Part shown: one piece after another, positions 1 to 64,000 of the stretch
Position numbering within the stretch: the stretch's first letter is position 1
Layout: each line of letters opens with the position of its first letter
Assembly (NCBI GenBank): GCA_037176725.1
Contig: JAZBRS010000057.1
Span: 86,697,501 to 86,761,500 of the forward strand
Length of the DNA: 64,000 nucleotides
Reading direction: 5' to 3'
Source: Posidonia oceanica
Lineage: Eukaryota > Streptophyta > Magnoliopsida > Alismatales > Posidoniaceae
The notes under the pieces: generated by a model
The model's input: the letters and a program-made list of their open reading frames with translations, nothing else
Databases searched by the model: none
What the model was told of the DNA's origin: nothing
Made by a program: the position numbers and the translations under genes

Positions 1-225
1 GGGCTTGCAGGAGGACTTCGCGGTATCTCTTGCAGATGGCGAAGAAATATTGCCAACATAGCATGAAATGTTGGTCTTCTAGCAGCTTTGAACTGCAGGC
101 ACTCACCAATCATTTTCCACAGGTCTCTGGGTATTCCAACACCTACAACACTAACATACTGAGGAGGCCATAGGCGTGACTTCACAACAGCTTTATAGAT
201 TTCGTCTGCATTTAGTCCAGCCCAT
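1..225 (-). CDS. KEG: KEG exon 3 (partial): end of kinase domain
   Basis: The exon begins after the acceptor TGCAG at 230-226, leaving a 74-nt intron (299-226). Its first base completes the split Pro codon; reading then continues WAGLNADEIYKAVVK, VGVGIPRDLWKMIGECLQF, RRPTFHAMLAIFLRHLQ and EIPRSPPASP. This matches the end of the KEG kinase domain and the start of the linker before the ankyrin repeats. The exon is cut by the window edge. Confidence 0.9.
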
Positions 226-3200
226 CTGCACACTTTCTCTTTGTTATTGTCAATTTAACTAAAGTCTTAGTAACATAAAAGAAATGACTAAGCACGTACG
301 GAATGGAGCCAGTGCACATTTCAACCAGAGCGCATCCAAAACTCCAAGCATCTGACTCCATAGAAATACCAATTGCATCATCCCAAAATAAATTTAGTGG
401 CTTCTTTAATGGCTCCCATGCTTCAGGAGCTGTATAATGTGGGCTTAACATGGTGCAATCCATACATGAATGTATTCTTGAAGAACCATTGTCTGGGACT
501 GATCGAGCTTTTCTGCAAGGTTTCTTCAATATCTCAGGAAGTCCATAATCCGATACCACTGCACGACCACTTGAATCCAAAAGAATATTAGATGGCTTCA
601 GGTTCATACAAACAATACCAGCAGCGTGAAGTTCTGCTACCCCACGAGCAATATCAGCCCCATATCTGCAACCCAAACAAATATATTTACAGAATAAAAG
701 CAAAGAACAAGTGGGAAAAACAAGCCCTCATAACGACTCACAAACTGATATCACCAAAAAGAAGCAAAACAGAAGGGAGAGAAAGGGAAGAAGGAAGACA
801 CAAGGAGGAAAGATAAAGTGGTTTATATAAAGTATATAGGTAAGTCTTGAGTATCAATGGGAAAAAAATGTTGCTATATTTATTTAAATTTAAAAACTAC
901 AACTACTAGATCACAACATAATAGATCAAAGCTTTAATGAGTCCTGATCGTATTAAAGAAGTAAACCAGGACAAGTTTAAATTCAAGCAGAACACATTTT
1001 CCTTATCCCTTTCTTTTTATTTTGACATTGGCATTCCCAACTCAATAAGTTGGCTCGAAAACACAAAAGCAAGAAAAAAGAGAACTATGAAGGGAGTAAT
1101 TTCAATCAGCCTTTGCAAGCCGATTAGAAGATATGCTTGTATGGTTCTAGAAAAAAAATGCCAACAAATTCAGAAACTAGAATCAAAATTGAGACACCAA
1201 TCTCAAGGTCCTTCAGGATATGTTTTAGGAACTGAGGATATGACATAATTTTAATACTAGTTTCCAACCTTAAGTCTACTCTACTAAGAATCGGTGTTAA
1301 CTTATTAGCTAATGCAATTTGGAACAGAAATATGTTGTGTCATACACAGTATTAGTTTGGATAACCTACCTATGAGCAATCCTCACCTAGATAAACTAGC
1401 ATACAAAATAAAGATAGAAAGTCAACTTCATTAGGATCACACTATGGAAGGTTCCCACCAATTTAATTATCTTCAGAAAAAAAAGATAAGAGTCAGACTA
1501 TGGCATGGTTTCTTATCTCAGGCTAGACAATAAAGTCCAAATAAGTAAAAAATATAAATTCATTAACTTGGTAAACTGTGATAATGCGATCATGTATATA
1601 AACTTCTGACTTGGGATGTGAGAAAGTTTAACTAAATATTTATTCATTGACGCACCAAATTGGATAGATAAATGGAGCTTAAGGATGTGTTAAAATTTTG
1701 GGTCCTATTAAACCCTAGTCTGATCACATGACTCCCAATTACCACCTAAAAAAATAGTAACGGTCATGCCCCATATAAGACTCAGAACAAATGTCTATGA
1801 AGTCTCACAGCTTCACAAGAATATCCAGTCGCGCTCCTATTGCATTTAGGGTCCATTTAGGAGAGCTTCTCCATTTGAGCTTTTGACTTTTATATTTTAT
1901 ATTTTATATTAAAATCTACTGCTTCTCCCAAAAGCAAGGTTAAGGGAGCTTCTCCCAAGCTGATGATTACTCATTTTATGTGAGAGCATAGAAGTTGATA
2001 TTGTTTTGTCTTTTGCAACAAAAGTTAGGTTCCATGATCTTGTTTGGCATTTTACATTATTGTTACAACTTCTAGCATTTTATGTTAATTATTTCACCTA
2101 GGATTTAAGCCAAAAGCTAACCTCCCAAAGCTCCTAGAAGCTCCTCCAAATGGACCCTTTGACTTCTTGATGCTGGACAAGATCAACGATTACCAAAATA
2201 TGAGACACTCAGATGTTGACCACTGCTGAAACAGTTTTTTTTTCAGCAAAGGCAAAAATGCTTTTTTGGAAAACCAAGGTCAAAACAAAGAATAGCAAGG
2301 CATCAACGGGATTATCAAGACGGCAATACCATGCAATGAAAGAAAAACATTAAAAGGTGACCAAAACAAGAAAGTTTACAATAAACATGGAACCCAATCT
2401 GCGAACAAATGGGTCAGGTTTATCGTCCAAAGAAGAGACACAAATCCAGTTAACAATTCACTGAATCACCATACATTATATTTCATCTAAGCTGGAAACT
2501 ATAGCATGGAAATCCGATGATTCCATTCCAGCCACTTACTCTACCAAATCACATGAGGCAAGACAGCCCAACACCAGCCCGACCGGCTACAAAATTTGTT
2601 CAACATCCTTCATACAGCTTGAAAAGTCTCAATTAGAAGGGATTGCCACCCAAAACAATCCCTGCATGAAGCCCTTCCCTCCACCAGGCATCAAATGGGC
2701 AACTGAAATGGAAAATTGGCTCAGGAAATTAGCAATGGGAATTGGATATGCCAAGGATTGATTAACGATTATACAACTAGTCGAATCAAACAGGTTGATC
2801 ATCTTGATCGGCCAATTGGTGAGACTACCAATTTAATTAGTTGAACGTCGATCAGCTAATTAAAATGATTTTTGAAACAGAGCACCTACAAGCCATGTGC
2901 CATTCCCTTTGTTTTAGGGCATATTCCTGAGCATCCTTCTGTTTTGGAGCACACCAACATTTTCAATGCCAACACATGAATCGAACTACTCCAGATAAGA
3001 GAATGTACTAATTATCTCATTTGTTCTTTAACTTCACTTCTGACTAGATCCATATTTTCCCCACCAAGTTTGTCAAAGGAGATTTTTTCTTCTAAAGCAG
3101 TTCCCAGAGGAGAACTATTACCACTAACAAAACAGATTCTACTCCAAGGCATACGTGGTTGCTGGCGATATGCATTTACAAAGGCTCTACTCTTTGTCAT

Positions 3201-6200
3201 GCTGGACTGATCAGATGTGGGTTGTCTGGCTTGCAATAAAGGGGCATCACATTGATGTATTATGCTCTTCAGGGTGTTCACCTAGTTATATGGCAGATGG
3301 TAGGCAATCAAGAACTGGCAAAGAAAATCAGATTTTCATTTCCCTATTGCTATTCAGTACAACCATAAACTAAAGATGGAATTTTCTATTTTAATGAGAT
3401 GATGAAGGTGTATGCCAAGAAATTCATAATTTGGTTAGTAGCTGAAGGTCAAAGACAACAAACAGGATAGGGCTGTCCATGTTGGTACCCAGAACTGGAA
3501 GTTTGGGAATTTTACTCAGGTGTTGATAGTTTGGGGGATTACTCAGGTGTGAATGAATATTTGATTTCCTTAAATGTCAATAATCTATGCTCTGAGCCTC
3601 CAATAACTTATAACCGCTCATGAGATGAAAAGCTCAGTGAGTACATATCATGTCACCTAGAAGTTTCATTGTATTTGTACACAAGTTGGCTTTACTATGT
3701 TGCTAAATTGATAAAAGATTTCAAAAGCATGCTTTTGTTAAAGCTTCTACCAGATGCATGCATCTCCAATCCCTACAACTTTCATGCAGAGTTTTTGTAT
3801 ATATGAAAGTTTCTAAGATACATGTAACTGCTCATGGAATGAAAAGCTCAACATGTATATATCAGGGTACTTAATAGATTTATTGCTTTAATTTTTATAT
3901 ACAAGTTTGTTTTATCATGTTGTTGTATCGGACAATAGCCAAGAGAAGGCTACTACAAGGGCAAGTTTCTCCAATCCCTTCTTACAAGCTTCTTTTTGAG
4001 CAATAAGCAAAATATTTTTTTGAAAAAGTTTTGGAAATACAAAGAAAAGGCTTATCAAGAGAATAAGCCCGACGAAAAGAGAGAAAGAAAGTCATCTAAA
4101 CCAACAAAAGGCCCAAAAGCCAATCGCGAATAAATATATCAGAATCCTCAAAAGCACCCACAGTTGGGCACCATTCCAAAATAGAAAATACAACTCTATC
4201 TCAGATGTCCTGAGAAACCAACCTCTTTCCTTGAAATATTCAATTATTTCTCTCAATCCACATGGTCCACCACAGTGCATGAGGAAGCACCCACCAAACC
4301 CTCCTACGATGACCAAGCTACCTCCCTTTCAGACCCTATAGGTCCCAAAATGTCTCAACCAATCCATCCCGAGCCCAGTCAGTAAACTCTCGCCCCATTA
4401 AAAAGCACCACCATCCACGAACAATCCCACAACCCTACAGAAGGTGAAGAAGGTCCTCCTGGGTATCCAAACAAAAAACACACCTACTAGCTAGATGGAA
4501 TCCACATCTCTGTAAAGCTGAATCAGTCAAAACTCCTCCATGTAGAATCTGCAAAACACTGAATCTTCAAAGAGATACAATTATTCCATATCCAAGCTTC
4601 ATGCAGGTATTTTATACATGAGATCTCTTCTACATTGTTCCTCCAATTTCCATTTGGAAGAAGGAGATATTCCAAGGTGGGAAGCTCAGTACATTGTGGG
4701 TGACACCTGTGGCAAATCTTTAACCAAGAATTGTTGCGAACACAAAAAAATTTCCCTCATTTCTTTTTAGAGAGTTAGATTAGAGACCTATGTATGCAAG
4801 GTAAGTTAATCATTATAAACATCTACTTAATACAATCTTATAGTTCAGCATATTATCAAACCATGCAACAGCATGGTCTAATCAATTATACAATCACTGT
4901 GAACTCATCCACATTAAAAAGAACAGTTTTTTCTTCTTGATTTTCATCGTCTTCGTTTGCTTGGAATTCCATGGCACCTCTTTGGTTTACATTATATTTA
5001 AAAATCTCTCCAAAAAATTTGGGACTATGCACCCATAATGTGCCACTATGAGATTGCACAGTGTGCATAAAGCATCATAGTCCACACAGAGCCTCATTGC
5101 ATAAGCAGACAGATTCCCATGCGCCACAGCCAATTCTGTGCCTGCATAATCACATAAGCAGGTGCTTCTCTGAACACTGAATGAATCTGAAGCATATTCC
5201 TGAAAATTTTCTTTAGAGAGGGACTCTAAACCAGACCATCCCTGGGAGAAATAGCTGGGTATCCCATATTATTACCATTGATCGATGTGCTATCAACCTT
5301 CCCATCAAGAAAAATGGAAGGGCCTTGGTACTAATATTTTCATTGACATGATACCACACTAAGTTATTATACATAAAGATTTCATCTAAAAATATACTAT
5401 ACATATATAAGACAACATTCATCTAGTACAATTGGCAACAAAGATAATAAAAATATCCAATTTTAACTAAATACCAACTAAGGTTAGAAACGCTAGAAAT
5501 TAGGATTTCTCAAGATGTGCCCTCTTCATCTACAAATGTCATGAGATGTTTGGTAATACATACCAATTTTCTTATTATTAATTAAAGCCTCAGTGTTGTT
5601 ATTAATCGGACAAGGAATATGATTTAACAAAAATCAAAATGTTGCATGCAACTGGGGGTTTTCAAGTTAAAAAAATTGACATTCTAAAATTTGAAATGTT
5701 TGAAATCAGCCTTTGGATTGTATGCCAATGCTTAACTCAGTATCATTGTTTATCAGGGACATCTCTCAAAGATTTATCAGCACCTAATCTCTACCTATAT
5801 TTGCACCGTATTGACGTTACAATTTGGTGCCATTGGTAAGTAACATAAACATGATGTTCTAACATGGTGTTCTAGCATCATCATATGTGCATAATATAAA
5901 TATAACATAAAGAGATATACATGGTATTCTTTTTTTTTTAATTAAAATAAGGTTAATTCATACCAAAAATGTACACACAAAATGACCATCGGCATATATC
6001 ATTTTATTATCAAACAAATGCAAGACACATCTTCAAAGTAGAGCGAGAAATGAAACTTGTGTAGCAATGTTTTTTGGAGCCACAAAAAATGTTTTACAAT
6101 TACCAGCTTGCATTAAATTATTTACAACTGAAATCCATGTTTTAAGTCGTAATACACCTTCCTTTTTGCATTGTTCTGCCGTCTGAATTGATTGGCAAAA

Positions 6201-7082
6201 AACAGTATTTATCTTTATATCCTCCTAGTAAAATGAGGAGAAAGAACAGTGCAAGGGAAGGAGAGAGTGGAGATGAGAGGACCTGAGGATTTGCTCCAAG
6301 GTGAGGCGGCCGTTGTTCTGCTGCATCTCCGATTGGATGGAGCCATTGTACCTGTCCATGATAAGGCAAAGATATCCGTCCATCCGTATAGTTCCATGAA
6401 AGGTGCACACATTTCTGCACCACATGGTTGCACGGCGCAGGTCTTCAAGCTTGCTTTGCAACCAAACCACATCTTCCATCTCATCAGTTACCACGATTCT
6501 TTTCACTGCAACCAGGTGCCGGCACCTTGGAACCGCTGAAGATGAAGAGGAAACCGACGACGATGAAGACCCCCCGGACAGCACAGCGGTCCATGTATCC
6601 TGCCCAGCCCTCTGCCCTTCACCAATCTTCCTAAGAAGTTTTAAATTATGGTGGAATCCCAAGTCAATAGCCGACACTGACCCACTGCTTGAACAACAAC
6701 TAGAGATGGGGACACAGGACCGACGACTCCGCCTGTGGCGGCGCGCAAAGAAGTAATCCCCATCATCTTCATTCACCGGGTTGTCGTCATCAGCATCCTC
6801 ATTGTCATCCTCATCCTCAGTGAAATCACACTCGAATGAGGGGGATGATGGGGAGGAACTGAGAAGGGAAAGAATAGGGAAGTTCTTCTTGAGCGAGTGC
6901 ACACTGTTACCTACATTGGTGGGGTGGCGACATCGGGGGCAAGGGAGGGATGTATCAGGGGAAGCAGAGAACATCCGCGAAAGGCATGCCTTGCAGTAGC
7001 CATGCCCACAGTGGAGGAGAAGGGGAACTCTCTCCTCCTCATCATACCTAGAGTGGCAAACGGAGCAACATGGAACCTTCAT
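1..7082 (-). CDS. KEG: KEG-like RING E3 ligase / protein kinase gene, 5' part (three exons, runs off left edge)
   Basis: This is the amino-terminal part of a homologue of KEEP ON GOING, a multidomain plant E3 ubiquitin ligase; in Arabidopsis it works at the trans-Golgi/early endosome and controls ABI5 turnover and trafficking. Order seen: RING finger, acidic linker, kinase domain. The ankyrin and HERC2-like repeats known in the family would lie left of the window. The start is the ATG at 7082 (MKVPCCSVCH), which sits where family proteins begin; the open frame continues upstream to 7130 but without an ATG. I infer joins 7082..6283, 665..300 and 225..<1. All three keep frame and restore family-conserved residues: Arg at the first join and Pro-Trp at the second. 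No stop or frameshift interrupts the coding exons. This is the only host gene recognised in the window. Confidence 0.93.
300..665 (-). CDS. KEG: KEG exon 2: kinase catalytic loop
   Basis: The acceptor TTGCAG ends at 666 and the donor GTACGT begins at 299. The exon carries YGADIARGVAELHAAG, the catalytic-loop equivalent CMNLKPSNILLD, the DFG equivalent SDYG, the APE motif in YTAPEAW, and the SDAWSFGCALVEMCTG block of helix F. The usual HRD aspartate is Asn in CMNLK. From memory Arabidopsis KEG also lacks it, so this is a family trait and not local damage. The frame is open throughout. Confidence 0.93.
1849..2157. mobile_element. MITE-like element with terminal inverted repeats
   Basis: The left end begins GGGTCCATTTAGGAGAGCTT. 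The reverse complement of the right end begins GGGTCCATTTGGAGGAGCTT, and similarity continues through a shared AGCTTTTG block further in. The element is 309 bp, AT-rich inside and non-coding. The flanks (TTA left, TTT right) suggest but do not prove a 3-bp PIF/Harbinger-type target duplication. It lies inside KEG intron 1. Confidence 0.75.
3611..3925. repeat. Diverged tandem duplication, two units of about 216 bp offset
   Basis: A block around 3611-3715 (CGCTCATGAGATGAAAAGCT, then a tail with ACAAGTTGGCTTTACTATG) recurs at about 3827-3925 as CTGCTCATGGAATGAAAAGC with tail ACAAGTTTGTTTTATCATG. The copies differ by many substitutions. No function is apparent; it is intronic to KEG. Confidence 0.6.
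4030..4560 (-). pseudogene. LINE (L1-like) relic: reverse-transcriptase zinc-binding 3' region
   Basis: Conceptual translation of the minus strand gives the signature of the C-terminal zf-RVT region of plant LINEs. SALQRCGFHLASRCVFC is followed by QEDLLHLL and, after several stops, by VLPHALWWTMWIERNN and then IFQGKRLVSQDI. The order, the Cys pair and the W..WxERN motif are typical of this region. Multiple stop codons show that it is dead. Only the 3' end of the element is present, as is usual for 5'-truncated LINEs. It has the same orientation as KEG and lies inside its first intron. Confidence 0.7.
6283..7082 (-). CDS. KEG: KEG exon 1: RING finger and kinase N-lobe
   Basis: The exon encodes 266 codons plus two bases. 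Residues about 4-47 form a C3HC4 RING: a CxxC pair in CCSVCH, CGHGYCKAC in the middle and CPRC at the end. An Asp/Glu-rich stretch (EDEDDNEDADDD) and an Arg-rich FARRHRRSRR segment follow. The kinase N-lobe then supplies the ATP-binding lysine in HLVAVKR and a conserved WCRNVCTFHG block. The exon ends in RLTLEQILR, with the Arg codon split AG|A. The donor at 6282 reads GTCCTC. This is a weak match to consensus, but it is the position that keeps frame and family sequence. Confidence 0.9.
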
Positions 7083-7413
7083 ATCCACCAACCAACCTCT
7101 TTCCCCCTTTCTCTCCTCTTCAACAACCAATTCAGCACAATCGACGGTCCAAAAATCCCAACTTTTCCCACAGATTCAACGCAGAAACGGTAACAACGTC
7201 TCCAGCAACAGACTCGCTCCCAACCTGTTCCATCCAGAAAAACCACCGACTTCACACATACAGCTGAGAACAGCTCCTGGAAAACAGAGGACGGAGGAGA
7301 AAGGGGTCTTTTTGTTAGTGTTTCACACCACTCTGCAACAAGAACCACCTGCTGGTTCAGCTGCACATTCTGAGATCAAAACGGAAGAAGAAGAAGTAGT
7401 AGTAGTAGTGGAC

Positions 7414-7459
7414 GAAGAAGAAGAAGAAGAAGAAGAAGAAGAAGAAGAAGAAGAAGAAA
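7414..7459. repeat. (GAA)n microsatellite
   Basis: About 15 uninterrupted GAA units follow a short run of TAG-type triplets. It lies in the KEG upstream region, where on the transcribed strand it reads TTC. Confidence 0.95.
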
Positions 7460-7871
7460 ATTTCACAACTTCTTCACCGGAAACAGCAGCAGAAAGAGCA
7501 AATAGGAACGGGAATATCACCGCTTACCCACTTCGCAGCAACCGCTTTGCTGCAATCGGGAACCAAAAAGCTCCAATCCTTCCCACAGATTCCAACAGCG
7601 CCAGGCTTGAAACGGCGAATTGGGTCGCGAGGGAAGAGGGTTTGGACGCAAGGATGATGCACAACAAAGGGTTTGGTCGGTTGGTTGGTTCGTTGATCGG
7701 GTAGTGTTTGGGGGAATTGGGTAGATCCAGTCCGGGTGAGGCGAGGATGGAGACGGGAGAAGCGAGCGAACAGTGACGGCAGCCGCCGGTGGGTGCTGTC
7801 GCTGCTGAATCGAAGCAAGGTCTAGAAATGGAATGGAACGGAATTGTTAGAGAGAGAAAGAGAGAGATTTC

Positions 7872-7872
<1 letters not shown>

Positions 7873-7902
<30 letters not shown>
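7873..7902. repeat. (GA)n microsatellite
   Basis: About 15 uninterrupted GA dinucleotides, a TC tract on the KEG strand. This type of tract is frequent in plant core promoters and leaders. Confidence 0.95.
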
Positions 7903-7904
<2 letters not shown>

Positions 7905-8040
7905 GTCGCACTTTTTCGTTTGCTTTTTTTGGGGTGATTTTCTTTTTTATGATATTCTCCAAACTTTCGCCGTCGCCGTTCCTCCGCCCACCTTTTTTCT
8001 TGCTGGTGGGTCAATCTTTAAATGGAAAAACTTAATGGAA

Positions 8041-8067
8041 CTCCTCCTCCTCCTCCTCCTCCTCCTC
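8041..8067. repeat. (CTC)n microsatellite
   Basis: Nine CTC triplets; on the KEG strand this is a GAG tract. Confidence 0.95.
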
Positions 8068-8199
8068 ACAACTGTACTATCACCATCTCTTATGATTCCT
8101 AACGATTAAAAAAAATTGTTGTTAATATATATATATACTCATCTATTTATTTATTTACCGTTTGCCAAAAAAAAAAAAAACTCATCTATTTATGTGATG

Positions 8200-10940
8200 A
8201 GGATTGGTAGATGCCGACCTCAGGAGCTGTTCCATTAACTGCAAGACTGAAATTTTTTTTTTTTTTTGGTAAACAGTAGAGACTTGTCTGACATTTCAGT
8301 CAAGGGCTGAAAAGAACCCCGAATTGATGGTTCTACGACTGTGTAAGTTCATGTCTGTAGTAGTTGAGTTGTTATTAGAAGAACCTTAATGTTGTTATAT
8401 TGGACATTTATATTTTTATTAATTTGAATGCCGATGACAAATGAGTGTAATTTCTTTTGATGGGATGACGTATGTAGACGAAGATTTATTTATTGGAAAA
8501 GACATTCTCGAATTTAACTATACATCCTGACCATGCTTACGACGATGCAAAACTGGAAAAGTTTTTGTATGATTTCGCAATGAGGAAGATGGGGGGAGTT
8601 CCACATCCTGAAATTTCTCAAGATTATGAGCGGCTGGCATATATATGTTAACTTATTGATTATCTTTCAAACTATACGAATGTAATCGTATTTGTTTTAT
8701 TGACATGGTGACATTGTAATGTTTTAGTAGAATTAGATATCGAGATGGATCTATTGTTTTATGATGGTGATATCTTTACGAACATGGCTAGCATATCGTT
8801 AAAATGAATGTACCATCAGATGCTTAGCATATATTCTTGTTTTTTTTCTTTTAAAACCTTCCCTTGAGTTTTTGTTAACATGCTATTTATCATCAGTTCC
8901 AGCGGTATAGCATAGATCCGGTGGATTGTGTGTGTGAAAAAAAGGGATTTTGAGGATGCTCTCGTTTCAAAGGCTTGCATAGTAGCATCCTCCTACTTAT
9001 GGTCTCGTTGAAATGTTATGATGTATGCTAGATTGTTTGATTTTTTTGTCCATAAGCAATGATTTCAAGGAAGATATTCATTTTTTCTTCTATAGAATCA
9101 TTACAAGTATCTCCTAAAAGACTCTTCCTTCTAAAGATATTATAGAGTTGAAAATACTTTACATGATAAAACGACAAGAGTCAAAATGACAAAGAGTAGC
9201 ATGCAACAGCCACCATACGTAGCACTCGAAGTTCATACAAGAAGACTCAAAGACGATGAACAGTAGAGGAGTAGAGGAGTTAGGGTTTGCAAAGAGTAAA
9301 GTGTTTTAAGTTAGATCAGTGGTATTTCTATAAATCTTAATGGCAAAATAACATAAATACCTAACGACAATGGGGACAATTTTTAGAATAAAACCCTATA
9401 TCTATCGCTTTTCATAGAAGCAACACAACTCTCGCTTCTCAGTAATACTGCCTTCCATGTATTAGAACCTACCGACTTCAACCAGAATCTACGTCCCATG
9501 GGATTGTTGAGCAAAACTTCTACGTATTTTGAGTTTCTATGAGAATCTAAACCCTAGATTCTGTCTAAATGCTAAACCAAATGGACCCCAACAAAGAGAA
9601 CTAATTACTATCTTACAATTACAATTGTTTTATCCTTATTATTAAAAACATAAAATAAAGAGAACATAGAGACATAAATAAATAGGTGAAACTTTGCAAA
9701 TATTAAAAATGTACTAAGCTTTTAAAGAATTGAGTAGTAGACTAAATTTGGAAGAAATAATGATAAAGACCAATTTGTCGAAAACAAAAGAAAAATAATG
9801 GACTCTATATTTATTATAGAAAAAACGAGATGAAAGAATAGCTTTGCAAATGATCAGAAATAGTGAGTAGAGAAATAAAACAGTGGAATAAATTTTGAAG
9901 AAATAATGACAAAGAGGTGATTTCTAAATAATATAAATAAAAGATAAATTGTAAAATATCTAAGGAGAAAAAAATGATTGATGTAGGCTAAATTCTAAAA
10001 AGTATTATACTATTTATAATATAAATAAATAAAATGGTGGGTGTAGTTGTAAGAAATAATAAAATGTTTTGGACAACCTTTATTTTTGATATAATTTTTT
10101 GAATTTTGGATTTTTTAGACCTTTGTGTAGTAATAGTCTATGTTTATCATCACTAATTTTTTAAATATATTTATATGTTTCTCCATTATATACTTGAGCA
10201 AAGTGATCATTAGGATTTGTTGAGTTATTTGAGATGCTTATTCTATATTATATAGTTGAAATGTTTGATTTATCATTAATATTTTTTTGAGTTTATTTGT
10301 GCAGTTTGTCGTTGTATATTTAAGTTGTTTGAGTTGTTTATAGTTAGTTTTTTTCCTTTACAGATTCATTAACTCTATTGTTATTCATCATTCATCATAA
10401 TTTTTTGAGTTTATTTGTATGGTTCGTCATTATATATTGAGGTTGTTTGAATTGTTTATTGTTTGTGTATATCATTCGATAGCCAGTTTTATGTATAATT
10501 TTTCTTCCTTACATATCCATCATTATTCTTCATTGTTATTCATTGTTTATCATGATTATAATTGATCAATGTTAAATTTTTTTTCTTTATTACATGTATG
10601 ATTAGCCATTGATTTATTTGTAAGAGATTTCATGGATATTTATTTCTTTTTTACATCGATGACATTTATTTGTGTTCTTATGTTGCTTACATGTATGATT
10701 AATCATTATCGATATCTTTCCCATTGCTACATGGATATTGCTTTTGCCCGAGTTCCCACACCTTTTATCCTCTCTCAAAATTCTCCCCACCTCTTCGATG
10801 CTTGTCGGACTTTGACCAAGTGGACCATTCCTCCTCTCCTGAGAAATTGGCGCTTAATTTCAAATTAGGGTCTATGAGCCCTATCCTGGGTCCACTTACA
10901 AAGTCAAGACATTTATTGGAGCACCAGTTCTCAAGCATGG
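8200..10940. other. AT-rich intergenic DNA without a recognised gene
   Basis: No open frame here has family features. The stretch is AT-rich with homopolymer runs and one diverged tandem duplication (10281-10560). A possible half terminal inverted repeat (reverse complement GGGGTCCATTTGGTTTAGCA) lies at about 9572-9591 without a visible partner. Confidence 0.7.
10281..10560. repeat. Diverged tandem duplication (about 130-bp unit, two copies)
   Basis: A unit starting TTTTTTGAGTTTATTTGTG and containing GTCGTTGTATATTTAAGTTG recurs about 115-130 bp downstream as TTTTTTGAGTTTATTTGTAT with GTCATTATATATTGAGGTTG. Each copy is followed by a CCTTACA..TTCATTGTTATTCAT-like tail. Confidence 0.55.
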
Positions 10941-10948
10941 GTAACCTC

Positions 10949-12767
10949 TAGGGCTGTAAGTGGGTCGGATATCACTCGTTAACCCAACCTAATAGAAACG
11001 GGTTTGGATAAAGATTTTGTATATCCATTGACCAGTTATCTTGTCACCTGCTAACCCATCCATTTAATGGGTCAAGGTTCAGGTAGTAAGCTACGGGTAA
11101 CCCATTACCTAGGGGTGAATTGGTAAATTTTTACTAACCCTAAACATCCTATATATAATACCAAAATAAAGTCCAACAACAACATAAGGACCAGGTCGGC
11201 TTGCATTACAGTCCTATATACAATATAAGAGTTGAGTCCTCAACCCTAAATCCACAATCTCCCTAGCCACCCTCTGAAATCCCAATCTCCATTCTCCCAT
11301 ACTCCATAGTCCACACCCAAAGACCAACCCCACCACTCTGTCAACTGCCACAATCACAAACCACATCCACCACTCGCCGACTAGACGGGAGTCACAAGAC
11401 GAGATCTACGGCATTGACGACTCTCCGGCTGTCGTCGTCCACCCACGACGTTGTCACCGGTGCCGCCCTCCCATACTTCACACCCAACCTCCAGTCACCG
11501 CAACCACATCCACCAATCACTGCAACCTTGTCACTCTACGCCATCGTTACTGATATTGTGCAAACCACATCCACCTGTCGCTGCAACCACATCCACTAGT
11601 TGCCACAACCCTGCCACTTGTCGCCAGTCACCAATCTCCAGTTGTGTCGTCGGCTCTAGTGCATCGTCTTGCTGATCTAGATCTAATAGAAACAAACCTC
11701 AAAGCCAAGGTACAACTAGTTCTCGTCAATAATTCTAGGGCTTTTATTGTTCGATCTTTGTTTCTTATGCATGGCTAAGGTGTTTTTTATTTAATACTTT
11801 CAGTTTAATAGTGAACTCAGCATACCTTTGGTATACAACTATAGGTGTGATCGATGGTCTTCTTGTTTATTTTGCTGTTTTTTTTGCATAAAGAAAGTTT
11901 TTTCTTACTTTCTTCAACTGTTAAGACAAGAATTGGGTAAAATTGATTTGTTTTCTAATGCTTTTATTAACATTAGTCAGAGCTTGATGGAGGAATTTCC
12001 ATTCTTTGTGGAAATATATTAATTAGTAGAACCTTTGGTAAAAGAAAGAGATGCTTATCAGAGTTTTACTTTGCGAAGAAAAGTATATTATGTGAAAGGC
12101 AAGCATTTCAGATTTTAGAAGCATGTGAAAGGCAAGCATTTTTTATTGGAAACCATTATGTGAAAGGCAATAATGCAACCTTTCATATATTTGTTTGTTC
12201 AGCAAGCATGTACTTTGAATTCTCACTAATTATGCTTCTTTATTGGCAGTATGGTAATGTTTTGCTATGCTTTTCACAGTTATGCACTATTGTAATTGAT
12301 ATGGATATTATCTAATATTTTGAACTATCTCTATTTTAACTCAATCATTTCACAATTGTAATTATCTAGTATTATCTTTGATTGCTATATTATCAACTCT
12401 TATCATGTTTGAGCATCTACAAGATCAGGCCCCATCAAAAAAATATTGATGAAGAAGAGATAGATGCAATATATTGTTGCAAAGAATGAAAGAAATCCCA
12501 AAATGTTATTAGGAATCAATAAAATGATTATCTTGGGCTTAATTCAGCCCTTGAAATAATATAAGTCTAGATTAAACAGTAAAAAAAATTACCTATTTCA
12601 CCTGCCAACCCTACCCACCACCCATTACCCTAATAGGTAGTGGGTAGGGTAGTGGTCAGAAATTAACAGGTATTCACCTGATCCGTTACCTATTAAGAAA
12701 GGACGGGTTAGGGTTAGGGTTAGGGTAGACCCTAAACTCGACCCAACCCGATCTGTTTACACTCCTA
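10949..12767. mobile_element. Non-autonomous hAT-superfamily element (1819 bp) with perfect 8-bp TSD
   Basis: GTAACCTC at 10941-10948 is repeated exactly at 12768-12775. The element begins TAGGGCTGTAAGTGGGTCGG. Read inward from the right end it begins TAGGAGTGTAAACAGATCGG. A TA-ended, imperfect inverted repeat with G-rich subterminal GGGTCGGGT/GGGTTAGGGT motifs and an 8-bp duplication is the hAT signature. No transposase frame is visible. The interior has a C-rich stretch (about 11225-11690) and otherwise AT-rich filler, so this is probably a deletion derivative. It sits just upstream of a retroelement fragment. Confidence 0.88.
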
Positions 12768-12775
12768 GTAACCTC

Positions 12776-13640
12776 CACTATATAGCCACAGTACTCCTCT
12801 CTCCTCGAGTCCCCATACGACGCATTGTCAGTGTGAGGTGGCCAACTCCTTGTACATGTTGGACAAATCCTTCCTGCCTTTTGTTCCAACGAATAATAGC
12901 ATGACTTTAGAGCCCTCCACTTCCAAATGGACTATAGTGTAGCACAAGAATTGTAGTAGGTGGCTCTTCGCTCTTACTTCCTTCCACAGGAGCTCTAACA
13001 GATGCTTCACCTGTGGTACCATTGGTCATAAGAAGTCTACCTACAGATTCAACAATGTGTGCTTTAAGTGTGGTCACTCTGGTCACACCTCCTTCATTTG
13101 CCATTTCATTCAACCCTACTCCCTCTCTCCACTCCCTTGTGCTCCTAACCTTCCTCCAATGGACCCTTCCACTACAATCGTCTCCTTTGTGCCCTTTGAC
13201 ATGGAACCCAGTGCTACCATCTACTCTAGCCTAAAAACCCTCTTTGCTGCAACAATAACTACCATCATAGGTTATCTCCACTAAGGCAATTTCAAGGTGG
13301 CCATGAACTTCCTATGGCCAACCAATGCGTCGCGGGAGGTAAAACAAATCTCCACCAACCAGTTCTTAGTCATCTTCTCTAATGAAGCCCTAAGGAGTGG
13401 AGCGCTCATTAGGAACTAGTCCACATCTATGGAAGCTATCATTTCTTTCTCTATGTGGTCCATAGATATAGTAATAGCGCGCTCCCTTCCCACTAAAGGC
13501 ATTTGGATTAGCATAACTGGCATCCCTTACCATGACTGGAACCCCAACTACTTCTCCAACAATGTCGACAACATCAGCATAATCACTGAGATAAATCCCA
13601 TCAGTTTCGGCTCCTCCATCTCTCACTTTGACCGCCACTA
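12776..13640 (+). pseudogene. Decayed retroelement fragment: CCHC zinc knuckle and DUF4283-like segment
   Basis: Around 13055-13100 the plus strand encodes a perfect CX2CX4HX4C knuckle, CFKCGHSGHTSFIC. A second, damaged knuckle, CFTCGTIGHKK, precedes it. About 400 bases later GIWISITGIPYHDWNPNYF resembles the W-x-x-hxGIPxHxW block of DUF4283 proteins, which occur in LINE ORF1 and related retroelement genes. Stops and frame changes separate the pieces. The hAT element abuts its left side. The family assignment of the second part is tentative. Confidence 0.5.
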
Positions 13641-13749
13641 TTTCTCGTTCTGCCCATGCTTTCCACTTTCAGGTGCATGGGGATCCCCTAGCTACCCTCG
13701 GGCGATGGTAGACATTCACTGGTCCGGAGCCTGTCACCGAGTTTGTTAC

Positions 13750-15917
13750 TGTAATATCCTGATTTTCCATAATATAATTTGAGTTAAATATTTTAGAAAA
13801 TCTTTCCCTGTTATTGTTGTTGTTGTTGTTGTTGTTGTTGTTTGTGGTGTGCTGGTGTTTGTGTGTCTCTGGTGGTTTTGTTTCTAGCTCCTCGGTGTTG
13901 TTTGGTGTAGTCGGGAGAAAGTAAGGGCTTGGTTGAAGGAAGTTAGGGGCTTGTTTGAGGTTTGTGGAGAGAAAGGGAGAGGAATGCAATTTTCTCTTTT
14001 TCTCCCCTACACGTGCCCTTTTCCTTTCTTCTTTCTTCCCTTCTTTCTTTTCCTCGTTTTTCTTCCGCCACGATTGCCGATTGCTACTGCCCTTGGGATC
14101 GCCGACGGTCGGAGGAGGAAGAGGAGAGGCGGCCAATGCTGGAGGAGGCACAGAGGCAAGCCGGAGAGTGGAGGTGGTGCTCGTCGGCCGGAGGAGGCCG
14201 GGTTGTTCGTCGGCCAACCGGAGTTGGAGGTTGGGGCTCGCCGGTTGGTGCATGCCCTCCCTTCATTTCCTTTCCTAAATGCATGCCTAAATGCTTTGAA
14301 TGCATGAGATCTAGCTATGCCATGATAATTGTAGGGTTTGATTTGGTTTTGAATGGTTTTTGGATTGAATGTGGAATGGGTTTGTTTTGACCTCTTGAGT
14401 TTTGCGATTTTATATCTTGATGCATGATGTATGGATTGGTTTGATTTTTATGCCCAAGTGTAGAGCACTCGTGAGGCTTTGATTCTAGTATTTACTCGTG
14501 ATTTGTGGATTTTTGTAGTGGAATCAGTTGAGGTTCCCAGCTTGGGCGATTTGGTTTGGATTCTGTTTTGGTTTTCTGAAATCGCCCAGATCGGTACTCC
14601 CTTTTTGGACGGTATGCCGATTTCTGTAGAAATCGGTATAACTAGTCAATTTCGGTGTTCCGTTTTGTCGTCAGTTTTAGACCAGAACCTGACTTCGGTC
14701 TGCCGATTTCTGCGTGGATCGGTTCGACTGGTGGATTTGGTTCTACCGAACTAGGGATTTTCAGTCGACCGGTGGCATTTTTGGTGTGCCGTTTTTGGTC
14801 TGAAACTTGGACTCAGTACCTAGAATGGTTAACAGGTTGATTTGGTTCTCCCGAACCAGGGATTTTCAGTCGACCGATGACCTTTTTCAGTGTGCTGTTT
14901 TAGGGGAAAAATGGTTTCTAAAGAAGGAAGATTTGGGTTTTCGATGCATTTGGTTTTATTATGATTTGATATGGTTTTGTGGATTATGATGAATGATTTT
15001 GAAAAGATTTCCAAATGATTTTGGAAAAGAAATGCATGTTTGTGAAAAGAGTTGGAAATGATTTCCGTGGTTTTGAAGGACCAAGAGATCGAAGCTTCTG
15101 ACTGGTAACTAGGGGTGTTTGAATACACTCTATGGTTCGAGAGTTAGATAGCCTAGGGTGAGGTTAGCGGTACAGTAGGCCCCGTTGAAACAGACGGTCT
15201 ACCCTCTGTGCCGGTGCTGGCTGGGGTTGGGGTTGGAGTCCCCAGACTCTCAGGCACCAAAGGGGCGCCAGAGTGCGTAACCCCGTGTTGATATGATGTT
15301 GATCATGGAAATGATCATGATATAATTGAGGGCTGAGTTCCCGGGGCGGATTGTTCTCCCACACGGGGTAGTCTTCCGCGACATTGCAGCCAAGAGATGC
15401 GTGTGTCATCTGCAACTGCTTGTGGCTGGTGTCGTTCACCTGTGGCCAGGGTGTTCGATTAGATTTGGAATCGATGTGTGTGTGAGTGTGGATTTGAGAT
15501 GGTTTGGTGATGTATTTGAGAATGCATGTTTTTAGAAAATGTGGATAGCTTTATAAAAAGCATGTGGTTTTATAAAATGAATGTTATGCTTTTAAATAGC
15601 ATAGATTACTGTAATTTATGATGTTTATTGCTTTAGTAATGTTTCTGCTGCCATTTGCTGTGGTTTTGGGTGGCACATACTAGGTGACTTAAATGTCACT
15701 CACGCGTGTTTTGTGTTTTGGTTTTCATGTGCAAGGTTGAGGTACAGTCCAGCCTGGTGCTTGTTTAGGAGCCACGTAACCGCACACTGGGGATCTTGGG
15801 AGTATTTTAATAGTTTTGTAAAAGATTTAAATTTATTCTCAAATGTAATTAATTGTTTATTTCTTTTAAATATCATTTGGGTAGTTGATGCTATTTTGGT
15901 CGCGCCGGGGCGTGACA
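13750..15917 (+). mobile_element. Solo LTR-1 of a gypsy-type family (2168 bp), TSD GTTAC
   Basis: The sequence starts TGTAATATCCTGATTTTCC and ends GGGGCGTGACA, so it has TG..CA termini. GTTAC flanks it exactly at 13745-13749 and 15918-15922. No internal region or second LTR is attached, so it is a solo LTR left by intra-element recombination. A TATA-like TTTATAAAAAGC lies near 15552. A cluster of CGG-N4-CCG motifs spans about 14590-14905. A (GTT)n run is at about 13814-13842. The TGTAATATCC/GGGGCGT(G/T)ACA ends suit large plant gypsy LTRs, but no coding part exists here to prove the lineage. Confidence 0.9.
14590..14905 (+). promoter_or_regulatory. CGG-N4-CCG palindrome array in solo LTR-1
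   Basis: Instances include CGGTATGCCG, CGGTGTTCCG, CGGTCTGCCG, CAGTCGACCG (twice) and TGGTGTGCCG, plus weaker relatives such as CAGTGTGCTG. Nearly all keep a 4-bp spacer between the half-sites. Two copies of a longer unit, CCGAACTAGGGATTTTCAGT and CCGAACCAGGGATTTTCAGT, sit inside the array. A role as factor-binding sites is inference. Confidence 0.7.
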
Positions 15918-16289
15918 GTTACGGTGACTGCCACTCGTGCTCCGGACGCTCTGCTGACTGCCTTCCCTTCTCAGGGCCTTGTCGCTTTTGACACTCATCC
16001 TACGGCAGCATCTTCTGTTGTAGGTTCCCTACCTTCTAGATAGTCTGTTCTCTTGCCACCTCTGGCATCTGGTCCCTTACCGGTCTTGTCCTTCGGTCTT
16101 GCCACCGACGGGTCCCCCGCCATGCAAGCTCAGCACCTAATGGCGCTTGCATCGAGGTTGCAAGGCATGGCTCTGTCGCTTCATCCTTCTGTGGTCCCTG
16201 CTACTCCTGATGTTCCTCTACTGCCAGCTCCTGTGTTCCAAGCATACCTCACAACACCTCTGCCTCTGCCATCGCCCTAGCTCCTCACT

Positions 16290-18377
16290 TGTAACGCCCC
16301 AGCGCCACAAACTAGCACCAACTACCCAAGCTTAAACAATTAACTAATTAATTACAGGAAATTAAAATTTTAAACATAATAACTACCTAGATCCTGTGGT
16401 GTGCGGCTACGTGGCTCCAACTATATATCTATGCACCAGGCTGGACTGCAAACCTTAAATGCACCTGCAAACAAAATCAAAGAGAAACACGCGTGAGTGA
16501 CATTATTGTCACGCAGTACGCACCTACCAAAAACCAGGCAGGAGAAAAGCACAAGAACTGTACAAGGCATATCTATCAGAGTAGTCGGGGAAATCTCTTT
16601 TTAATCATGCCTTTCAAAAACATATCTTTTCTTTTCTTTAAAACATGTGCCTTCTGAAAATCACTTTGCGATTAAAGGCAAGCCAAACCCTGGCTAAGAC
16701 TGTCGCAAGGCAAAAAGCGTGGCGAAAACTGTCACAAAACCATGACACACGCATAATGCGTCAAAACCTGTCGAGTCACCCTGGCCACAGGCACTCAACC
16801 CAGCCATAAGCAGCCACTAGGGGCCTCAGCCCTTTATCGTGCACTACACTACTGTGACAGAACCACCCTGTACAAGAGTTCACTGCCTCGAATCCGTGAG
16901 CCACGAACCCTCAAAGTCCACACTAGACAACAATACACAGGGTACACTCTAAAGGTGTTCGAACTATTGGGGTCACATGGACCACGGGCCACCCTGGGGA
17001 CTCTTTCACCCCTAACCAGACCAATATCTAGTTGGAACCACATGGGAATTCCCTTCCCAGCTACGGGTTACCTTGGGGACTCTTTCACCCCTAACTCGTT
17101 CCAGTGCACAGCTCAAAACCACGGAAAACCATTTTCCAAAGCATTTCTCATTTTCCCATAAATCATTTGGAAATTATTTTCATATTGCCAAAATATCAAA
17201 ACCAATACACTATTTGGCAACTCCAAGAACCCAAAACTATCTGGGAAAGAAAAACCATACAAATCTAGCTCAGGGGTCTATTTCGGCAAACCGAAATTAT
17301 TCGGTGTACCGAACCTAGACCTAAGTCCACACTTTGACCTTGATTCGACATATCGGAAATGTTCGGTCGACCGAACAGCTCGCTGTCTCGGTACACTAAA
17401 ATGGATCGGTCGACCGAACCTGAACCTGGGCTCACATCCTAGAGCACAATCGGCATACTGAAACAGCTCGGTATACCGAAATCTAGGTAAAAACGGCATA
17501 CCAAACCAGACAATTCAAAAAACCTCAAAACATTGATCACCCAAAATGGGAACCTCAACCAATCCCAACACAAGCAACGAGAAGTTCCACAAAATGTACT
17601 AAATCAAAGAGCACGAAGTGGTCTATCATTCAAAACAAGAATCACAAGATTTCATCAATCGTAGCTCGAGATGTAAAATTCCAAAGACATGAAGCCCATA
17701 CGGCCAAACCGATGAATTTTCAACAAAAATCCTCTTTAAAATTAATCGAAAAATTCCCTAAAGCCATACAATCTCATTCATGCATCAAGAGCTAGCTAAT
17801 CAACCTATTATCAAGGATTCTGCATGAAATTTAAGATGAAGAAGGAAGTAGGAAGCGTACGAGTCGCTGGCAAGCTTCTCCTCCTCTTCTTCCTTCTCTG
17901 GCTGCTGCCCTCTCGCACGCTCTCCTTCTCTTCCTCCGGTTCTCTTCCTCTAGGTATCTTCCTCTCCCTCTCCTCTCGTGCCCCTCCTCCCATGGCCAGC
18001 CACTGCTTTAACAGCCCCTACCGCCGACAACCACCTGGAGACATGGGTGAAGGCGGTGCAGGGTATGGCGTTGGCAGGGAAGGCGTGTGGTGGAGGAAAC
18101 GCGGGAAACATTGTGCACTCTTGGCATTTCCTCTCTCTCTATTAATCCCAATATAAAGGTCCCACACATTAAAATGCCAAACCACCACACAGTACAAGGA
18201 GCCAGGAAAAGACCACAAACACAATAGGAGCACATAAACACAAATCTAATATGATTGCTTAACGAAAATAATTATAATTACAAGTAATCAACTCTAATTC
18301 CTCAAAATAATATGGGAAATAACTTCCCAAAACCCACTCAATAGAAAGTTTGGATCCTGAAAGACCTGGATATTACA
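16290..18377 (-). mobile_element. Solo LTR-3, same family as LTR-1 but inverted (2088 bp), TSD TCACT
   Basis: On the minus strand it reads TGTAATATCC...GGGGCGTTACA. TCACT flanks it exactly at 16285-16289 and 18378-18382. Its palindrome cluster at about 17280-17510 includes CGGTCGACCG (twice), CGGTATACCG, CGGTGTACCG and CGGCAAACCG. The insertion splits the gag of element A. There is no internal coding region. Confidence 0.9.
17280..17510 (-). promoter_or_regulatory. CGG-N4-CCG palindrome array in solo LTR-3
   Basis: At least nine sites follow CGG-N4-CCG or a one-base variant, several extended to TTCGGTCGACCGAA or TCGGTATACCGAAA. The spacer varies in sequence but not in length. Confidence 0.7.
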
Positions 18378-19650
18378 TCACTGCTCCGGTGATGGGGGCG
18401 ACATCTCTACCTCCTGCACTAACACCTCTCACCGCACAGCATTATACTCCATCATCTGGTGGCCAACCTCTCGGGTTGGCAGGAGCGTAGTACCCACAAA
18501 GCCCGCTACTTGGCACCATACCAGTGTAGCAGCTGCTGCTCCCACACTCTGCATCCATCGCTACACAGCACTCTACCTTCCCTTATCAGGTGCATCAGTA
18601 GGTATCTTCCCTAGCATGCATTCCACTTCACTCAACACCAATGCACGGGTACACTGGCCCTCACGCCACATCACCAGGTGGCGTGATGGTGGATCCGGAG
18701 GAGCACCTAGGTGCGACCCATTCGACGTACGTGACCCTCGCCCAAGCTATACCATCTTTGTCAGCAGCGACCCCAGACGCCCTCCTTACTAGGATGAGCG
18801 ATCTGGAAAGAGCACTACATCTAGTGCAGGGTGGAGATTGCCAGTCTTACCAGTTCCGGGACCTCTGTTACTTCTTAGAGGCGATACTCCCATCGAACTT
18901 CCATATCCCGGAGTTTAACAAATACAATGGTAAGGACTGCCCCATTTCTCATCTGAGAGCGTATTACGGAGACCTCACACAGCTTCAGGCTGATGAGAGG
19001 CTGCTTATCTGCGTGTTCCAGAAAAGTCTAACTGGCTCAACTCTCAAGTGGTTCACTTCCCTTAACATGGCCATGATCAAGACTTGGGACGACCTTAGCC
19101 ACGCGTTCCTGGAACAATACTCCTTCAATCTTGATTTGATCCCGAAGCGCAAGGATCTTGTCGCAACTAGACAGAAGCCCAACGAGCCATTCAGGGAGTA
19201 CGTCGGTCGTTGGCGTGTCCTCGTCTCGCAAGTTCGCGATAGGCCCTTTGACGAGAAGTCTATCGGGATTATCATTCGAGGTGTGCAGCCAACCACTAGG
19301 GCTCTGTTAAGCATCCATCCAGTCACTAGTTTTGCATCCTTGATTCGGCACGAGCGCTCGTGTGGAGAGCTCGCTTAGTTCGGGTTGCTTTCCTGCGCTC
19401 ATCGCATTTGCCAGGCAAGTCACCGCCCCCAACCACAATAATGACAACAGCAGCAACAACAACAATGGCAATAACAACAATCACTCGAAGAGGAGGGATC
19501 CTCCCAAGTCCACCGTTGCATACATTGGATCCCCTGCCGCGTCGGTCAATGTGGTGGCTCAGCCTGGCCCGAATCAGGTAGTTTACGCACCAGCACCTAG
19601 GACACCACCCACTCCACAAATCACAACCACCGCCCAACCAGTATACCTTG
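18378..19650 (+). pseudogene. Element A gag, core Retrotrans_gag region
   Basis: After the second TCACT copy the gag resumes. From 18641 to 19374 one frame stays open: GGVMVDPEEHLGATHS, then FHIPEFNKYNGKDCP, LTGSTLKWFTSLNMAMIKTW, DDLSHAFLEQYSFNLD and PFREYVGRWRVLVSQV. This is the helical Retrotrans_gag domain (PF03732 type). A frameshift near 19375 moves to an Asn-rich linker (about 19430-19480) and a Pro-rich tail ending at 19650, where element B begins. The same domain occurs in element E. There is no reliable start codon, because this is an internal fragment. Confidence 0.85.
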
Positions 19651-22616
19651 TGTAGACACCCCATTTTGACTGCCTGGAAGATGGTGGATCATCTGGGACG
19701 CTTGCTCGGACTCTGGAATGGCTCTCTCTCTCTCTCAAACTGACCCAAATTGACCTAAAACAAAATCCCATTCCAAAACTACCCAAAACTAACCCAAACC
19801 CCAAACCACAACTCAACCTAAGCCTTAACCAAGCCCAAAACCAAAAATATCAACCTTTGGCCTATTGGGTTCGTTGGACGCAGCATCTGGTGTGTCCAAC
19901 GTTGGACGGGCACTGCATCAGCGGCTAATGCGCCGAGACAGCCACCTCCTCCGCCAGCCTTCGGCTCACCACCTCCGTCCACCCACACTTACTACCCGTC
20001 TCCTCCACACTTACTCACCTCACTCCGGCCATCAGCTACGTGCCAAGACCTACCATCAGCTTGCCATGACGTCCTCTCCTCCCCAGCGCCTTTTCCGCTC
20101 ACCCAGCCACTCATTGCCACCGCCGCTTGATCCTCTGCCCAACAACAACTTCGGCGACCACCTGACATACCCAATGGCCTCGCCTGCCAACCCGCATGGC
20201 TTCCTCGGCCTCCCACGGTCACTGCCACCTCTGCCAAGACCTGCAATTGCCATAGAAACCTATTAACAAACCCAACAAAACAGCCCACTTCACCGCTTCT
20301 TCGAGGACACACAGAAAAAAATACTCTTTTGATGAGAAATTCGCCAAGTCCAGAGCACAGAGCAAACTCCCACGACCATTCCCAGACCTCCAGCTCCCTC
20401 TCCCATGCCTCCTATGCGCCAAGGGAGCTTGCCGGAGTTCACTGTCCGGCATTTTTCCTCCACCGCTGGCCTTCTGCAAACATCTATTCCAGGCCGCAAC
20501 AAGGTGAGTCCTCCTTACCGGTAGCTAGTCCTTGCATGTAGGAGAGTAGCAGACTAGCTCCGCATACACGCGCACCCCTTGGTTGATCGGAAATGGCCCA
20601 GCGTCCGACTGCAAGGAGGAGGAGGTGGGTGGCCCGATTTAGCCACCCATTTCCAGCACCAAACACATGGACATGTTCGTCACATCTCCCTCTTGCTTCC
20701 TGGATCCTTAGGCTCCAGCTTTGAGTCGATCTTGGCATTGATTGGGCCGGGGGAAGGCTCGGCCTGTTGGACGCCCCATCTGGTGCGTCCAACGTTGGAC
20801 TTGCCCTGAGGCAACGTCCAACGACCAGTAGTTCCTTTTTGCTTGCCTTTTTCTTTTATTTTGTTTCTGTAATACTTTAGCTTGCATGCTTTAGCTGCAG
20901 TTTTGTTGTGGCATGTTTTCTCCATGTTTCTAGATGCCATGCTAGGCTTGGATCTCTGTCTGGATCCATGTTTCATACCCCTTTTTGGTCTACTATTCTT
21001 GGGTGTTGGATGCTCGAACATAAGCGTCCAACGTTGGACGCTGTGTTTTCAGCGTCCTACGTCCCTGCATGCCTACACCTGTTTTTAATGCTCTGAAGTT
21101 ATGTTTATTTTGTGATATATGTCCAATCTACGTTGCATGCCTTCAGTTCATCTGTTTTCACTAGTTCACATGCATGTTTAATGGCTTTATTCTGAGCTTA
21201 GTTCCCTTGGCAAATTAATCTGCTGTCTGTCTGTGTTGGTCGCCAAGATCCCAGCATCCAACGTTGGACGCTGGTGTATCCCGCGTCCTACGCCTCTACT
21301 TGTTTACATGCCCTGCAATACTTGAATGATGCCTCCCTTTTGGTTTGTTGCTTCATCTATGCGTGTGTATGCCTTGTCCTAGCATGCCTTCTGTTGTTTA
21401 GATGAATGCCCTAGGGTTTTCCTTGCTCTGCCTTTATTGCAGGTTGCTGTGCTGTCTTCTTGTGTTAGCCGCTGAGCTCTCAGCGTCCAACGTTGGACGT
21501 TGATGATCACAGCATCTAATGCCTCCTGTCGGTTTAAAACCATCTTTTAACTTGCATTTGATCTCTGGGTTTTGTGCCTCGATCCTTCAATGTGGTTTGC
21601 CTGCCCATGACCTTTTCATTGCATTAAAAATTACATGTTTGCCAAATTGCATGGTTTCTACAGGTTTTGCCTCTCTCTGTGTTGGACGCCTGGATCCACG
21701 TGTCCAACATTGGACGCATGCTTTCCAGCATCCAATGCTTTAAGCTGGTTGAATTCTGACTTAAGTCGTCGCTTTTGTTTCGCTTGCCGTTTTTTGCGTT
21801 TTATTGCCTCCGATGCATGCTGTCAGACCCTTGTTTTCAGTTTTGCGCCTTGCATCGCATGCTTTCCCGTAGTTTTCTACGTCAACTTTCTTTCCTCTTT
21901 GCATGTCGCTTGCATCGTGTGGTTTTATTTGGCTTTCTCGCCCTTGTTCGCTTTCCCCTTTGCATGTTGGCTTGCATTACGTGGTTTTATCGGTGTTTTG
22001 TTTTATCGCCTGCATTTTGCATTAGGGCAGTGATGCTTACTGCCTGGAGTCTCACGAACCGGGGTTCGCCCTGTTCGAAACACAAGCAGCGCTGCTGAGC
22101 ACATAGGCAGCACGTTTAATTTCCCATTTAGCCATTTAGGCGTTGAAGCATACATAGCATGGCCTGTCGCCCCTCGGGCGTACAGTTAAAGGCAATCGTT
22201 ACCGAAATTCCTGCAAATGCGAGCGATAGCCAAAAAAGGCCGATTCTTCGGACGTGTCGGGGGTGCCTAACACTTTCCCTGCACGTAATAAGAGTCCTTA
22301 CCCTTTCTCTGGCCCGCAGTGACCATTTTGCCCTCGTCCTTGGCACGAGTCATACATTTTACATAGCATTGCATTCATGTGTTTGTTTTCTATGCTTTCC
22401 TTGGTTTTCCTCGTCTTCCCGATAATAGACTAGGTGGCAACTCTGTTTTGTCTTATCTTCTTTATTTTATTCGCGTTTTCCCAGTATTTTTGAATCGAGT
22501 TTCTCCTTAGATTTACTGCTGACCGCGGCTTCCCACCCTCTCTCACAACACGATCGAATCGCGAGTTATGGCAGCGTTGCGAGAACCGCCGTGGGCCCGA
22601 GCGGCGGACGGTCACA
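19651..22616 (+). mobile_element. Element B 5' LTR
   Basis: TG..CA LTR beginning TGTAGACACC and ending GGTCACA just before the primer-binding site. It carries repeated copies of the palindrome GCGTCCAACGTTGGACGC or close variants at about 19894, 20787, 21023, 21254, 21482 and 21701. A conserved Tat LTR block with GGGGTGCCTAACAC is near 22258, and a primer-site look-alike (GGTGGCAACTC) near 22431. Confidence 0.92.
21020..21725. repeat. Palindrome-centred tandem units (about 225 bp) in element B LTR
   Basis: Four units repeat at roughly 218-232-bp intervals. Each has an 18-bp palindrome (GCGTCCAACGTTGGACGC or a one- to two-base variant) followed by an AGCGTCCTACG-like echo and T-rich filler. 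The copy at 21023-21042 is a perfect 20-bp palindrome. The same set recurs in the 3' LTR at about 32296-33000. Confidence 0.8.
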
Positions 22617-22622
22617 GGAAAG

Positions 22623-22640
22623 TGGCGACTCCACTGGGGA
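22623..22640 (+). other. Element B primer-binding site (PBS)
   Basis: TGGCGACTCCACTGGGGA starts six bases after the 5' LTR. It begins with TGG, as expected for pairing with a tRNA CCA end. Similar sites follow the other Tat LTRs here. From memory, Ogre/Tat elements are primed by tRNA-Arg; I could not check this. Confidence 0.85.
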
Positions 22641-23692
22641 TTTCAGACTCCGGCTTTCATTTTGGCTTTTCGCTTGCATGGTTTTTCACTTGTGCTTGCT
22701 TTATGCCTTGTACATTGCTTTATTGCCTGTCTTATGCATGTTTATTTGCTTCATTGCTTATATTATTCTTGTTTGCTTTGTTTATGCTTTATACATGCCT
22801 TTTGAGTGGTAAATGCTTTGTTCTACGTAGTTACTATGCCACCCCACATGCATATGCCATGCATACTTGCTTTTTGATATGATGAGTGTTTTCTTTTCAC
22901 TATCATGTCCACATACACATGCACATGCCATGCACATGCCTTTTGCCTTCCTATGTGATTGTCTGCATGCCATGGCTTCCTGTTTCTTTCCCGTTCATGC
23001 ATATGCCATGTTAGGATATCAGAAACCTGCTTGCTCCCTTTTGACTTAATTTAAAAATAACAATAAAGCCAACATTTAACATTCAAGCACAACTAGAGCT
23101 GAACTTGCAATTTTCCCCCTAGTTAATAAAACGCAAGTAAAAAACTCTAATGTATACCGCATGTTTGATCATACTAGCAAGCATGCATCTTCTCATCCCT
23201 GAGTCCACCCACTTAGTTTGAGAAGGACAGTCCCGGTCACTCGTTCAGCTGCTTTGGCACAGGGCGAGTTGATCGGTCTGCCCCCTTGTTAGGGGTCGTG
23301 TCGGTGCTACTAGAGGGTACAACCCATGCTTCAGCAGGGTCAAGGCTACTAATGCACCACCCGTTATACCTGAGCTCTGGCCAGGGTCTAGATGGGGACC
23401 TACTTTTTCTGACCTGAAGTCAATAAATCCCATACCCATGAGTGGGTCCGAGTAGGCCACCTACTCAGGACATGCATGGTGAGAGAGCGCATCTTAGGGC
23501 ATTCATTTGCATGTGTGCCATTCATACCACAACTTAAACAACTTTGCAGCTACCTAACTGTTTTGTTTGTTTTAACAAGGTCTCGAGTCACGCCCGATTG
23601 CGCGTCTTCGGGTCGTACCTGCTCCCTATCCTTGCATACAGTTTTTGACTGTCCTGCTCCCTTTCCTGTCTGTCCGGGTCTTCTCCATTGCC
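22641..23692 (+). other. Element B untranslated leader with conserved block
   Basis: There is no coding signal. From about 23193 to 23480 a block (CTGAGTCCACCCAC, GAGAAGGACAGTCCCGG, GGGGTCGTGTCGGTG, AGAGGGTACAACCC, ACTCAGGACATGCATGG) is shared with the leader of element D (56620-56895) and, on the minus strand, of element E (60262-59976). Such a position suits RNA packaging or dimerisation signals, but this is inference. Confidence 0.7.
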
Positions 23693-24801
23693 ATGGGGGA
23701 TCCATCCTTTGGCTCTTCGCCTCCCGTAGATTCCGGGGTTGATGATCAGTCCTCCCTCTTTCTCCTGGCTGGCATCTGCCCATTTCTCTGGGCACCTCCC
23801 CCAGGAGCGCTCCCTGGTCCAGCTACCCTTGCCTTCCCTCTGCCTGTGGCACCTCGTGCTGAGGTGCAGGATCCATCCCTGCTTTTGCCCGGCACTGGTG
23901 GACCGAGCTATCCGGTGCCTCCCTTCTTTGTGGGCCAGCTCCTTTGTACTTCACTTGTACCTTCTGAGCCCGCAGCTGTCACCCTTCTGCTTGGCCAGTC
24001 TGCTCCCCTGCCTCGGGGATCGTCTGTGGTATCCCATGCCAGGATATCACCTCCCTCCCCTGTAGTGGCGTCGCGTCTGCTACCGGCTGTACTTTCGTCC
24101 CCTTCGTGTCTGGCCTTAGGTCCTCGTGCTGAGGCATTTACCTTTTTCCCCCCAGTTTCCCCTGTCAGGCCACCTTTGCGAGCCCTACCTAACCCGTCTT
24201 GGAGTCATTTGTGTTCCCTGCAGCCCTTGACTCCTCTGCCTTGGCAGCCCTTGTCCAACAGGTCCAATCCATCTCCCGGCTGGCTCAGGAAATGCAGGCC
24301 CTAGCTCAGGCCATGCAGAGCCAGTTATCCGCTCTTGCACCCTCTACCCTTGCACCATCGGCACCTTTATCGGTTGTGCCCCCTAGCCGCCTTGCACCGC
24401 CTGCACTCCCTACTCCTCAGGAGTCGCAGCTAGAAGGGAAGCGCGCCCAACGCCGGCTTTCTAACTTCACTCCCTTGGGCGAGTCACTTGGTTCCTTTTT
24501 CCCCAAGGTTGTTCATCTCTTGACGCTGCCCGAGATTCGTCCACCGCCGGATCCACTCCCGGCATGGTATCGAGCTCATCTGTTTTGCAGTTTCCACCGA
24601 GCCCCAGGGCACTCGACTGGTCATTGCCACACCTTGCGGGACACCGTCCAGTGCCTCGTTAACCGGGGGATTCTTCGCGTCGACGTGCAGGAGGCAGACT
24701 AGACACCTCCGCCAGCACCGACGTACTTTGGTCTACCCGGCCATCCCTCGCTCAGGTTTGCGAGCTTCAAGGGTGCCGGGTCTTCGAGAGCCAGTCGTAG
24801 C
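23693..24801 (+). pseudogene. Element B gag-like gene, proline-rich, core domain missing
   Basis: The frame opens at the ATG at 23693 (MGDPSFGSSPPVDSG) and runs through a Pro/Ser-rich region. It needs a frame change near 24200-24300 to continue into an Ala/Gln-rich helical stretch (LVQQVQSISRLAQEMQ). It then reaches a C-terminal CSFHRAPGHSTGHCHTLRDT motif, the CHHC-type knuckle seen in Tat gag proteins, and ends VQEAD with a stop at 24702. The Retrotrans_gag core present in elements A and E is not visible, so this is a reduced gag. Its non-coding continuation is broken at 24802 by solo LTR-2 and resumes at 26794. Confidence 0.65.
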
Positions 24802-26793
24802 TGTAATATCCTGATTTTCCATAATATAATTTGAGTTAATTATTTTGGAAAATCATTCACTGTTGTTGTTGTGTGTTGGTGTTTGTGTGTCTCTGGTGGT
24901 TTTGTTTCTGGCTCCTCGGTGTTGTTTGGTGTGGTCGTGAGGAAGTGAGGGCTTGATTGAAGGAAGTTAGGGGCTTGCTTGTGGTTTGTGAAGAGAAAGG
25001 GAGAGGAATGCAATTTTTCTCTTTTCCCCACCGCACATGCTCTCTTCCTCTTCTTTCTTCCCCTCTTTCTTCTCCTTTCCTTCTCGTTTCTTCTCCACCT
25101 GACAGCCAACTGCTGCCTAGGTGATCTCCGGCGGTCGAAGGAGGAGGAGGAGGAGCAGGCGGTGCTGGAGGAGCACGGAGGCAAGCCGGTATGAGGAGGG
25201 TGGTGCTCGTCGACCGGAGGATGGCGGAGTTCGTCGGCCGGCCGAGGTTGGGGCGGAGTTGGTTGTCGGAGTTGGTGCGTGTTCTCCCCCTCGAATTCTT
25301 TCCAAAATTCTTGCCTAAATGCTTTGAATGCATGTGATCTAGTTATGCCATGATAATTGTTGGATTTTATTTGGTTTTGAATGGTTTTTGGATTGAATGT
25401 GGATTGAATAGAAATAGGTTTTATTTGACCTCTTGAGCTTTGTGAATTTGTATCTTGATGTATGATGCATGAAATGGTTTGATTTTTGTGCTCAAGTGTA
25501 GAGCACTCGTGATGCTTTGATTCTAGTATTTATTCGTGGTTTGTGGATTTTTGTGGTGGAACTGGTTTTGATTCCCAGTTCGGGCAATTTGGGTTAGAGC
25601 CCTGTTTTTGTTTTCTGGAATTGCTTAGAACAGAGCGCCGTTTTCTCCTGATCTGGGGCACCGTTTTTGGGTGGAGCGCCGTTTTCTGTAGCAAAACGAA
25701 GCACCGGTCCAAAACGGAGCGCCGTTTCAGTGCAGAATTGTGAGCTTTTGCTCCTGATCCGGAACTCCAGTGAATTTCGACGTTCCGAATCAGAGGGTGA
25801 ATGCTTTCTAAAGAAAAGGTTTTGAAATTCGTTTTGCTATGAATTATGGTGGTTTTTGGTGTTTTGTGGATTATGAGAAATGATTTTCAAAGAATTTCCA
25901 AATGATTTTGGAAAAGAAATGCATGTTTGTGAAAAGACCTTGGAAATGTTTTCCGTGGTTTTAAAGGACCAAGAGACCGAAGCTTCTGACTGGTAACTAG
26001 GGGTATTTGAATACACTCGATGGTTCGAGAATCAGATAGCCTAGGGTGAGGTTCGCGGTACAGTAGGAGCCGTTGAAACAAACGGTCTACCCTCTGTGCC
26101 GGTGCTGGCTGGGCTGGGGTTGGAGTCCCCAAACGCTCAGGCACCAAAGGGACGCTAGAGTGCGTAACCCCGTGTTGATATGATGTTGATCATGAAAATG
26201 ATCATGACTAAATTGAGGGCTGAATTCTTGGGGCAGATTGTTCTCCCACACGGGGTAGTCTTCCGCGGCATTGCAGCCAAGAGATGCGTGTGTCATCTAC
26301 AATTGCTTGTGGCTGGTGTCGTTCACCTGTGGTCAGGGTATTCGATTTGTGTGTGAGTGTGTGGATTTGAGATGGTTTGTTAATGTATTTGTGAATGCAT
26401 ATTTTGGTAGAAAATGTGGATAGCTTTATAAAAGCATGTGGTTTTCTTGAAATGAATGTTATGCTTTTAAATAGCATAGATTACTGTAATGTATGATGTT
26501 TATTGCTTTAGTAAATGTTTCTGCTGCTGTTTGCCGTGGCTTTGGGTGGCACGTACTGGGTGACTTAGATGTCACTCACGCGTGTTTTGTGTTTTGGTTT
26601 TCAGGTGCAGGGTCGAGGTACAATCCAGCTTGGTGCTTGTTTTGGAGCCACATAGCCACACACTGGGGATCTTGGGAGTATTTTAATAGTTTTGTAAAAG
26701 ATTTAAATTTATTTTCAAATGTAATTAATTGTTTATCTCTTTTAAATATCATTTGGGTAGTTGATCCTATTTTGGTCGCGTCGGGGCGTGACA
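24802..26793 (+). mobile_element. Solo LTR-2, same family as LTR-1 (1992 bp), TSD GTAGC
   Basis: Starts TGTAATATCCTGATTTTCC and ends GGGGCGTGACA. GTAGC flanks it exactly at 24797-24801 and 26794-26798. Its flanking blocks align closely with LTR-1, including TTTATAAAAGC near 26424, but its palindrome cluster differs in sequence. It is inserted inside element B, which makes it younger than B. Confidence 0.92.
25615..25800 (+). promoter_or_regulatory. CGG-N4-CCG palindrome array in solo LTR-2 (AACGGAGCGCCGTT type)
   Basis: Sites include CGGAGCGCCG, TGGAGCGCCG, CAGAGCGCCG, TGGGGCACCG, CGAAGCACCG, CGGAACTCCA and CGACGTTCCG, mostly followed by TTT. The 4-bp spacer is kept. The site type matches copia element C and not sibling LTR-1 or LTR-3. 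Confidence 0.7.
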
Positions 26794-27160
26794 GTAGCGC
26801 TCCCGACTTTAACTCTCCCCCGATGGATCCCTCTGGCCTCATTGGATTCGCTCCAGCTCCCTTTGCCGTCCCATATCCTAAGCCTCCTGTTTTCTTAGGT
26901 CAGTCAGAATGGCCATGCCAGGGTAGGAGAGCACGCGGCCAGAGACGCCAGGGCAGCACCAGCGGTGTAGGAGCGGGCCCAGCACCTCCCTCCCGAGGTT
27001 GCTGATAGGTAAGTCCCTCTTACCCCCTCTTTTACTTATTGTTTTGTCTTTTCGTTTTTTGTCGTTTTGTTTTTGCATTTTCTCGTTTGTCAAAAAACCC
27101 ATAAAAAATACAAAACACTTGAAAAACTTAAAAAACATGCATTCCCCTTTTGCACACATC
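26794..27160 (+). pseudogene. Element B gag-like tail after solo LTR-2
   Basis: A short Pro/Gly/Arg-rich open stretch (MDPSGLIGFAPAPFAVPYP, then GRRARGQRRQGSTSGVG) ends at the TGA at 27003. An A/T-rich segment with AAAAA and TTTT runs follows. This is probably the continuation of the reading region interrupted at 24802. No domain is recognised. Confidence 0.45.
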
Positions 27161-27470
27161 CGGACTGGCAGCTCTAACTGCTCGGCGATAAGTACGTCGA
27201 CTTATCATCCGGGCTGGTATCCCCAACTATCCGGCGATGAATTCGTCAACTCATTACCGGGTTGGCAGCCCTAACTGCTCGATTGACGCCCGTCACGTCG
27301 TCTACCCCCTCTTTTGCATTACTAGGCTGGCAGCCTTAACTACTTGACTGACGCCCGTCAGAGTGTCTATCCGGGCTGGTATCCCTAACTATCCAGCGAT
27401 GGATCCATCAACTCATCACTGGGCTGGCAGCCCTAACTGCTCGGCGATAGATCCGTTAGCCTATCATCTT
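27160..27470 (+). repeat. Array of about 48-bp hairpin-bearing units, first cluster (six units)
   Basis: The units run approximately CCGGGCTGGYAKCCCTAACT, then GCTCGG or ATCCGG, then a GATGAxTxCGTCAACTCAT-like part. Two flavours alternate: TGGCAGCCCTAACTGCTCGG and TGGTATCCCTAACTATCCGG. Each holds a GGGCT..AGCCC inverted repeat. One unit is lengthened by a CCCCTCTTTTGCAT spacer. Confidence 0.75.
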
Positions 27471-28880
27471 GCACATATCTGCCACATCCTGCACATCTGA
27501 CACTTCTTGCATATATCCACCTTCGGTATGCACATATCATTTCATACTTTCTGAAAAAGAGAAAGGCATCAAAAAAATCAAAATATGCAAAACTACAAAA
27601 ACATGCTTTCCTTTCCGTCGATTTTCCCTCTTTATGTTTTCTAAAAGAAAAACCATAAAAATCACAAAACCCACAAAGCCCAAAAACATGTGTAAAATCT
27701 ACAAAACATATAAAATTTTGCATAATTCCAAAAACCTAGCTTTGAACCAACAAGCAGCATTGAGAGAGTGTCAAGCATCAACAATCTCAGGCAGGACTCA
27801 CCCGAGCAGCGCCATCTCTTTGCATGTGGCCATAAAGTGAGACTGAGAGCAGAACAAAACATCTCGTTGAGTTCAAAACTCCCAGAAGCGAGATCCACAT
27901 TATCAAGAGAGTCCACCAGACATGGAGAGGACCAAAGCAGAGCAGAACATAGCCAGAGGCTGCCTGTACACATTGCGGAGGCTGAGGGTGTACGCCGACC
28001 AGCCGAACTCTTAACGCCTCACTCGGGACTGCTACCCCAAGAGGGCGAAGTCATGCATGTCCAAAAGAATAGAGGTTATGTGAGAAAAAATATGACAACA
28101 AGATAAGCATGCTGAGCATAAAAGAACAACGAAGAAAGAAGTTGAAGAAAGAAGGCACTCATGAGAGAAGTGACTCGGACGAGCATCGAAACCCCCTCAG
28201 CTATCAACTTCAAGCACCACATTGCCAACTGCACAGGATACATTATCAGGAGGACCTGGCCCCACCCTCCGAGCGTAGCAGCACGCTCCAATCCCTTGTA
28301 CAGACAACTACCTCCCTAGCAGGCTAGATACAACTCCAGTCATTCATGAGGGGAAAAAGAAATATCTACCCGAGAGCGTCAAAAGCGGTAGTCGGTCCCC
28401 GAGGATTTAAGATGGAGGCTACTAAGCTACATCCAACGCTTCTACTTCCAACATGCAGCCAAAGGCTATACTCTGCAAAGCTGAGGCCTCATCCCAAACT
28501 AAGAGTGAGAATGAGAGCCACCGGCCACAACTCAGCATGGCGTTGCTCGAGGATCGAGTCTCCTGAGTCAGAAAGTGCAGAAGCACCCTCTTGGCAACAG
28601 CTTCTTTGAATCCAAAGCCACCCAAAAACATGCATAATAAACTACCTTCCTTCCTCCCTGTTTTCGAAAATCAGAGTCAAAGACGAGCACTTTTTGCCTG
28701 ACCTCGCTCAGAGGCTCTGCGCTTTCAAATTTTGCCGCCCACCGCGTTGAGTAGGTCTGTGATGACCGGCATGTCCCTCATATGTCACCTCGTGACGCCA
28801 CGAAGCATGCCCGCATTGAGACCAATGCACACCCACCACGATGGATTTCCTGTTTTCTCCTCCACATCATCGTGCATTCC
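27471..28880 (+). other. Element B internal non-coding region
   Basis: AT-rich stretches with many AAAA runs (27540-27740) are followed by a more GC-balanced region (27770-28630). The open frames are short and have no recognisable domain. I see no gene. Confidence 0.6.
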
Positions 28881-29300
28881 TATGCACCGGGCTGGCAGCC
28901 CTGACTGCTCGGTTGATGCCCATCAAAATGTCTTTATCGGGCTAATAGCCCTAACTATCTGGTGATGAGTCTGTTAACTTCTCACTGGTCTGGTAGCCCC
29001 AACTGCCCGGTTGACGTCCGTCAAAATGTCTTTATCAGGCTGATAGCCCTAACTATCCGGCGACGAGTCCGTTAACTCCACACCGGGCTGGCAGCCCTAA
29101 TTGCTCGGTTGCCACCCGTTAAAATGTCACCCTGCATTTCCCCTTGCATTATCCCATTGCATTCCCCACCGGCATTGCACATCGCACGGTGAGTCTTTAC
29201 ATCCATCTCACTGCATCCGGACTGGTATCCCTAACTACTCGGCTGGCAAACTCGTTAGTTTTGTCTCCACTTTGCATTCTAATGCCAAGGGTGCTTCGGC
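28880..29300 (+). repeat. Array of about 48-bp hairpin-bearing units, second cluster
   Basis: Five to six units resemble those at 27160-27470 and alternate ATCGGGCTGATAGCCCTAAC with CGGGCTGGCAGCCCTAA-type units. Several units carry TTGACGYCCGTCAA, another inverted repeat. A decayed unit lies near 29215-29270. Confidence 0.75.
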
Positions 29301-29697
29301 TATCCCCTGGTATCGAGATACCAGGGGCATCTTTATTTGGCTGTCCTCTGGTATCACATTTTCATCTGCATCGAGCTGACATCCCTAACTGTTACGGGAG
29401 CGTCTATGGACCTCTGCCACACCTTTGGGTATGGTATTCCTGTTGCATTCGTGGTTACAAGTCATCCGACTTGTCACCACCCCTCTTGCCTGATAGACTC
29501 GCTGGCCTGTCACTACCTTCGATGCCAAGGGCGCTTCGACTGCCCCCTGGTATCATTCCTAATATCAGGGGCATTTCTTTTTGCTGCCCTTTGGTATCGC
29601 CACACCCTCATTTGGGCTGACATCTCCAACTGTCATGGAAGCATCTACGGACCTTTGTCGCACCTTCTGGTTCGGTATTCCCGCTCTTCTCCACTCT
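29301..29697 (+). repeat. Duplicated segment with ACCAGGGGCAT motifs
   Basis: A block near 29281-29420 (ATGCCAAGGGTGCTTCGGCT ... CTGACATCCCTAACTGT) recurs near 29520-29650 (ATGCCAAGGGCGCTTCGACT ... CTGACATCTCCAACTGTC). The copies are diverged and show no coding signal. Confidence 0.55.
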
Positions 29698-29940
29698 CAT
29701 CGGGTTGATAGCCCTAACTATCTGGTGACGAGTCCATCAACTCCTCATCGGGCTGATAGCCCTAACTATCCGGTGACGAGTCCGTCAACTCCTCATCGGG
29801 CTGATAGGCCTAACTATTCGGTGACAAGTCCGTTAACTCCTCATCAGGCTGATAGCCCTAACTATCCGGTGATGAGTCCGTCAACTCCTCACAGGGCTGA
29901 TAATCCCTAAATATCTGGCGATAGGTCCGTTAACTTATCA
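29698..29940 (+). repeat. 48-bp tandem array, five copies
   Basis: Five head-to-tail units read CATCGGGCTGATAGCCCTAA followed by CTATCCGGTGACGAGTCCGT and CAACTCCT, with few substitutions. Each contains GGGCTGATAGCCC (5-bp stem, 3-bp loop) and GACGAGTCCGTC (4-bp stem, 4-bp loop). This is the most homogeneous and presumably youngest part of the repeat region. Confidence 0.9.
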
Positions 29941-30059
29941 CCTTTTGTCATATAGTGTACTAGCATTCTGTTGCATATCATGGCATATCATTAGCATATC
30001 ATTGCATAACATCATGTAGCTTCTTTGTATCTCCCTGTAGAGTCAGTTCTAGAATTGCA

Positions 30060-30530
30060 TTCCATCATCACACGGACATCGCGTGCTTAGGATCTGAACC
30101 CCTGGTTCGCGTATTGCTTAAGGTACCATCCTTAGCGACGGAGAAAAAACTTTCTACAGTTTAGCTGGCTGTTGGACACCAGCAGTAGTGCGCGGCCCAG
30201 GATCGTTTCCTCAGTTTCACGTGCTCGGCGTCCCACTGTATATACATTGCATTTCACTGCATAACATCTCATACATCGCATTCTTATTGCACTGCTAGTC
30301 CTTTGTAGTCATTACACCAATTTCCGCCTTCCGTTTTCTCGGACATGGCATACTTAGGAAATCGAACCCCTGGTACGCGCATTGCCTAGACGCGTCCTCT
30401 GCAATGCAAAAACTTCCTAACAGTTTTGCCAGCTTTGAATGATGTCCATGGTAGTGCACGGCCCTGAATCGTTTCCTTGGCATTACGTGCCTGCCACTGC
30501 ATGCACACCCACAACACCTTATATTTGACA
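30060..30530 (+). repeat. Diverged tandem duplication (about 280 bp) near element B 3' end
   Basis: A block with TTAGGATCTGAACCCCTGGT, GCGTATTGCTTA and GTAGTGCGCGGCCCAGGATC (about 30080-30210) recurs at about 30350-30480 as TTAGGAAATCGAACCCCTGG, GCGCATTGCCTA and GTAGTGCACGGCCCTGAATC. Non-coding. Confidence 0.65.
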
Positions 30531-30923
30531 ACAGGTCCGCATTGAGGCTATTTTGGCCAAGTGCACTTTCGTCAGATGGCCACTAGGCCTGGTGAGCTTA
30601 TCTTAACCCCGTGTTGAGGCCACTTGGCCCAGCGCACTTAAAATCGTCCAGCTTTCCCGAAGTACTGCCCGACGGTGCCCCCCCACACCACGTGCATGCA
30701 TCACCCATTTTTCCCCTAGTGGAGTACAGCGCAATGAGCGTTAGTGTAAGCATCACATTAGCGTAAGCATTGCATTTGCATCTTCATTGCGGCGGCGAGT
30801 CATGATTTTCGATGTATCCATCGAATAATTGGCTTAGGCCTACAGTAACTTTACACTCCTGCCAGCGTCAGGAGGGGTGTCTAGTCTATCCTAAGCAGCG
30901 GCCTCGATCCCCTTGACCTCGCT

Positions 30924-30937
30924 CAGGGAGGGGCATC
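30924..30937 (+). other. Element B polypurine tract
   Basis: CAGGGAGGGGCATC directly precedes the 3' LTR start at 30938. It is purine-rich and correctly placed to prime plus-strand synthesis. Confidence 0.65.
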
Positions 30938-33891
30938 TGTAGACACCCCATTTTGACTGCCTGGAAGATGGTGGATCCTCTGGGACTCTGGAATGGCTCT
31001 CTCTCTCTCTCAAACTGACCCAAATTGACCTAAAACAAAATCCCATTCCAAAACTACCCAAAACTAATCCAAATCCCAAACCACAACTCAACCTAAGCCT
31101 TAACCAAGCCCAAAACCAAAAAAATCAACCTTTGGCCTATTGGGTTCGTTGGACGCAGCATCTGGTGTGTCCAACATTGGACGGGCACTGCATCAGCGGC
31201 TAATGCGCCGAGATAGCCACCTCCTCCGCCAGCCTTCGGCTCACCACCTCCGTCCACCCACACTTACTACCCGTCTCCTCCACACTTACTCACCTCACTC
31301 CGGCCATCAGCTACACGCCAAGACCTGCCATCAGCCTGCCATGACATCCTCTCCTTCCCAGCGCCTCTTCCGCTCACCCAGCCACTCACTGCCACCGCCG
31401 CTTGATCCTCTGCCCAACAACGACTTCGACGACCACCTGACATACCCAATGGCCTCGCCTGCCAACCCGCGTGGCTTCCTCGGCCTCCCACGGTCACTGC
31501 CACCTCTGCCAAGACCTGCAATTGCCACAGAAACCTATCAGCAAACCCAACAAAATAGCCCACTTCACCGCTTCTTCGAGGACACACAGAAAAAAAACTC
31601 TTTTGATGAGAAATTCGCCAAGTCCAGAGCACAGAGCAAACTCCCACGACCGTTCCCAGACCACCAACTCCCTCTCCTGTGCCTCCTACGCGCCAAGGGA
31701 GCTCGCCGGAGTTCGCTGTCCGCCATTTTTCCTCCACTACTGGCCTTCTGCAAACATCCATTCTAGGCCGCAACAAGGTGAGTCCTCCTTACCGGTAGCT
31801 AGTCCTTGCATGTAGGAGAGTAGTAGACTAGCTCCGCACACACGTGCACGCCTTGGTTGGTTGGAAATGGCCCAGCCTCCGGCCGCAAGGAGGAGGAGGT
31901 GGGTGGCCCGATTTAGCCACCCATTTCCAGCACCGAACACATGGACGTGTTCGTCTCATCTCCCTCTTGCTTCTTGGATCCTTAGGCTCCAGCTTTGAGT
32001 CGATCTTGGCTTCGATTGGGCCGAGGGAAGGCTCGGCCTGTTGGACGCCCCATCTGGTGCGTCCAACGTTGGACTTGCCCTGAGGCAGCATCCAACGACC
32101 TGCAGTTCCTTTTTGCTTGCCTTTTTCTTTTATTTTGTTTCTGTAATACTTTAGCTTGCATGCTTTAGCTGCAGTTTTGTTGTGGCACGTTTTCTCCATG
32201 TTTCTAGATGCCATGCTAGGCTTGGATCTCTGTCTGGATCCATGTTTCATACCCCTTTTTTGGTCTACTATTCTTGGGTGTTGGATGCTCGAACATAAGC
32301 GTCCAACGTTGGACACTGTGTTTTCAGCGTCCTACGTCCCTGCATGCCTACACCTGTTTTTAATGCTCTGAAGTTATGTTTATTTTGTGATATATGTCCA
32401 ATCTACGTTGCATGCCTTCAGTTCATCTGTTTTCACTAGTTCACATGCATGTTTAATGGCTTTATTCTGAGCTTAGTTCCCTTGGCAAATTAATCTGCTG
32501 TCTGTCTGTGTTGGCCGCCAAGATCCCAGCATCCAACGTTGGACGCTGGTGTATCCCGCGTCCTACGCCTCTACTTGTTTACATGCCCTGCAATACTTGA
32601 ATGATGCCTCCCTTTTGGTTTGTTGCTTCATCTATGCGTGTGTATGCCTTGTCCTAGCATGCCTTCTGTTGTTTAGATGAATGCCCTAGGGTTTTCCTTG
32701 CTCTGCCTTTATTGCAGGTTGCTGTGCTGTCTTCTTGTGTTAGCCGCTGAGCTCTCAGCGTCCAACGTTGGACGTTGATGATCACAGCATCTAATGCCTC
32801 CTGTCGGTTTAAAACCATCTTTTAACTTGCATTTGATCTCTGGGTTTTGTGCCTCGATCCTTCAATGTGGTTTGCCTGCCCATGACCTTTTCATTGCATT
32901 AAAAATTACATGTTTGCCAAATTGCATGGTTTCTACAGGTTTTGCCTCTCTCTGTGTTGGACGCCTGGATCCACGTGTCCAACATTGGACGCATGCTTTC
33001 CAGCATCCAATGCTTTAAGCTGGTTGAATTCTGACTTAAGTCGTCGCTTTTGTTTCGCTTGCCGTTTTTTGCGTTTTATTGCCTCCGATGCATGCTGTCA
33101 GACCCTTGTTTTCAGTTTTGCGCCTTGCATCGCATGCTTTCCCGTAGTTTTCTACGTCAACTTTCTTTCCTCTTTGCATGTCGCTTGCATCGTGTGGTTT
33201 TATTTGGCTTTCTCGCCCTTGTTCGCTTTCCCCTTTGCATGTTGGCTTGCATTACGTGGTTTTATCGGTGTTTTGTTTTATCGCCTGCATTTTGCATTAG
33301 GGCAGTGATGCTTACTGCCTGGAGTCTCACGAACCGGGGTTCGCCCTGTTCGAAACACAAGCAGCGCTGCTGAGCACATAGGCAGCACGTTTAATTTCCC
33401 ATTTAGCCATTTAGGCGTTGAAGCATACATAGCATGGCCTGTCGCCCCTCGGGCGTACAGTTAAAGGCAATCGTTACCGAAATTCCTGCAAATGCGAGCG
33501 ATAGCCAAAAAAGGCCGATTCTTCGGGCGTGTCGGGGGTGCCTAACACTTTCCCTGCACGTAATAAGAGTCCTTACCCTTTCTCTGGCCCGCAGTGACCA
33601 TTTTGCCCTCGTCCTTGGCACGAGTCATACATTTTGCATAGCATTGCATTCATGTGTTTGTTTTCTATGCTTTCCTTGGTTTTCCTCGTCTTCCCGATAA
33701 TAGACTAGGTGGCGACTCTGTTTTGTCTTATCTTCTTTATTTTATTCGCGTTTTTCCAGTATTTTTGAGTCGAGTTTCTCATTAGATTTACTGCTGACCG
33801 CGGCTTCCCACCCTCTCTCACAACACGATCGCATCGCGAGTTATGGCAGCGTTGCGAGAACCGCCGTGGGCCCGAGCGGCGGACGGTCACA
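30938..33891 (+). mobile_element. Element B 3' LTR
   Basis: Partner of 19651-22616 with the same ends and the same palindrome set. By eye the first 1.2 kb differs at roughly 4-5% of positions and lacks 12 bp near its start, while the last 1.7 kb differs at well under 1%. Element A gag resumes immediately after, at 33892. Confidence 0.92.
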
Positions 33892-35054
33892 CTTTACTGC
33901 ACCGGGTTGGCAAGGACAACGCCAGGGGCAGAGAAGGCCTCGTCGTGCTGAGCACGATTTCACTCCACTCATTGAACCTTTGTGTGCCGTCTTTCCCAAG
34001 GTCGCGTCACTCCTTAAGCTTCTTGAAGTTCGCCCACCACGGAATCTGCTTCCATAGTGGTTTAAAGCGTACTTATACTGCAGTTTCCATCGAGCCGTAC
34101 GATACTCGACTGACAACTGCTTCTCTCTGCAGGATGCTATATAGGATTTGATTGACCGCAAGGTCATCATTATCAACACGCAGGAGGCAGCCTCCACCTC
34201 AGCACCATCACCTGCATCTGCATCAACATCCCAGCATTGTTAGCCTGCCCCTGCCTGAGCATTTGAGCTCGGCTGGTGTTGGGACCTCAGTAGTCCACTC
34301 CATCTTTCCTTCTGGGTCTGCTACATCCGTAGTGGACCCCTCTACTCTGATCCACCATGTCTCTGAACCCTTTCCTATTTCTCTCTACTAGTCAGCTCTA
34401 GCCATCTCGGGATCAACGATCCATATGATCCAACTGGCCGCGAAGCCGGAGCGCTCCACCGCACAACCCACCATGCAATCACAGGCTCAATCACCCATCT
34501 GTTTGCTAGCAAGGCCTCAATTAGAGCCTTCTCAGCCAGAACCTTCCCAGTCTTTCTTACAGCAAGCCCAGCCAGCTAACCCCTCAACAAATCCACCAGA
34601 AACCCTATTGGAGCTCGCGGCTCGTATTCCACTGGTCATTAACCTGACAAGGGACACCCACCACGTCCCGTACGACTATGCCACAAAACTGTGCACAGAG
34701 GTCACACGGTCCGGAAGGGTGTACAAGCCCACAGCGCCAGCAGCCAAGCCTAGTAGCTCGGAGCCAAACCCTACTCCACCAGCAAAGCAGCCTACTAGGC
34801 CTCCCACAGTTGAAAAGTCTGCTCAACCCTCTACTTCTGCCTCCTCTACCACCACTCTGAAGAAAGATCAGCCCTTTGCCGACATCACTGCTCAATTGAA
34901 GAAGGTGAAGGCTGATATCTCGATCTGGGATCTCATCCACACCTCCTCAAAGCATAGGGAGGCTTTTCTCAGAGTGTTTCAGGCTACCCACGTCTCCCCA
35001 ACCATTGAGCCAGCTGCCCTTGAGAGCATGATGGGCATGATTGCGGTCCCCTAG
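33892..35054 (+). pseudogene. Element A gag C-terminus and gag-pol linker
   Basis: Gag resumes with a Gln/Arg-rich stretch (GWQGQRQGQRRPRR), then HDFTPLIEPLCAVFPKV and a damaged CHHC knuckle (YCSFHRAVRYSTDNC) near 34077-34121. The equivalent block in element B reads NFTPLGESLGSFFPKV with CSFHRAPGH, which confirms the alignment. After several stops a second open stretch (34425-35054) contains LLELAARIPLVINLTRD and DIWDLIHTSSKHREAFL-like motifs, the conserved segment before the protease in this group. Confidence 0.7.
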
Positions 35055-35089
35055 GTCATCTCTTTCTCAAACGATGAACTACCTCTAGT

Positions 35090-35450
35090 AGGGATTAACC
35101 CTAATCAACTCCTTTTTATCACGGTGCAGTACCAGAACATCCGCATCCCCCCTAACGCTAGTGGACAATGGAGCAGGCCTTAACATCTGCCCCTTGCGCA
35201 CAACAAGCAAGCTCAGATTCAAAGCCGAGAACATTACACCAGCTACCAAGGGGATGACGGCCTTCGATAACACGCACCATGATGCTTTGGGGATTCTGGT
35301 CATCTCCCTCACTAATGGCCCTGTTGTTTTCGATGTGGAGTTCTACATCGTTGATCTAGAGTCTCCTGCTTGGGCGCCCTTGACTCCACAAGCATCAAGT
35401 TATCCCCTCGACTCTCCACCGCATGATAAAGTTTCGCTGGGGCGATGATG
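35090..35450 (+). pseudogene. Element A aspartic protease domain
   Basis: From about 35158 the frame reads LVDNGAGLNICPL. The D-N-G active-site triad followed by a hydrophobic N-I-C-P stretch is the form seen in Tat-type proteases. VVFDVEFYIVDLESPAWAP downstream fits the protease core. Frame changes occur at both ends. Confidence 0.7.
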
Positions 35451-35524
35451 TCGTCATTGTCATGGTGGAAAACTTCGATAAAGAGTGAGTTGAGTTAGTC
35501 TCTTCCGTATCTCCTCAGACTGTC

Positions 35525-35812
35525 TTGTTCGTCCCCAAGCCCTTCGACATCTTGTACCGTGTTAATCGATTTGAACCGGTTAACTTTATCCCTACTTTGG
35601 AACGCGCCAGCCATCTGGTCGTTCACAAAAACCCTTTCCTGATGGTCGAGAACCTATGTCGCAGGTGGGGTTACGAGAAAAGAACACCACTCAGGAGGTA
35701 CGACCAAGGGATCGTCGAGCCCATCGCAGCCGAGGAAAGAAGAGACTTTGAAGGCCTTGGATACAACTGGCAACCCCGCAAGAATGGATATTTGCGTTGA
35801 AAGAACCGGAAG
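35525..35812 (+). pseudogene. Element A G-patch-like segment between protease and RT
   Basis: MVENLCRRWGYE, YDQGIVEPIAA and FEGLGYNW keep the spacing of a decayed G-patch (glycine-rich RNA-binding motif): GY..., QGI.EPI..., GLGY. I recall such a motif in some Tat/Ogre polyproteins at this position. Several expected glycines are missing. The assignment is inference. Confidence 0.45.
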
Positions 35813-37141
35813 TTGATCATCCCATGGGATCTTACTAACTTCACCAGTGCGGGTATCCTTGATCCCAATCAGAGCCAATATATAGCACAACCAGTACTGC
35901 TCCAGAGTCCTCCACTACTGCCAGAGGAGTGGGTCTACATTAAGGACTACTATTCAGGCGAGGAGCAGTCTGAGTCGAAGACAGAGCGGACCAGCAGAAA
36001 GGTCCAAGCACACTCAGCAGTTTCCCAGTCAATCCGACTGGCCTTGCCTTCTATAGTCACAGTAATTGATTCAGTGGCCACATTGTCAGGGTTGACAGTT
36101 CCTGTTACCTACGCAACTTTACCACCATTTCCGTCAATCGCACTGACAGTTCCAGAGTCGTCAGTACTCCCACCGGTGTCACCCACCAGTCTGTTCACAG
36201 CTTCAGCCACATCAGCTCCACAGTTAGCTTCTCTAGCGGTACAGCCAGCCAGCGCATCCATTTAGCCCGATTCATCAGTAGCTCCACCGATAATCCAGGC
36301 AGATCCACCAGTCACTCCCTCATCTGCCTTAATAAGTCGAGCCATGTCGTGGGCCCACATGGCGTCATCAACCAGTCCACCAGCCTTATCAACGGGCGTA
36401 GGCCTCCCACCTGCAGATACAGCTGCCTTGCTATTGGCTCAGCGAGTCAGCGTGACCACCTCACTTGCAGTCCCCATAGTTCAGATGTCACAACTCGTGA
36501 TACAGTTGACAGCTAGAAGCGTCACTCCGGGCGTAGGAATAATCGAGCATGAGGCTCAAGAGGCAGCCAGTGACTGCTACGTTTACCTCGCTTCAGATGA
36601 GGAGGAAGGAGCGATCGTAGAGGCTCAAGTAGACAATCTGCTTGGAGACTTTGTTCCAAGAACAACTCGCAGTGCTAGCAGAAGATGCCGCGGAGCAACA
36701 GGCAATAAGGAAAGGAAAGGTTGTGATCATGAATTATGAGCCAGTAGATTCCTGCCAGCAGCACGACCATTCAGCCATCATGGTCTTAGAAAAGTCGGAA
36801 GCAGCATCCACTAGACTAGTTGAGTTAATCACTCTGTAGCCGAGAGGCGGGTCTAGATGGTATATACAGCCTAAGTCCCACCTCAAGCAAGGTGGGGGTC
36901 AAAAAAAAAACATCCTGAGTTAGGCCCAGGCAGCACCCCAGGCGGCAGCAATCAGATCTGTCAATAGAAGGACATCCGCTAGTCCTTGACATCATCCGCA
37001 AATACATCAGAAAATGCGGTAGCAGCAGTAACAACAGCAGTAGCAGCAGAGATAGTGGTAGCAGAGAGAACAGAGCGGCCTGGTCTATTAGTAGGTCCAG
37101 AGGCTACCAGAGCATAGGCCACTCACTACAGATACAGAAAC
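35813..37141 (+). pseudogene. Element A degenerate inter-domain linker
   Basis: Ser/Thr/Pro/Ala-rich open stretches (35813-36265, 36344-36739) lack recognisable domains and are separated by stops. A (A)9 run and AGCAGTAG-rich sequence follow. Long, fast-evolving linkers before RT are common in this lineage. Confidence 0.5.
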
Positions 37142-37742
37142 ACCAGAGTGAGTGTGACCATTCTGAAGCGGCATCAAGAGCAGAACTCTAAGCACATCTT
37201 CTCCTTAGACGTCACAGATCCAACCTTCGAGAATGAGGTCTTCTCAGAACTCGTAGCATACGAAGAGGAGGATGATATAGGCGTAGATGAAAGTGATGAA
37301 CCACTACCTGAATTCCAGCCCTACGATGACGACCCAGAAGGCCCAAATCTACATGTCGAAGAAGAGACAGAGCTGATTAACATTGGCACAGCCAAAGATG
37401 TCAAAGAAGTCCACATCGGTGCCAAGCTGTCACCCCAGGCCAAAGCAGAATTCATAGCTTTCCTCAAAGAATATGCAAATGTCTTCGCCTGGAGTTATGA
37501 TGATATGGTTGGCCTAGATGTTAAGGTAGTTGTCCACACACTGCCACTGAAGCTAGACATAAAGCCAGTCAAGCAGAAGCTCAGAAGATGACGACCGCAG
37601 TGGCTGTTGAAGATCAACGAGGAAATCATGAAACAATACAATGTCAACTTCCTCAAGGTCGTCCTGTATCCAAAATGGCATGCAAATGTCGTGCCTGTGC
37701 CCAAGAAGGACGGACGGGTCCGCATGTGCATATACTACAGAG
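37142..37742 (+). pseudogene. Element A reverse transcriptase, N-terminal part (cut by element C)
   Basis: The stretch PQAKAEFIAFLKEYANVFAW and DMVGLDVKVVVHTLPLKLD is the pre-RT region of plant gypsy elements. After one stop the fingers follow: LKINEEIMKQYNV, WHANVVPVPKKDGRVRMCIY. The domain stops at 37742 at the CAGAG target site of element C and continues at 46373. Confidence 0.85.
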
Positions 37743-38844
37743 TGTTGGATTATATGGCTTCTCTAGAGGGGGGATGAATAGAGATTATAGGTATAATAGG
37801 TTATGATTTACTAATTTTTGTAACTTATCAAATTTGTCTTTATTTGATCTATAAAGGAAAATGCATACACAGAAATGAGAAGAGAGATATTGAATAAACA
37901 ACACAATAATTTATAGTGGTTCGGCCAAATCCTGGCCTAGTCCACTCTCTCAAGATCTCCTTGAGGTTTCTTTAATCTTTAACCCTAAAGATTACTTACT
38001 TGTTTGTTGAAAGTTCCTTCAACAAAACCTTGTAACGTTCCGTTGCCCCTTCTCCAATCCTGAGAAGATACTCCTTGCTTGTAATGGAAGATTTCAGACT
38101 CAACACCCTTTTTGCCAAGCTCTGTAGCACTGATTTGAAGTGGTAGCTTGAGGTAGCTTGGGAAGCACTTGAAGATGGAAGTGTAGCTCTTTACACTTGT
38201 GTATTAGCTCAAGTATATGTGTAGTAGTGTAGTACTTGATGGAGGTCCAATAGGGGTCATACTTATAAGCAAAAGCTTAACCCAAATTAGTCTTTAATGA
38301 CTAGAAAATCTTCTCCAAAGATCTTAAATGGCTAGTTTAAACGGAGCTCCGGAATATAGCGGAATGCCGTTTGATTACCTAGCTGTTCCAACACACGACT
38401 AGAACGGAGCTCCGTTCTGGACCGGAGCGCCATTTTGGCGCAGTCCTCCTTTTCTTTATTCCATCTTTATTCGGCCCATTTACTATTTGAGCCCAAAACC
38501 ATAACGGAACGCTGTTATAAAACGGAGTACCGTTTATGGTCAATAAAGCACATATAATACAGATTTCTTATATTTCCTAAGTTCTATACAATCGATCTTA
38601 TCTCATGATATTTCTAAGACAGCTTTACAGACTTTTACAATCAATAAGAAATATAATTACAACATTTGTACACAGATTGAACAAACACTGATTTTCTATT
38701 CCTCGGTCTATATCTCAGTCTTCTTGAATGCTTTGAGTATCGTTATAAAACATGCTATAACAATCTCAATAAACATGTTAGACATATAACATTATACCAC
38801 ATATATCATCAAAACACAATATATATTTGGAGTATTTTCCATCA
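37743..38844 (-). mobile_element. Element C 3' LTR (1102 bp, full length)
   Basis: In element sense it begins TGATGGAAAATACTCC and ends at 37743. It matches the truncated LTR at 45632-46367 over its first 736 bp. A palindrome array lies at about 38340-38545, and a TATA-like CTTATAAGTA follows about 80 bp downstream, at 38260-38270 (minus strand). Confidence 0.9.
38340..38545 (-). promoter_or_regulatory. CGG-N4-CCG array upstream of TATA-like box in element C LTR
   Basis: Sites are CGGAGCTCCG (twice, once within AACGGAGCTCCGTT), CGGAATGCCG, CGGAGCGCCA, CGGAACGCTG and CGGAGTACCG. Transcription would run leftward, so the array lies just 5' of TATAAG at about 38262-38267. The same set occurs at 45861-46060 in the other LTR. 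Enhancer function is inferred from position only. Confidence 0.7.
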
Positions 38845-38858
38845 ATCTCTCCCTTTTT
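38845..38858 (-). other. Element C polypurine tract
   Basis: On the minus strand AAAAAGGGAGAGAT directly abuts the 3' LTR start at 38844. This is the expected place and composition for plus-strand priming. Confidence 0.8.
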
Positions 38859-39835
38859 GATGATGACAAAAATAACATTTTATCTGCTCCCCCTGTCACT
38901 ATGTATATTGAATTTTTGAAAATTAATCTACATAAGTATTCTCATTTCATATTAAACCATAAGTATAGTATATTAATTATTATATCTTTATATGCTCCCC
39001 CTTACTTCAAATATGGATACTGAAATATTTCAAATATACCAAAATATATGATCCTTTTATAATATACTGTAGGAATTAAATCACTTTGTATTTCATAGCA
39101 TCCCATAGCATATCCATAATTCTCCTCCTTACTTTTTGTCATAAACAAAATAAAATAGGCATTACAACAGATACCATCATATGTATAAGTGATACCAGAT
39201 ACCTAAGATTAATTAATTTTAGAGCCTTGGTTATAGAAATTTAATATGTAAGTGATAGATATACCTTTCATATGTGTATAGACAACCACTATTACATGGA
39301 TACCATAGATACAAGCTAAGGGAATGTTCAAACTGAACAACACATGATGCATAAGATTCACGTAACTCCCCCTTACTTCAAGCTTATATTGCTAATGTAA
39401 GAAATTCAAAATACCAATATACCATTATGTAACTTTTTCATGGTATCATCTATTTGATTCCATAATCAATAAGTAAGAATAACAAGTGAAAATGCGTATT
39501 CGTCATACACAGTAATATGGTGTACTAAAGAAATAGTCACAAGATATCTTGATAAAATCAATTTTCAATATTAAACCATCCAAGTTTCAATATTACATAT
39601 CCATCTGAATGTAATGCAAAAGAAAATTTACATCATGGTAAACTAAAGATGTATTCTATTCATTTGGAGGAAATCTACCACGTAGATATCCCATCAGATC
39701 ATCCACCTTTCTCTCGATTTCTACTGATCAGCGAGAGGATTCAATGTGATATTCATCCTTCTTCCGCTCCATTTCTGTAGACCAACGAGAGGACTCAAGG
39801 TGATAGTTGTCTAACCTTGTAGACATTGACTCAAA
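38859..39835 (-). other. Element C non-coding region between env-like ORF and 3' LTR
   Basis: AT-rich DNA with repeated CTCCCCCTTACTTCAA-like motifs (about 38998, 39366). No coding signal. Confidence 0.65.
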
Positions 39836-40765
39836 TTACTTCTGAAGAGACTCAAACTGTTCGTGTGAAATCCTATCTTCTTCAGAATCCTCGGAACTAG
39901 ACTCCTCAAAAGCTTGAGATGATGAGGGACGAACATTTTTAAGTACCTTGGCACGTTCAAATGCTTGTTCCATTTTGGCAACAATCGTTGCGCCCAAGGG
40001 TTTGGCTTTTACGACAAGGTCGGGTTGGTTAGATAAGGGGACATCAAAATGTTCAAAGAGGTAGGTTAGGCAAGGACCATAGAAAAGTTTGGTTTTGATG
40101 TGGGTCATGTTATGAATTAAAAGTTTGGCCCAATTAACCGAAATTCTATTGGTGATGTCATAAACTCCCTTACAACAGAGGTCACTTAGTTCATTAGAAT
40201 GTCCTTTCTTCTGAACTATATTTGCCGCTAAAATGTAAGCAATGAACCTAGATTGCTTGCTTAATTGATTTAATCTATTTGGTTTAAATGTACTTCATTT
40301 GTTTTGGGAAATTGACTTGTTTACATCTTTAAAATTCCAACCGAGTTCTTCAAATGATAATGAAAGATCTATACCGGTGGAAGGAATTTTAAGAACTTGT
40401 CATAGTAGAACATCATCAAAAGGCATGTCTATACCTAATAGATATGATTCACATGCATATTCAGATGAAGATAAATTTGCATAGAATTGGGCAACAAGAT
40501 GAGGATAGTATTTTCGGTCACCTATAGAAGCTAGAAAGGGGACAAGGTTTTGAAACTGAAATAAGGGTTCAATGGAGGGGAGTTCACGAACTAATACCCT
40601 TCTTCCAGTGAGCACCTCGCGATTGGCATACCGGCTTCGATGTAGCTGGACCGCTTCATCATCCACAAAGTTGAAGAACTGAGTATCTTCATTAGAGGAA
40701 GATGGGGCGGCGGCCGGAGCTTGTTTCCATTTTGGACAGTTTGCCGACATCTTTTTGGGTGGCAT
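39836..40765 (-). pseudogene. Element C third ORF (Sirevirus env-like / plant-transposon-protein-like)
   Basis: An ATG at 40765 opens MPPKKMSANCPKWKQ. Motifs then include DEAVQLHRSRYANREVLTGR and YYPHLVAQFYANLSSSEYAC, the pattern of the extra ORF downstream of pol in Sireviruses (putative plant transposon protein/env-like). Stops near 40400 break the frame. A second open stretch (40108-39836) continues with an Asp/Glu/Ser-rich end (SSSEDSEED). No clear transmembrane or signal segment is visible, so a true envelope role is doubtful. Confidence 0.65.
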
Positions 40766-40929
40766 AGAGGGAGGGAGGCCAGAGGGAAGGCGGAGGAGAG
40801 GAGATCTTAGGGGTGTTGATGCTCTCGTGAGGAGTTTTTAGGTCGGCGGAATGTTGGAGGTGTGAAGGCGGGTTTAGGTTTAGAGAAAACATAAGAGTCG
40901 TTGGGTAAAAACCTAGTTTAAAACACATT

Positions 40930-41290
40930 TTGCGAAAAGAAACGGGACGCCGTTTTTTTAACGGAGCTCCGTTTTATATAATAAAACAATTCAAATAAGT
41001 CAGAATCGGAGCTCCGATATATACCGACGTTCCGTAGTAGGAAACAACGGAGTTCCTTTTTCACCGGTGCTCCGGATCAGGGATTTTCGAGACTCCATTT
41101 TTAGACGGAGCTCTAGATCAAGGAATTTCGGGGCTCCGTTTTTAGCCGAGGCTCCGGATCAAGGAATTTCGGGGCTCCGTTTTTAGCCGGTGTCCCGATG
41201 AATTTTCCAGGGATGAAAACAAAGAAATTTAATTACTGTAGAAACAGAGCGCCGTTTTTCCACCAGAGTTCTGAATCAGAGTTTTTGAAT
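40930..41290 (-). promoter_or_regulatory. Second CGG-N4-CCG array, between pol and third ORF of element C
   Basis: Sites include CGGAGCTCCG (several, e.g. AACGGAGCTCCGTT, TCGGAGCTCCGA), CGACGTTCCG and CGGTGCTCCG, plus two near-identical copies of a longer unit with GGATCAAGGAATTTCGGGGC. It lies 165-525 bp upstream of the env-like ATG. It echoes the LTR array, so an internal promoter or other signal for the third ORF is a plausible reading. Confidence 0.65.
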
Positions 41291-41458
41291 AAATTTTTAC
41301 ATAGTGTCTTTAATTTTGCTAATACCTAAATCCCTTCTGATTTTTACAAATTGGGTTTCTTCTAAGGGTTTAGTAAATATATCAGCTAGTTGGTCCTTAG
41401 TAGAAATAAATTCCAATTTAATATCATTTTTTGCAATATGGTCTCTTAAAAAATGATG

Positions 41459-44325
41459 TCATACTTCAATATGTTTTGTTCTTGAGTGATGTACTGGATT
41501 TTTGGATAAATTTATAGTACTTGTGTTATCACAAAATATTGGTGTTTTTTCAAATAATAGTTTGTAATCTCTTAGTGTTTGTTGCATCCAAAGAACTTGA
41601 GCATAACAGCATCCAGCTGCTATATACTCAGCTTTTGTGGTGGATAAAGCAACACTGTTTTGCTTTTTGCAAAACCATGATATTAGCAAGTGTCCTAGAA
41701 ACTGACATGTACCACTAGTACTCTTCCTATCAGTCTTACAACCCGTATAGTTTGCATCACTATATGCGGTTAGGTCTAGGTTTGAGTTCTTTGAAAAATA
41801 AAGTCCATAATCCCTAGATTCTTGTAAATATTTGAGAATTCTTTTAACTGCTGTTAAATGCGATTCCATGGGAGAGACTTGGAATCTGGCACACAAACAT
41901 ACACTGAACATAATGTCAGGCCTACTTGCAGTTAAATAGAGTAGGGATCCTATCATTCTTCTATTTAGTTTTTGATCTACTTTTATCCCTATTTCATCCT
42001 TATCAAGTCTACATGAAGTGCTCATAGGAGTTTTGGCAGCCTTGGAGTTTTCCATGCCAAATTTCTTTAGAAGTTCATTTGTATATTTTTCTTGATTTAT
42101 AAATATTCCATTTTTTATTTGTTTTATTTGTAATCCTAAAAAGAATGTTAGTTCTCTCATCATACTCATTTCAAATTCTTTTTGCATGCTTTCAGAAAAT
42201 TGTTCACAAAGTTTTTTGTTTGTAGATCCAAAGATTATGTCATCTACATAAATTTGGGCAATTAAAATGTCATTGTTTACATTCTTGATGAACAAAGTTA
42301 TATCTACAATTCCAATTGAAAAGCCATCATCTATTAGAAACTTCTTAAGCCTATCATACCAAGCTCTAGGAGCTTACTTAAGTCCATATAAGGCTTTATT
42401 GAGTTTGAAAACATGATCTATACTTTGTTCATTTTCAAACCCTGGAGGTTGCTTGATATATACTTCTTCTTCAATAATTCCATTCAAGAATGCACTTTTT
42501 ACATCCATTTGGAATAATTTAAAATCTCTGTGACACGCAAAAGCTAACAGCATTCTTATAGACTCTAGTCTTGCAATTGGAGCATAAGTCTTATCAAAGC
42601 TATATCTTCTTCTTGGTTATAACCTTGGGCAACTAGCCTAGCTTTATTTCTAATGACATTGCCTGATTCATCTAGTTTATTTCTAAAAATCAATTTTGTT
42701 CCTATTATTAGCTGATTTTCAGATTTGGGAACTAATTCTCATACATTGTTTCTAGTAAATTGATTTAGTTCATCGTGCATTGCCATAGTCCAATATTCAT
42801 CATTGCAAGCTTCTTGGATATTTTTGGGCTCTATGGAAGACATGAAGGCATATGTTGCACATTCAAGATCAACTTTGGATATTGTTAAGATATCTTTGGA
42901 AACCTCACCAATGATAAGATCCTTGGGATGACTAGTGGCATATTGCCAAGACTTAGTTAGATTTTCATTTTTTGTGATGTTGTCAGTTGTTTTTGTTGTG
43001 TTTTCAATATTTTGCAGTTCTTCATCATTTTCTATATGTATTGTTTGATTTTTATTTTCATCAAAGTTAATGTGTAAATATTCTTCTATAATTAGAGTTC
43101 TTTTGTTATAAACTTTATATGCCTTGCTTCTTGAAGAGTATCCAATAAAGATTGTCTCATCAGATTTAGAATCAAATTTATCAAGGTGATCTTTGGTGTT
43201 TAAGATAAAGCACTTGCATCCAAAAACTTTGAAATAAGAAATTCGAGGGGTATTTCCAAACCATAATTCATAAGGAGTTTTGTTCAAAATAGGACGAAGT
43301 AAAACACGATTCAAAATATAGCATGCAGTGTTGACTGCTTCGGCCCAGAAGTGCTTAGGCAAATCATTTTCGCAAAGCATGGTTCTGGCTATTTCTTGAA
43401 GTGTTCTATTTTTTCTTTCAACTACTCCATTTTGTTGTGGAGTCCTAGGGAAAGAAAAGTCGTGTTCAAAACCGTTTTTAATACAAAAATTTTCAAAATC
43501 ATCATTTTCAAATTCTCCACCATGATCACTTCTAATTTTTATGATGTTGAAACCCTTTTCATTTTGAACTCCTTTGCAAAACTTTTGAAACTCATTGAAA
43601 ACATCGCTTTTGTTTGTAATAAATATAACCCAAGTAAAACGAGAAAAGTCATCAACTAATACAGAAACATATCGTTTTCCTCCTAGACTTAGAGTTCTAC
43701 TTGGGCCAAATAAATGAATATGAATAAGTTCCAAAGGCGTAGAAGTAGAAACAATGTCTTTGGATATGAAAGATGATTTGAATTGTTTTCCAAATTGATA
43801 TGCATCACATAGTTTATCATTTTTGAAATTCAATTTGGGCAAGCCTTTTACAAAATCACCTTTTGATAACTTAGATAATTGATTCATGCTACCATGGCCA
43901 AGTTTCCTATGCCAAAACCAATTTTCATCATTTGAAGCTGCAAAGCAAGAGTTTATTGAAGTTTTAGGTTCGTATTGGATTTTGATCCTATATATATTAT
44001 TTTTTCTACTTCCAATAAATAATACTTTCTTAGTATTAGCATCAATAATAGTACATACTTTCTTATCAAATATTACTTTGTATCCTTTATCACAAAGTTG
44101 ACTAATGCTAATAAGATTATGCTTGAGGCCATCTACAAGAAGTACATTTTCTATAGAAGGATCTTCGGGATTACCTATGTTCCCGATTCCGACTATCTTG
44201 CCTTTGCTATTATCTCCGAACATGACATTTCCATCGTCTTTTGACGTAAGAGTGCTTAGAAGTTTATATTCTCCAGTCATGTGACGAGAGCAGCCACTAT
44301 CCAATATCCATTTGGATTTCATCAT
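41459..44325 (-). pseudogene. Element C pol: protease, integrase, reverse transcriptase, RNase H
   Basis: 44325-42739 is open. [13 protein letters not shown] is the protease active site, then WFWHRKLGH (GAG-pre-integrase), and the integrase core with IRSDHGGEFEN and PQQNGVVERKNRTLQE. The first catalytic position reads HIHLFGP where HxDLFGP is expected, so the first acidic residue is lost. From 42738 to 42300 RT continues through frameshifts and stops (e.g. GLK stop APRAW). From 42295 it is open again: IYVDDIIFGS (RT catalytic YVDD), SRPDIMFSVCLCARFQ and the RNase H end LSTTKAEYIAAGC. Not functional as it stands. Confidence 0.9.
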
Positions 44326-44360
44326 TTTCCTACATTAGATGAAAGTAAAGTCTTAGGAAC

Positions 44361-45631
44361 TCAAATTTTCTTTTGATAAGATTTGCCATAATTATTTCTT
44401 AGAACCCATTTGTTGGAGTTTTGTTTCCTTACTACAAATACATAATTTTCTTTTGTAGTTTCCCTTATAAACCCATTTTCATAAAGTGTGTTTTGAAATA
44501 GAGAAAATCCTATACCATGCTTGTGTAGTGATTTTCTTTGGTTTGAGAGTAAAAGATCCAGATTTTGTTTTCCCTTTGTGAATTTAGTTACTGTGTTGAG
44601 TAAGTCATTGCTTTTGTCTTTTAGGGATGAAATGTCTTTTTTAAGATTTTTTATTTTATATTTCATTTGTCCTATGCTCATATTCAGTTCTATATTTTTT
44701 TGATCTAGTTCTTCATTTGCAAAAACCAATTTTTTTCCTTCTTCTATAAGAGTGTCATTTACAGAATTTAATTGATCAATGTTGAGAGTCATATCTTTGG
44801 ATTTTACTTTCAAATTTTTATATTTTTTATATAAAACATTGAATGCATCTAATAACTCTTCTGTATCTATTTCAGAAGAAGAACCAATGTCATCACCTTG
44901 TGCCATGAAGCACATGTGAGCTGTTTCATTTTCTGAAGGAGATTCTTCATCAGAAGAAGAATCACTATCCTCCCATGTGGCCTGTAGTGCATTTTTCTTG
45001 GATTTTTTGCAGTTGTTATTATCCTTTTTAAAGGTTTTCATTTTTAATAAAGGACAATCTCTTTTTATATGTCCCGGTTTGTTGCATTTGTAGCAAAGTG
45101 GAGTTTCATCTTTGTTATTTGACTTTTCAAGAAATTTTCCATTTCTTTTATATTTTCTATTTTTAATGAATTTTTAAAATTTTCTAGTTAGAAGAGCATT
45201 GTCTTCATCTTCTTCTTCCTCTGATTCATCAGAATTAGTAGTTATGTTTAAGGCTATATTTTTTCTATTTATTCCTTTCTCAGTTTCTTTATCTTTTATT
45301 TGGACTTCATAGGAAATCAAATTTCCCATAAGTTCTTCTAATGAGTAGTTGGATAAATCTTTTGCTTCTTCAATGGTCGTAGTCTTCTTTTCCCATTCTT
45401 GAGTTAAGGATCTCAGAATTTTTCTTACAAGGTCACTTTGAGAATATCCTTTTCCTAGTGATTGTAAAGGATTAGTGATTTCATTAAATCTAGTGAACAT
45501 TTCACTAATGGGTTCATTGGGTTTCATTTTAAATAATTCATATTTATGTACTAATGTATTTATTTTAGTTTCTTTTACTTGGTTGGTTCCTTCATGAGTG
45601 ATTTCTAAATTATGCCAAGCTTCATGTGAAG
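44361..45631 (-). pseudogene. Element C gag, N-terminus deleted
   Basis: Codons from about 45631 downward give KTSHEAWHNLEITHEG, KINTLVHKYELFKMKPNEPI, MFTRFNEITNPLQSLG and LTQEWEKKTTTIEE, the UBN2/copia gag region. After one stop near 45174 comes a perfect CCHC knuckle, CYKCNKPGHIKRDC (about 45052-45096). A long coiled-coil-like Lys/Asp/Asn-rich segment follows (44361-45041). Residues upstream of KTSHEAW are not gag: they are read from LTR sequence across a deletion. Confidence 0.85.
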
Positions 45632-46367
45632 TTTTTGCCAAGCTCTGTAGCACTGATTTGAAGTGGTAGCTTGAGATAGCTTGGGAAGCACTTGAAGATG
45701 GAAGTGTAGCTCTTTGCACTTGTGTATTAGCTCAAGTATATGTGTAGTAGTATAGTACTTGATGGAGGTCCAATAGGGATCATACTTATAAGCAAAAGCT
45801 TAATCCAAATTAGTCTCTAATGACTAGAAAATCTTCTCCAAAGATCTTAAATGGCTAGTTTAAACGGAGCTCCGGAATATAACGGAATGCCGTTTGATTA
45901 CCTAGCTGTTCCAACACACGACCAGAACGAAGCTCCGTTCTGGACCGGAGCACCGTTTTGGCGCAGTCCCCCTTTTCTTTGCTCCATCTTTATTCGGCCC
46001 ATTTGCTATTTGAGCCCAAAACCATAACGGAGCGTCGTTATAAAACATAGTGCCATTTATGGTCAATAAAGCACATATAATACAGATTTCTTATATTTCC
46101 TAAGTTCTATACAATCGATCTTATTTCATTAAATTTCTGAGACAGCTTTACAGACTTTTACAATCAATAAGAAATATAATTACAACATTTGAACACAGAT
46201 TGAACAAACACTGATTTTCTGTTCCTCGGTCTATATCTCAGTCTTCCTGAATGCTTTGAGTATCATTATAAAACATGCTATAACAATCTCAATAAACATG
46301 TTAGGCATATAACATTATATCACATATATCATCAAAACACAATATATATTTGAAGTATTTTCCAACA
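45632..46367 (-). mobile_element. Element C 5' LTR, truncated (736 of about 1100 bp)
   Basis: It matches the first 736 bp of the 3' LTR in element sense, including the palindrome array (45861-46060) and the TATA-like CTTATAAG (about 45784-45791). The rest of the LTR, the primer-binding site, the leader and the gag start are missing. Gag sequence follows at once, and TGCCAAGCT occurs on both sides of the joint. Confidence 0.88.
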
Positions 46368-46372
46368 CAGAG

Positions 46373-47260
46373 ATCTTAACAAAGCGAGTCCCAAGGACGA
46401 CTTCCCGCTATCGCACATTGACATCCTGGTCGACAATACTACAGGGCACAAAATGCTGTCGTTCATGGACGGCTTCTCTGGATATAATCAGATCAGAATG
46501 GCAAAAGAAGATAAAAAAAAGACATCCTTCATCACCCCATGGGGAGTCTTCTGCCACCGAGTGATGCCATTCGGACTCAAGAATGCAGGGACGACTTAAT
46601 AGATAGCCATGACTGCACTATTCCACAACCTCATGCACCTAGAAGTCGAGGTCAATGTGGACAACATGATCACTAAATCCAAAGAGTCTAAGGATCACCT
46701 TGCCTACCTGAGAAAGTTCTTTGACAGCCTAAGGCACTACAAGCTCCGTCTCAACCCCAACAAATGCGTATTCGGAGTATCTTCCGGAAAACTCCTGGGC
46801 TACATCATCAGTCAGAGGGGAATCAAGGTGGACCCTAGCAAAGCCAAAGCTATCATAGAGATGCCATCCCCTGCAACTGAAAAGGAGGTCCGAGGACTAT
46901 TGGGACGACTGCAGTACATCAGCCGCTTCATTGCATAACTCACTCCTATCTGTAAGCCGATCTTCAAGCTCCTGAGGAAGAATGCACAAATCAATTGGAG
47001 CGACGAATGCCAGGCCGCATTCGACAAGATCAAGCAACTGCTTATAAAGCCTCCTGTTTTGGTTCTCCCCACGCCAGGGCGACCCTTGCTTCTGTATCTC
47101 TCCACAACGTAGCATTCCATGAGCATAGTTTTGGGTCAGCATGATGATTCGGGTCGAAAAGAATGAGCCATCTACGACTTGAGCAAGAAATTTATTGACT
47201 GCGAGGCCAGTATAGCACAATCGAGAAGGTCTACCTATCTCTTGTCTGGGCCACACAGTG
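46373..47260 (+). pseudogene. Element A reverse transcriptase C-part and first RNase H
   Basis: RT resumes after the second CAGAG: DILVDNTTGHKMLSFMDGFS, GYNQIRMAKEDKKKTSFITP, VMPFGLKNAGTT. The catalytic box reads VNVDNMITKS where YVDDMIVKS is expected, so the second catalytic Asp is Asn. NPNKCVFGVSSGKLLGYI and VRGLLGRLQYISRFIA complete RT. QINWSDECQAAFDKIKQLL begins RNase H, which decays into stops after about 47110. Confidence 0.88.
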
Positions 47261-47530
47261 ACTAAGGCACTATATGATGGCGTATCTTGTTCTGCTCTTG
47301 TGCCAGCATGATCCGATGAAGTATCTCTTCCAGAAGTCAGCCTTGGTAGGCAGATGCGTCAAGTGGCAAGTGTTGTTGTCTCAATACGACATCGCTTCTA
47401 TCACACAGAAATCCATGAAGGGGTAGGTTATGGTAGATCACCTAGCCGACTTACCCCTACCAGAATATCAGCCTCTACAGACGTAGTTCCCCGACGAGGA
47501 CATCTTATTCACCGTGGACGACCCAGAACC
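47261..47530 (+). pseudogene. Element A decayed RNase H tail and linker
   Basis: Frame-broken remains (e.g. MIR/SIS-rich stretches) lie between the first RNase H and the second. No intact domain. Confidence 0.5.
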
Positions 47531-48164
47531 AAAGGATTCTGAAGACGAGCTACAGTGGCATCTGTACTTCGATGGTGCCGTCAATAGGAGGGGCAGAGGC
47601 ATTGGAGCAGTATTAGCATCGTTGTAGGGGCAACTAATCCCATTCGCAAGGAAGATGACCTTCCCATGCACTAATAACGAAGCAGAATATGAAGGCTGCA
47701 TCTTGGGACTACAGGCCGCACTCGAGCATCGTGTGCAAAAGCTGTATGTACATGGCGATGCAATGCTAGTCATCTCCCAGGTCAATGGTGACTGGAAGAC
47801 CAAAGACCCGAAGTTAGTGCCATACCATGAGTACCTGCTAAAGCTCATCGAAGAATTTGAAGTGATTCGCTTCTCCTTCATGAACAAAGCCAAGAATGCC
47901 TATGCAGATGCACTAGCGACCTTAGCATCCTGGCTTTCCATCCCAAAAGACCATGCAGTGGACGTGTCAGTCACCCGTGTAGAGCAGCCTGCACACTGCA
48001 TGAGCATAGAAGAAGCGGAGCCGGCAGAAGAGCTACCATGGTACCATGATATCAAGGTCTTCCTAGAATCCGGTAGCCTTCCGTTTGGCACCTCAAAAGC
48101 CGACAGAAAAATTGTGACGCGACTGGCGTCAAAATATGTGCTAGGAGCAGGACACCTCTACTGA
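47531..48164 (+). pseudogene. Element A second RNase H (archaeal-type, aRH)
   Basis: LQWHLYFDGAVNRRGRGIGA carries the first catalytic Asp, NNEAEYEGCILGLQAALE the Glu, VHGDAMLVISQV the second Asp, and NAYADALATLAS the last Asp. A duplicated RNase H after the first is a hallmark of the Tat lineage. One stop lies after GAVLASL. The open frame 47655-48164 runs into the spacer before integrase. Confidence 0.8.
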
Positions 48165-49279
48165 AAATCCTACAATCAGATGCTCCTAAGCTGCGTCGAC
48201 AAGAAAGAAGCCGACAAACTAATGCTCCAAGTCCATGCAGGGACATGCAGCCCGCACATGAACGGTGTGTTATTAGCCAAGAAAATCATGCTACAAGGCT
48301 ACTTCTGGTCAACTATGGAGGCAGATTGTTGCAAGTTTGTGCACAGATGACATAACTGCCAAGTCCATGGGAACTTTATCCATGCTCCCCTGCAACAGCT
48401 GCACAGCATGTCATCGCCATGGCTTTTCTCTACTTGGGAGATAGACGTCATCGGAGCTATACACCCTGCAGCCTCCAATGGTCATTGTTATATCCTGGTG
48501 GCCATTGACTACTTCACCAAATGGGTGAAAGCGGCTTCCTACAAGACAGTCACCACCGCAGCAATGGAGAAGTTCATCAAGAACAATATCATAACCTGGT
48601 AAGGGGTCCCGCACGCAATCATCTCCAACAATGGCACGAACTTAATAGACAAGAGGATCGAAAAATATCTGCAGAGCTATAGGATCAAGCACCACAGATC
48701 CTCACCTTATCATCCATAGATGAATGGCGCAGTTGAGTAAGCCAATAAGAACCTTACCAAGATTTTTAAGAAGATAGCAGAGACTCGCAAGGACTGGCAT
48801 GACAAGCTCCCATATGCGTTATGGGCCTACAGAATATCAGTCTGGACCTCAACAGGGGCACCTCCGTACTCGCTCATTTATGGCATGGAAGCTATGCTAC
48901 CAATTGAAGTAGAAATCCCATCACTCTGAATTCTAAGGGAGGCAGAACTGGAAGAGGCAGAGTGGGTCGAAGACCGTTGCATACAGCTGAACCTCATCGA
49001 TGAGCACAGACTGCAGGCTATGCATCATGTCCAGTGCTACCCGAAGTGGATGGCCAGAGCCTATCGGAAGAAAGTCAGGTCTAGGAGCTTCATGCCTGGC
49101 GACCTAGTCTTGCGAGCTATTCACTTCCTTGAAGCCCGAGGCAAGATCAAACCAAACTGGTGTGGCTCATTCATCATCAAGCGGATCTTCTCCAGAGGTG
49201 CGGCCATCCTCGAAGACATGGATCATACAGAGCAGTCAGAGCCAATCCATGCATGCTATCTGAAGAAGTACTACCAATG
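48165..49279 (+). pseudogene. Element A integrase
   Basis: The HHCC zinc finger region is recognisable (VHAGTCSPHMNGVLLAKKI, then CCKFVHR stop HNCQVHGN). The core has WEIDVIGAIHPAASNGHCYI with the first Asp and WVKAASYKTVT. The second catalytic position reads IISNNGTNL where SDNGTNF is expected, so Asp is Asn. The Glu region MNGAVE is followed by a stop. The C-terminal part AYRKKVRSRSFMPGDLVLRA and CYLKKYYQ ends at 49279. It is inactive. The same C-terminal block recurs in D. Confidence 0.88.
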
Positions 49280-50800
49280 ACTGGGGCCTGTATCCTTGCC
49301 TTGCAAAGTCTCCTTCTTCCGCACACATTCATGCATATCACCTTCCGCATTCTTGCACCCTTTGCATAATTAGCATTCACGTTTCCATTTATAGCACTCT
49401 ACTTCGCATTCTAGCACGCATGATCAATAAATGAACAAACTGCATGCATAGCGTAGAAGCATCATTAGCACTCAGCATAATCATAGCCTGATGATGAAAA
49501 TCGGAATAGCTTGCCCGCTTTGGGAAGAGTTTGTTCTTCTTCAGTTGACATTACCTAAATGTCCTAGCAAGAGAGGGAGCCACCATCCATTGAGAGCAGC
49601 GCAAAGTACCCAAACTCCTCCTAGGACCTACGCCTCTAGAGGGAGATAAAATGTTAGGACGTGAGTGAGAGTGTGAGCCAGAAAAATGTGCTAGTGCAAG
49701 GGCATAAAAGAAATTGGAAGATAGAAGGCGCAGATAGAAGCCAGCCCTAGAGAGGGAGGCAAGCAGAATAGCCCTATCCCTATGACTTACCTTGGAGAGG
49801 AGTCGCAGCATGCGCCTGGGAAGCCCACAATTCTTTAGGGACTAGCCACCCCTTCCTTGCAGCAGCTCCCCAGCACCAGACCAGGCACCCCTTTTACCTC
49901 CAAGCCAGCGATAGGGCAGGCTTGTACGCCTATGAGGGAGCAACAAGAAAAAAAACGAAAATACAAAAGAGTAGATGTAGGGCCTAGTGAGTTTGACATG
50001 GAGCCTGTTCCACCACACCACCAAATAAGCCACCCTCCGAAACACCACCCATTTCGAACAACCACCTACAATCTGGGAGTCTAGGTAGAATCTCGTGAGT
50101 TGAGGACTACTTCTCCTTGCAGCAAGCATTAAAGCATTCCAAACACTGAAGGCAATAGGATATCGCATTAAACCATGCATGCATCCTCTAGCAATAATCA
50201 TTCCCCTCCTCATTCCCGCTCAACTTTGCATGGCATTGCCTAGTACTTCTACCAGGGGCATGTCGGCTGTCCTTTGGATGCTTGAGCATATGCTGGCCTA
50301 ACTAGCCAGGTGCAGCTCGCAAATCAAGGATAGACCTCCCCACAGGCGTGCCGGCAATTCAACAGAAGACAGTCAACCTAGTGTAGCAGCGATCCCTCAG
50401 CAAAGGCACTTATCCTGGGTCAGATCAAGAACTCATGGGCGAGAATGCATTAAGTCAGTAGTTCTGCAACCTACTGGTTTGGGGGTCTGGCGCGCACATA
50501 TAGCGCATGGTTCAGCCGCATCAAACGGACGACGTTTGGCAGAGCATCATATTGGAGTGCATTCCTAGTGCCCTTACATGGCACAAAGAGCCGGTGCAGT
50601 TTGGCGGCGAGCGATTCTACAGATTCAAAGCAGCCGGTCATTGCAGTAAGCCAACCTGCCCTACCAACCTGGCATCCAAGATAGCAACACAAGCACAGAT
50701 AATGGGAAGGCAATGAACATAAAACGCAGCTCATCATTCACTAATACTGGTTGCATTACATGTTCAGTTCCAGATACAGATATTTCAATACAACCAGGCT
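49280..50800 (+). other. Element A region between integrase and antisense ORF
   Basis: No gene is seen. There is a GCAT-rich stretch with CATTCTTGCAC and CATGCAT motifs (49300-49470), followed by mixed sequence. A degenerate copy of the GGCC-TAACTAGCC motif, similar to units in element B, occurs near 50295. Confidence 0.55.
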
Positions 50801-50817
50801 TATAGCAAATGGCAAAT

Positions 50818-52162
50818 GAATCAGCTATTGGAGCTAGGTCGTGCCCACTTGTAACTCCCAACATTAGGGAACAGCAAAGGACCAGGTGGAACCTCCTGAA
50901 TGGGCCATGTCTCCCACATGTGGGCCTCATACTCCGCAGTGTAGCTCGAGCCTTTCATCATGGCAATGCTAGTCGAGTGGACACCGCAACGCAGCAAGTG
51001 GGACAGTTTAGTGGTCAACGTAGTGGAGCTGAGCGGATATAACTAAAAGGCATCGGACTCTGCTCAAATGCATCCTGGCAATAGCCGAATTGCTGCATCA
51101 TGCGGATTGGATGATATTCCACTCCCCCGGTGAACCCAGGTAGCATGATCAACCACATATCGTTGTCATTGAAGAAGACGGCGAAAGGCCCCGCATCAGA
51201 AGGTGTGATGCGCCAGGTCACCATGTCCGCGGTTAGGACCTCTAGCCTCTTGTACATCTCACGGACGCTGGGGATGGTCCGAGAGTGACCGCTACTGCAA
51301 TAGGCATCCAAGTGAGCCACTAACCAGACTTGTCAAGAAGCAAGTTAGCAGAGCATATGACAGAATCGCAAAACAACGACAGTAGTGGCATGATTCTACC
51401 TGCACCAAGGCTCCACCCGTAGAAATGCCGACAGCGGTGCAGCGAGAGGTCCAAACTGCGATACATCTCGGCCAGTATGACTGGCGCTAAATTCACCTGC
51501 CTGGAAACCATCACTAGTGCAATATCCGCCACTTCGATGGCGACTGTCATCCAGCCATGGTTGAAAACCAGCTCCCCCAGGAAGCGGACTATGACTCCGT
51601 GAAACCACAGGTCATCGCCGAGAGCGGCACGCCACTGGGCCACCTCGTCAAAGTATTCCAGGCACAGCATTGGTGAGTCGCCATCTTTGCAAATGAGGCG
51701 ATGCCCGCACTCGCCGGTTTGAAGACCGGTCAGCTGGGTCAGTATAGATGCGTAGCCGTCATGCCGCATGAACACTGTGGGACCAAGCAGCCTCGACAAA
51801 CCGTAGATTTGTCGTACCTCCTCTAGCGTCGGTGTCAGCTCCACCTGACCAAAGTGGAAGACGTGGTGGGCCGGTTTCCAGAACCGGGCAGCAGCGCATA
51901 GCAAATACTGGCTGACTTCCATATTTGCAATGCCCAGAAATTTTGTGGAAATGCCCCAGAGGCGTAGCTTCTTGCGGTCATCAACGGTGAGCTCGCCAAT
52001 CCAGTTCCGCAAAACATCAGAGCAGTGGACCAGTGTCACCGTGGTTGGGAAGCCCTGCAAGCAAGGGAAAACGTGAGAAAACCTCCATCAGTACCACGAG
52101 ATTTGCAAGGAGCAAGGAAGAAAAGAAAGAGAAAGAGAGAGGAGGATCATGTGGCTTACCAT
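50818..52162 (-). pseudogene. Antisense extra ORF of element A (plant-mobile-domain/DUF7745-like)
   Basis: A minus-strand gene lies between pol and the 3' LTR. A likely start ATG at 52162-52160 is followed directly by a GTAAGCC donor. The acceptor TTGCAG (ends 52055) joins it to GGCTTCCCA, giving MGFPTTVTLVHCSDVL. The main exon (to about 51330) has FWKPAHHVFHFGQVELTPTL and EEVRQIYGLSRLLGPTVF, which resemble plant mobile domain/DUF7745 proteins. Further open pieces follow: HSRTIPSVREMYKRLEVLTA, then YEAHMWETWPIQEVPPGPL, ending at a stop near 50820. A stop after RSAPLR may mark damage or another intron. Antisense extra ORFs at this place are known in some Tat elements. Confidence 0.65.
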
Positions 52163-52756
52163 CGTGCACGGCGAGGGGAGCTATGACCCGTGGTCTCCGT
52201 GATCGAGCAGGTAGAGGGAAATGGCCATGGAGCAGATGAGGCACGCAGTAGCAAGGTTGAAATGCAGAGGCCCTGTGGAATGCCCGGGCAGTGCAGGGTA
52301 AAGAGAAAGGAGGTTTTCGTCCTATGCACAGTATCGTCTAAACAGCAGGACCGCGTCAGCAGAAGCCCAAGAGGAATAACCTAATGCACATCTATGGCGG
52401 GACTTGACGATGTTAATACACAACGTTCGTATCTGCCGCGTGATCACAGCAACATATAGTGGCGGTAACTACCAGCGTGCACTACTAGCGCAGAAAGTGC
52501 AGAAATCAAAGCACAGTCCAGTTTTGTTGAATGGCTTGCCTAACTAGCGCAAGGTCTTCCAAACACCTGCAGAAGAGCCAAACACACATTGATAGCACAC
52601 AAATGCGTACAATACATGCCCACATACACAACAGATAGGCCCGTGGCAAAATTTCATCCATTAATGGCTATTTGTTCAAGTTACAACCAGTTGCAATTAC
52701 AAATACATATATATCAGAATTGGACAAATACAGAATGCTTCATCAATTAGACAGGC

Positions 52757-53016
52757 CTAGTCCTCCCAAGAGCTAAACTCTGTATCCGATTCTGAGTCTT
52801 TCCTCTGAGTAGCTGCGGCGACGGTGCGGGCAAGCTTGCGGTTCAGCCGCTGGGAGATCCTTGTAGACACAGCCCGAGCGCGCAAGGGGCCAGGTGCAGA
52901 AGTGCTGGCACCACCCAAGCCCTCATCCTTGGACTTGTCCTCTGCCTCAAACTCCACGGAGAAGTCCTCACTGCTGCCAATGTTTATCTCCACGCTCAGG
53001 GCACCTCCCTGAAAGG
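52757..53016 (-). pseudogene. Small antisense acidic ORF next to element A 3' LTR
   Basis: An open stretch of about 86 codons on the minus strand (GGALSVEINIGSSEDFSVEF ... SDTEFSSWED stop), rich in Asp/Glu/Ser then Arg/Lys. There is no ATG at its head, so it may be a terminal exon of a second antisense transcript. No family recognised. Confidence 0.35.
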
Positions 53017-53107
53017 CAAACACAAAGGCAGGTCAAAGCAGAAGCATTAACAAGCAAAACAGACATTTTTAAATAAACAGACATATACATATATACCTCT
53101 AAGGCAG
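53017..53107 (+). other. Short spacer before element A 3' LTR
   Basis: AT-rich; the polypurine tract is poorly preserved (CTCTAAGGCAG before the LTR). Confidence 0.45.
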
Positions 53108-53333
53108 CGTAGACACCCCAAATCTGGAAGTCGGGCGACGGTTGTTTGCTCCCAGAAGTGTGCGAACGAGGCGGCCCCAACCTTTTCTTGAAACCCCAAA
53201 CCAAACCCAAATCCACCAAAATCCCACCGATCACATCCCAATACATCCACCACCACAAATACCCCAAATCCATAGCCCTGGATGGTCCACGAACTAGAGA
53301 AGCAGGATCAGAAGGTGAGGTAGCTACTAACGG

Positions 53334-53617
53334 GATCACTCTCGCGTAAAGCCCCCGCGTGGCGCTCCCGCGTGTTGTCCTGTATCAGTGGCAAAAACTG
53401 ACGGGATTACTCTCATGTCAAGTTTCCACGTTGCGCTCCCGCGTGTTGTCCTGTATCAGTGGCAAAAACTGACAATCTGACACTCGCGTAGAGCTCCTGC
53501 ATGGTGCTCCGCTTGTTGTCCTGTGTCGGTAGCAAAAACTGACAAATTGACACTTGCGCCGAGTGCCCGCGTGGAGCTCCTGCGTGTTGTCCTGCGTCAG
53601 TAGCAAAAATCAGGCGG
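53334..53617. repeat. About 71-bp tandem repeats in A/D LTR, four copies
   Basis: GTTGTCCTGTATCAGTGGCA or a close variant recurs four times near 53374, 53445, 53515 and 53586. Each is preceded by a CCCGCGTG-type GC-rich segment and followed by AAAAACTGAC. Confidence 0.85.
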
Positions 53618-54549
53618 ACCAATCACCTTGGCCCACCTTTTCCTCGTTCGCCATTGGCTCCCATCGATCTGGGCTTGTGCCTCCGGACACCTGGATCATC
53701 CAGCCATCCACCCCAACCGATTCCACCTGTCGATCTTCAACCGACATCTCATCCACCCATTTTAAATCCAAATCTGCACCAATGGTTTACACCGTTTTCC
53801 TCTGCCTATAAAACCATGCTCCCGGCCAGCCGAGCCCACTCTCTGGCTTCCCTGAGCATTCCTCTTGAATCCCGAGCAACCCCTGGAACTTCCCAGAGCT
53901 TCCAGACCCCCCAAAACTCCTCAATTCCAACGTCCTGGGATTGAGAAGCCAACTCCAGCAAACCTCCTTGCTGTCGAGACGACACCTGAGTCCCACCACC
54001 TCCAGAGCTTTCCCTTGAGCCTGTGAGAGAGAGTGTGACCTTCCCCGAGCATCCTCGAGCTTCGCAGCCTCCGTCCAGCCGCACATCTGCAGCAGTGCCG
54101 TCGCTAGAGAAGACATCGCCCGCAGCGCGCATCAGGCAAGCATTCGTCCTTCAGTTAGCTTAGAGCAGTTCCTAGCTGTTGTATGTTCATTTCCTAAGAG
54201 CTATCCGCATTTTTAGCTAGCCACATTGCCTGTTACTTTTCTCTTCTGCCACCACTTGCGAAGGGCAGATGGCTCGCGCACGGCCTCGCGCCATCGTGCA
54301 CGTAGCCGCCTTGCCTCACCGCTCTGAGCCTCTGGCAGGATCCCCAGCATTCGCCTCTAGCCTCCTCAGTGCGTCCACGGCCAACAGCGCTCTCCAAGCT
54401 TCCTCTATGGCCGACGGAGGTGCGCAGTTGCCGGCGCAATACTGCCGAGGTGGGGGCGGCGATTCGGGCAGCGCCGCTTTGCATCTGCACCCCAGTTGGG
54501 TAGCTTGGTACACCACCTCGCTTCCCCAACCGGTTCCATTGCATTTCAT

Positions 54550-55110
54550 GAAGCATCGAGTCTGGAATCTGGCGATGAAGGTCCTCTGTCTGAATGGTTG
54601 GTCCCGCGAGGACCTCCCGCGTGTCTGACCGTGACGCCAGGCCGAGTTCCCAGCCCTTTTCCGACCCCCATTTGCATCTGTTTCATTTATAATCTAGCAT
54701 ATTATTGTTGTCGGGCATCTCCTCTTCATCATCTATCTGTTTTCTTTATATTCTATTAGCTGTTGGGCCCGGAATCCGGCAATGAAGGTTCTCTGTCCGA
54801 ACCGACTGGTCCCGTGCCGAGGTCCCGCGTGGACCTCCCGCGTGTTTGACTGTGATATCGGGCAGAGTTCCCAGCCCCTTTTCGACCTGTGTTTACCTCT
54901 GCTTCTTTGATATTATTGCATATTATTGTTCCAGGATGCCTCCTCATCATTCAATCGGTTCTATACCGAATTGAATTGAGGAGAGTTTCCCATTTGGCTA
55001 TGACTTTCCACTGGACAAGCGAACTGTTCCTGCGTGGAGGTCCTGCGTGGGACTCCCGCATATTTAACAGTAGCCTCTACAGATGTGGATAGAGCCTTTT
55101 ACCCTTGTCT
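54550..55110. repeat. About 215-bp units with inverted repeats in A/D LTR, three copies
   Basis: Related blocks at about 54555-54660, 54768-54885 and 54970-55100 share a GGTCC-CGCG-GGACC-type core and a TTCCCAGCCCCTTTT-like tail. The middle copy has GAGGTCCCGCGTGGACCTC (7-bp arms) at 54819-54837, and the first has GTCCCGCGAGGACCTCCCGC. The third is more diverged. Confidence 0.7.
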
Positions 55111-55769
55111 TAGCTTCTCCTCATGCATGTTTACATTCAAGCATCCTTTAGTTACTTCTCTGTTTCCTTTTGAGCAATGTTTACCTAAGCCTTACATGCT
55201 TTACATTTACCTTTTATTATGTATGTTACTTTCTAGCATTATATTGTCGCTTACTTGATTTCTTTTAGCATGTGTGAGTGTTTATCTGAATCCTATCCTC
55301 TTGCACTTGTTTCCCTTATGCATGTTTGCCTCTTAGCTTTATGTAGCTATTTGCCTTGGTTTCTTTTAATCTATATGCATGTCTATTCAAGGCTTTTCCT
55401 TTCGCCTTCTTGCACTATCATAGCATGTTTCCTTTTGCTAGAGCATATATTAATTGGCCTTCAGCCTACATTGAGCCACACTATGAGCGGAATGACGTTA
55501 GAAAAGGCCGCTCCTCGGGCGTGTTGGGGGTGCCTAACACCTTCCCTGCACGTAACAGGAGTCCTTACCCATCTCTGGACCACAATGACCTAGTGTCGCA
55601 TTCATTTTGCATGGATCCACTTTGTTTCCCTTCGTTTTTATTTGTTTACATCCGGTTTTCCTTGTCTTCCGGCTTTTCCCAATTAGACTAGGTGGCGACT
55701 CCCCCTTTTTTGTTGTTTATCTTATTCGCCGATTTCGTCGATTATTGGTGATTTTATACTCTTTATCGG

Positions 55770-56110
55770 GTCGAATCCTTCTTGGATACGCTATTAATTG
55801 TGACCCTCTTTCTCTTCGACCGGGTGTCTGCGAGCTTTGGCAACGGTTCCCGTGTCGTACACGAGAGACGGTCGCATAAGAATGGCCACTCCGTCGATGG
55901 ATTTAGACTTGATCCCATTCCTTTTCTCTTTTTATCGTCACTTATCATTTTATTGGTGTTTTCTTCGTTGAGTCGAACTTTCCTCGGATACACCATTAGC
56001 TGTGGTCCTCATTCCCAATGGTCGGGCGTCTGCGAGCTTTGGCACCGGCCCCCGAGTCGTACGTCGAAAGAGACGGTCACAGTAAAGTGGCGACTCCGCT
56101 GGGGATACTA
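55770..56110 (+). repeat. Tandem duplication (about 202 bp) spanning LTR end and primer site
   Basis: TCTGCGAGCTTTGGCA occurs at 55827 and again at 56029. The first copy continues to GAGACGGTCGCA and a decayed primer site (ATGGCCACTCCGTCGATGGA). The second continues to GAGACGGTCACA and an intact one (GTGGCGACTCCGCTGGGGA). Confidence 0.75.
56088..56105 (+). other. Primer-binding site of element D
   Basis: TGGCGACTCCGCTGGGGA begins six bases after the LTR and differs at one position from the element B site. Its presence shows that the preceding LTR served as a 5' LTR. Confidence 0.85.
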
Positions 56111-56895
56111 GACTCTGAATTTTTGTTTTCCGCCTTCCGCTTATCTTGTGGTCTTTTCTTGCTTGCACCTTTGTTCTAGCTCATTGTTACTTTATTTAGG
56201 CGTAATTGCAATGTCGTGATTGAATGTTCGTTCTCTTTCCACACCTACATATCATATCACCACACGCACATGCCTTAGCGTACATATGCCTTCTTTTGGT
56301 TTGATGATTGTTTTTATTTCACGAATCATGTACACAACACAATCACATGCCATGCTCATGCCTTTTGATGTGGTTTATAACTTAGCATTGCCATGATTGA
56401 ATGTTTGTTTCGCCTTTTCTTGCATTTATCCTAAGGTAAAGTAGAGATGTGATTGCCTCCTTCCTTGGTTTAACTTAAAAAATGCAAGTAAAAGTGACAC
56501 TTAGGCTTACTAGAGCTTCTACATCCACTTCTACCCCCTTTGCGGTTAATAAAACGTGCAAGCTAAAAAACTTAATGCATACTCGCATGTTTGAGCATAT
56601 AGGGCATGCATTCTTCTCCTCCCTGAGTCCGTCTATTAGTCTGAGAAGGATAGATCCCATCCGCCTGTTCCGTCGCTCTGGCGATAGCGCAGGTGGATTG
56701 GCCCTGTCCCCTCTTGTCTGGGGTCGTGTCGGTGTCACTAGGGGGTACAAGCCTTGCTCTGGCAGGTTGACGGCTCCCAAACGCACCACCCATCACCGCT
56801 TGGCTTTGGCCAGGATTTAGACGGGAGCCTTACCTTTCTGACCGAGTCGGAGACCTATACACCCTGTGTGGATCCGGAGTAGATAACCGACTAGG
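56106..56895 (+). other. Element D untranslated leader
   Basis: Non-coding. The block 56620-56895 (CTGAGTCCGTCTATTAGTCT, GAGAAGGATAGATCCC, GGGGTCGTGTCGGTGTCACT, GGGGGTACAAGCC) matches the leaders of B and E. Confidence 0.7.
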
Positions 56896-57345
56896 ACATA
56901 GTTGAACCTGATCGACAAACGTAGACTGCAGGCGATGCACCACGCTCAATGCTATCAGAAGAGGATGGCCAGATCCTATCAGAAGAAAGTCAGGCCAGAA
57001 GCTTCACGCCGGGTGACTTGGTCCTGCGAGCTATTCACCTCCTAGACGGCCAAGGCAAATTCCTGCCCAACTAGCGTGGTCCTTACATCATCAAGCAAAT
57101 ATTCTCTAGGGGCGCAGCAATCCTCGAGAGCATGGATCAGGTCGAGTAGTCCGTGCCAGTCAATGCCTGCTACCTCAAGAAATACTACCAGTGATCTGGA
57201 ACTGTATCCTTGCCTTGAAGAATACCCATTCCCTTGCATTTCATGCATGCATGACCATCCCGCTATCATGCACTCACATCTACCCTCTTTTATCTGCTTT
57301 ACATGCTATTCGGCTAGTCATAAACAGCATTTGCACATAGCATAC
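56896..57345 (+). pseudogene. Element D remnant: integrase C-terminus joined to leader by deletion
   Basis: Directly after the leader the sequence reads LIDKRRLQAMHHAQCYQKRM, ARSYQKKVR, PGDLVLRAIHLLDGQGKF, RGPYIIKQIFSRGAAILE and CYLKKYYQ, closely matching the end of element A integrase (49000-49279). The rest of gag and pol is missing. Stops and a one-base frame slip are present. The tail (57193-57345) is non-coding and is interrupted by element E at 57346. Confidence 0.82.
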
Positions 57346-58230
57346 TGTAGTAATCCCAATCAGAATCAGGCTTACTATTAGCGGCGATGTCTGAGGAGGA
57401 GGGCTCAACTCGAAAACACTTAAAATAGATGAGAAAAGGTAAGAAAAGCAGAAGATAAGACAAATCAGAGTTGCCACCGTGTCTATTATCGGGAGACAAG
57501 GAAAACCAGGGGAAATGCGTGAATTAACACGCAAAACCAAGCAAGAAATGCAAAGCAAAGCAATGCAAAGGAAAACAAATGCAAATACATGCAAATGGGA
57601 TGACTCATGCCTAGGATAAGGGCGATATGGTCATTGCGGGCCAAAAGACTAGGCAAGGACTCCTATTACGCGCGGGGAAGGTGTTAGGCACCCCCGACAC
57701 GCCCGAGAATCGGTCTTTCTAGGCTTACGCTCGCATACGCAAGGAAATGCAGATTGGAATGCCTAAATGCCAATGAATGCTCATAGGTGTGCTCTAAGTG
57801 GTAGGATGCAATGCAAGGAAAGTAAACGTGCAGTCTAAGTGCTCAGCGGCGCTGTCTGTGTTCCGAACCGGTCAAAACCGGACTCGTGAGAACTCCAGGC
57901 AGTAAGCATCACTGCCCTATATGCAAATGCAAGTGAAAAAGCAAAGCGATGGTAAAACCAAGCAATGCAGGCGACATGCAAGAGAAAACAACGTAAAACG
58001 CACGAAACAATGCAAGAAATGAGAGCGACACGCAAAACGGTGCAAGAAAACAAGACGGACACGCAAAAAAGTGCCAGAAACAAAGCGGGCACGCGAAACG
58101 GTGCCAAAAGCGAAGCGGGCACGCAAAACGGTGCCAAAAACAAAGCAGGCACGCGAAACGGTGCCAAAAACAAAGCGGGCACGCAAAACGGTGCCAAAAG
58201 CAAAGCAGGCACACAAAACGGTGCCAAACA
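57346..58230 (-). mobile_element. Element E 3' LTR remnant (about 885 bp)
   Basis: It matches 61005-61991 of the other LTR apart from short gaps, including the conserved GGGGGTGCCTAACACC block (about 57680-57700), the primer-site look-alike at 57468-57479 and a 30-bp repeat array. The 5' two-thirds of the LTR is deleted at the array. Confidence 0.85.
58081..58230. repeat. 30-bp minisatellite, five full units, in element E 3' LTR
   Basis: Units read CAAAGCGGGCACGCGAAACG then GTGCCAAAAG with A/G variants. They are exactly 30 bp and in phase. About two degenerate units precede it (58020-58080). Each unit holds an inverted repeat, GGCAC...GTGCC. Because 30 is divisible by three, long false reading frames with a 10-residue period appear on both strands. 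Confidence 0.95.
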
Positions 58231-58239
58231 CAGACACCA

Positions 58240-59729
58240 GCCCTAATCAGCGATGCATGACTAGTGATGTGCTGAATGCAGAGCAGAGTCCCAATCGCTA
58301 GCAGCGCCCCTTTAACGATCATCTCGATAGAATCCTCCTCGGAGGGTTTATCTTTGACCTGGGCAGCTAAGGAGCGCCAACGACCGACATACTCCCCGAA
58401 TGGCTCTTGGGGTCTCTGCCGGATGGCGACGAGATCCTCCCTCTTGGGGATCAGGTCGAGGTTGAAAGCATACTGCTCAAGGAAGGCCTGAGAAAGATCC
58501 GTCCAAGTTCGAACCGTGGCCATGTCAAGGGAAGTGAACCACTTGAGCGCGGGGCCGGTTAAACTCTTCTGAAACAGGCGGATAAGGAGCCTTTCATCAG
58601 CCTGAGGCTGAGCAAGGTCCCCACAGTATGCCTCTAGATGCTAAATAGGACAGCCTTTACCATTGTATTTATCGAAGACCGGGATGCGGAACTTCGAAGG
58701 GAGTGCGGCCTCGGGAAAGAGACAAAGGTCGCGAAACTGGTAAGACTGGTGGTCCTTGCCCTACACTAGACGTAGTGCTTTCTCCAGAACGTCCATCCTG
58801 TCATTGATGGGGTCTGGATTGGCTGCCATAGGAGATGAGGCAACAGGGGCAGGGACCACATACGCCGAGTGGGTCGCACCTAAGTGCTCCTCCGGATCTA
58901 CCATAGCGTCGCCTGGTGGAGCAACGGGATGGCCGGCGTATCCGTGCGTGCGTGTAGTGTAGGCAGGAAAGTATGCTGGGTTCTGAACCTGATGCAAGGG
59001 GGATGGGTAAACAACATGCTGTGTAGTGCGTGATGCAGATTGTTGGAGCGACAGTGGCTGCGCAGGCGCGATGCCGGGCAACGAGCTAGTGGGATACTGT
59101 GCTCCAACCAGTCCGAAAGACTGATCACCAGAAAAGGGAGTTGTATGCAGTGCATGGTGTTGTGCAGAAGTAGGAGACAGATGCCGCGCCCTCATCACCG
59201 GAGCAGTGTGTAGCTCGGGCGATGGTCTGGGCGGGAGTGCAGTGCGTGCAACAGCAGGCCGCAGAGGAACCTCAGGGGCAACAGGAATACAAGAGGGTCG
59301 AACTGATAGAGCCATACCCTGCAGTGTGTGGGCAAGGTCCATCAGGTGCCGATACCGCACTTCAGGGGACCCGTGAGTGGGAACACTGAATTGCAGAACA
59401 GGCCGGGAGGCGGACTCAAGAGATTGAGAACTTAAAGCAAAGGTCGCCGCAGTAGAAGGGATGTCGAGAACGACATATCCCCAGGACGAAGGGGTCAGAG
59501 GCGCCTCCGAAGCGCAAGGGGCGGTCATTGAGACAGATTCGACGACCGGATCCGGAGTGGCGCAAGTTTGCCAAAGACCCGCAGCAGAAGGGAGTGCCCT
59601 AGACGCCTGAGGATGGAATCCTGGTGTCACATAGGGCACAGAGCGAACAGAAGTGAAATCCGGAGAGACCCAACTGGTAAACCCCTCCGAATCAACGGTA
59701 AAGTGGAGCCCACCGACAGACTGGGCCAT
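58240..59729 (-). pseudogene. Element E gag
   Basis: ATG at 59729 opens MAQSVGGLHFTVDSEG, followed by a Pro/Ser/Ala-rich region with RHLMDLAHTLQGMALSV and DAMVDPEEHLGATHSAY to a stop at 58761. The same frame continues QSYQFRDLC, FDKYNGKGCP, a second stop, then ADERLLIRLFQKSLTGPALK, WFTSLDMATVRTWTDLSQAF and PFGEYVGRWRSLAAQVKD (Retrotrans_gag). It stops being gag at about 58245, where the LTR repeat begins. It is the best-preserved N-terminus in the window and allowed the element A gag pieces to be recognised. Confidence 0.85.
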
Positions 59730-60985
59730 TGCTGACTGAGTCTAAGTGAGCGAAAGCTGCGACGAGAGAGAAAGAAGTAAAGTCTAAGGAAAGCTACCGC
59801 CGGAAGCGACGAGTAGCTCAGAGGAAGGACGCTCAGAGTCAGGGCAGCGGATCCCGCACGTACCTGCAAAAGAGTAAAGATGTTAGAGGTTGTATGCAAT
59901 AAAGAGTTATTAGGGGTGGCATGAATGGCACACGTGCAAATGAATGCCCTAAAAATGCGCTCTTTCACCATGCAAGTCCTGAGTAGATGACCTACTAGGA
60001 CACACTCAAGGGTAGTGGGTTTAGACAGACTCCAGGTCAGAAAATAGCAGGTTCCCTGTCGAACTCCTGGCCCAAAGCTCAGGTAATAACAGGGTGGTGC
60101 GTTGGTGGCCTCGACCCCGCCAAAGCGTGGGTGGTACCCTCTACTAACACCAACACGACCCCTGAACAAAGGGAGGACAGACCGACTGACTCGCGCCACG
60201 CCCAAAGCGATGGAACAAGGGGCCGGGACTGTCTTTCGCAGATTGTGGGTGGACTCAGAAGAGAGAATGCATGCTTTCTAAGATGAATCAATCATGCAAG
60301 ATGCTTTAGAGTCTTTTACTTGCGTTTTATTAACCAGAAAGGGGGAAAATTGCAAGTTATTGGCTCTAGTTGTGCTTAGCAGTTATTGTTTAGCTTTATT
60401 GTAGCTTTTAGATTAAGCAAAAGGGAAAGCAAACATGTTTCTACTGTCCTAGGCATGGCATACGCAAAGGGAAGAAAATCAGTCAAACATGGCAGGCAAA
60501 CAACACACAACACAGCAAAAGGCAAGTGCATGGCATGTGCGAGTGTTCGTGAGCATGATAGTGAAGAAAAGGCATTCATCATGTCAAAAGGCATATATGC
60601 AAGGCATGTGCGTGCGTAGTGACATAGCAAATGTGTAAGAAAAGCATTCAGCATTCAAAAAGCATGCATTGTTGCCAAACAAGTATGTAGACATGCATTG
60701 CAGGAAATGAAGCAATAATAAGCAAGCAAGATAAAGAAAGTAAAGACGGGTAAGCTGTAAAGCAAGTAAGAGCAGAAGCAAGGAAACAAGTAAATAAACA
60801 AGCAACCGAGGCAAAGCAAAACAGAGCGCAATCCAAGGCAAAAGAGGTGCAAAACCAAAGCAGAGTAGCCACGAGGCGACTTGCTAGGAGTTTGCACAGA
60901 AAAGCGAGCAAAACAGGCAAGGGAGGCACAAAAGGCTGCAAAACAGGCGAGCGAAAAAGCCAGGAACGAAAGCCGGAGTCTGCGA
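59730..60985 (-). other. Element E untranslated leader
   Basis: No gene. Minus-strand 60262-59976 contains the conserved leader block (CTGAGTCCACCCAC, GACAGTCCCGGCCCC, GGGGTCGTGTTGGTGTTAG, AGAGGGTACCACCC). The part 60290-60985 is A- and GCAAA-rich on the plus strand. Confidence 0.7.
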
Positions 60986-61003
60986 TCCCCAGCAGAGTCG
61001 CCA
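60986..61003 (-). other. Element E primer-binding site
   Basis: On the minus strand TGGCGACTCTGCTGGGGA starts one base after the LTR end at 61005. Confidence 0.88.
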
Positions 61004-61751
61004 CTGTAGTAATCCCAATCAGAATAAAGCTTACTATTAGCGGCGATGTCCGAGGAGGAGGGCTCAACTCGAAAACACTTAAAATAGAGGAGAAAAGGTA
61101 AGAAAAGCAGAAGATAAGACAAATCAGAGTCGCCACCGTGTTTATTATCGGGAGACAAGGAAAACTGGGGGAAATGCGTGAATTAACACGCAAAATCAAG
61201 CAAGAAATGCAAAGCAAAGCAATGCAAAGGAAAACAAATGCAAATACATGCAAATGGGATGACTCATGCCTAGGATAAGGGCGATATGGTCATTGTGGGC
61301 CAAAAGACTGGGCAAGGACTCCTGTTACGCACGGGGAAGGTGTTAGGCACCCCCGACACGCCCGAGAATCGGTCTTTCTAGGCTTACGCTCGCATACGCA
61401 GGGAAATGCAGATTAGAATGCCTAAATGCCAATGAATGCTAGAATGAATGCTCATAGGTGTGCTCTAAGTGGTAGGATGCAATGCAAGGAAAGTAAACGT
61501 GCAGTCTAAGTGCTCAGCGGCGCTGTCTGTGTTCCGAACCGGGCGAAACCGGACTCGTGAGAACTCCAGGCAGTAAGCATCACTGTCCTATATGCAAATG
61601 CAAGCGAAAAAGCAAAGCGACGGTAAAACCAAGCAATGCAGGCGACATGCAAGAGAAAACAACGTAAAACGCGCGAAACAATGCAAGAAACGAGAGCGAC
61701 ACGCAAAACGGTGCAAGAAAACAAGACGGACACGCAAAAAAGTGCCAGAAA

Positions 61752-61991
61752 CAAAGCGGGCACGCGAAACGGTGCCAAAAGCAAAGCAGGCACGCAAAAC
61801 GGTGCCAAAAACAAAGCAGGCACGCAAAACGGTGCCAAAAGCGAAGCGGGCACGCGAAACGGTGCCAAAAGCGAAGCAGGCACGCGAAACGGTGCCAAAA
61901 GTGAAGCGGGCACGCAAAACGGTGCCAAAAACAAAGCGGGCACGCAAAATGGTGCCAAAAGCGAAGCGGGCACGCAAAACGGTGCCAAAAG
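61752..61991. repeat. 30-bp minisatellite, eight full units, in element E 5' LTR
   Basis: Same unit as 58081-58230 but with eight in-phase copies after two degenerate ones. GGCACGCGAAACGGTGCC forms a 5-bp-arm inverted repeat in most units. Confidence 0.95.
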
Positions 61992-62749
61992 ACGGAATAA
62001 AACCTCGACGAAACCATGCAGATGCAAATGCAAGGAGAGAGAACAGGAGAAGTGAAAGGAGAGGCAAACAGTGCGTGTGTGAGAACAGACACTGTTTAAA
62101 GGCCACGCAGAGTAGGTGTGAAGACCTACACTGGGGAGAACAAGCAAGTGGAGGGATTACCACCGCTTTGTGACTGTTTCCCACTAAACCGCTCCACGGT
62201 GTGTCTCGCACGCTGCCCACAGCTCGCGGTGCGATCGGATCGTGGAAAAGGTGGAAGAAAGTCGCAATAAGTGGTGAATCCAAGGGAAACGCAACACAAA
62301 ACACTTAGGAATACGCGAAAAGAGGAACGGGATTGATAGATAAGAAGAGGAAGTCCTATTCTACATGTTCGAGGAAACAAAAAAGCGAAAACGATGCATG
62401 CAATGCAAATGGTATGCAAATGAATGCTGTGCAGGGGTTTAGAAGGACATACCTGGAAAATCTGAGGCCTGATCTGAGATCTGCTTGCTCCATGCTGAAG
62501 AGCACTCCGCCGGGGTCGTCTGGGTAGCTTGTTTGAGAAGATCCAACGGTCGGATTGGAAGATATCCCAGCTTCAAGGCAGAGGGGCCAGAACAGGGGAG
62601 AAGAATAGAACTAAGTGTACAGGGGGTCCTAGGGGTGTGTAAACAGGTCCTCCCATGTAAATGAGAGCTAAAGAAGCTTGAGTGTGTGCGGAGGATGCCA
62701 AATGCAAGAATGCAAGAATGCAAATGCATGCAGAATGCAAGAAAGGACT

Positions 62750-63530
62750 TAAGGGTATTTTTCAGAAAGTTGGGGGTTCAAATGCAATTTTGAAAGGATG
62801 GGGGTCTAAATGCAAAAGTTTTGAAAAGTTTGGGACATTCATGCAAGGAATTTGAAAAAAAGGAGGGTCTGTATGCAATTTTGCAAAGGACAGGGTTTAA
62901 AATGCAATTTTTCAAGATGGGTATGCATCAGGGCAAGCTTTGAAATCATGTGGCAGGTTGGAATGCAATTTTGAAATCATTAGGGTTCAGAATGCAATTT
63001 TTCCAGAAAAACAGGGTCCTAAGTAGTCTGGGAATGCAAATGGGGGATTTACATGCAATTTTTCAAACATGTGGGGGCTAAAATGCAATTTCATAAGTAA
63101 AATGTGCATTTAAATGATTTTTATAAGCATGCAGAGGACCTATGTGTAATTTTCAAATCATGCAGGGTCAAAAATGCAATTTTATAAGCTAAATATGCAT
63201 TAAAATGACTACTGTGCATTAGAAAAGGACCTATATGCAAAAATCAGAAAACAGAGGGGGAAAAATGCAATGCAACAAGCAAAAATGAAAAATAAAAGCT
63301 AAGTTCTACAGGACAGAGGACCAGATAGCAAATACTGAAAACAAAGAGGACCCAGAATGCAATTTTATATGGCAAACTTAATGCATTAAATCTAATTAAA
63401 CAACTGCAGGATTAAAGTGCAATAATGAAAGGCTGGAGGGCCAAACTCAAACTTATTGCTGAAGGAAAGCACAGTAAAAGGACCAGTATGCAAATAAAGA
63501 GAACCACAGATATTTCATGCAATTTTATAT
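62750..63530. repeat. Irregularly spaced AATGCAATTTT motif region
   Basis: The 10-11-bp motif ATGCAATTTT or a one-base variant occurs about ten times (near 62779, 62873, 62902, 62962, 62991, 63051, 63081, 63173, 63356, 63517), often preceded by GGGTCTAAA/GGGTTTAAA-like sequence. Spacing is 30-180 bp, so it is a decayed repeat or motif cluster and not a clean tandem array. Confidence 0.6.
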
Positions 63531-64000
63531 AGTTTCAGCTCAGAAATAAGCAGATTAAATCAAATAAAGGACCTGAACGCAAAATAACAAGAACTCAGAC
63601 CAGAAATGCAATATTTGGCAAAAAACTTAGATAATGGGAAAATAAATGAACAGTGGCATGGCCGACGGCCATGGACACTGTAGCAGAAGGCTACCAGCGT
63701 CCATGAACGCCGGCAGGGGGGTGCTGGGGCTGCGCAGATCGGCGGGAAAGCATCACCAGGTCCTGACGGAGTTCGGGCGACATTCGGCGGAGCTCGAACG
63801 CTGGCTGGAGCGAGCCGGAGAGGCCACCGGAGGTCTGCAGAGCTTCAAAGGCGCAGTCCGGGCGATCGACACGACGACGCTGCGATCCGAAGGCTGGAGC
63901 ATGCTCTTGAGGCTCGTGTGGACCGGAGGCAGCTACTGGAGCGTCGTTCTGCTGACCGGAGCGGCGGGACGCACTGTGATGCTCGCCGGAGAAGACGACG

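What the first reader, a model, noticed from the sequence alone, without database searches (positions are those of the whole stretch)
14590..46060. Same CGG-N4-CCG palindrome array in a copia element and in unrelated gypsy-type LTRs
Copia element C (38340-38545, 40930-41290, 45861-46060) and the three gypsy-type solo LTRs (14590-14905, 17280-17510, 25615-25800) each contain clusters of 10-bp sites. Each is a CGG half-site, four variable bases and a CCG half-site, and the spacer length is nearly constant. Similarity extends beyond the palindrome: copia has CTCCGGATCAGGGATTTTCG, and solo LTR-1 has CTACCGAACTAGGGATTTTC. Independent origin of the extended match is unlikely. Either a regulatory cassette moved between superfamilies, or both are shaped by one host factor that reads paired CGG sites. 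I recall reports of conserved palindromic motifs in Sirevirus non-coding regions; sharing with gypsy LTRs is what looks new.
Basis: partly seen in the sequence, partly recalled or inferred. Interest (0 to 1): 0.86.

Follow-up and report, generated by a model that had tools for sequence, protein, structure and literature searches.

The report
Shared palindrome grammar in plant retrotransposons
Two unrelated groups of plant jumping genes carry the same base-pair-exact arrays of short DNA palindromes in their control regions, which suggests that both are read by one DNA-binding protein; the palindromes were known from one group, while the sharing and the exact spacing rule look new.

Summary
In the six named regions exact CGG-Nk-CCG sites occur only at k=4 (23 sites; none at any other k from 0 to 12). 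The copia element is a Sirevirus and its arrays are the CGG-CCG "repeated motif" boxes of Bousios 2010, so that half is known. The other LTRs belong with Ty3/gypsy: their ends align to the LTR of an element that encodes Ty3 gag, protease and RVT_1, and that LTR carries the array too. Genome-wide there are 14,816 exact 18-bp pairs, against 74 at 17 bp, 3,620 at 19 bp, and 28 when the inner spacer is 5. The word CAGGGATTTT abuts a site 5,087 times, but only 20 times with one extra base between, and it does so in both superfamilies. Best reading: a binding platform for one dimeric host factor, not identified here; cassette transfer is the main rival.

The parts
13750..15917 (+). Solo LTR A (Ty3/gypsy by LTR homology), TGTAATATCC...GGGGCGTGACA, target duplication GTTAC
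   Evidence: ends, duplication; ends align to the LTR of a coding-verified Ty3 element
14590..14905 (+). Array in LTR A: 3 exact N4 sites (14610, 14653, 14696), 7 with one mismatch; CGGT-type vocabulary; two linkers of the CAGGGATTTT type
16290..17510 (-). Inverted, diverged relative of LTR A (mapped part only; far end not mapped)
   Evidence: (about 68-69% identity)
17280..17510 (-). Array in the inverted relative: 5 exact N4 sites (17284, 17302, 17364, 17407, 17469), 7 with one mismatch; TTCGGTnnACCGAA type
24802..26793 (+). Solo LTR A' (same family as A), target duplication GTAGC
25615..25800 (+). Array in LTR A': 1 exact N4 site (25715), 7 with one mismatch; CGGAGC-type vocabulary like copia C; not alignable to the array of LTR A above the null
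37743..38844 (-). 3' LTR of copia element C (Sirevirus); TATA-like box at 38267
38340..38545 (-). Array in the 3' LTR: 4 exact N4 sites (38342, 38360, 38405, 38523), three 18-bp steps
40930..41290 (-). Array in the linker after pol: 7 exact N4 sites, 11 with one mismatch, 41-bp tandem unit; holds CTCCGGATCAGGGATTTTCG
41459..45731 (-). Ty1 gag, zinc knuckle, integrase and RVT_2 in separate ORFs of element C
45632..46367 (-). Remaining part of the 5' LTR of element C; the LTR end, primer site and gag start are missing at 45632
45861..46060 (-). Array in the 5' LTR: 3 exact N4 sites (45865, 45883, 45946)

Best explanation
The arrays are multi-site binding platforms for one dimeric, sequence-specific DNA-binding factor of the host (or a few close paralogues) that recognises two facing CGG half-sites exactly 4 bp apart, prefers A/T just outside the site, and binds cooperatively with a neighbouring dimer 18 bp further on (19 tolerated, 17 not). 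CAGGGATTTT, placed exactly in the 13-bp linker of the 23-bp step, is read by the same complex or by a partner. In the Sirevirus the platform lies upstream of the LTR TATA box and again after pol; in the Ty3/gypsy elements it lies in the LTR. It most likely acts as an enhancer of retrotransposon transcription, and both superfamilies keep it because they use the same factor. Shown: presence, fixed inner spacer, fixed step, sharing by Ty1 and Ty3, register of CAGGGATTTT. Inferred: that a protein reads it, that it is a host protein, that it activates transcription. A LOB-domain (LBD) protein is only a candidate: no binding was tested.
For: N4 only in all six regions. Genome-wide pairs of N4 sites: step 18, 14,816 (reversed control 45); step 19, 3,620 (27); step 17, 74 (8); step 18 with N5 spacers, 28 (64). 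Sequence varies while spacing holds: 36 distinct sequences among the 50 places listed of 14,816. A or T at the second linker base in 70 of 72 site ends, never C at the first. The 18-bp step is the commonest in both classes: 7 among 32 Ty3 sites (random mean 0.90), 8 among 22 Ty1 sites (0.56). Array in the LTR of an element encoding Ty3 gag, RVP_2 and RVT_1, whose second LTR copy lies 7,947 bp on. CAGGGATTTT-CGG-N4-CCG 2,597 + 2,490 places, reversed control 0, 6 + 14 with one base inserted; in a Ty3 LTR (L035) and in Ty1 linkers (L009, L036). CpG observed/expected 1.12 to 1.51 in the arrays against 0.65 in the window.
Against: No protein was found or tested. Genome counts include copies of the same families and are not independent events. 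The two copia LTR arrays are copies of one another. 11 of 15 copia-gypsy array alignments are reached by more than 20 of 500 strict nulls, so most of the shared signal is geometry, not long sequence. In one search the Ty3 count of 7 was reached at least once in 2,000 placements. Arrays also fold as RNA more stably than shuffles. Published Sirevirus boxes in other plants use other inner spacers, for example N5, so one universal factor across plants is unlikely.
Confidence: 0.5

Rival explanations
1. Cassette transfer: an array with its spacing moved between Sirevirus and Ty3 elements by template switching, gene conversion or nested insertion, and was then kept by selection in both.
For: The A' array resembles the copia LTR and linker arrays beyond the half-sites, 28 of 35 bp over two palindromes in the LTR case, 0 of 500 strict nulls in all three comparisons, while A and A', copies of one LTR family, have arrays that do not align above the null (28 against a null maximum of 35). 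CAGGGATTTT is shared in register.
Against: The shared stretches are short; the composite is antisense to the coding strand in the Ty1 linkers read and sense in the Ty3 LTR read; vocabularies differ between families although the geometry is the same.
Confidence: 0.3
2. RNA or foldback role: the palindromes form hairpins in the transcript that attract or avoid small RNAs, as proposed for maize Sireviruses.
For: Five of six arrays fold with z below -3 against 40 dinucleotide shuffles each. Palindrome clusters of maize Sireviruses are described as small-RNA hotspots (passages of PMC5311732 and PMC10760457).
Against: A hairpin needs no base-exact 18-bp step and no exact N4 spacer; a 3-bp stem is weak; one array has z -1.3. 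Any palindrome array folds as a by-product.
Confidence: 0.09
3. Element-encoded reader, like the VANC anti-silencing proteins of VANDAL transposons: a retrotransposon protein binds its own arrays.
For: Arrays of short motifs in noncoding regions are how VANC systems look (titles and abstract openings of PMC5735166 and PMC10398659). Published boxes before the env-like gene accompany that gene.
Against: Two superfamilies without a common extra gene share the arrays. Pfam scans of five ORFs of element C and five of L035 show no DNA-binding domain beyond integrase and zinc knuckle; L035 covers only part of its element, so this is not an exclusion.
Confidence: 0.07
4. By-product of tandem duplication: the regular spacing only reflects unequal copying of one unit.
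For: A 41-bp tandem unit in the copia linker; a 105-bp internal duplication in LTR A.
Against: 36 of the 50 listed pairs are distinct in sequence yet keep the step; the same geometry occurs in LTRs without detectable common ancestry (copia LTR end against Ty3 LTR end scores 23, shuffle mean 23.4).
Confidence: 0.03

Closest known systems
Sirevirus repeated-motif (RM) boxes, Bousios et al. 2010, PMC2829016 (passages; section 9)
   Same: Palindromes with a CGG-CCG core, high copy number, in the LTR upstream of the TATA box and in the linker before the env-like gene, CpG-rich; Vitis CGGTCGACCG and Usier GTCGGACGTCCGAC have an N4 core
   Different: Reported there as specific to Sireviruses among the Ty1/copia elements studied, inner spacer differing between elements, no step rule in the passages read, no reader found. 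Here one spacer and one step are shared by Ty1 and Ty3 elements of one genome
Palindrome CACCGGACNNNGTCCGGTG common to Copia and Helitron elements of maize, PMC10760457 (passages)
   Same: One palindrome shared between transposon superfamilies
   Different: Other sequence and spacer, shared with DNA transposons, discussed as RNA structure
VANC / VANDAL anti-silencing motifs of Arabidopsis, PMC5735166 and PMC10398659 (listing and abstract openings only)
   Same: Short motifs accumulated in transposon noncoding regions and read by a specific protein
   Different: DNA transposons with an element-encoded reader
LOB-domain (LBD) transcription factors, described in PMC10118128 and PMC7660924 (passages); the wheat structure paper PMC6322873 is not held
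   Same: Dimeric zinc-finger proteins that bind GCGGCG-type DNA and discriminate palindromic DNA by a 'molecular calipers' mechanism
   Different: No passage read gives CGG-N4-CCG or an 18-bp step as their site; a lead only

Membership tests
Sirevirus (element C) | Ty1/copia gag, integrase and reverse transcriptase (RVT_2) | tested here: met
   PF14223, PF00665, PF13976, PF07727 in separate ORFs
Sirevirus (element C) | Several AGGGGGAG tracts before the 3' LTR and AT/TG attachment site | tested here: met
   octamers at 39373, 39002, 38894; the terminal tract is a one-base variant, AGGGAGAG-AT-TG, at 38854
Sirevirus (element C) | CGG-CCG boxes 200-400 bp into the LTR and before a TATA box | tested here: met
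   LTR array about 310 to 500 bp into the LTR, TATA-like box about 75 bp after it (published values)
Sirevirus (element C) | Additional boxes upstream of an env-like gene | tested here: inconclusive
   Linker array present; the ORF 39836-40294 matches only Transposase_32, below the curated cut-off (22.7 against 45 bits)
Sirevirus (element C) | LTR / primer binding site junction | tested here: not met
   No TGGTATCAGAG in the stretch; copies elsewhere have about 340 bp more between LTR and gag, so this copy has lost the junction; the other features are enough to place it
Ty3/gypsy (LTRs A, A', inverted relative) | Own coding region with RVT_1 | not testable with these tools
   A and A' are solo LTRs; a candidate complete copy at C35:2569946 / 2576733 could not be read
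Ty3/gypsy (LTRs A, A', inverted relative) | LTR homologous to that of a coding-verified Ty3 element | tested here: met
   100, 96, 132 against L010 (shuffle maxima 54, 55, 49) and 87, 87, 126 against L035 (56, 51, 55); copia LTR end 23 and 20
Ty3/gypsy element L010/L035 | Ty3 gag, protease, RVT_1, primer site after an LTR that holds the array | tested here: met
Published RM box (arrays of the Ty3 LTRs) | CGG-CCG palindromes in high copy in the LTR | tested here: met
Published RM box (arrays of the Ty3 LTRs) | Restricted to Sireviruses | tested here: not met
   Array in the LTR of a Ty3 element
LBD binding site | Bound by an LBD protein in vitro or in vivo | not tested

The most novel reading that the evidence does not exclude
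One host protein with a two-level calipers (4 bp inside a site, 18 bp between sites) has become a common regulatory currency for LTR retrotransposons of both superfamilies in this 3-Gb plant genome: more than ten thousand exact site pairs obey one base-exact grammar with a second fixed word, CAGGGATTTT, and LTR families replace their arrays wholesale, and sometimes exchange them, to keep up with that factor.
Probability: 0.35. Interest if true: 0.85.

Novelty: new variant of a known kind. Interest (0 to 1): 0.72.

Why it matters
The CGG-CCG boxes of Sireviruses were published in 2010 without an identified reader. A rule exact to one base pair, found in two superfamilies whose LTRs show no common ancestry, turns 'some palindromes' into a defined ligand: a two-site probe with an 18-bp step, with 17-bp and N5 versions as matched negative controls. 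It would also show how unrelated retrotransposons of a large plant genome can be switched on, or silenced, together.

Tried and rejected
Tried without result. The DNA search of LTR A in its own genome, the pattern ACCGN{0,30}CGGNNNNCCG, the 21-bp step and the 23-bp step did not complete, so the second step of the grammar has no genome-wide count. A protein search did not name the plant: the 120 listed hits are 44 to 88% identical, the 88% one is unnamed, named ones are plants such as Vitis, Citrus and Ulmus. LBD motif papers: one search gave none; one search gave nothing usable for the binding site.

Rejected. Base composition as the cause. That all the LTRs might be copia. That the quoted 20-bp match alone proves common origin. 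That CAGGGATTTT is a chance 10-mer: from one pair of arrays chance was plausible; the register test speaks against it.

Literature. In searches (listings; of 59 papers in one search, 40 were listed, of 16 in one search, 15) I saw no report of CGG-CCG arrays in Ty3/gypsy LTRs or of an 18-bp step. The library holds open-licence papers only; Bousios et al. 2016 (Genome Research), the closest later paper, is not held and is known to me from citing passages. This is not proof of absence.
Full report
What was checked. In the window exact CGG-Nk-CCG counts for k = 0 to 12 are 6, 1, 5, 7, 27, 6, 7, 5, 13, 8, 11, 2, 1. The six regions hold 23 of the 27 N4 sites and none at any other k; shuffles expect 0.05 to 0.15 per region. 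Two random 100-kb blocks of the same genome hold 5 and 7 N4 sites. Among the window and loci L009-L034, clusters of three or more exact sites were found at N4 only, of the spacers 2 to 7 tested.

What carries the arrays: copia. Element C on the minus strand has Ty1 gag, integrase and RVT_2 domains in separate ORFs. Copies elsewhere place its LTR at 37743-38844. It has three AGGGGGAG octamers, an AGGGAGAG-AT-TG junction, and a TATA-like box about 75 bp after the LTR array. It is a Sirevirus, and its arrays in the LTR and in the linker after pol match the published repeated-motif boxes in type and place. CTCCGGATCAGGGATTTTCG occurs 157 times in the genome (80 + 77), reversed control 0; the 8 loci fetched of these (two overlap) are all this element's linker.

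What carries the arrays: the other LTRs. 13750-15917 and 24802-26793 are solo LTRs with 5-bp target duplications; they have no internal region, so their class was open. A related LTR at L010/L035 (G000:C1, 12.317 to 12.326 Mb) is followed by a TGGTATCAGAGC primer site and by Ty3 gag, RVP_2 and RVT_1 ORFs, and carries the array. The ends of LTRs A, A' and the inverted relative align to the LTR ends of L010 (100, 96, 132; shuffle maxima 54, 55, 49) and L035 (87, 87, 126; 56, 51, 55); the copia LTR end does not (23 and 20). So the sharing between superfamilies is real; for the window copies it rests on LTR homology, not on coding sequence of their own.

The spacing rule. Sites with at most one mismatch come in pairs that start 18 bp apart in both classes, with 23-25, 41-45 and 61-66 among the recurrent further steps. 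Exact-18 distances: 7 among 32 sites of four Ty3 arrays (random placement mean 0.90, maximum 7) and 8 among 22 sites of three Ty1 arrays (mean 0.56, maximum 4), two of which are the two LTRs of one element. Genome-wide exact pairs: step 18, 14,816 (reversed control 45); step 19, 3,620 (27); step 17, 74 (8); 18-bp step with N5 spacers, 28 (64). The tool calls such counts lower bounds for repeats. Of the 50 places listed, all on one contig, 36 are distinct in sequence. A or T stands at the second linker base in 70 of 72 ends and C never at the first.

The second word. The 13-bp linker of the 23-bp step reads GATCAGGGATTTT and GATCAAGGAATTT in copia C, AAACAGGGATTTT in the Ty3 L035, AACTAGGGATTTT and AACCAGGGATTTT in LTR A. 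In the window itself the sites that follow the CAGGGATTTT form are degenerate (two mismatches in copia C, one in LTR A); intact composites are in L035, L036 and L009. Genome-wide CAGGGATTTT directly against CGG-N4-CCG occurs 2,597 + 2,490 times, reversed 0; with one base inserted 6 + 14 times. The first ten matches shown have spacers TCGA, AAAA, TAGA and TCTA; the letters of the others were withheld. Relative to the coding strand the composite is antisense in the Ty1 linkers (L009, L036, element C) and sense in the Ty3 LTR (L035).

Two copies of one LTR, two vocabularies. The flanks of A and A' are 79% and 91% identical, but their arrays align no better than the null (28, null maximum 35). A's array matches L010 and L035 (115 and 119, null maxima 30 and 33); A' matches the copia arrays (40, 35, 40; 0 of 500 nulls each).

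Results against the reading. With half-sites held fixed, 11 of the 15 copia-gypsy comparisons are reached by more than 20 of 500 nulls, LTR-1 against the linker by 12, and the three with A' by none. The latter also fit transfer. Copies inflate the genome counts. Five of six arrays fold as RNA with z below -3 (-5.9, -4.5, -3.2, -3.6, -3.6; A' -1.3), so a hairpin role is not excluded. Of five further array elements on C1 whose coding sequence was read, four are Ty1 (L036-L039) and one Ty3 (L035, met because its LTR matched the window); the share of Ty3 among the genome's arrays is unknown.

Mechanism. A fixed distance inside the site and a fixed distance between sites, over free sequence, is what cooperating dimers on DNA require. 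I take the arrays for enhancer platforms read by one host factor. LBD proteins fit in kind, which is a lead and no more. That the sequence comes from a flowering plant follows from the element types and the plant proteins; the species is not known to me.

Novelty. The boxes are known in Sireviruses, and a palindrome shared by Copia and Helitron elements is reported in maize. Their presence in Ty3/gypsy LTRs and the 18-bp rule I did not see in print, within the limits of the library. I rate it a new variant of a known kind.

Noticed in passing
L017:5976-8112 (G000:C19, near 100.026-100.028 Mb): A dense array of CGG-N9-CCG sites (39 N9 sites in the 100-kb block, against 5 to 18 at other spacers; commonest CGGACTTATCGGCCG): a different fixed spacer in another repeat.
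   Followed up: partly
G000:C1:12318275, 12321365, 12329312: Three LTR arrays of one Ty3 family in a row, 3.1 and 7.9 kb apart: a complete pair plus an extra LTR.
   Followed up: partly
window 45632: The 5' LTR of copia element C ends abruptly inside gag; copies elsewhere have LTR end, primer site and gag start there. Described only.
   Followed up: partly
window 19651-22616 and 30938-33891: A 97.4% identical direct repeat of about 3 kb, 11.3 kb apart, probably the LTRs of a Ty3 element into which solo LTR A' inserted.
   Followed up: no
window 28885-29128 and 29696-29915: Tandem repeats of 48 and 98 bp with the motif CATCGGGCTGATAGCCCTAACTATCCGGTGACGAGTCCGTCAACTC.
   Followed up: no
window 58029-58232 and 61700-61991: Two arrays of a 30-bp repeat (about 7 and 10 copies) inside a duplicated 0.9-kb stretch, 95% identical.
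   Followed up: no
window 51320-52087: ORF matching DUF7745 and, below its cut-off, the plant mobile domain.
   Followed up: no
six arrays of the window: CpG observed/expected is 1.12 to 1.51 in the arrays against 0.65 for the whole window, so they have not lost CpG as the rest has.
   Followed up: no
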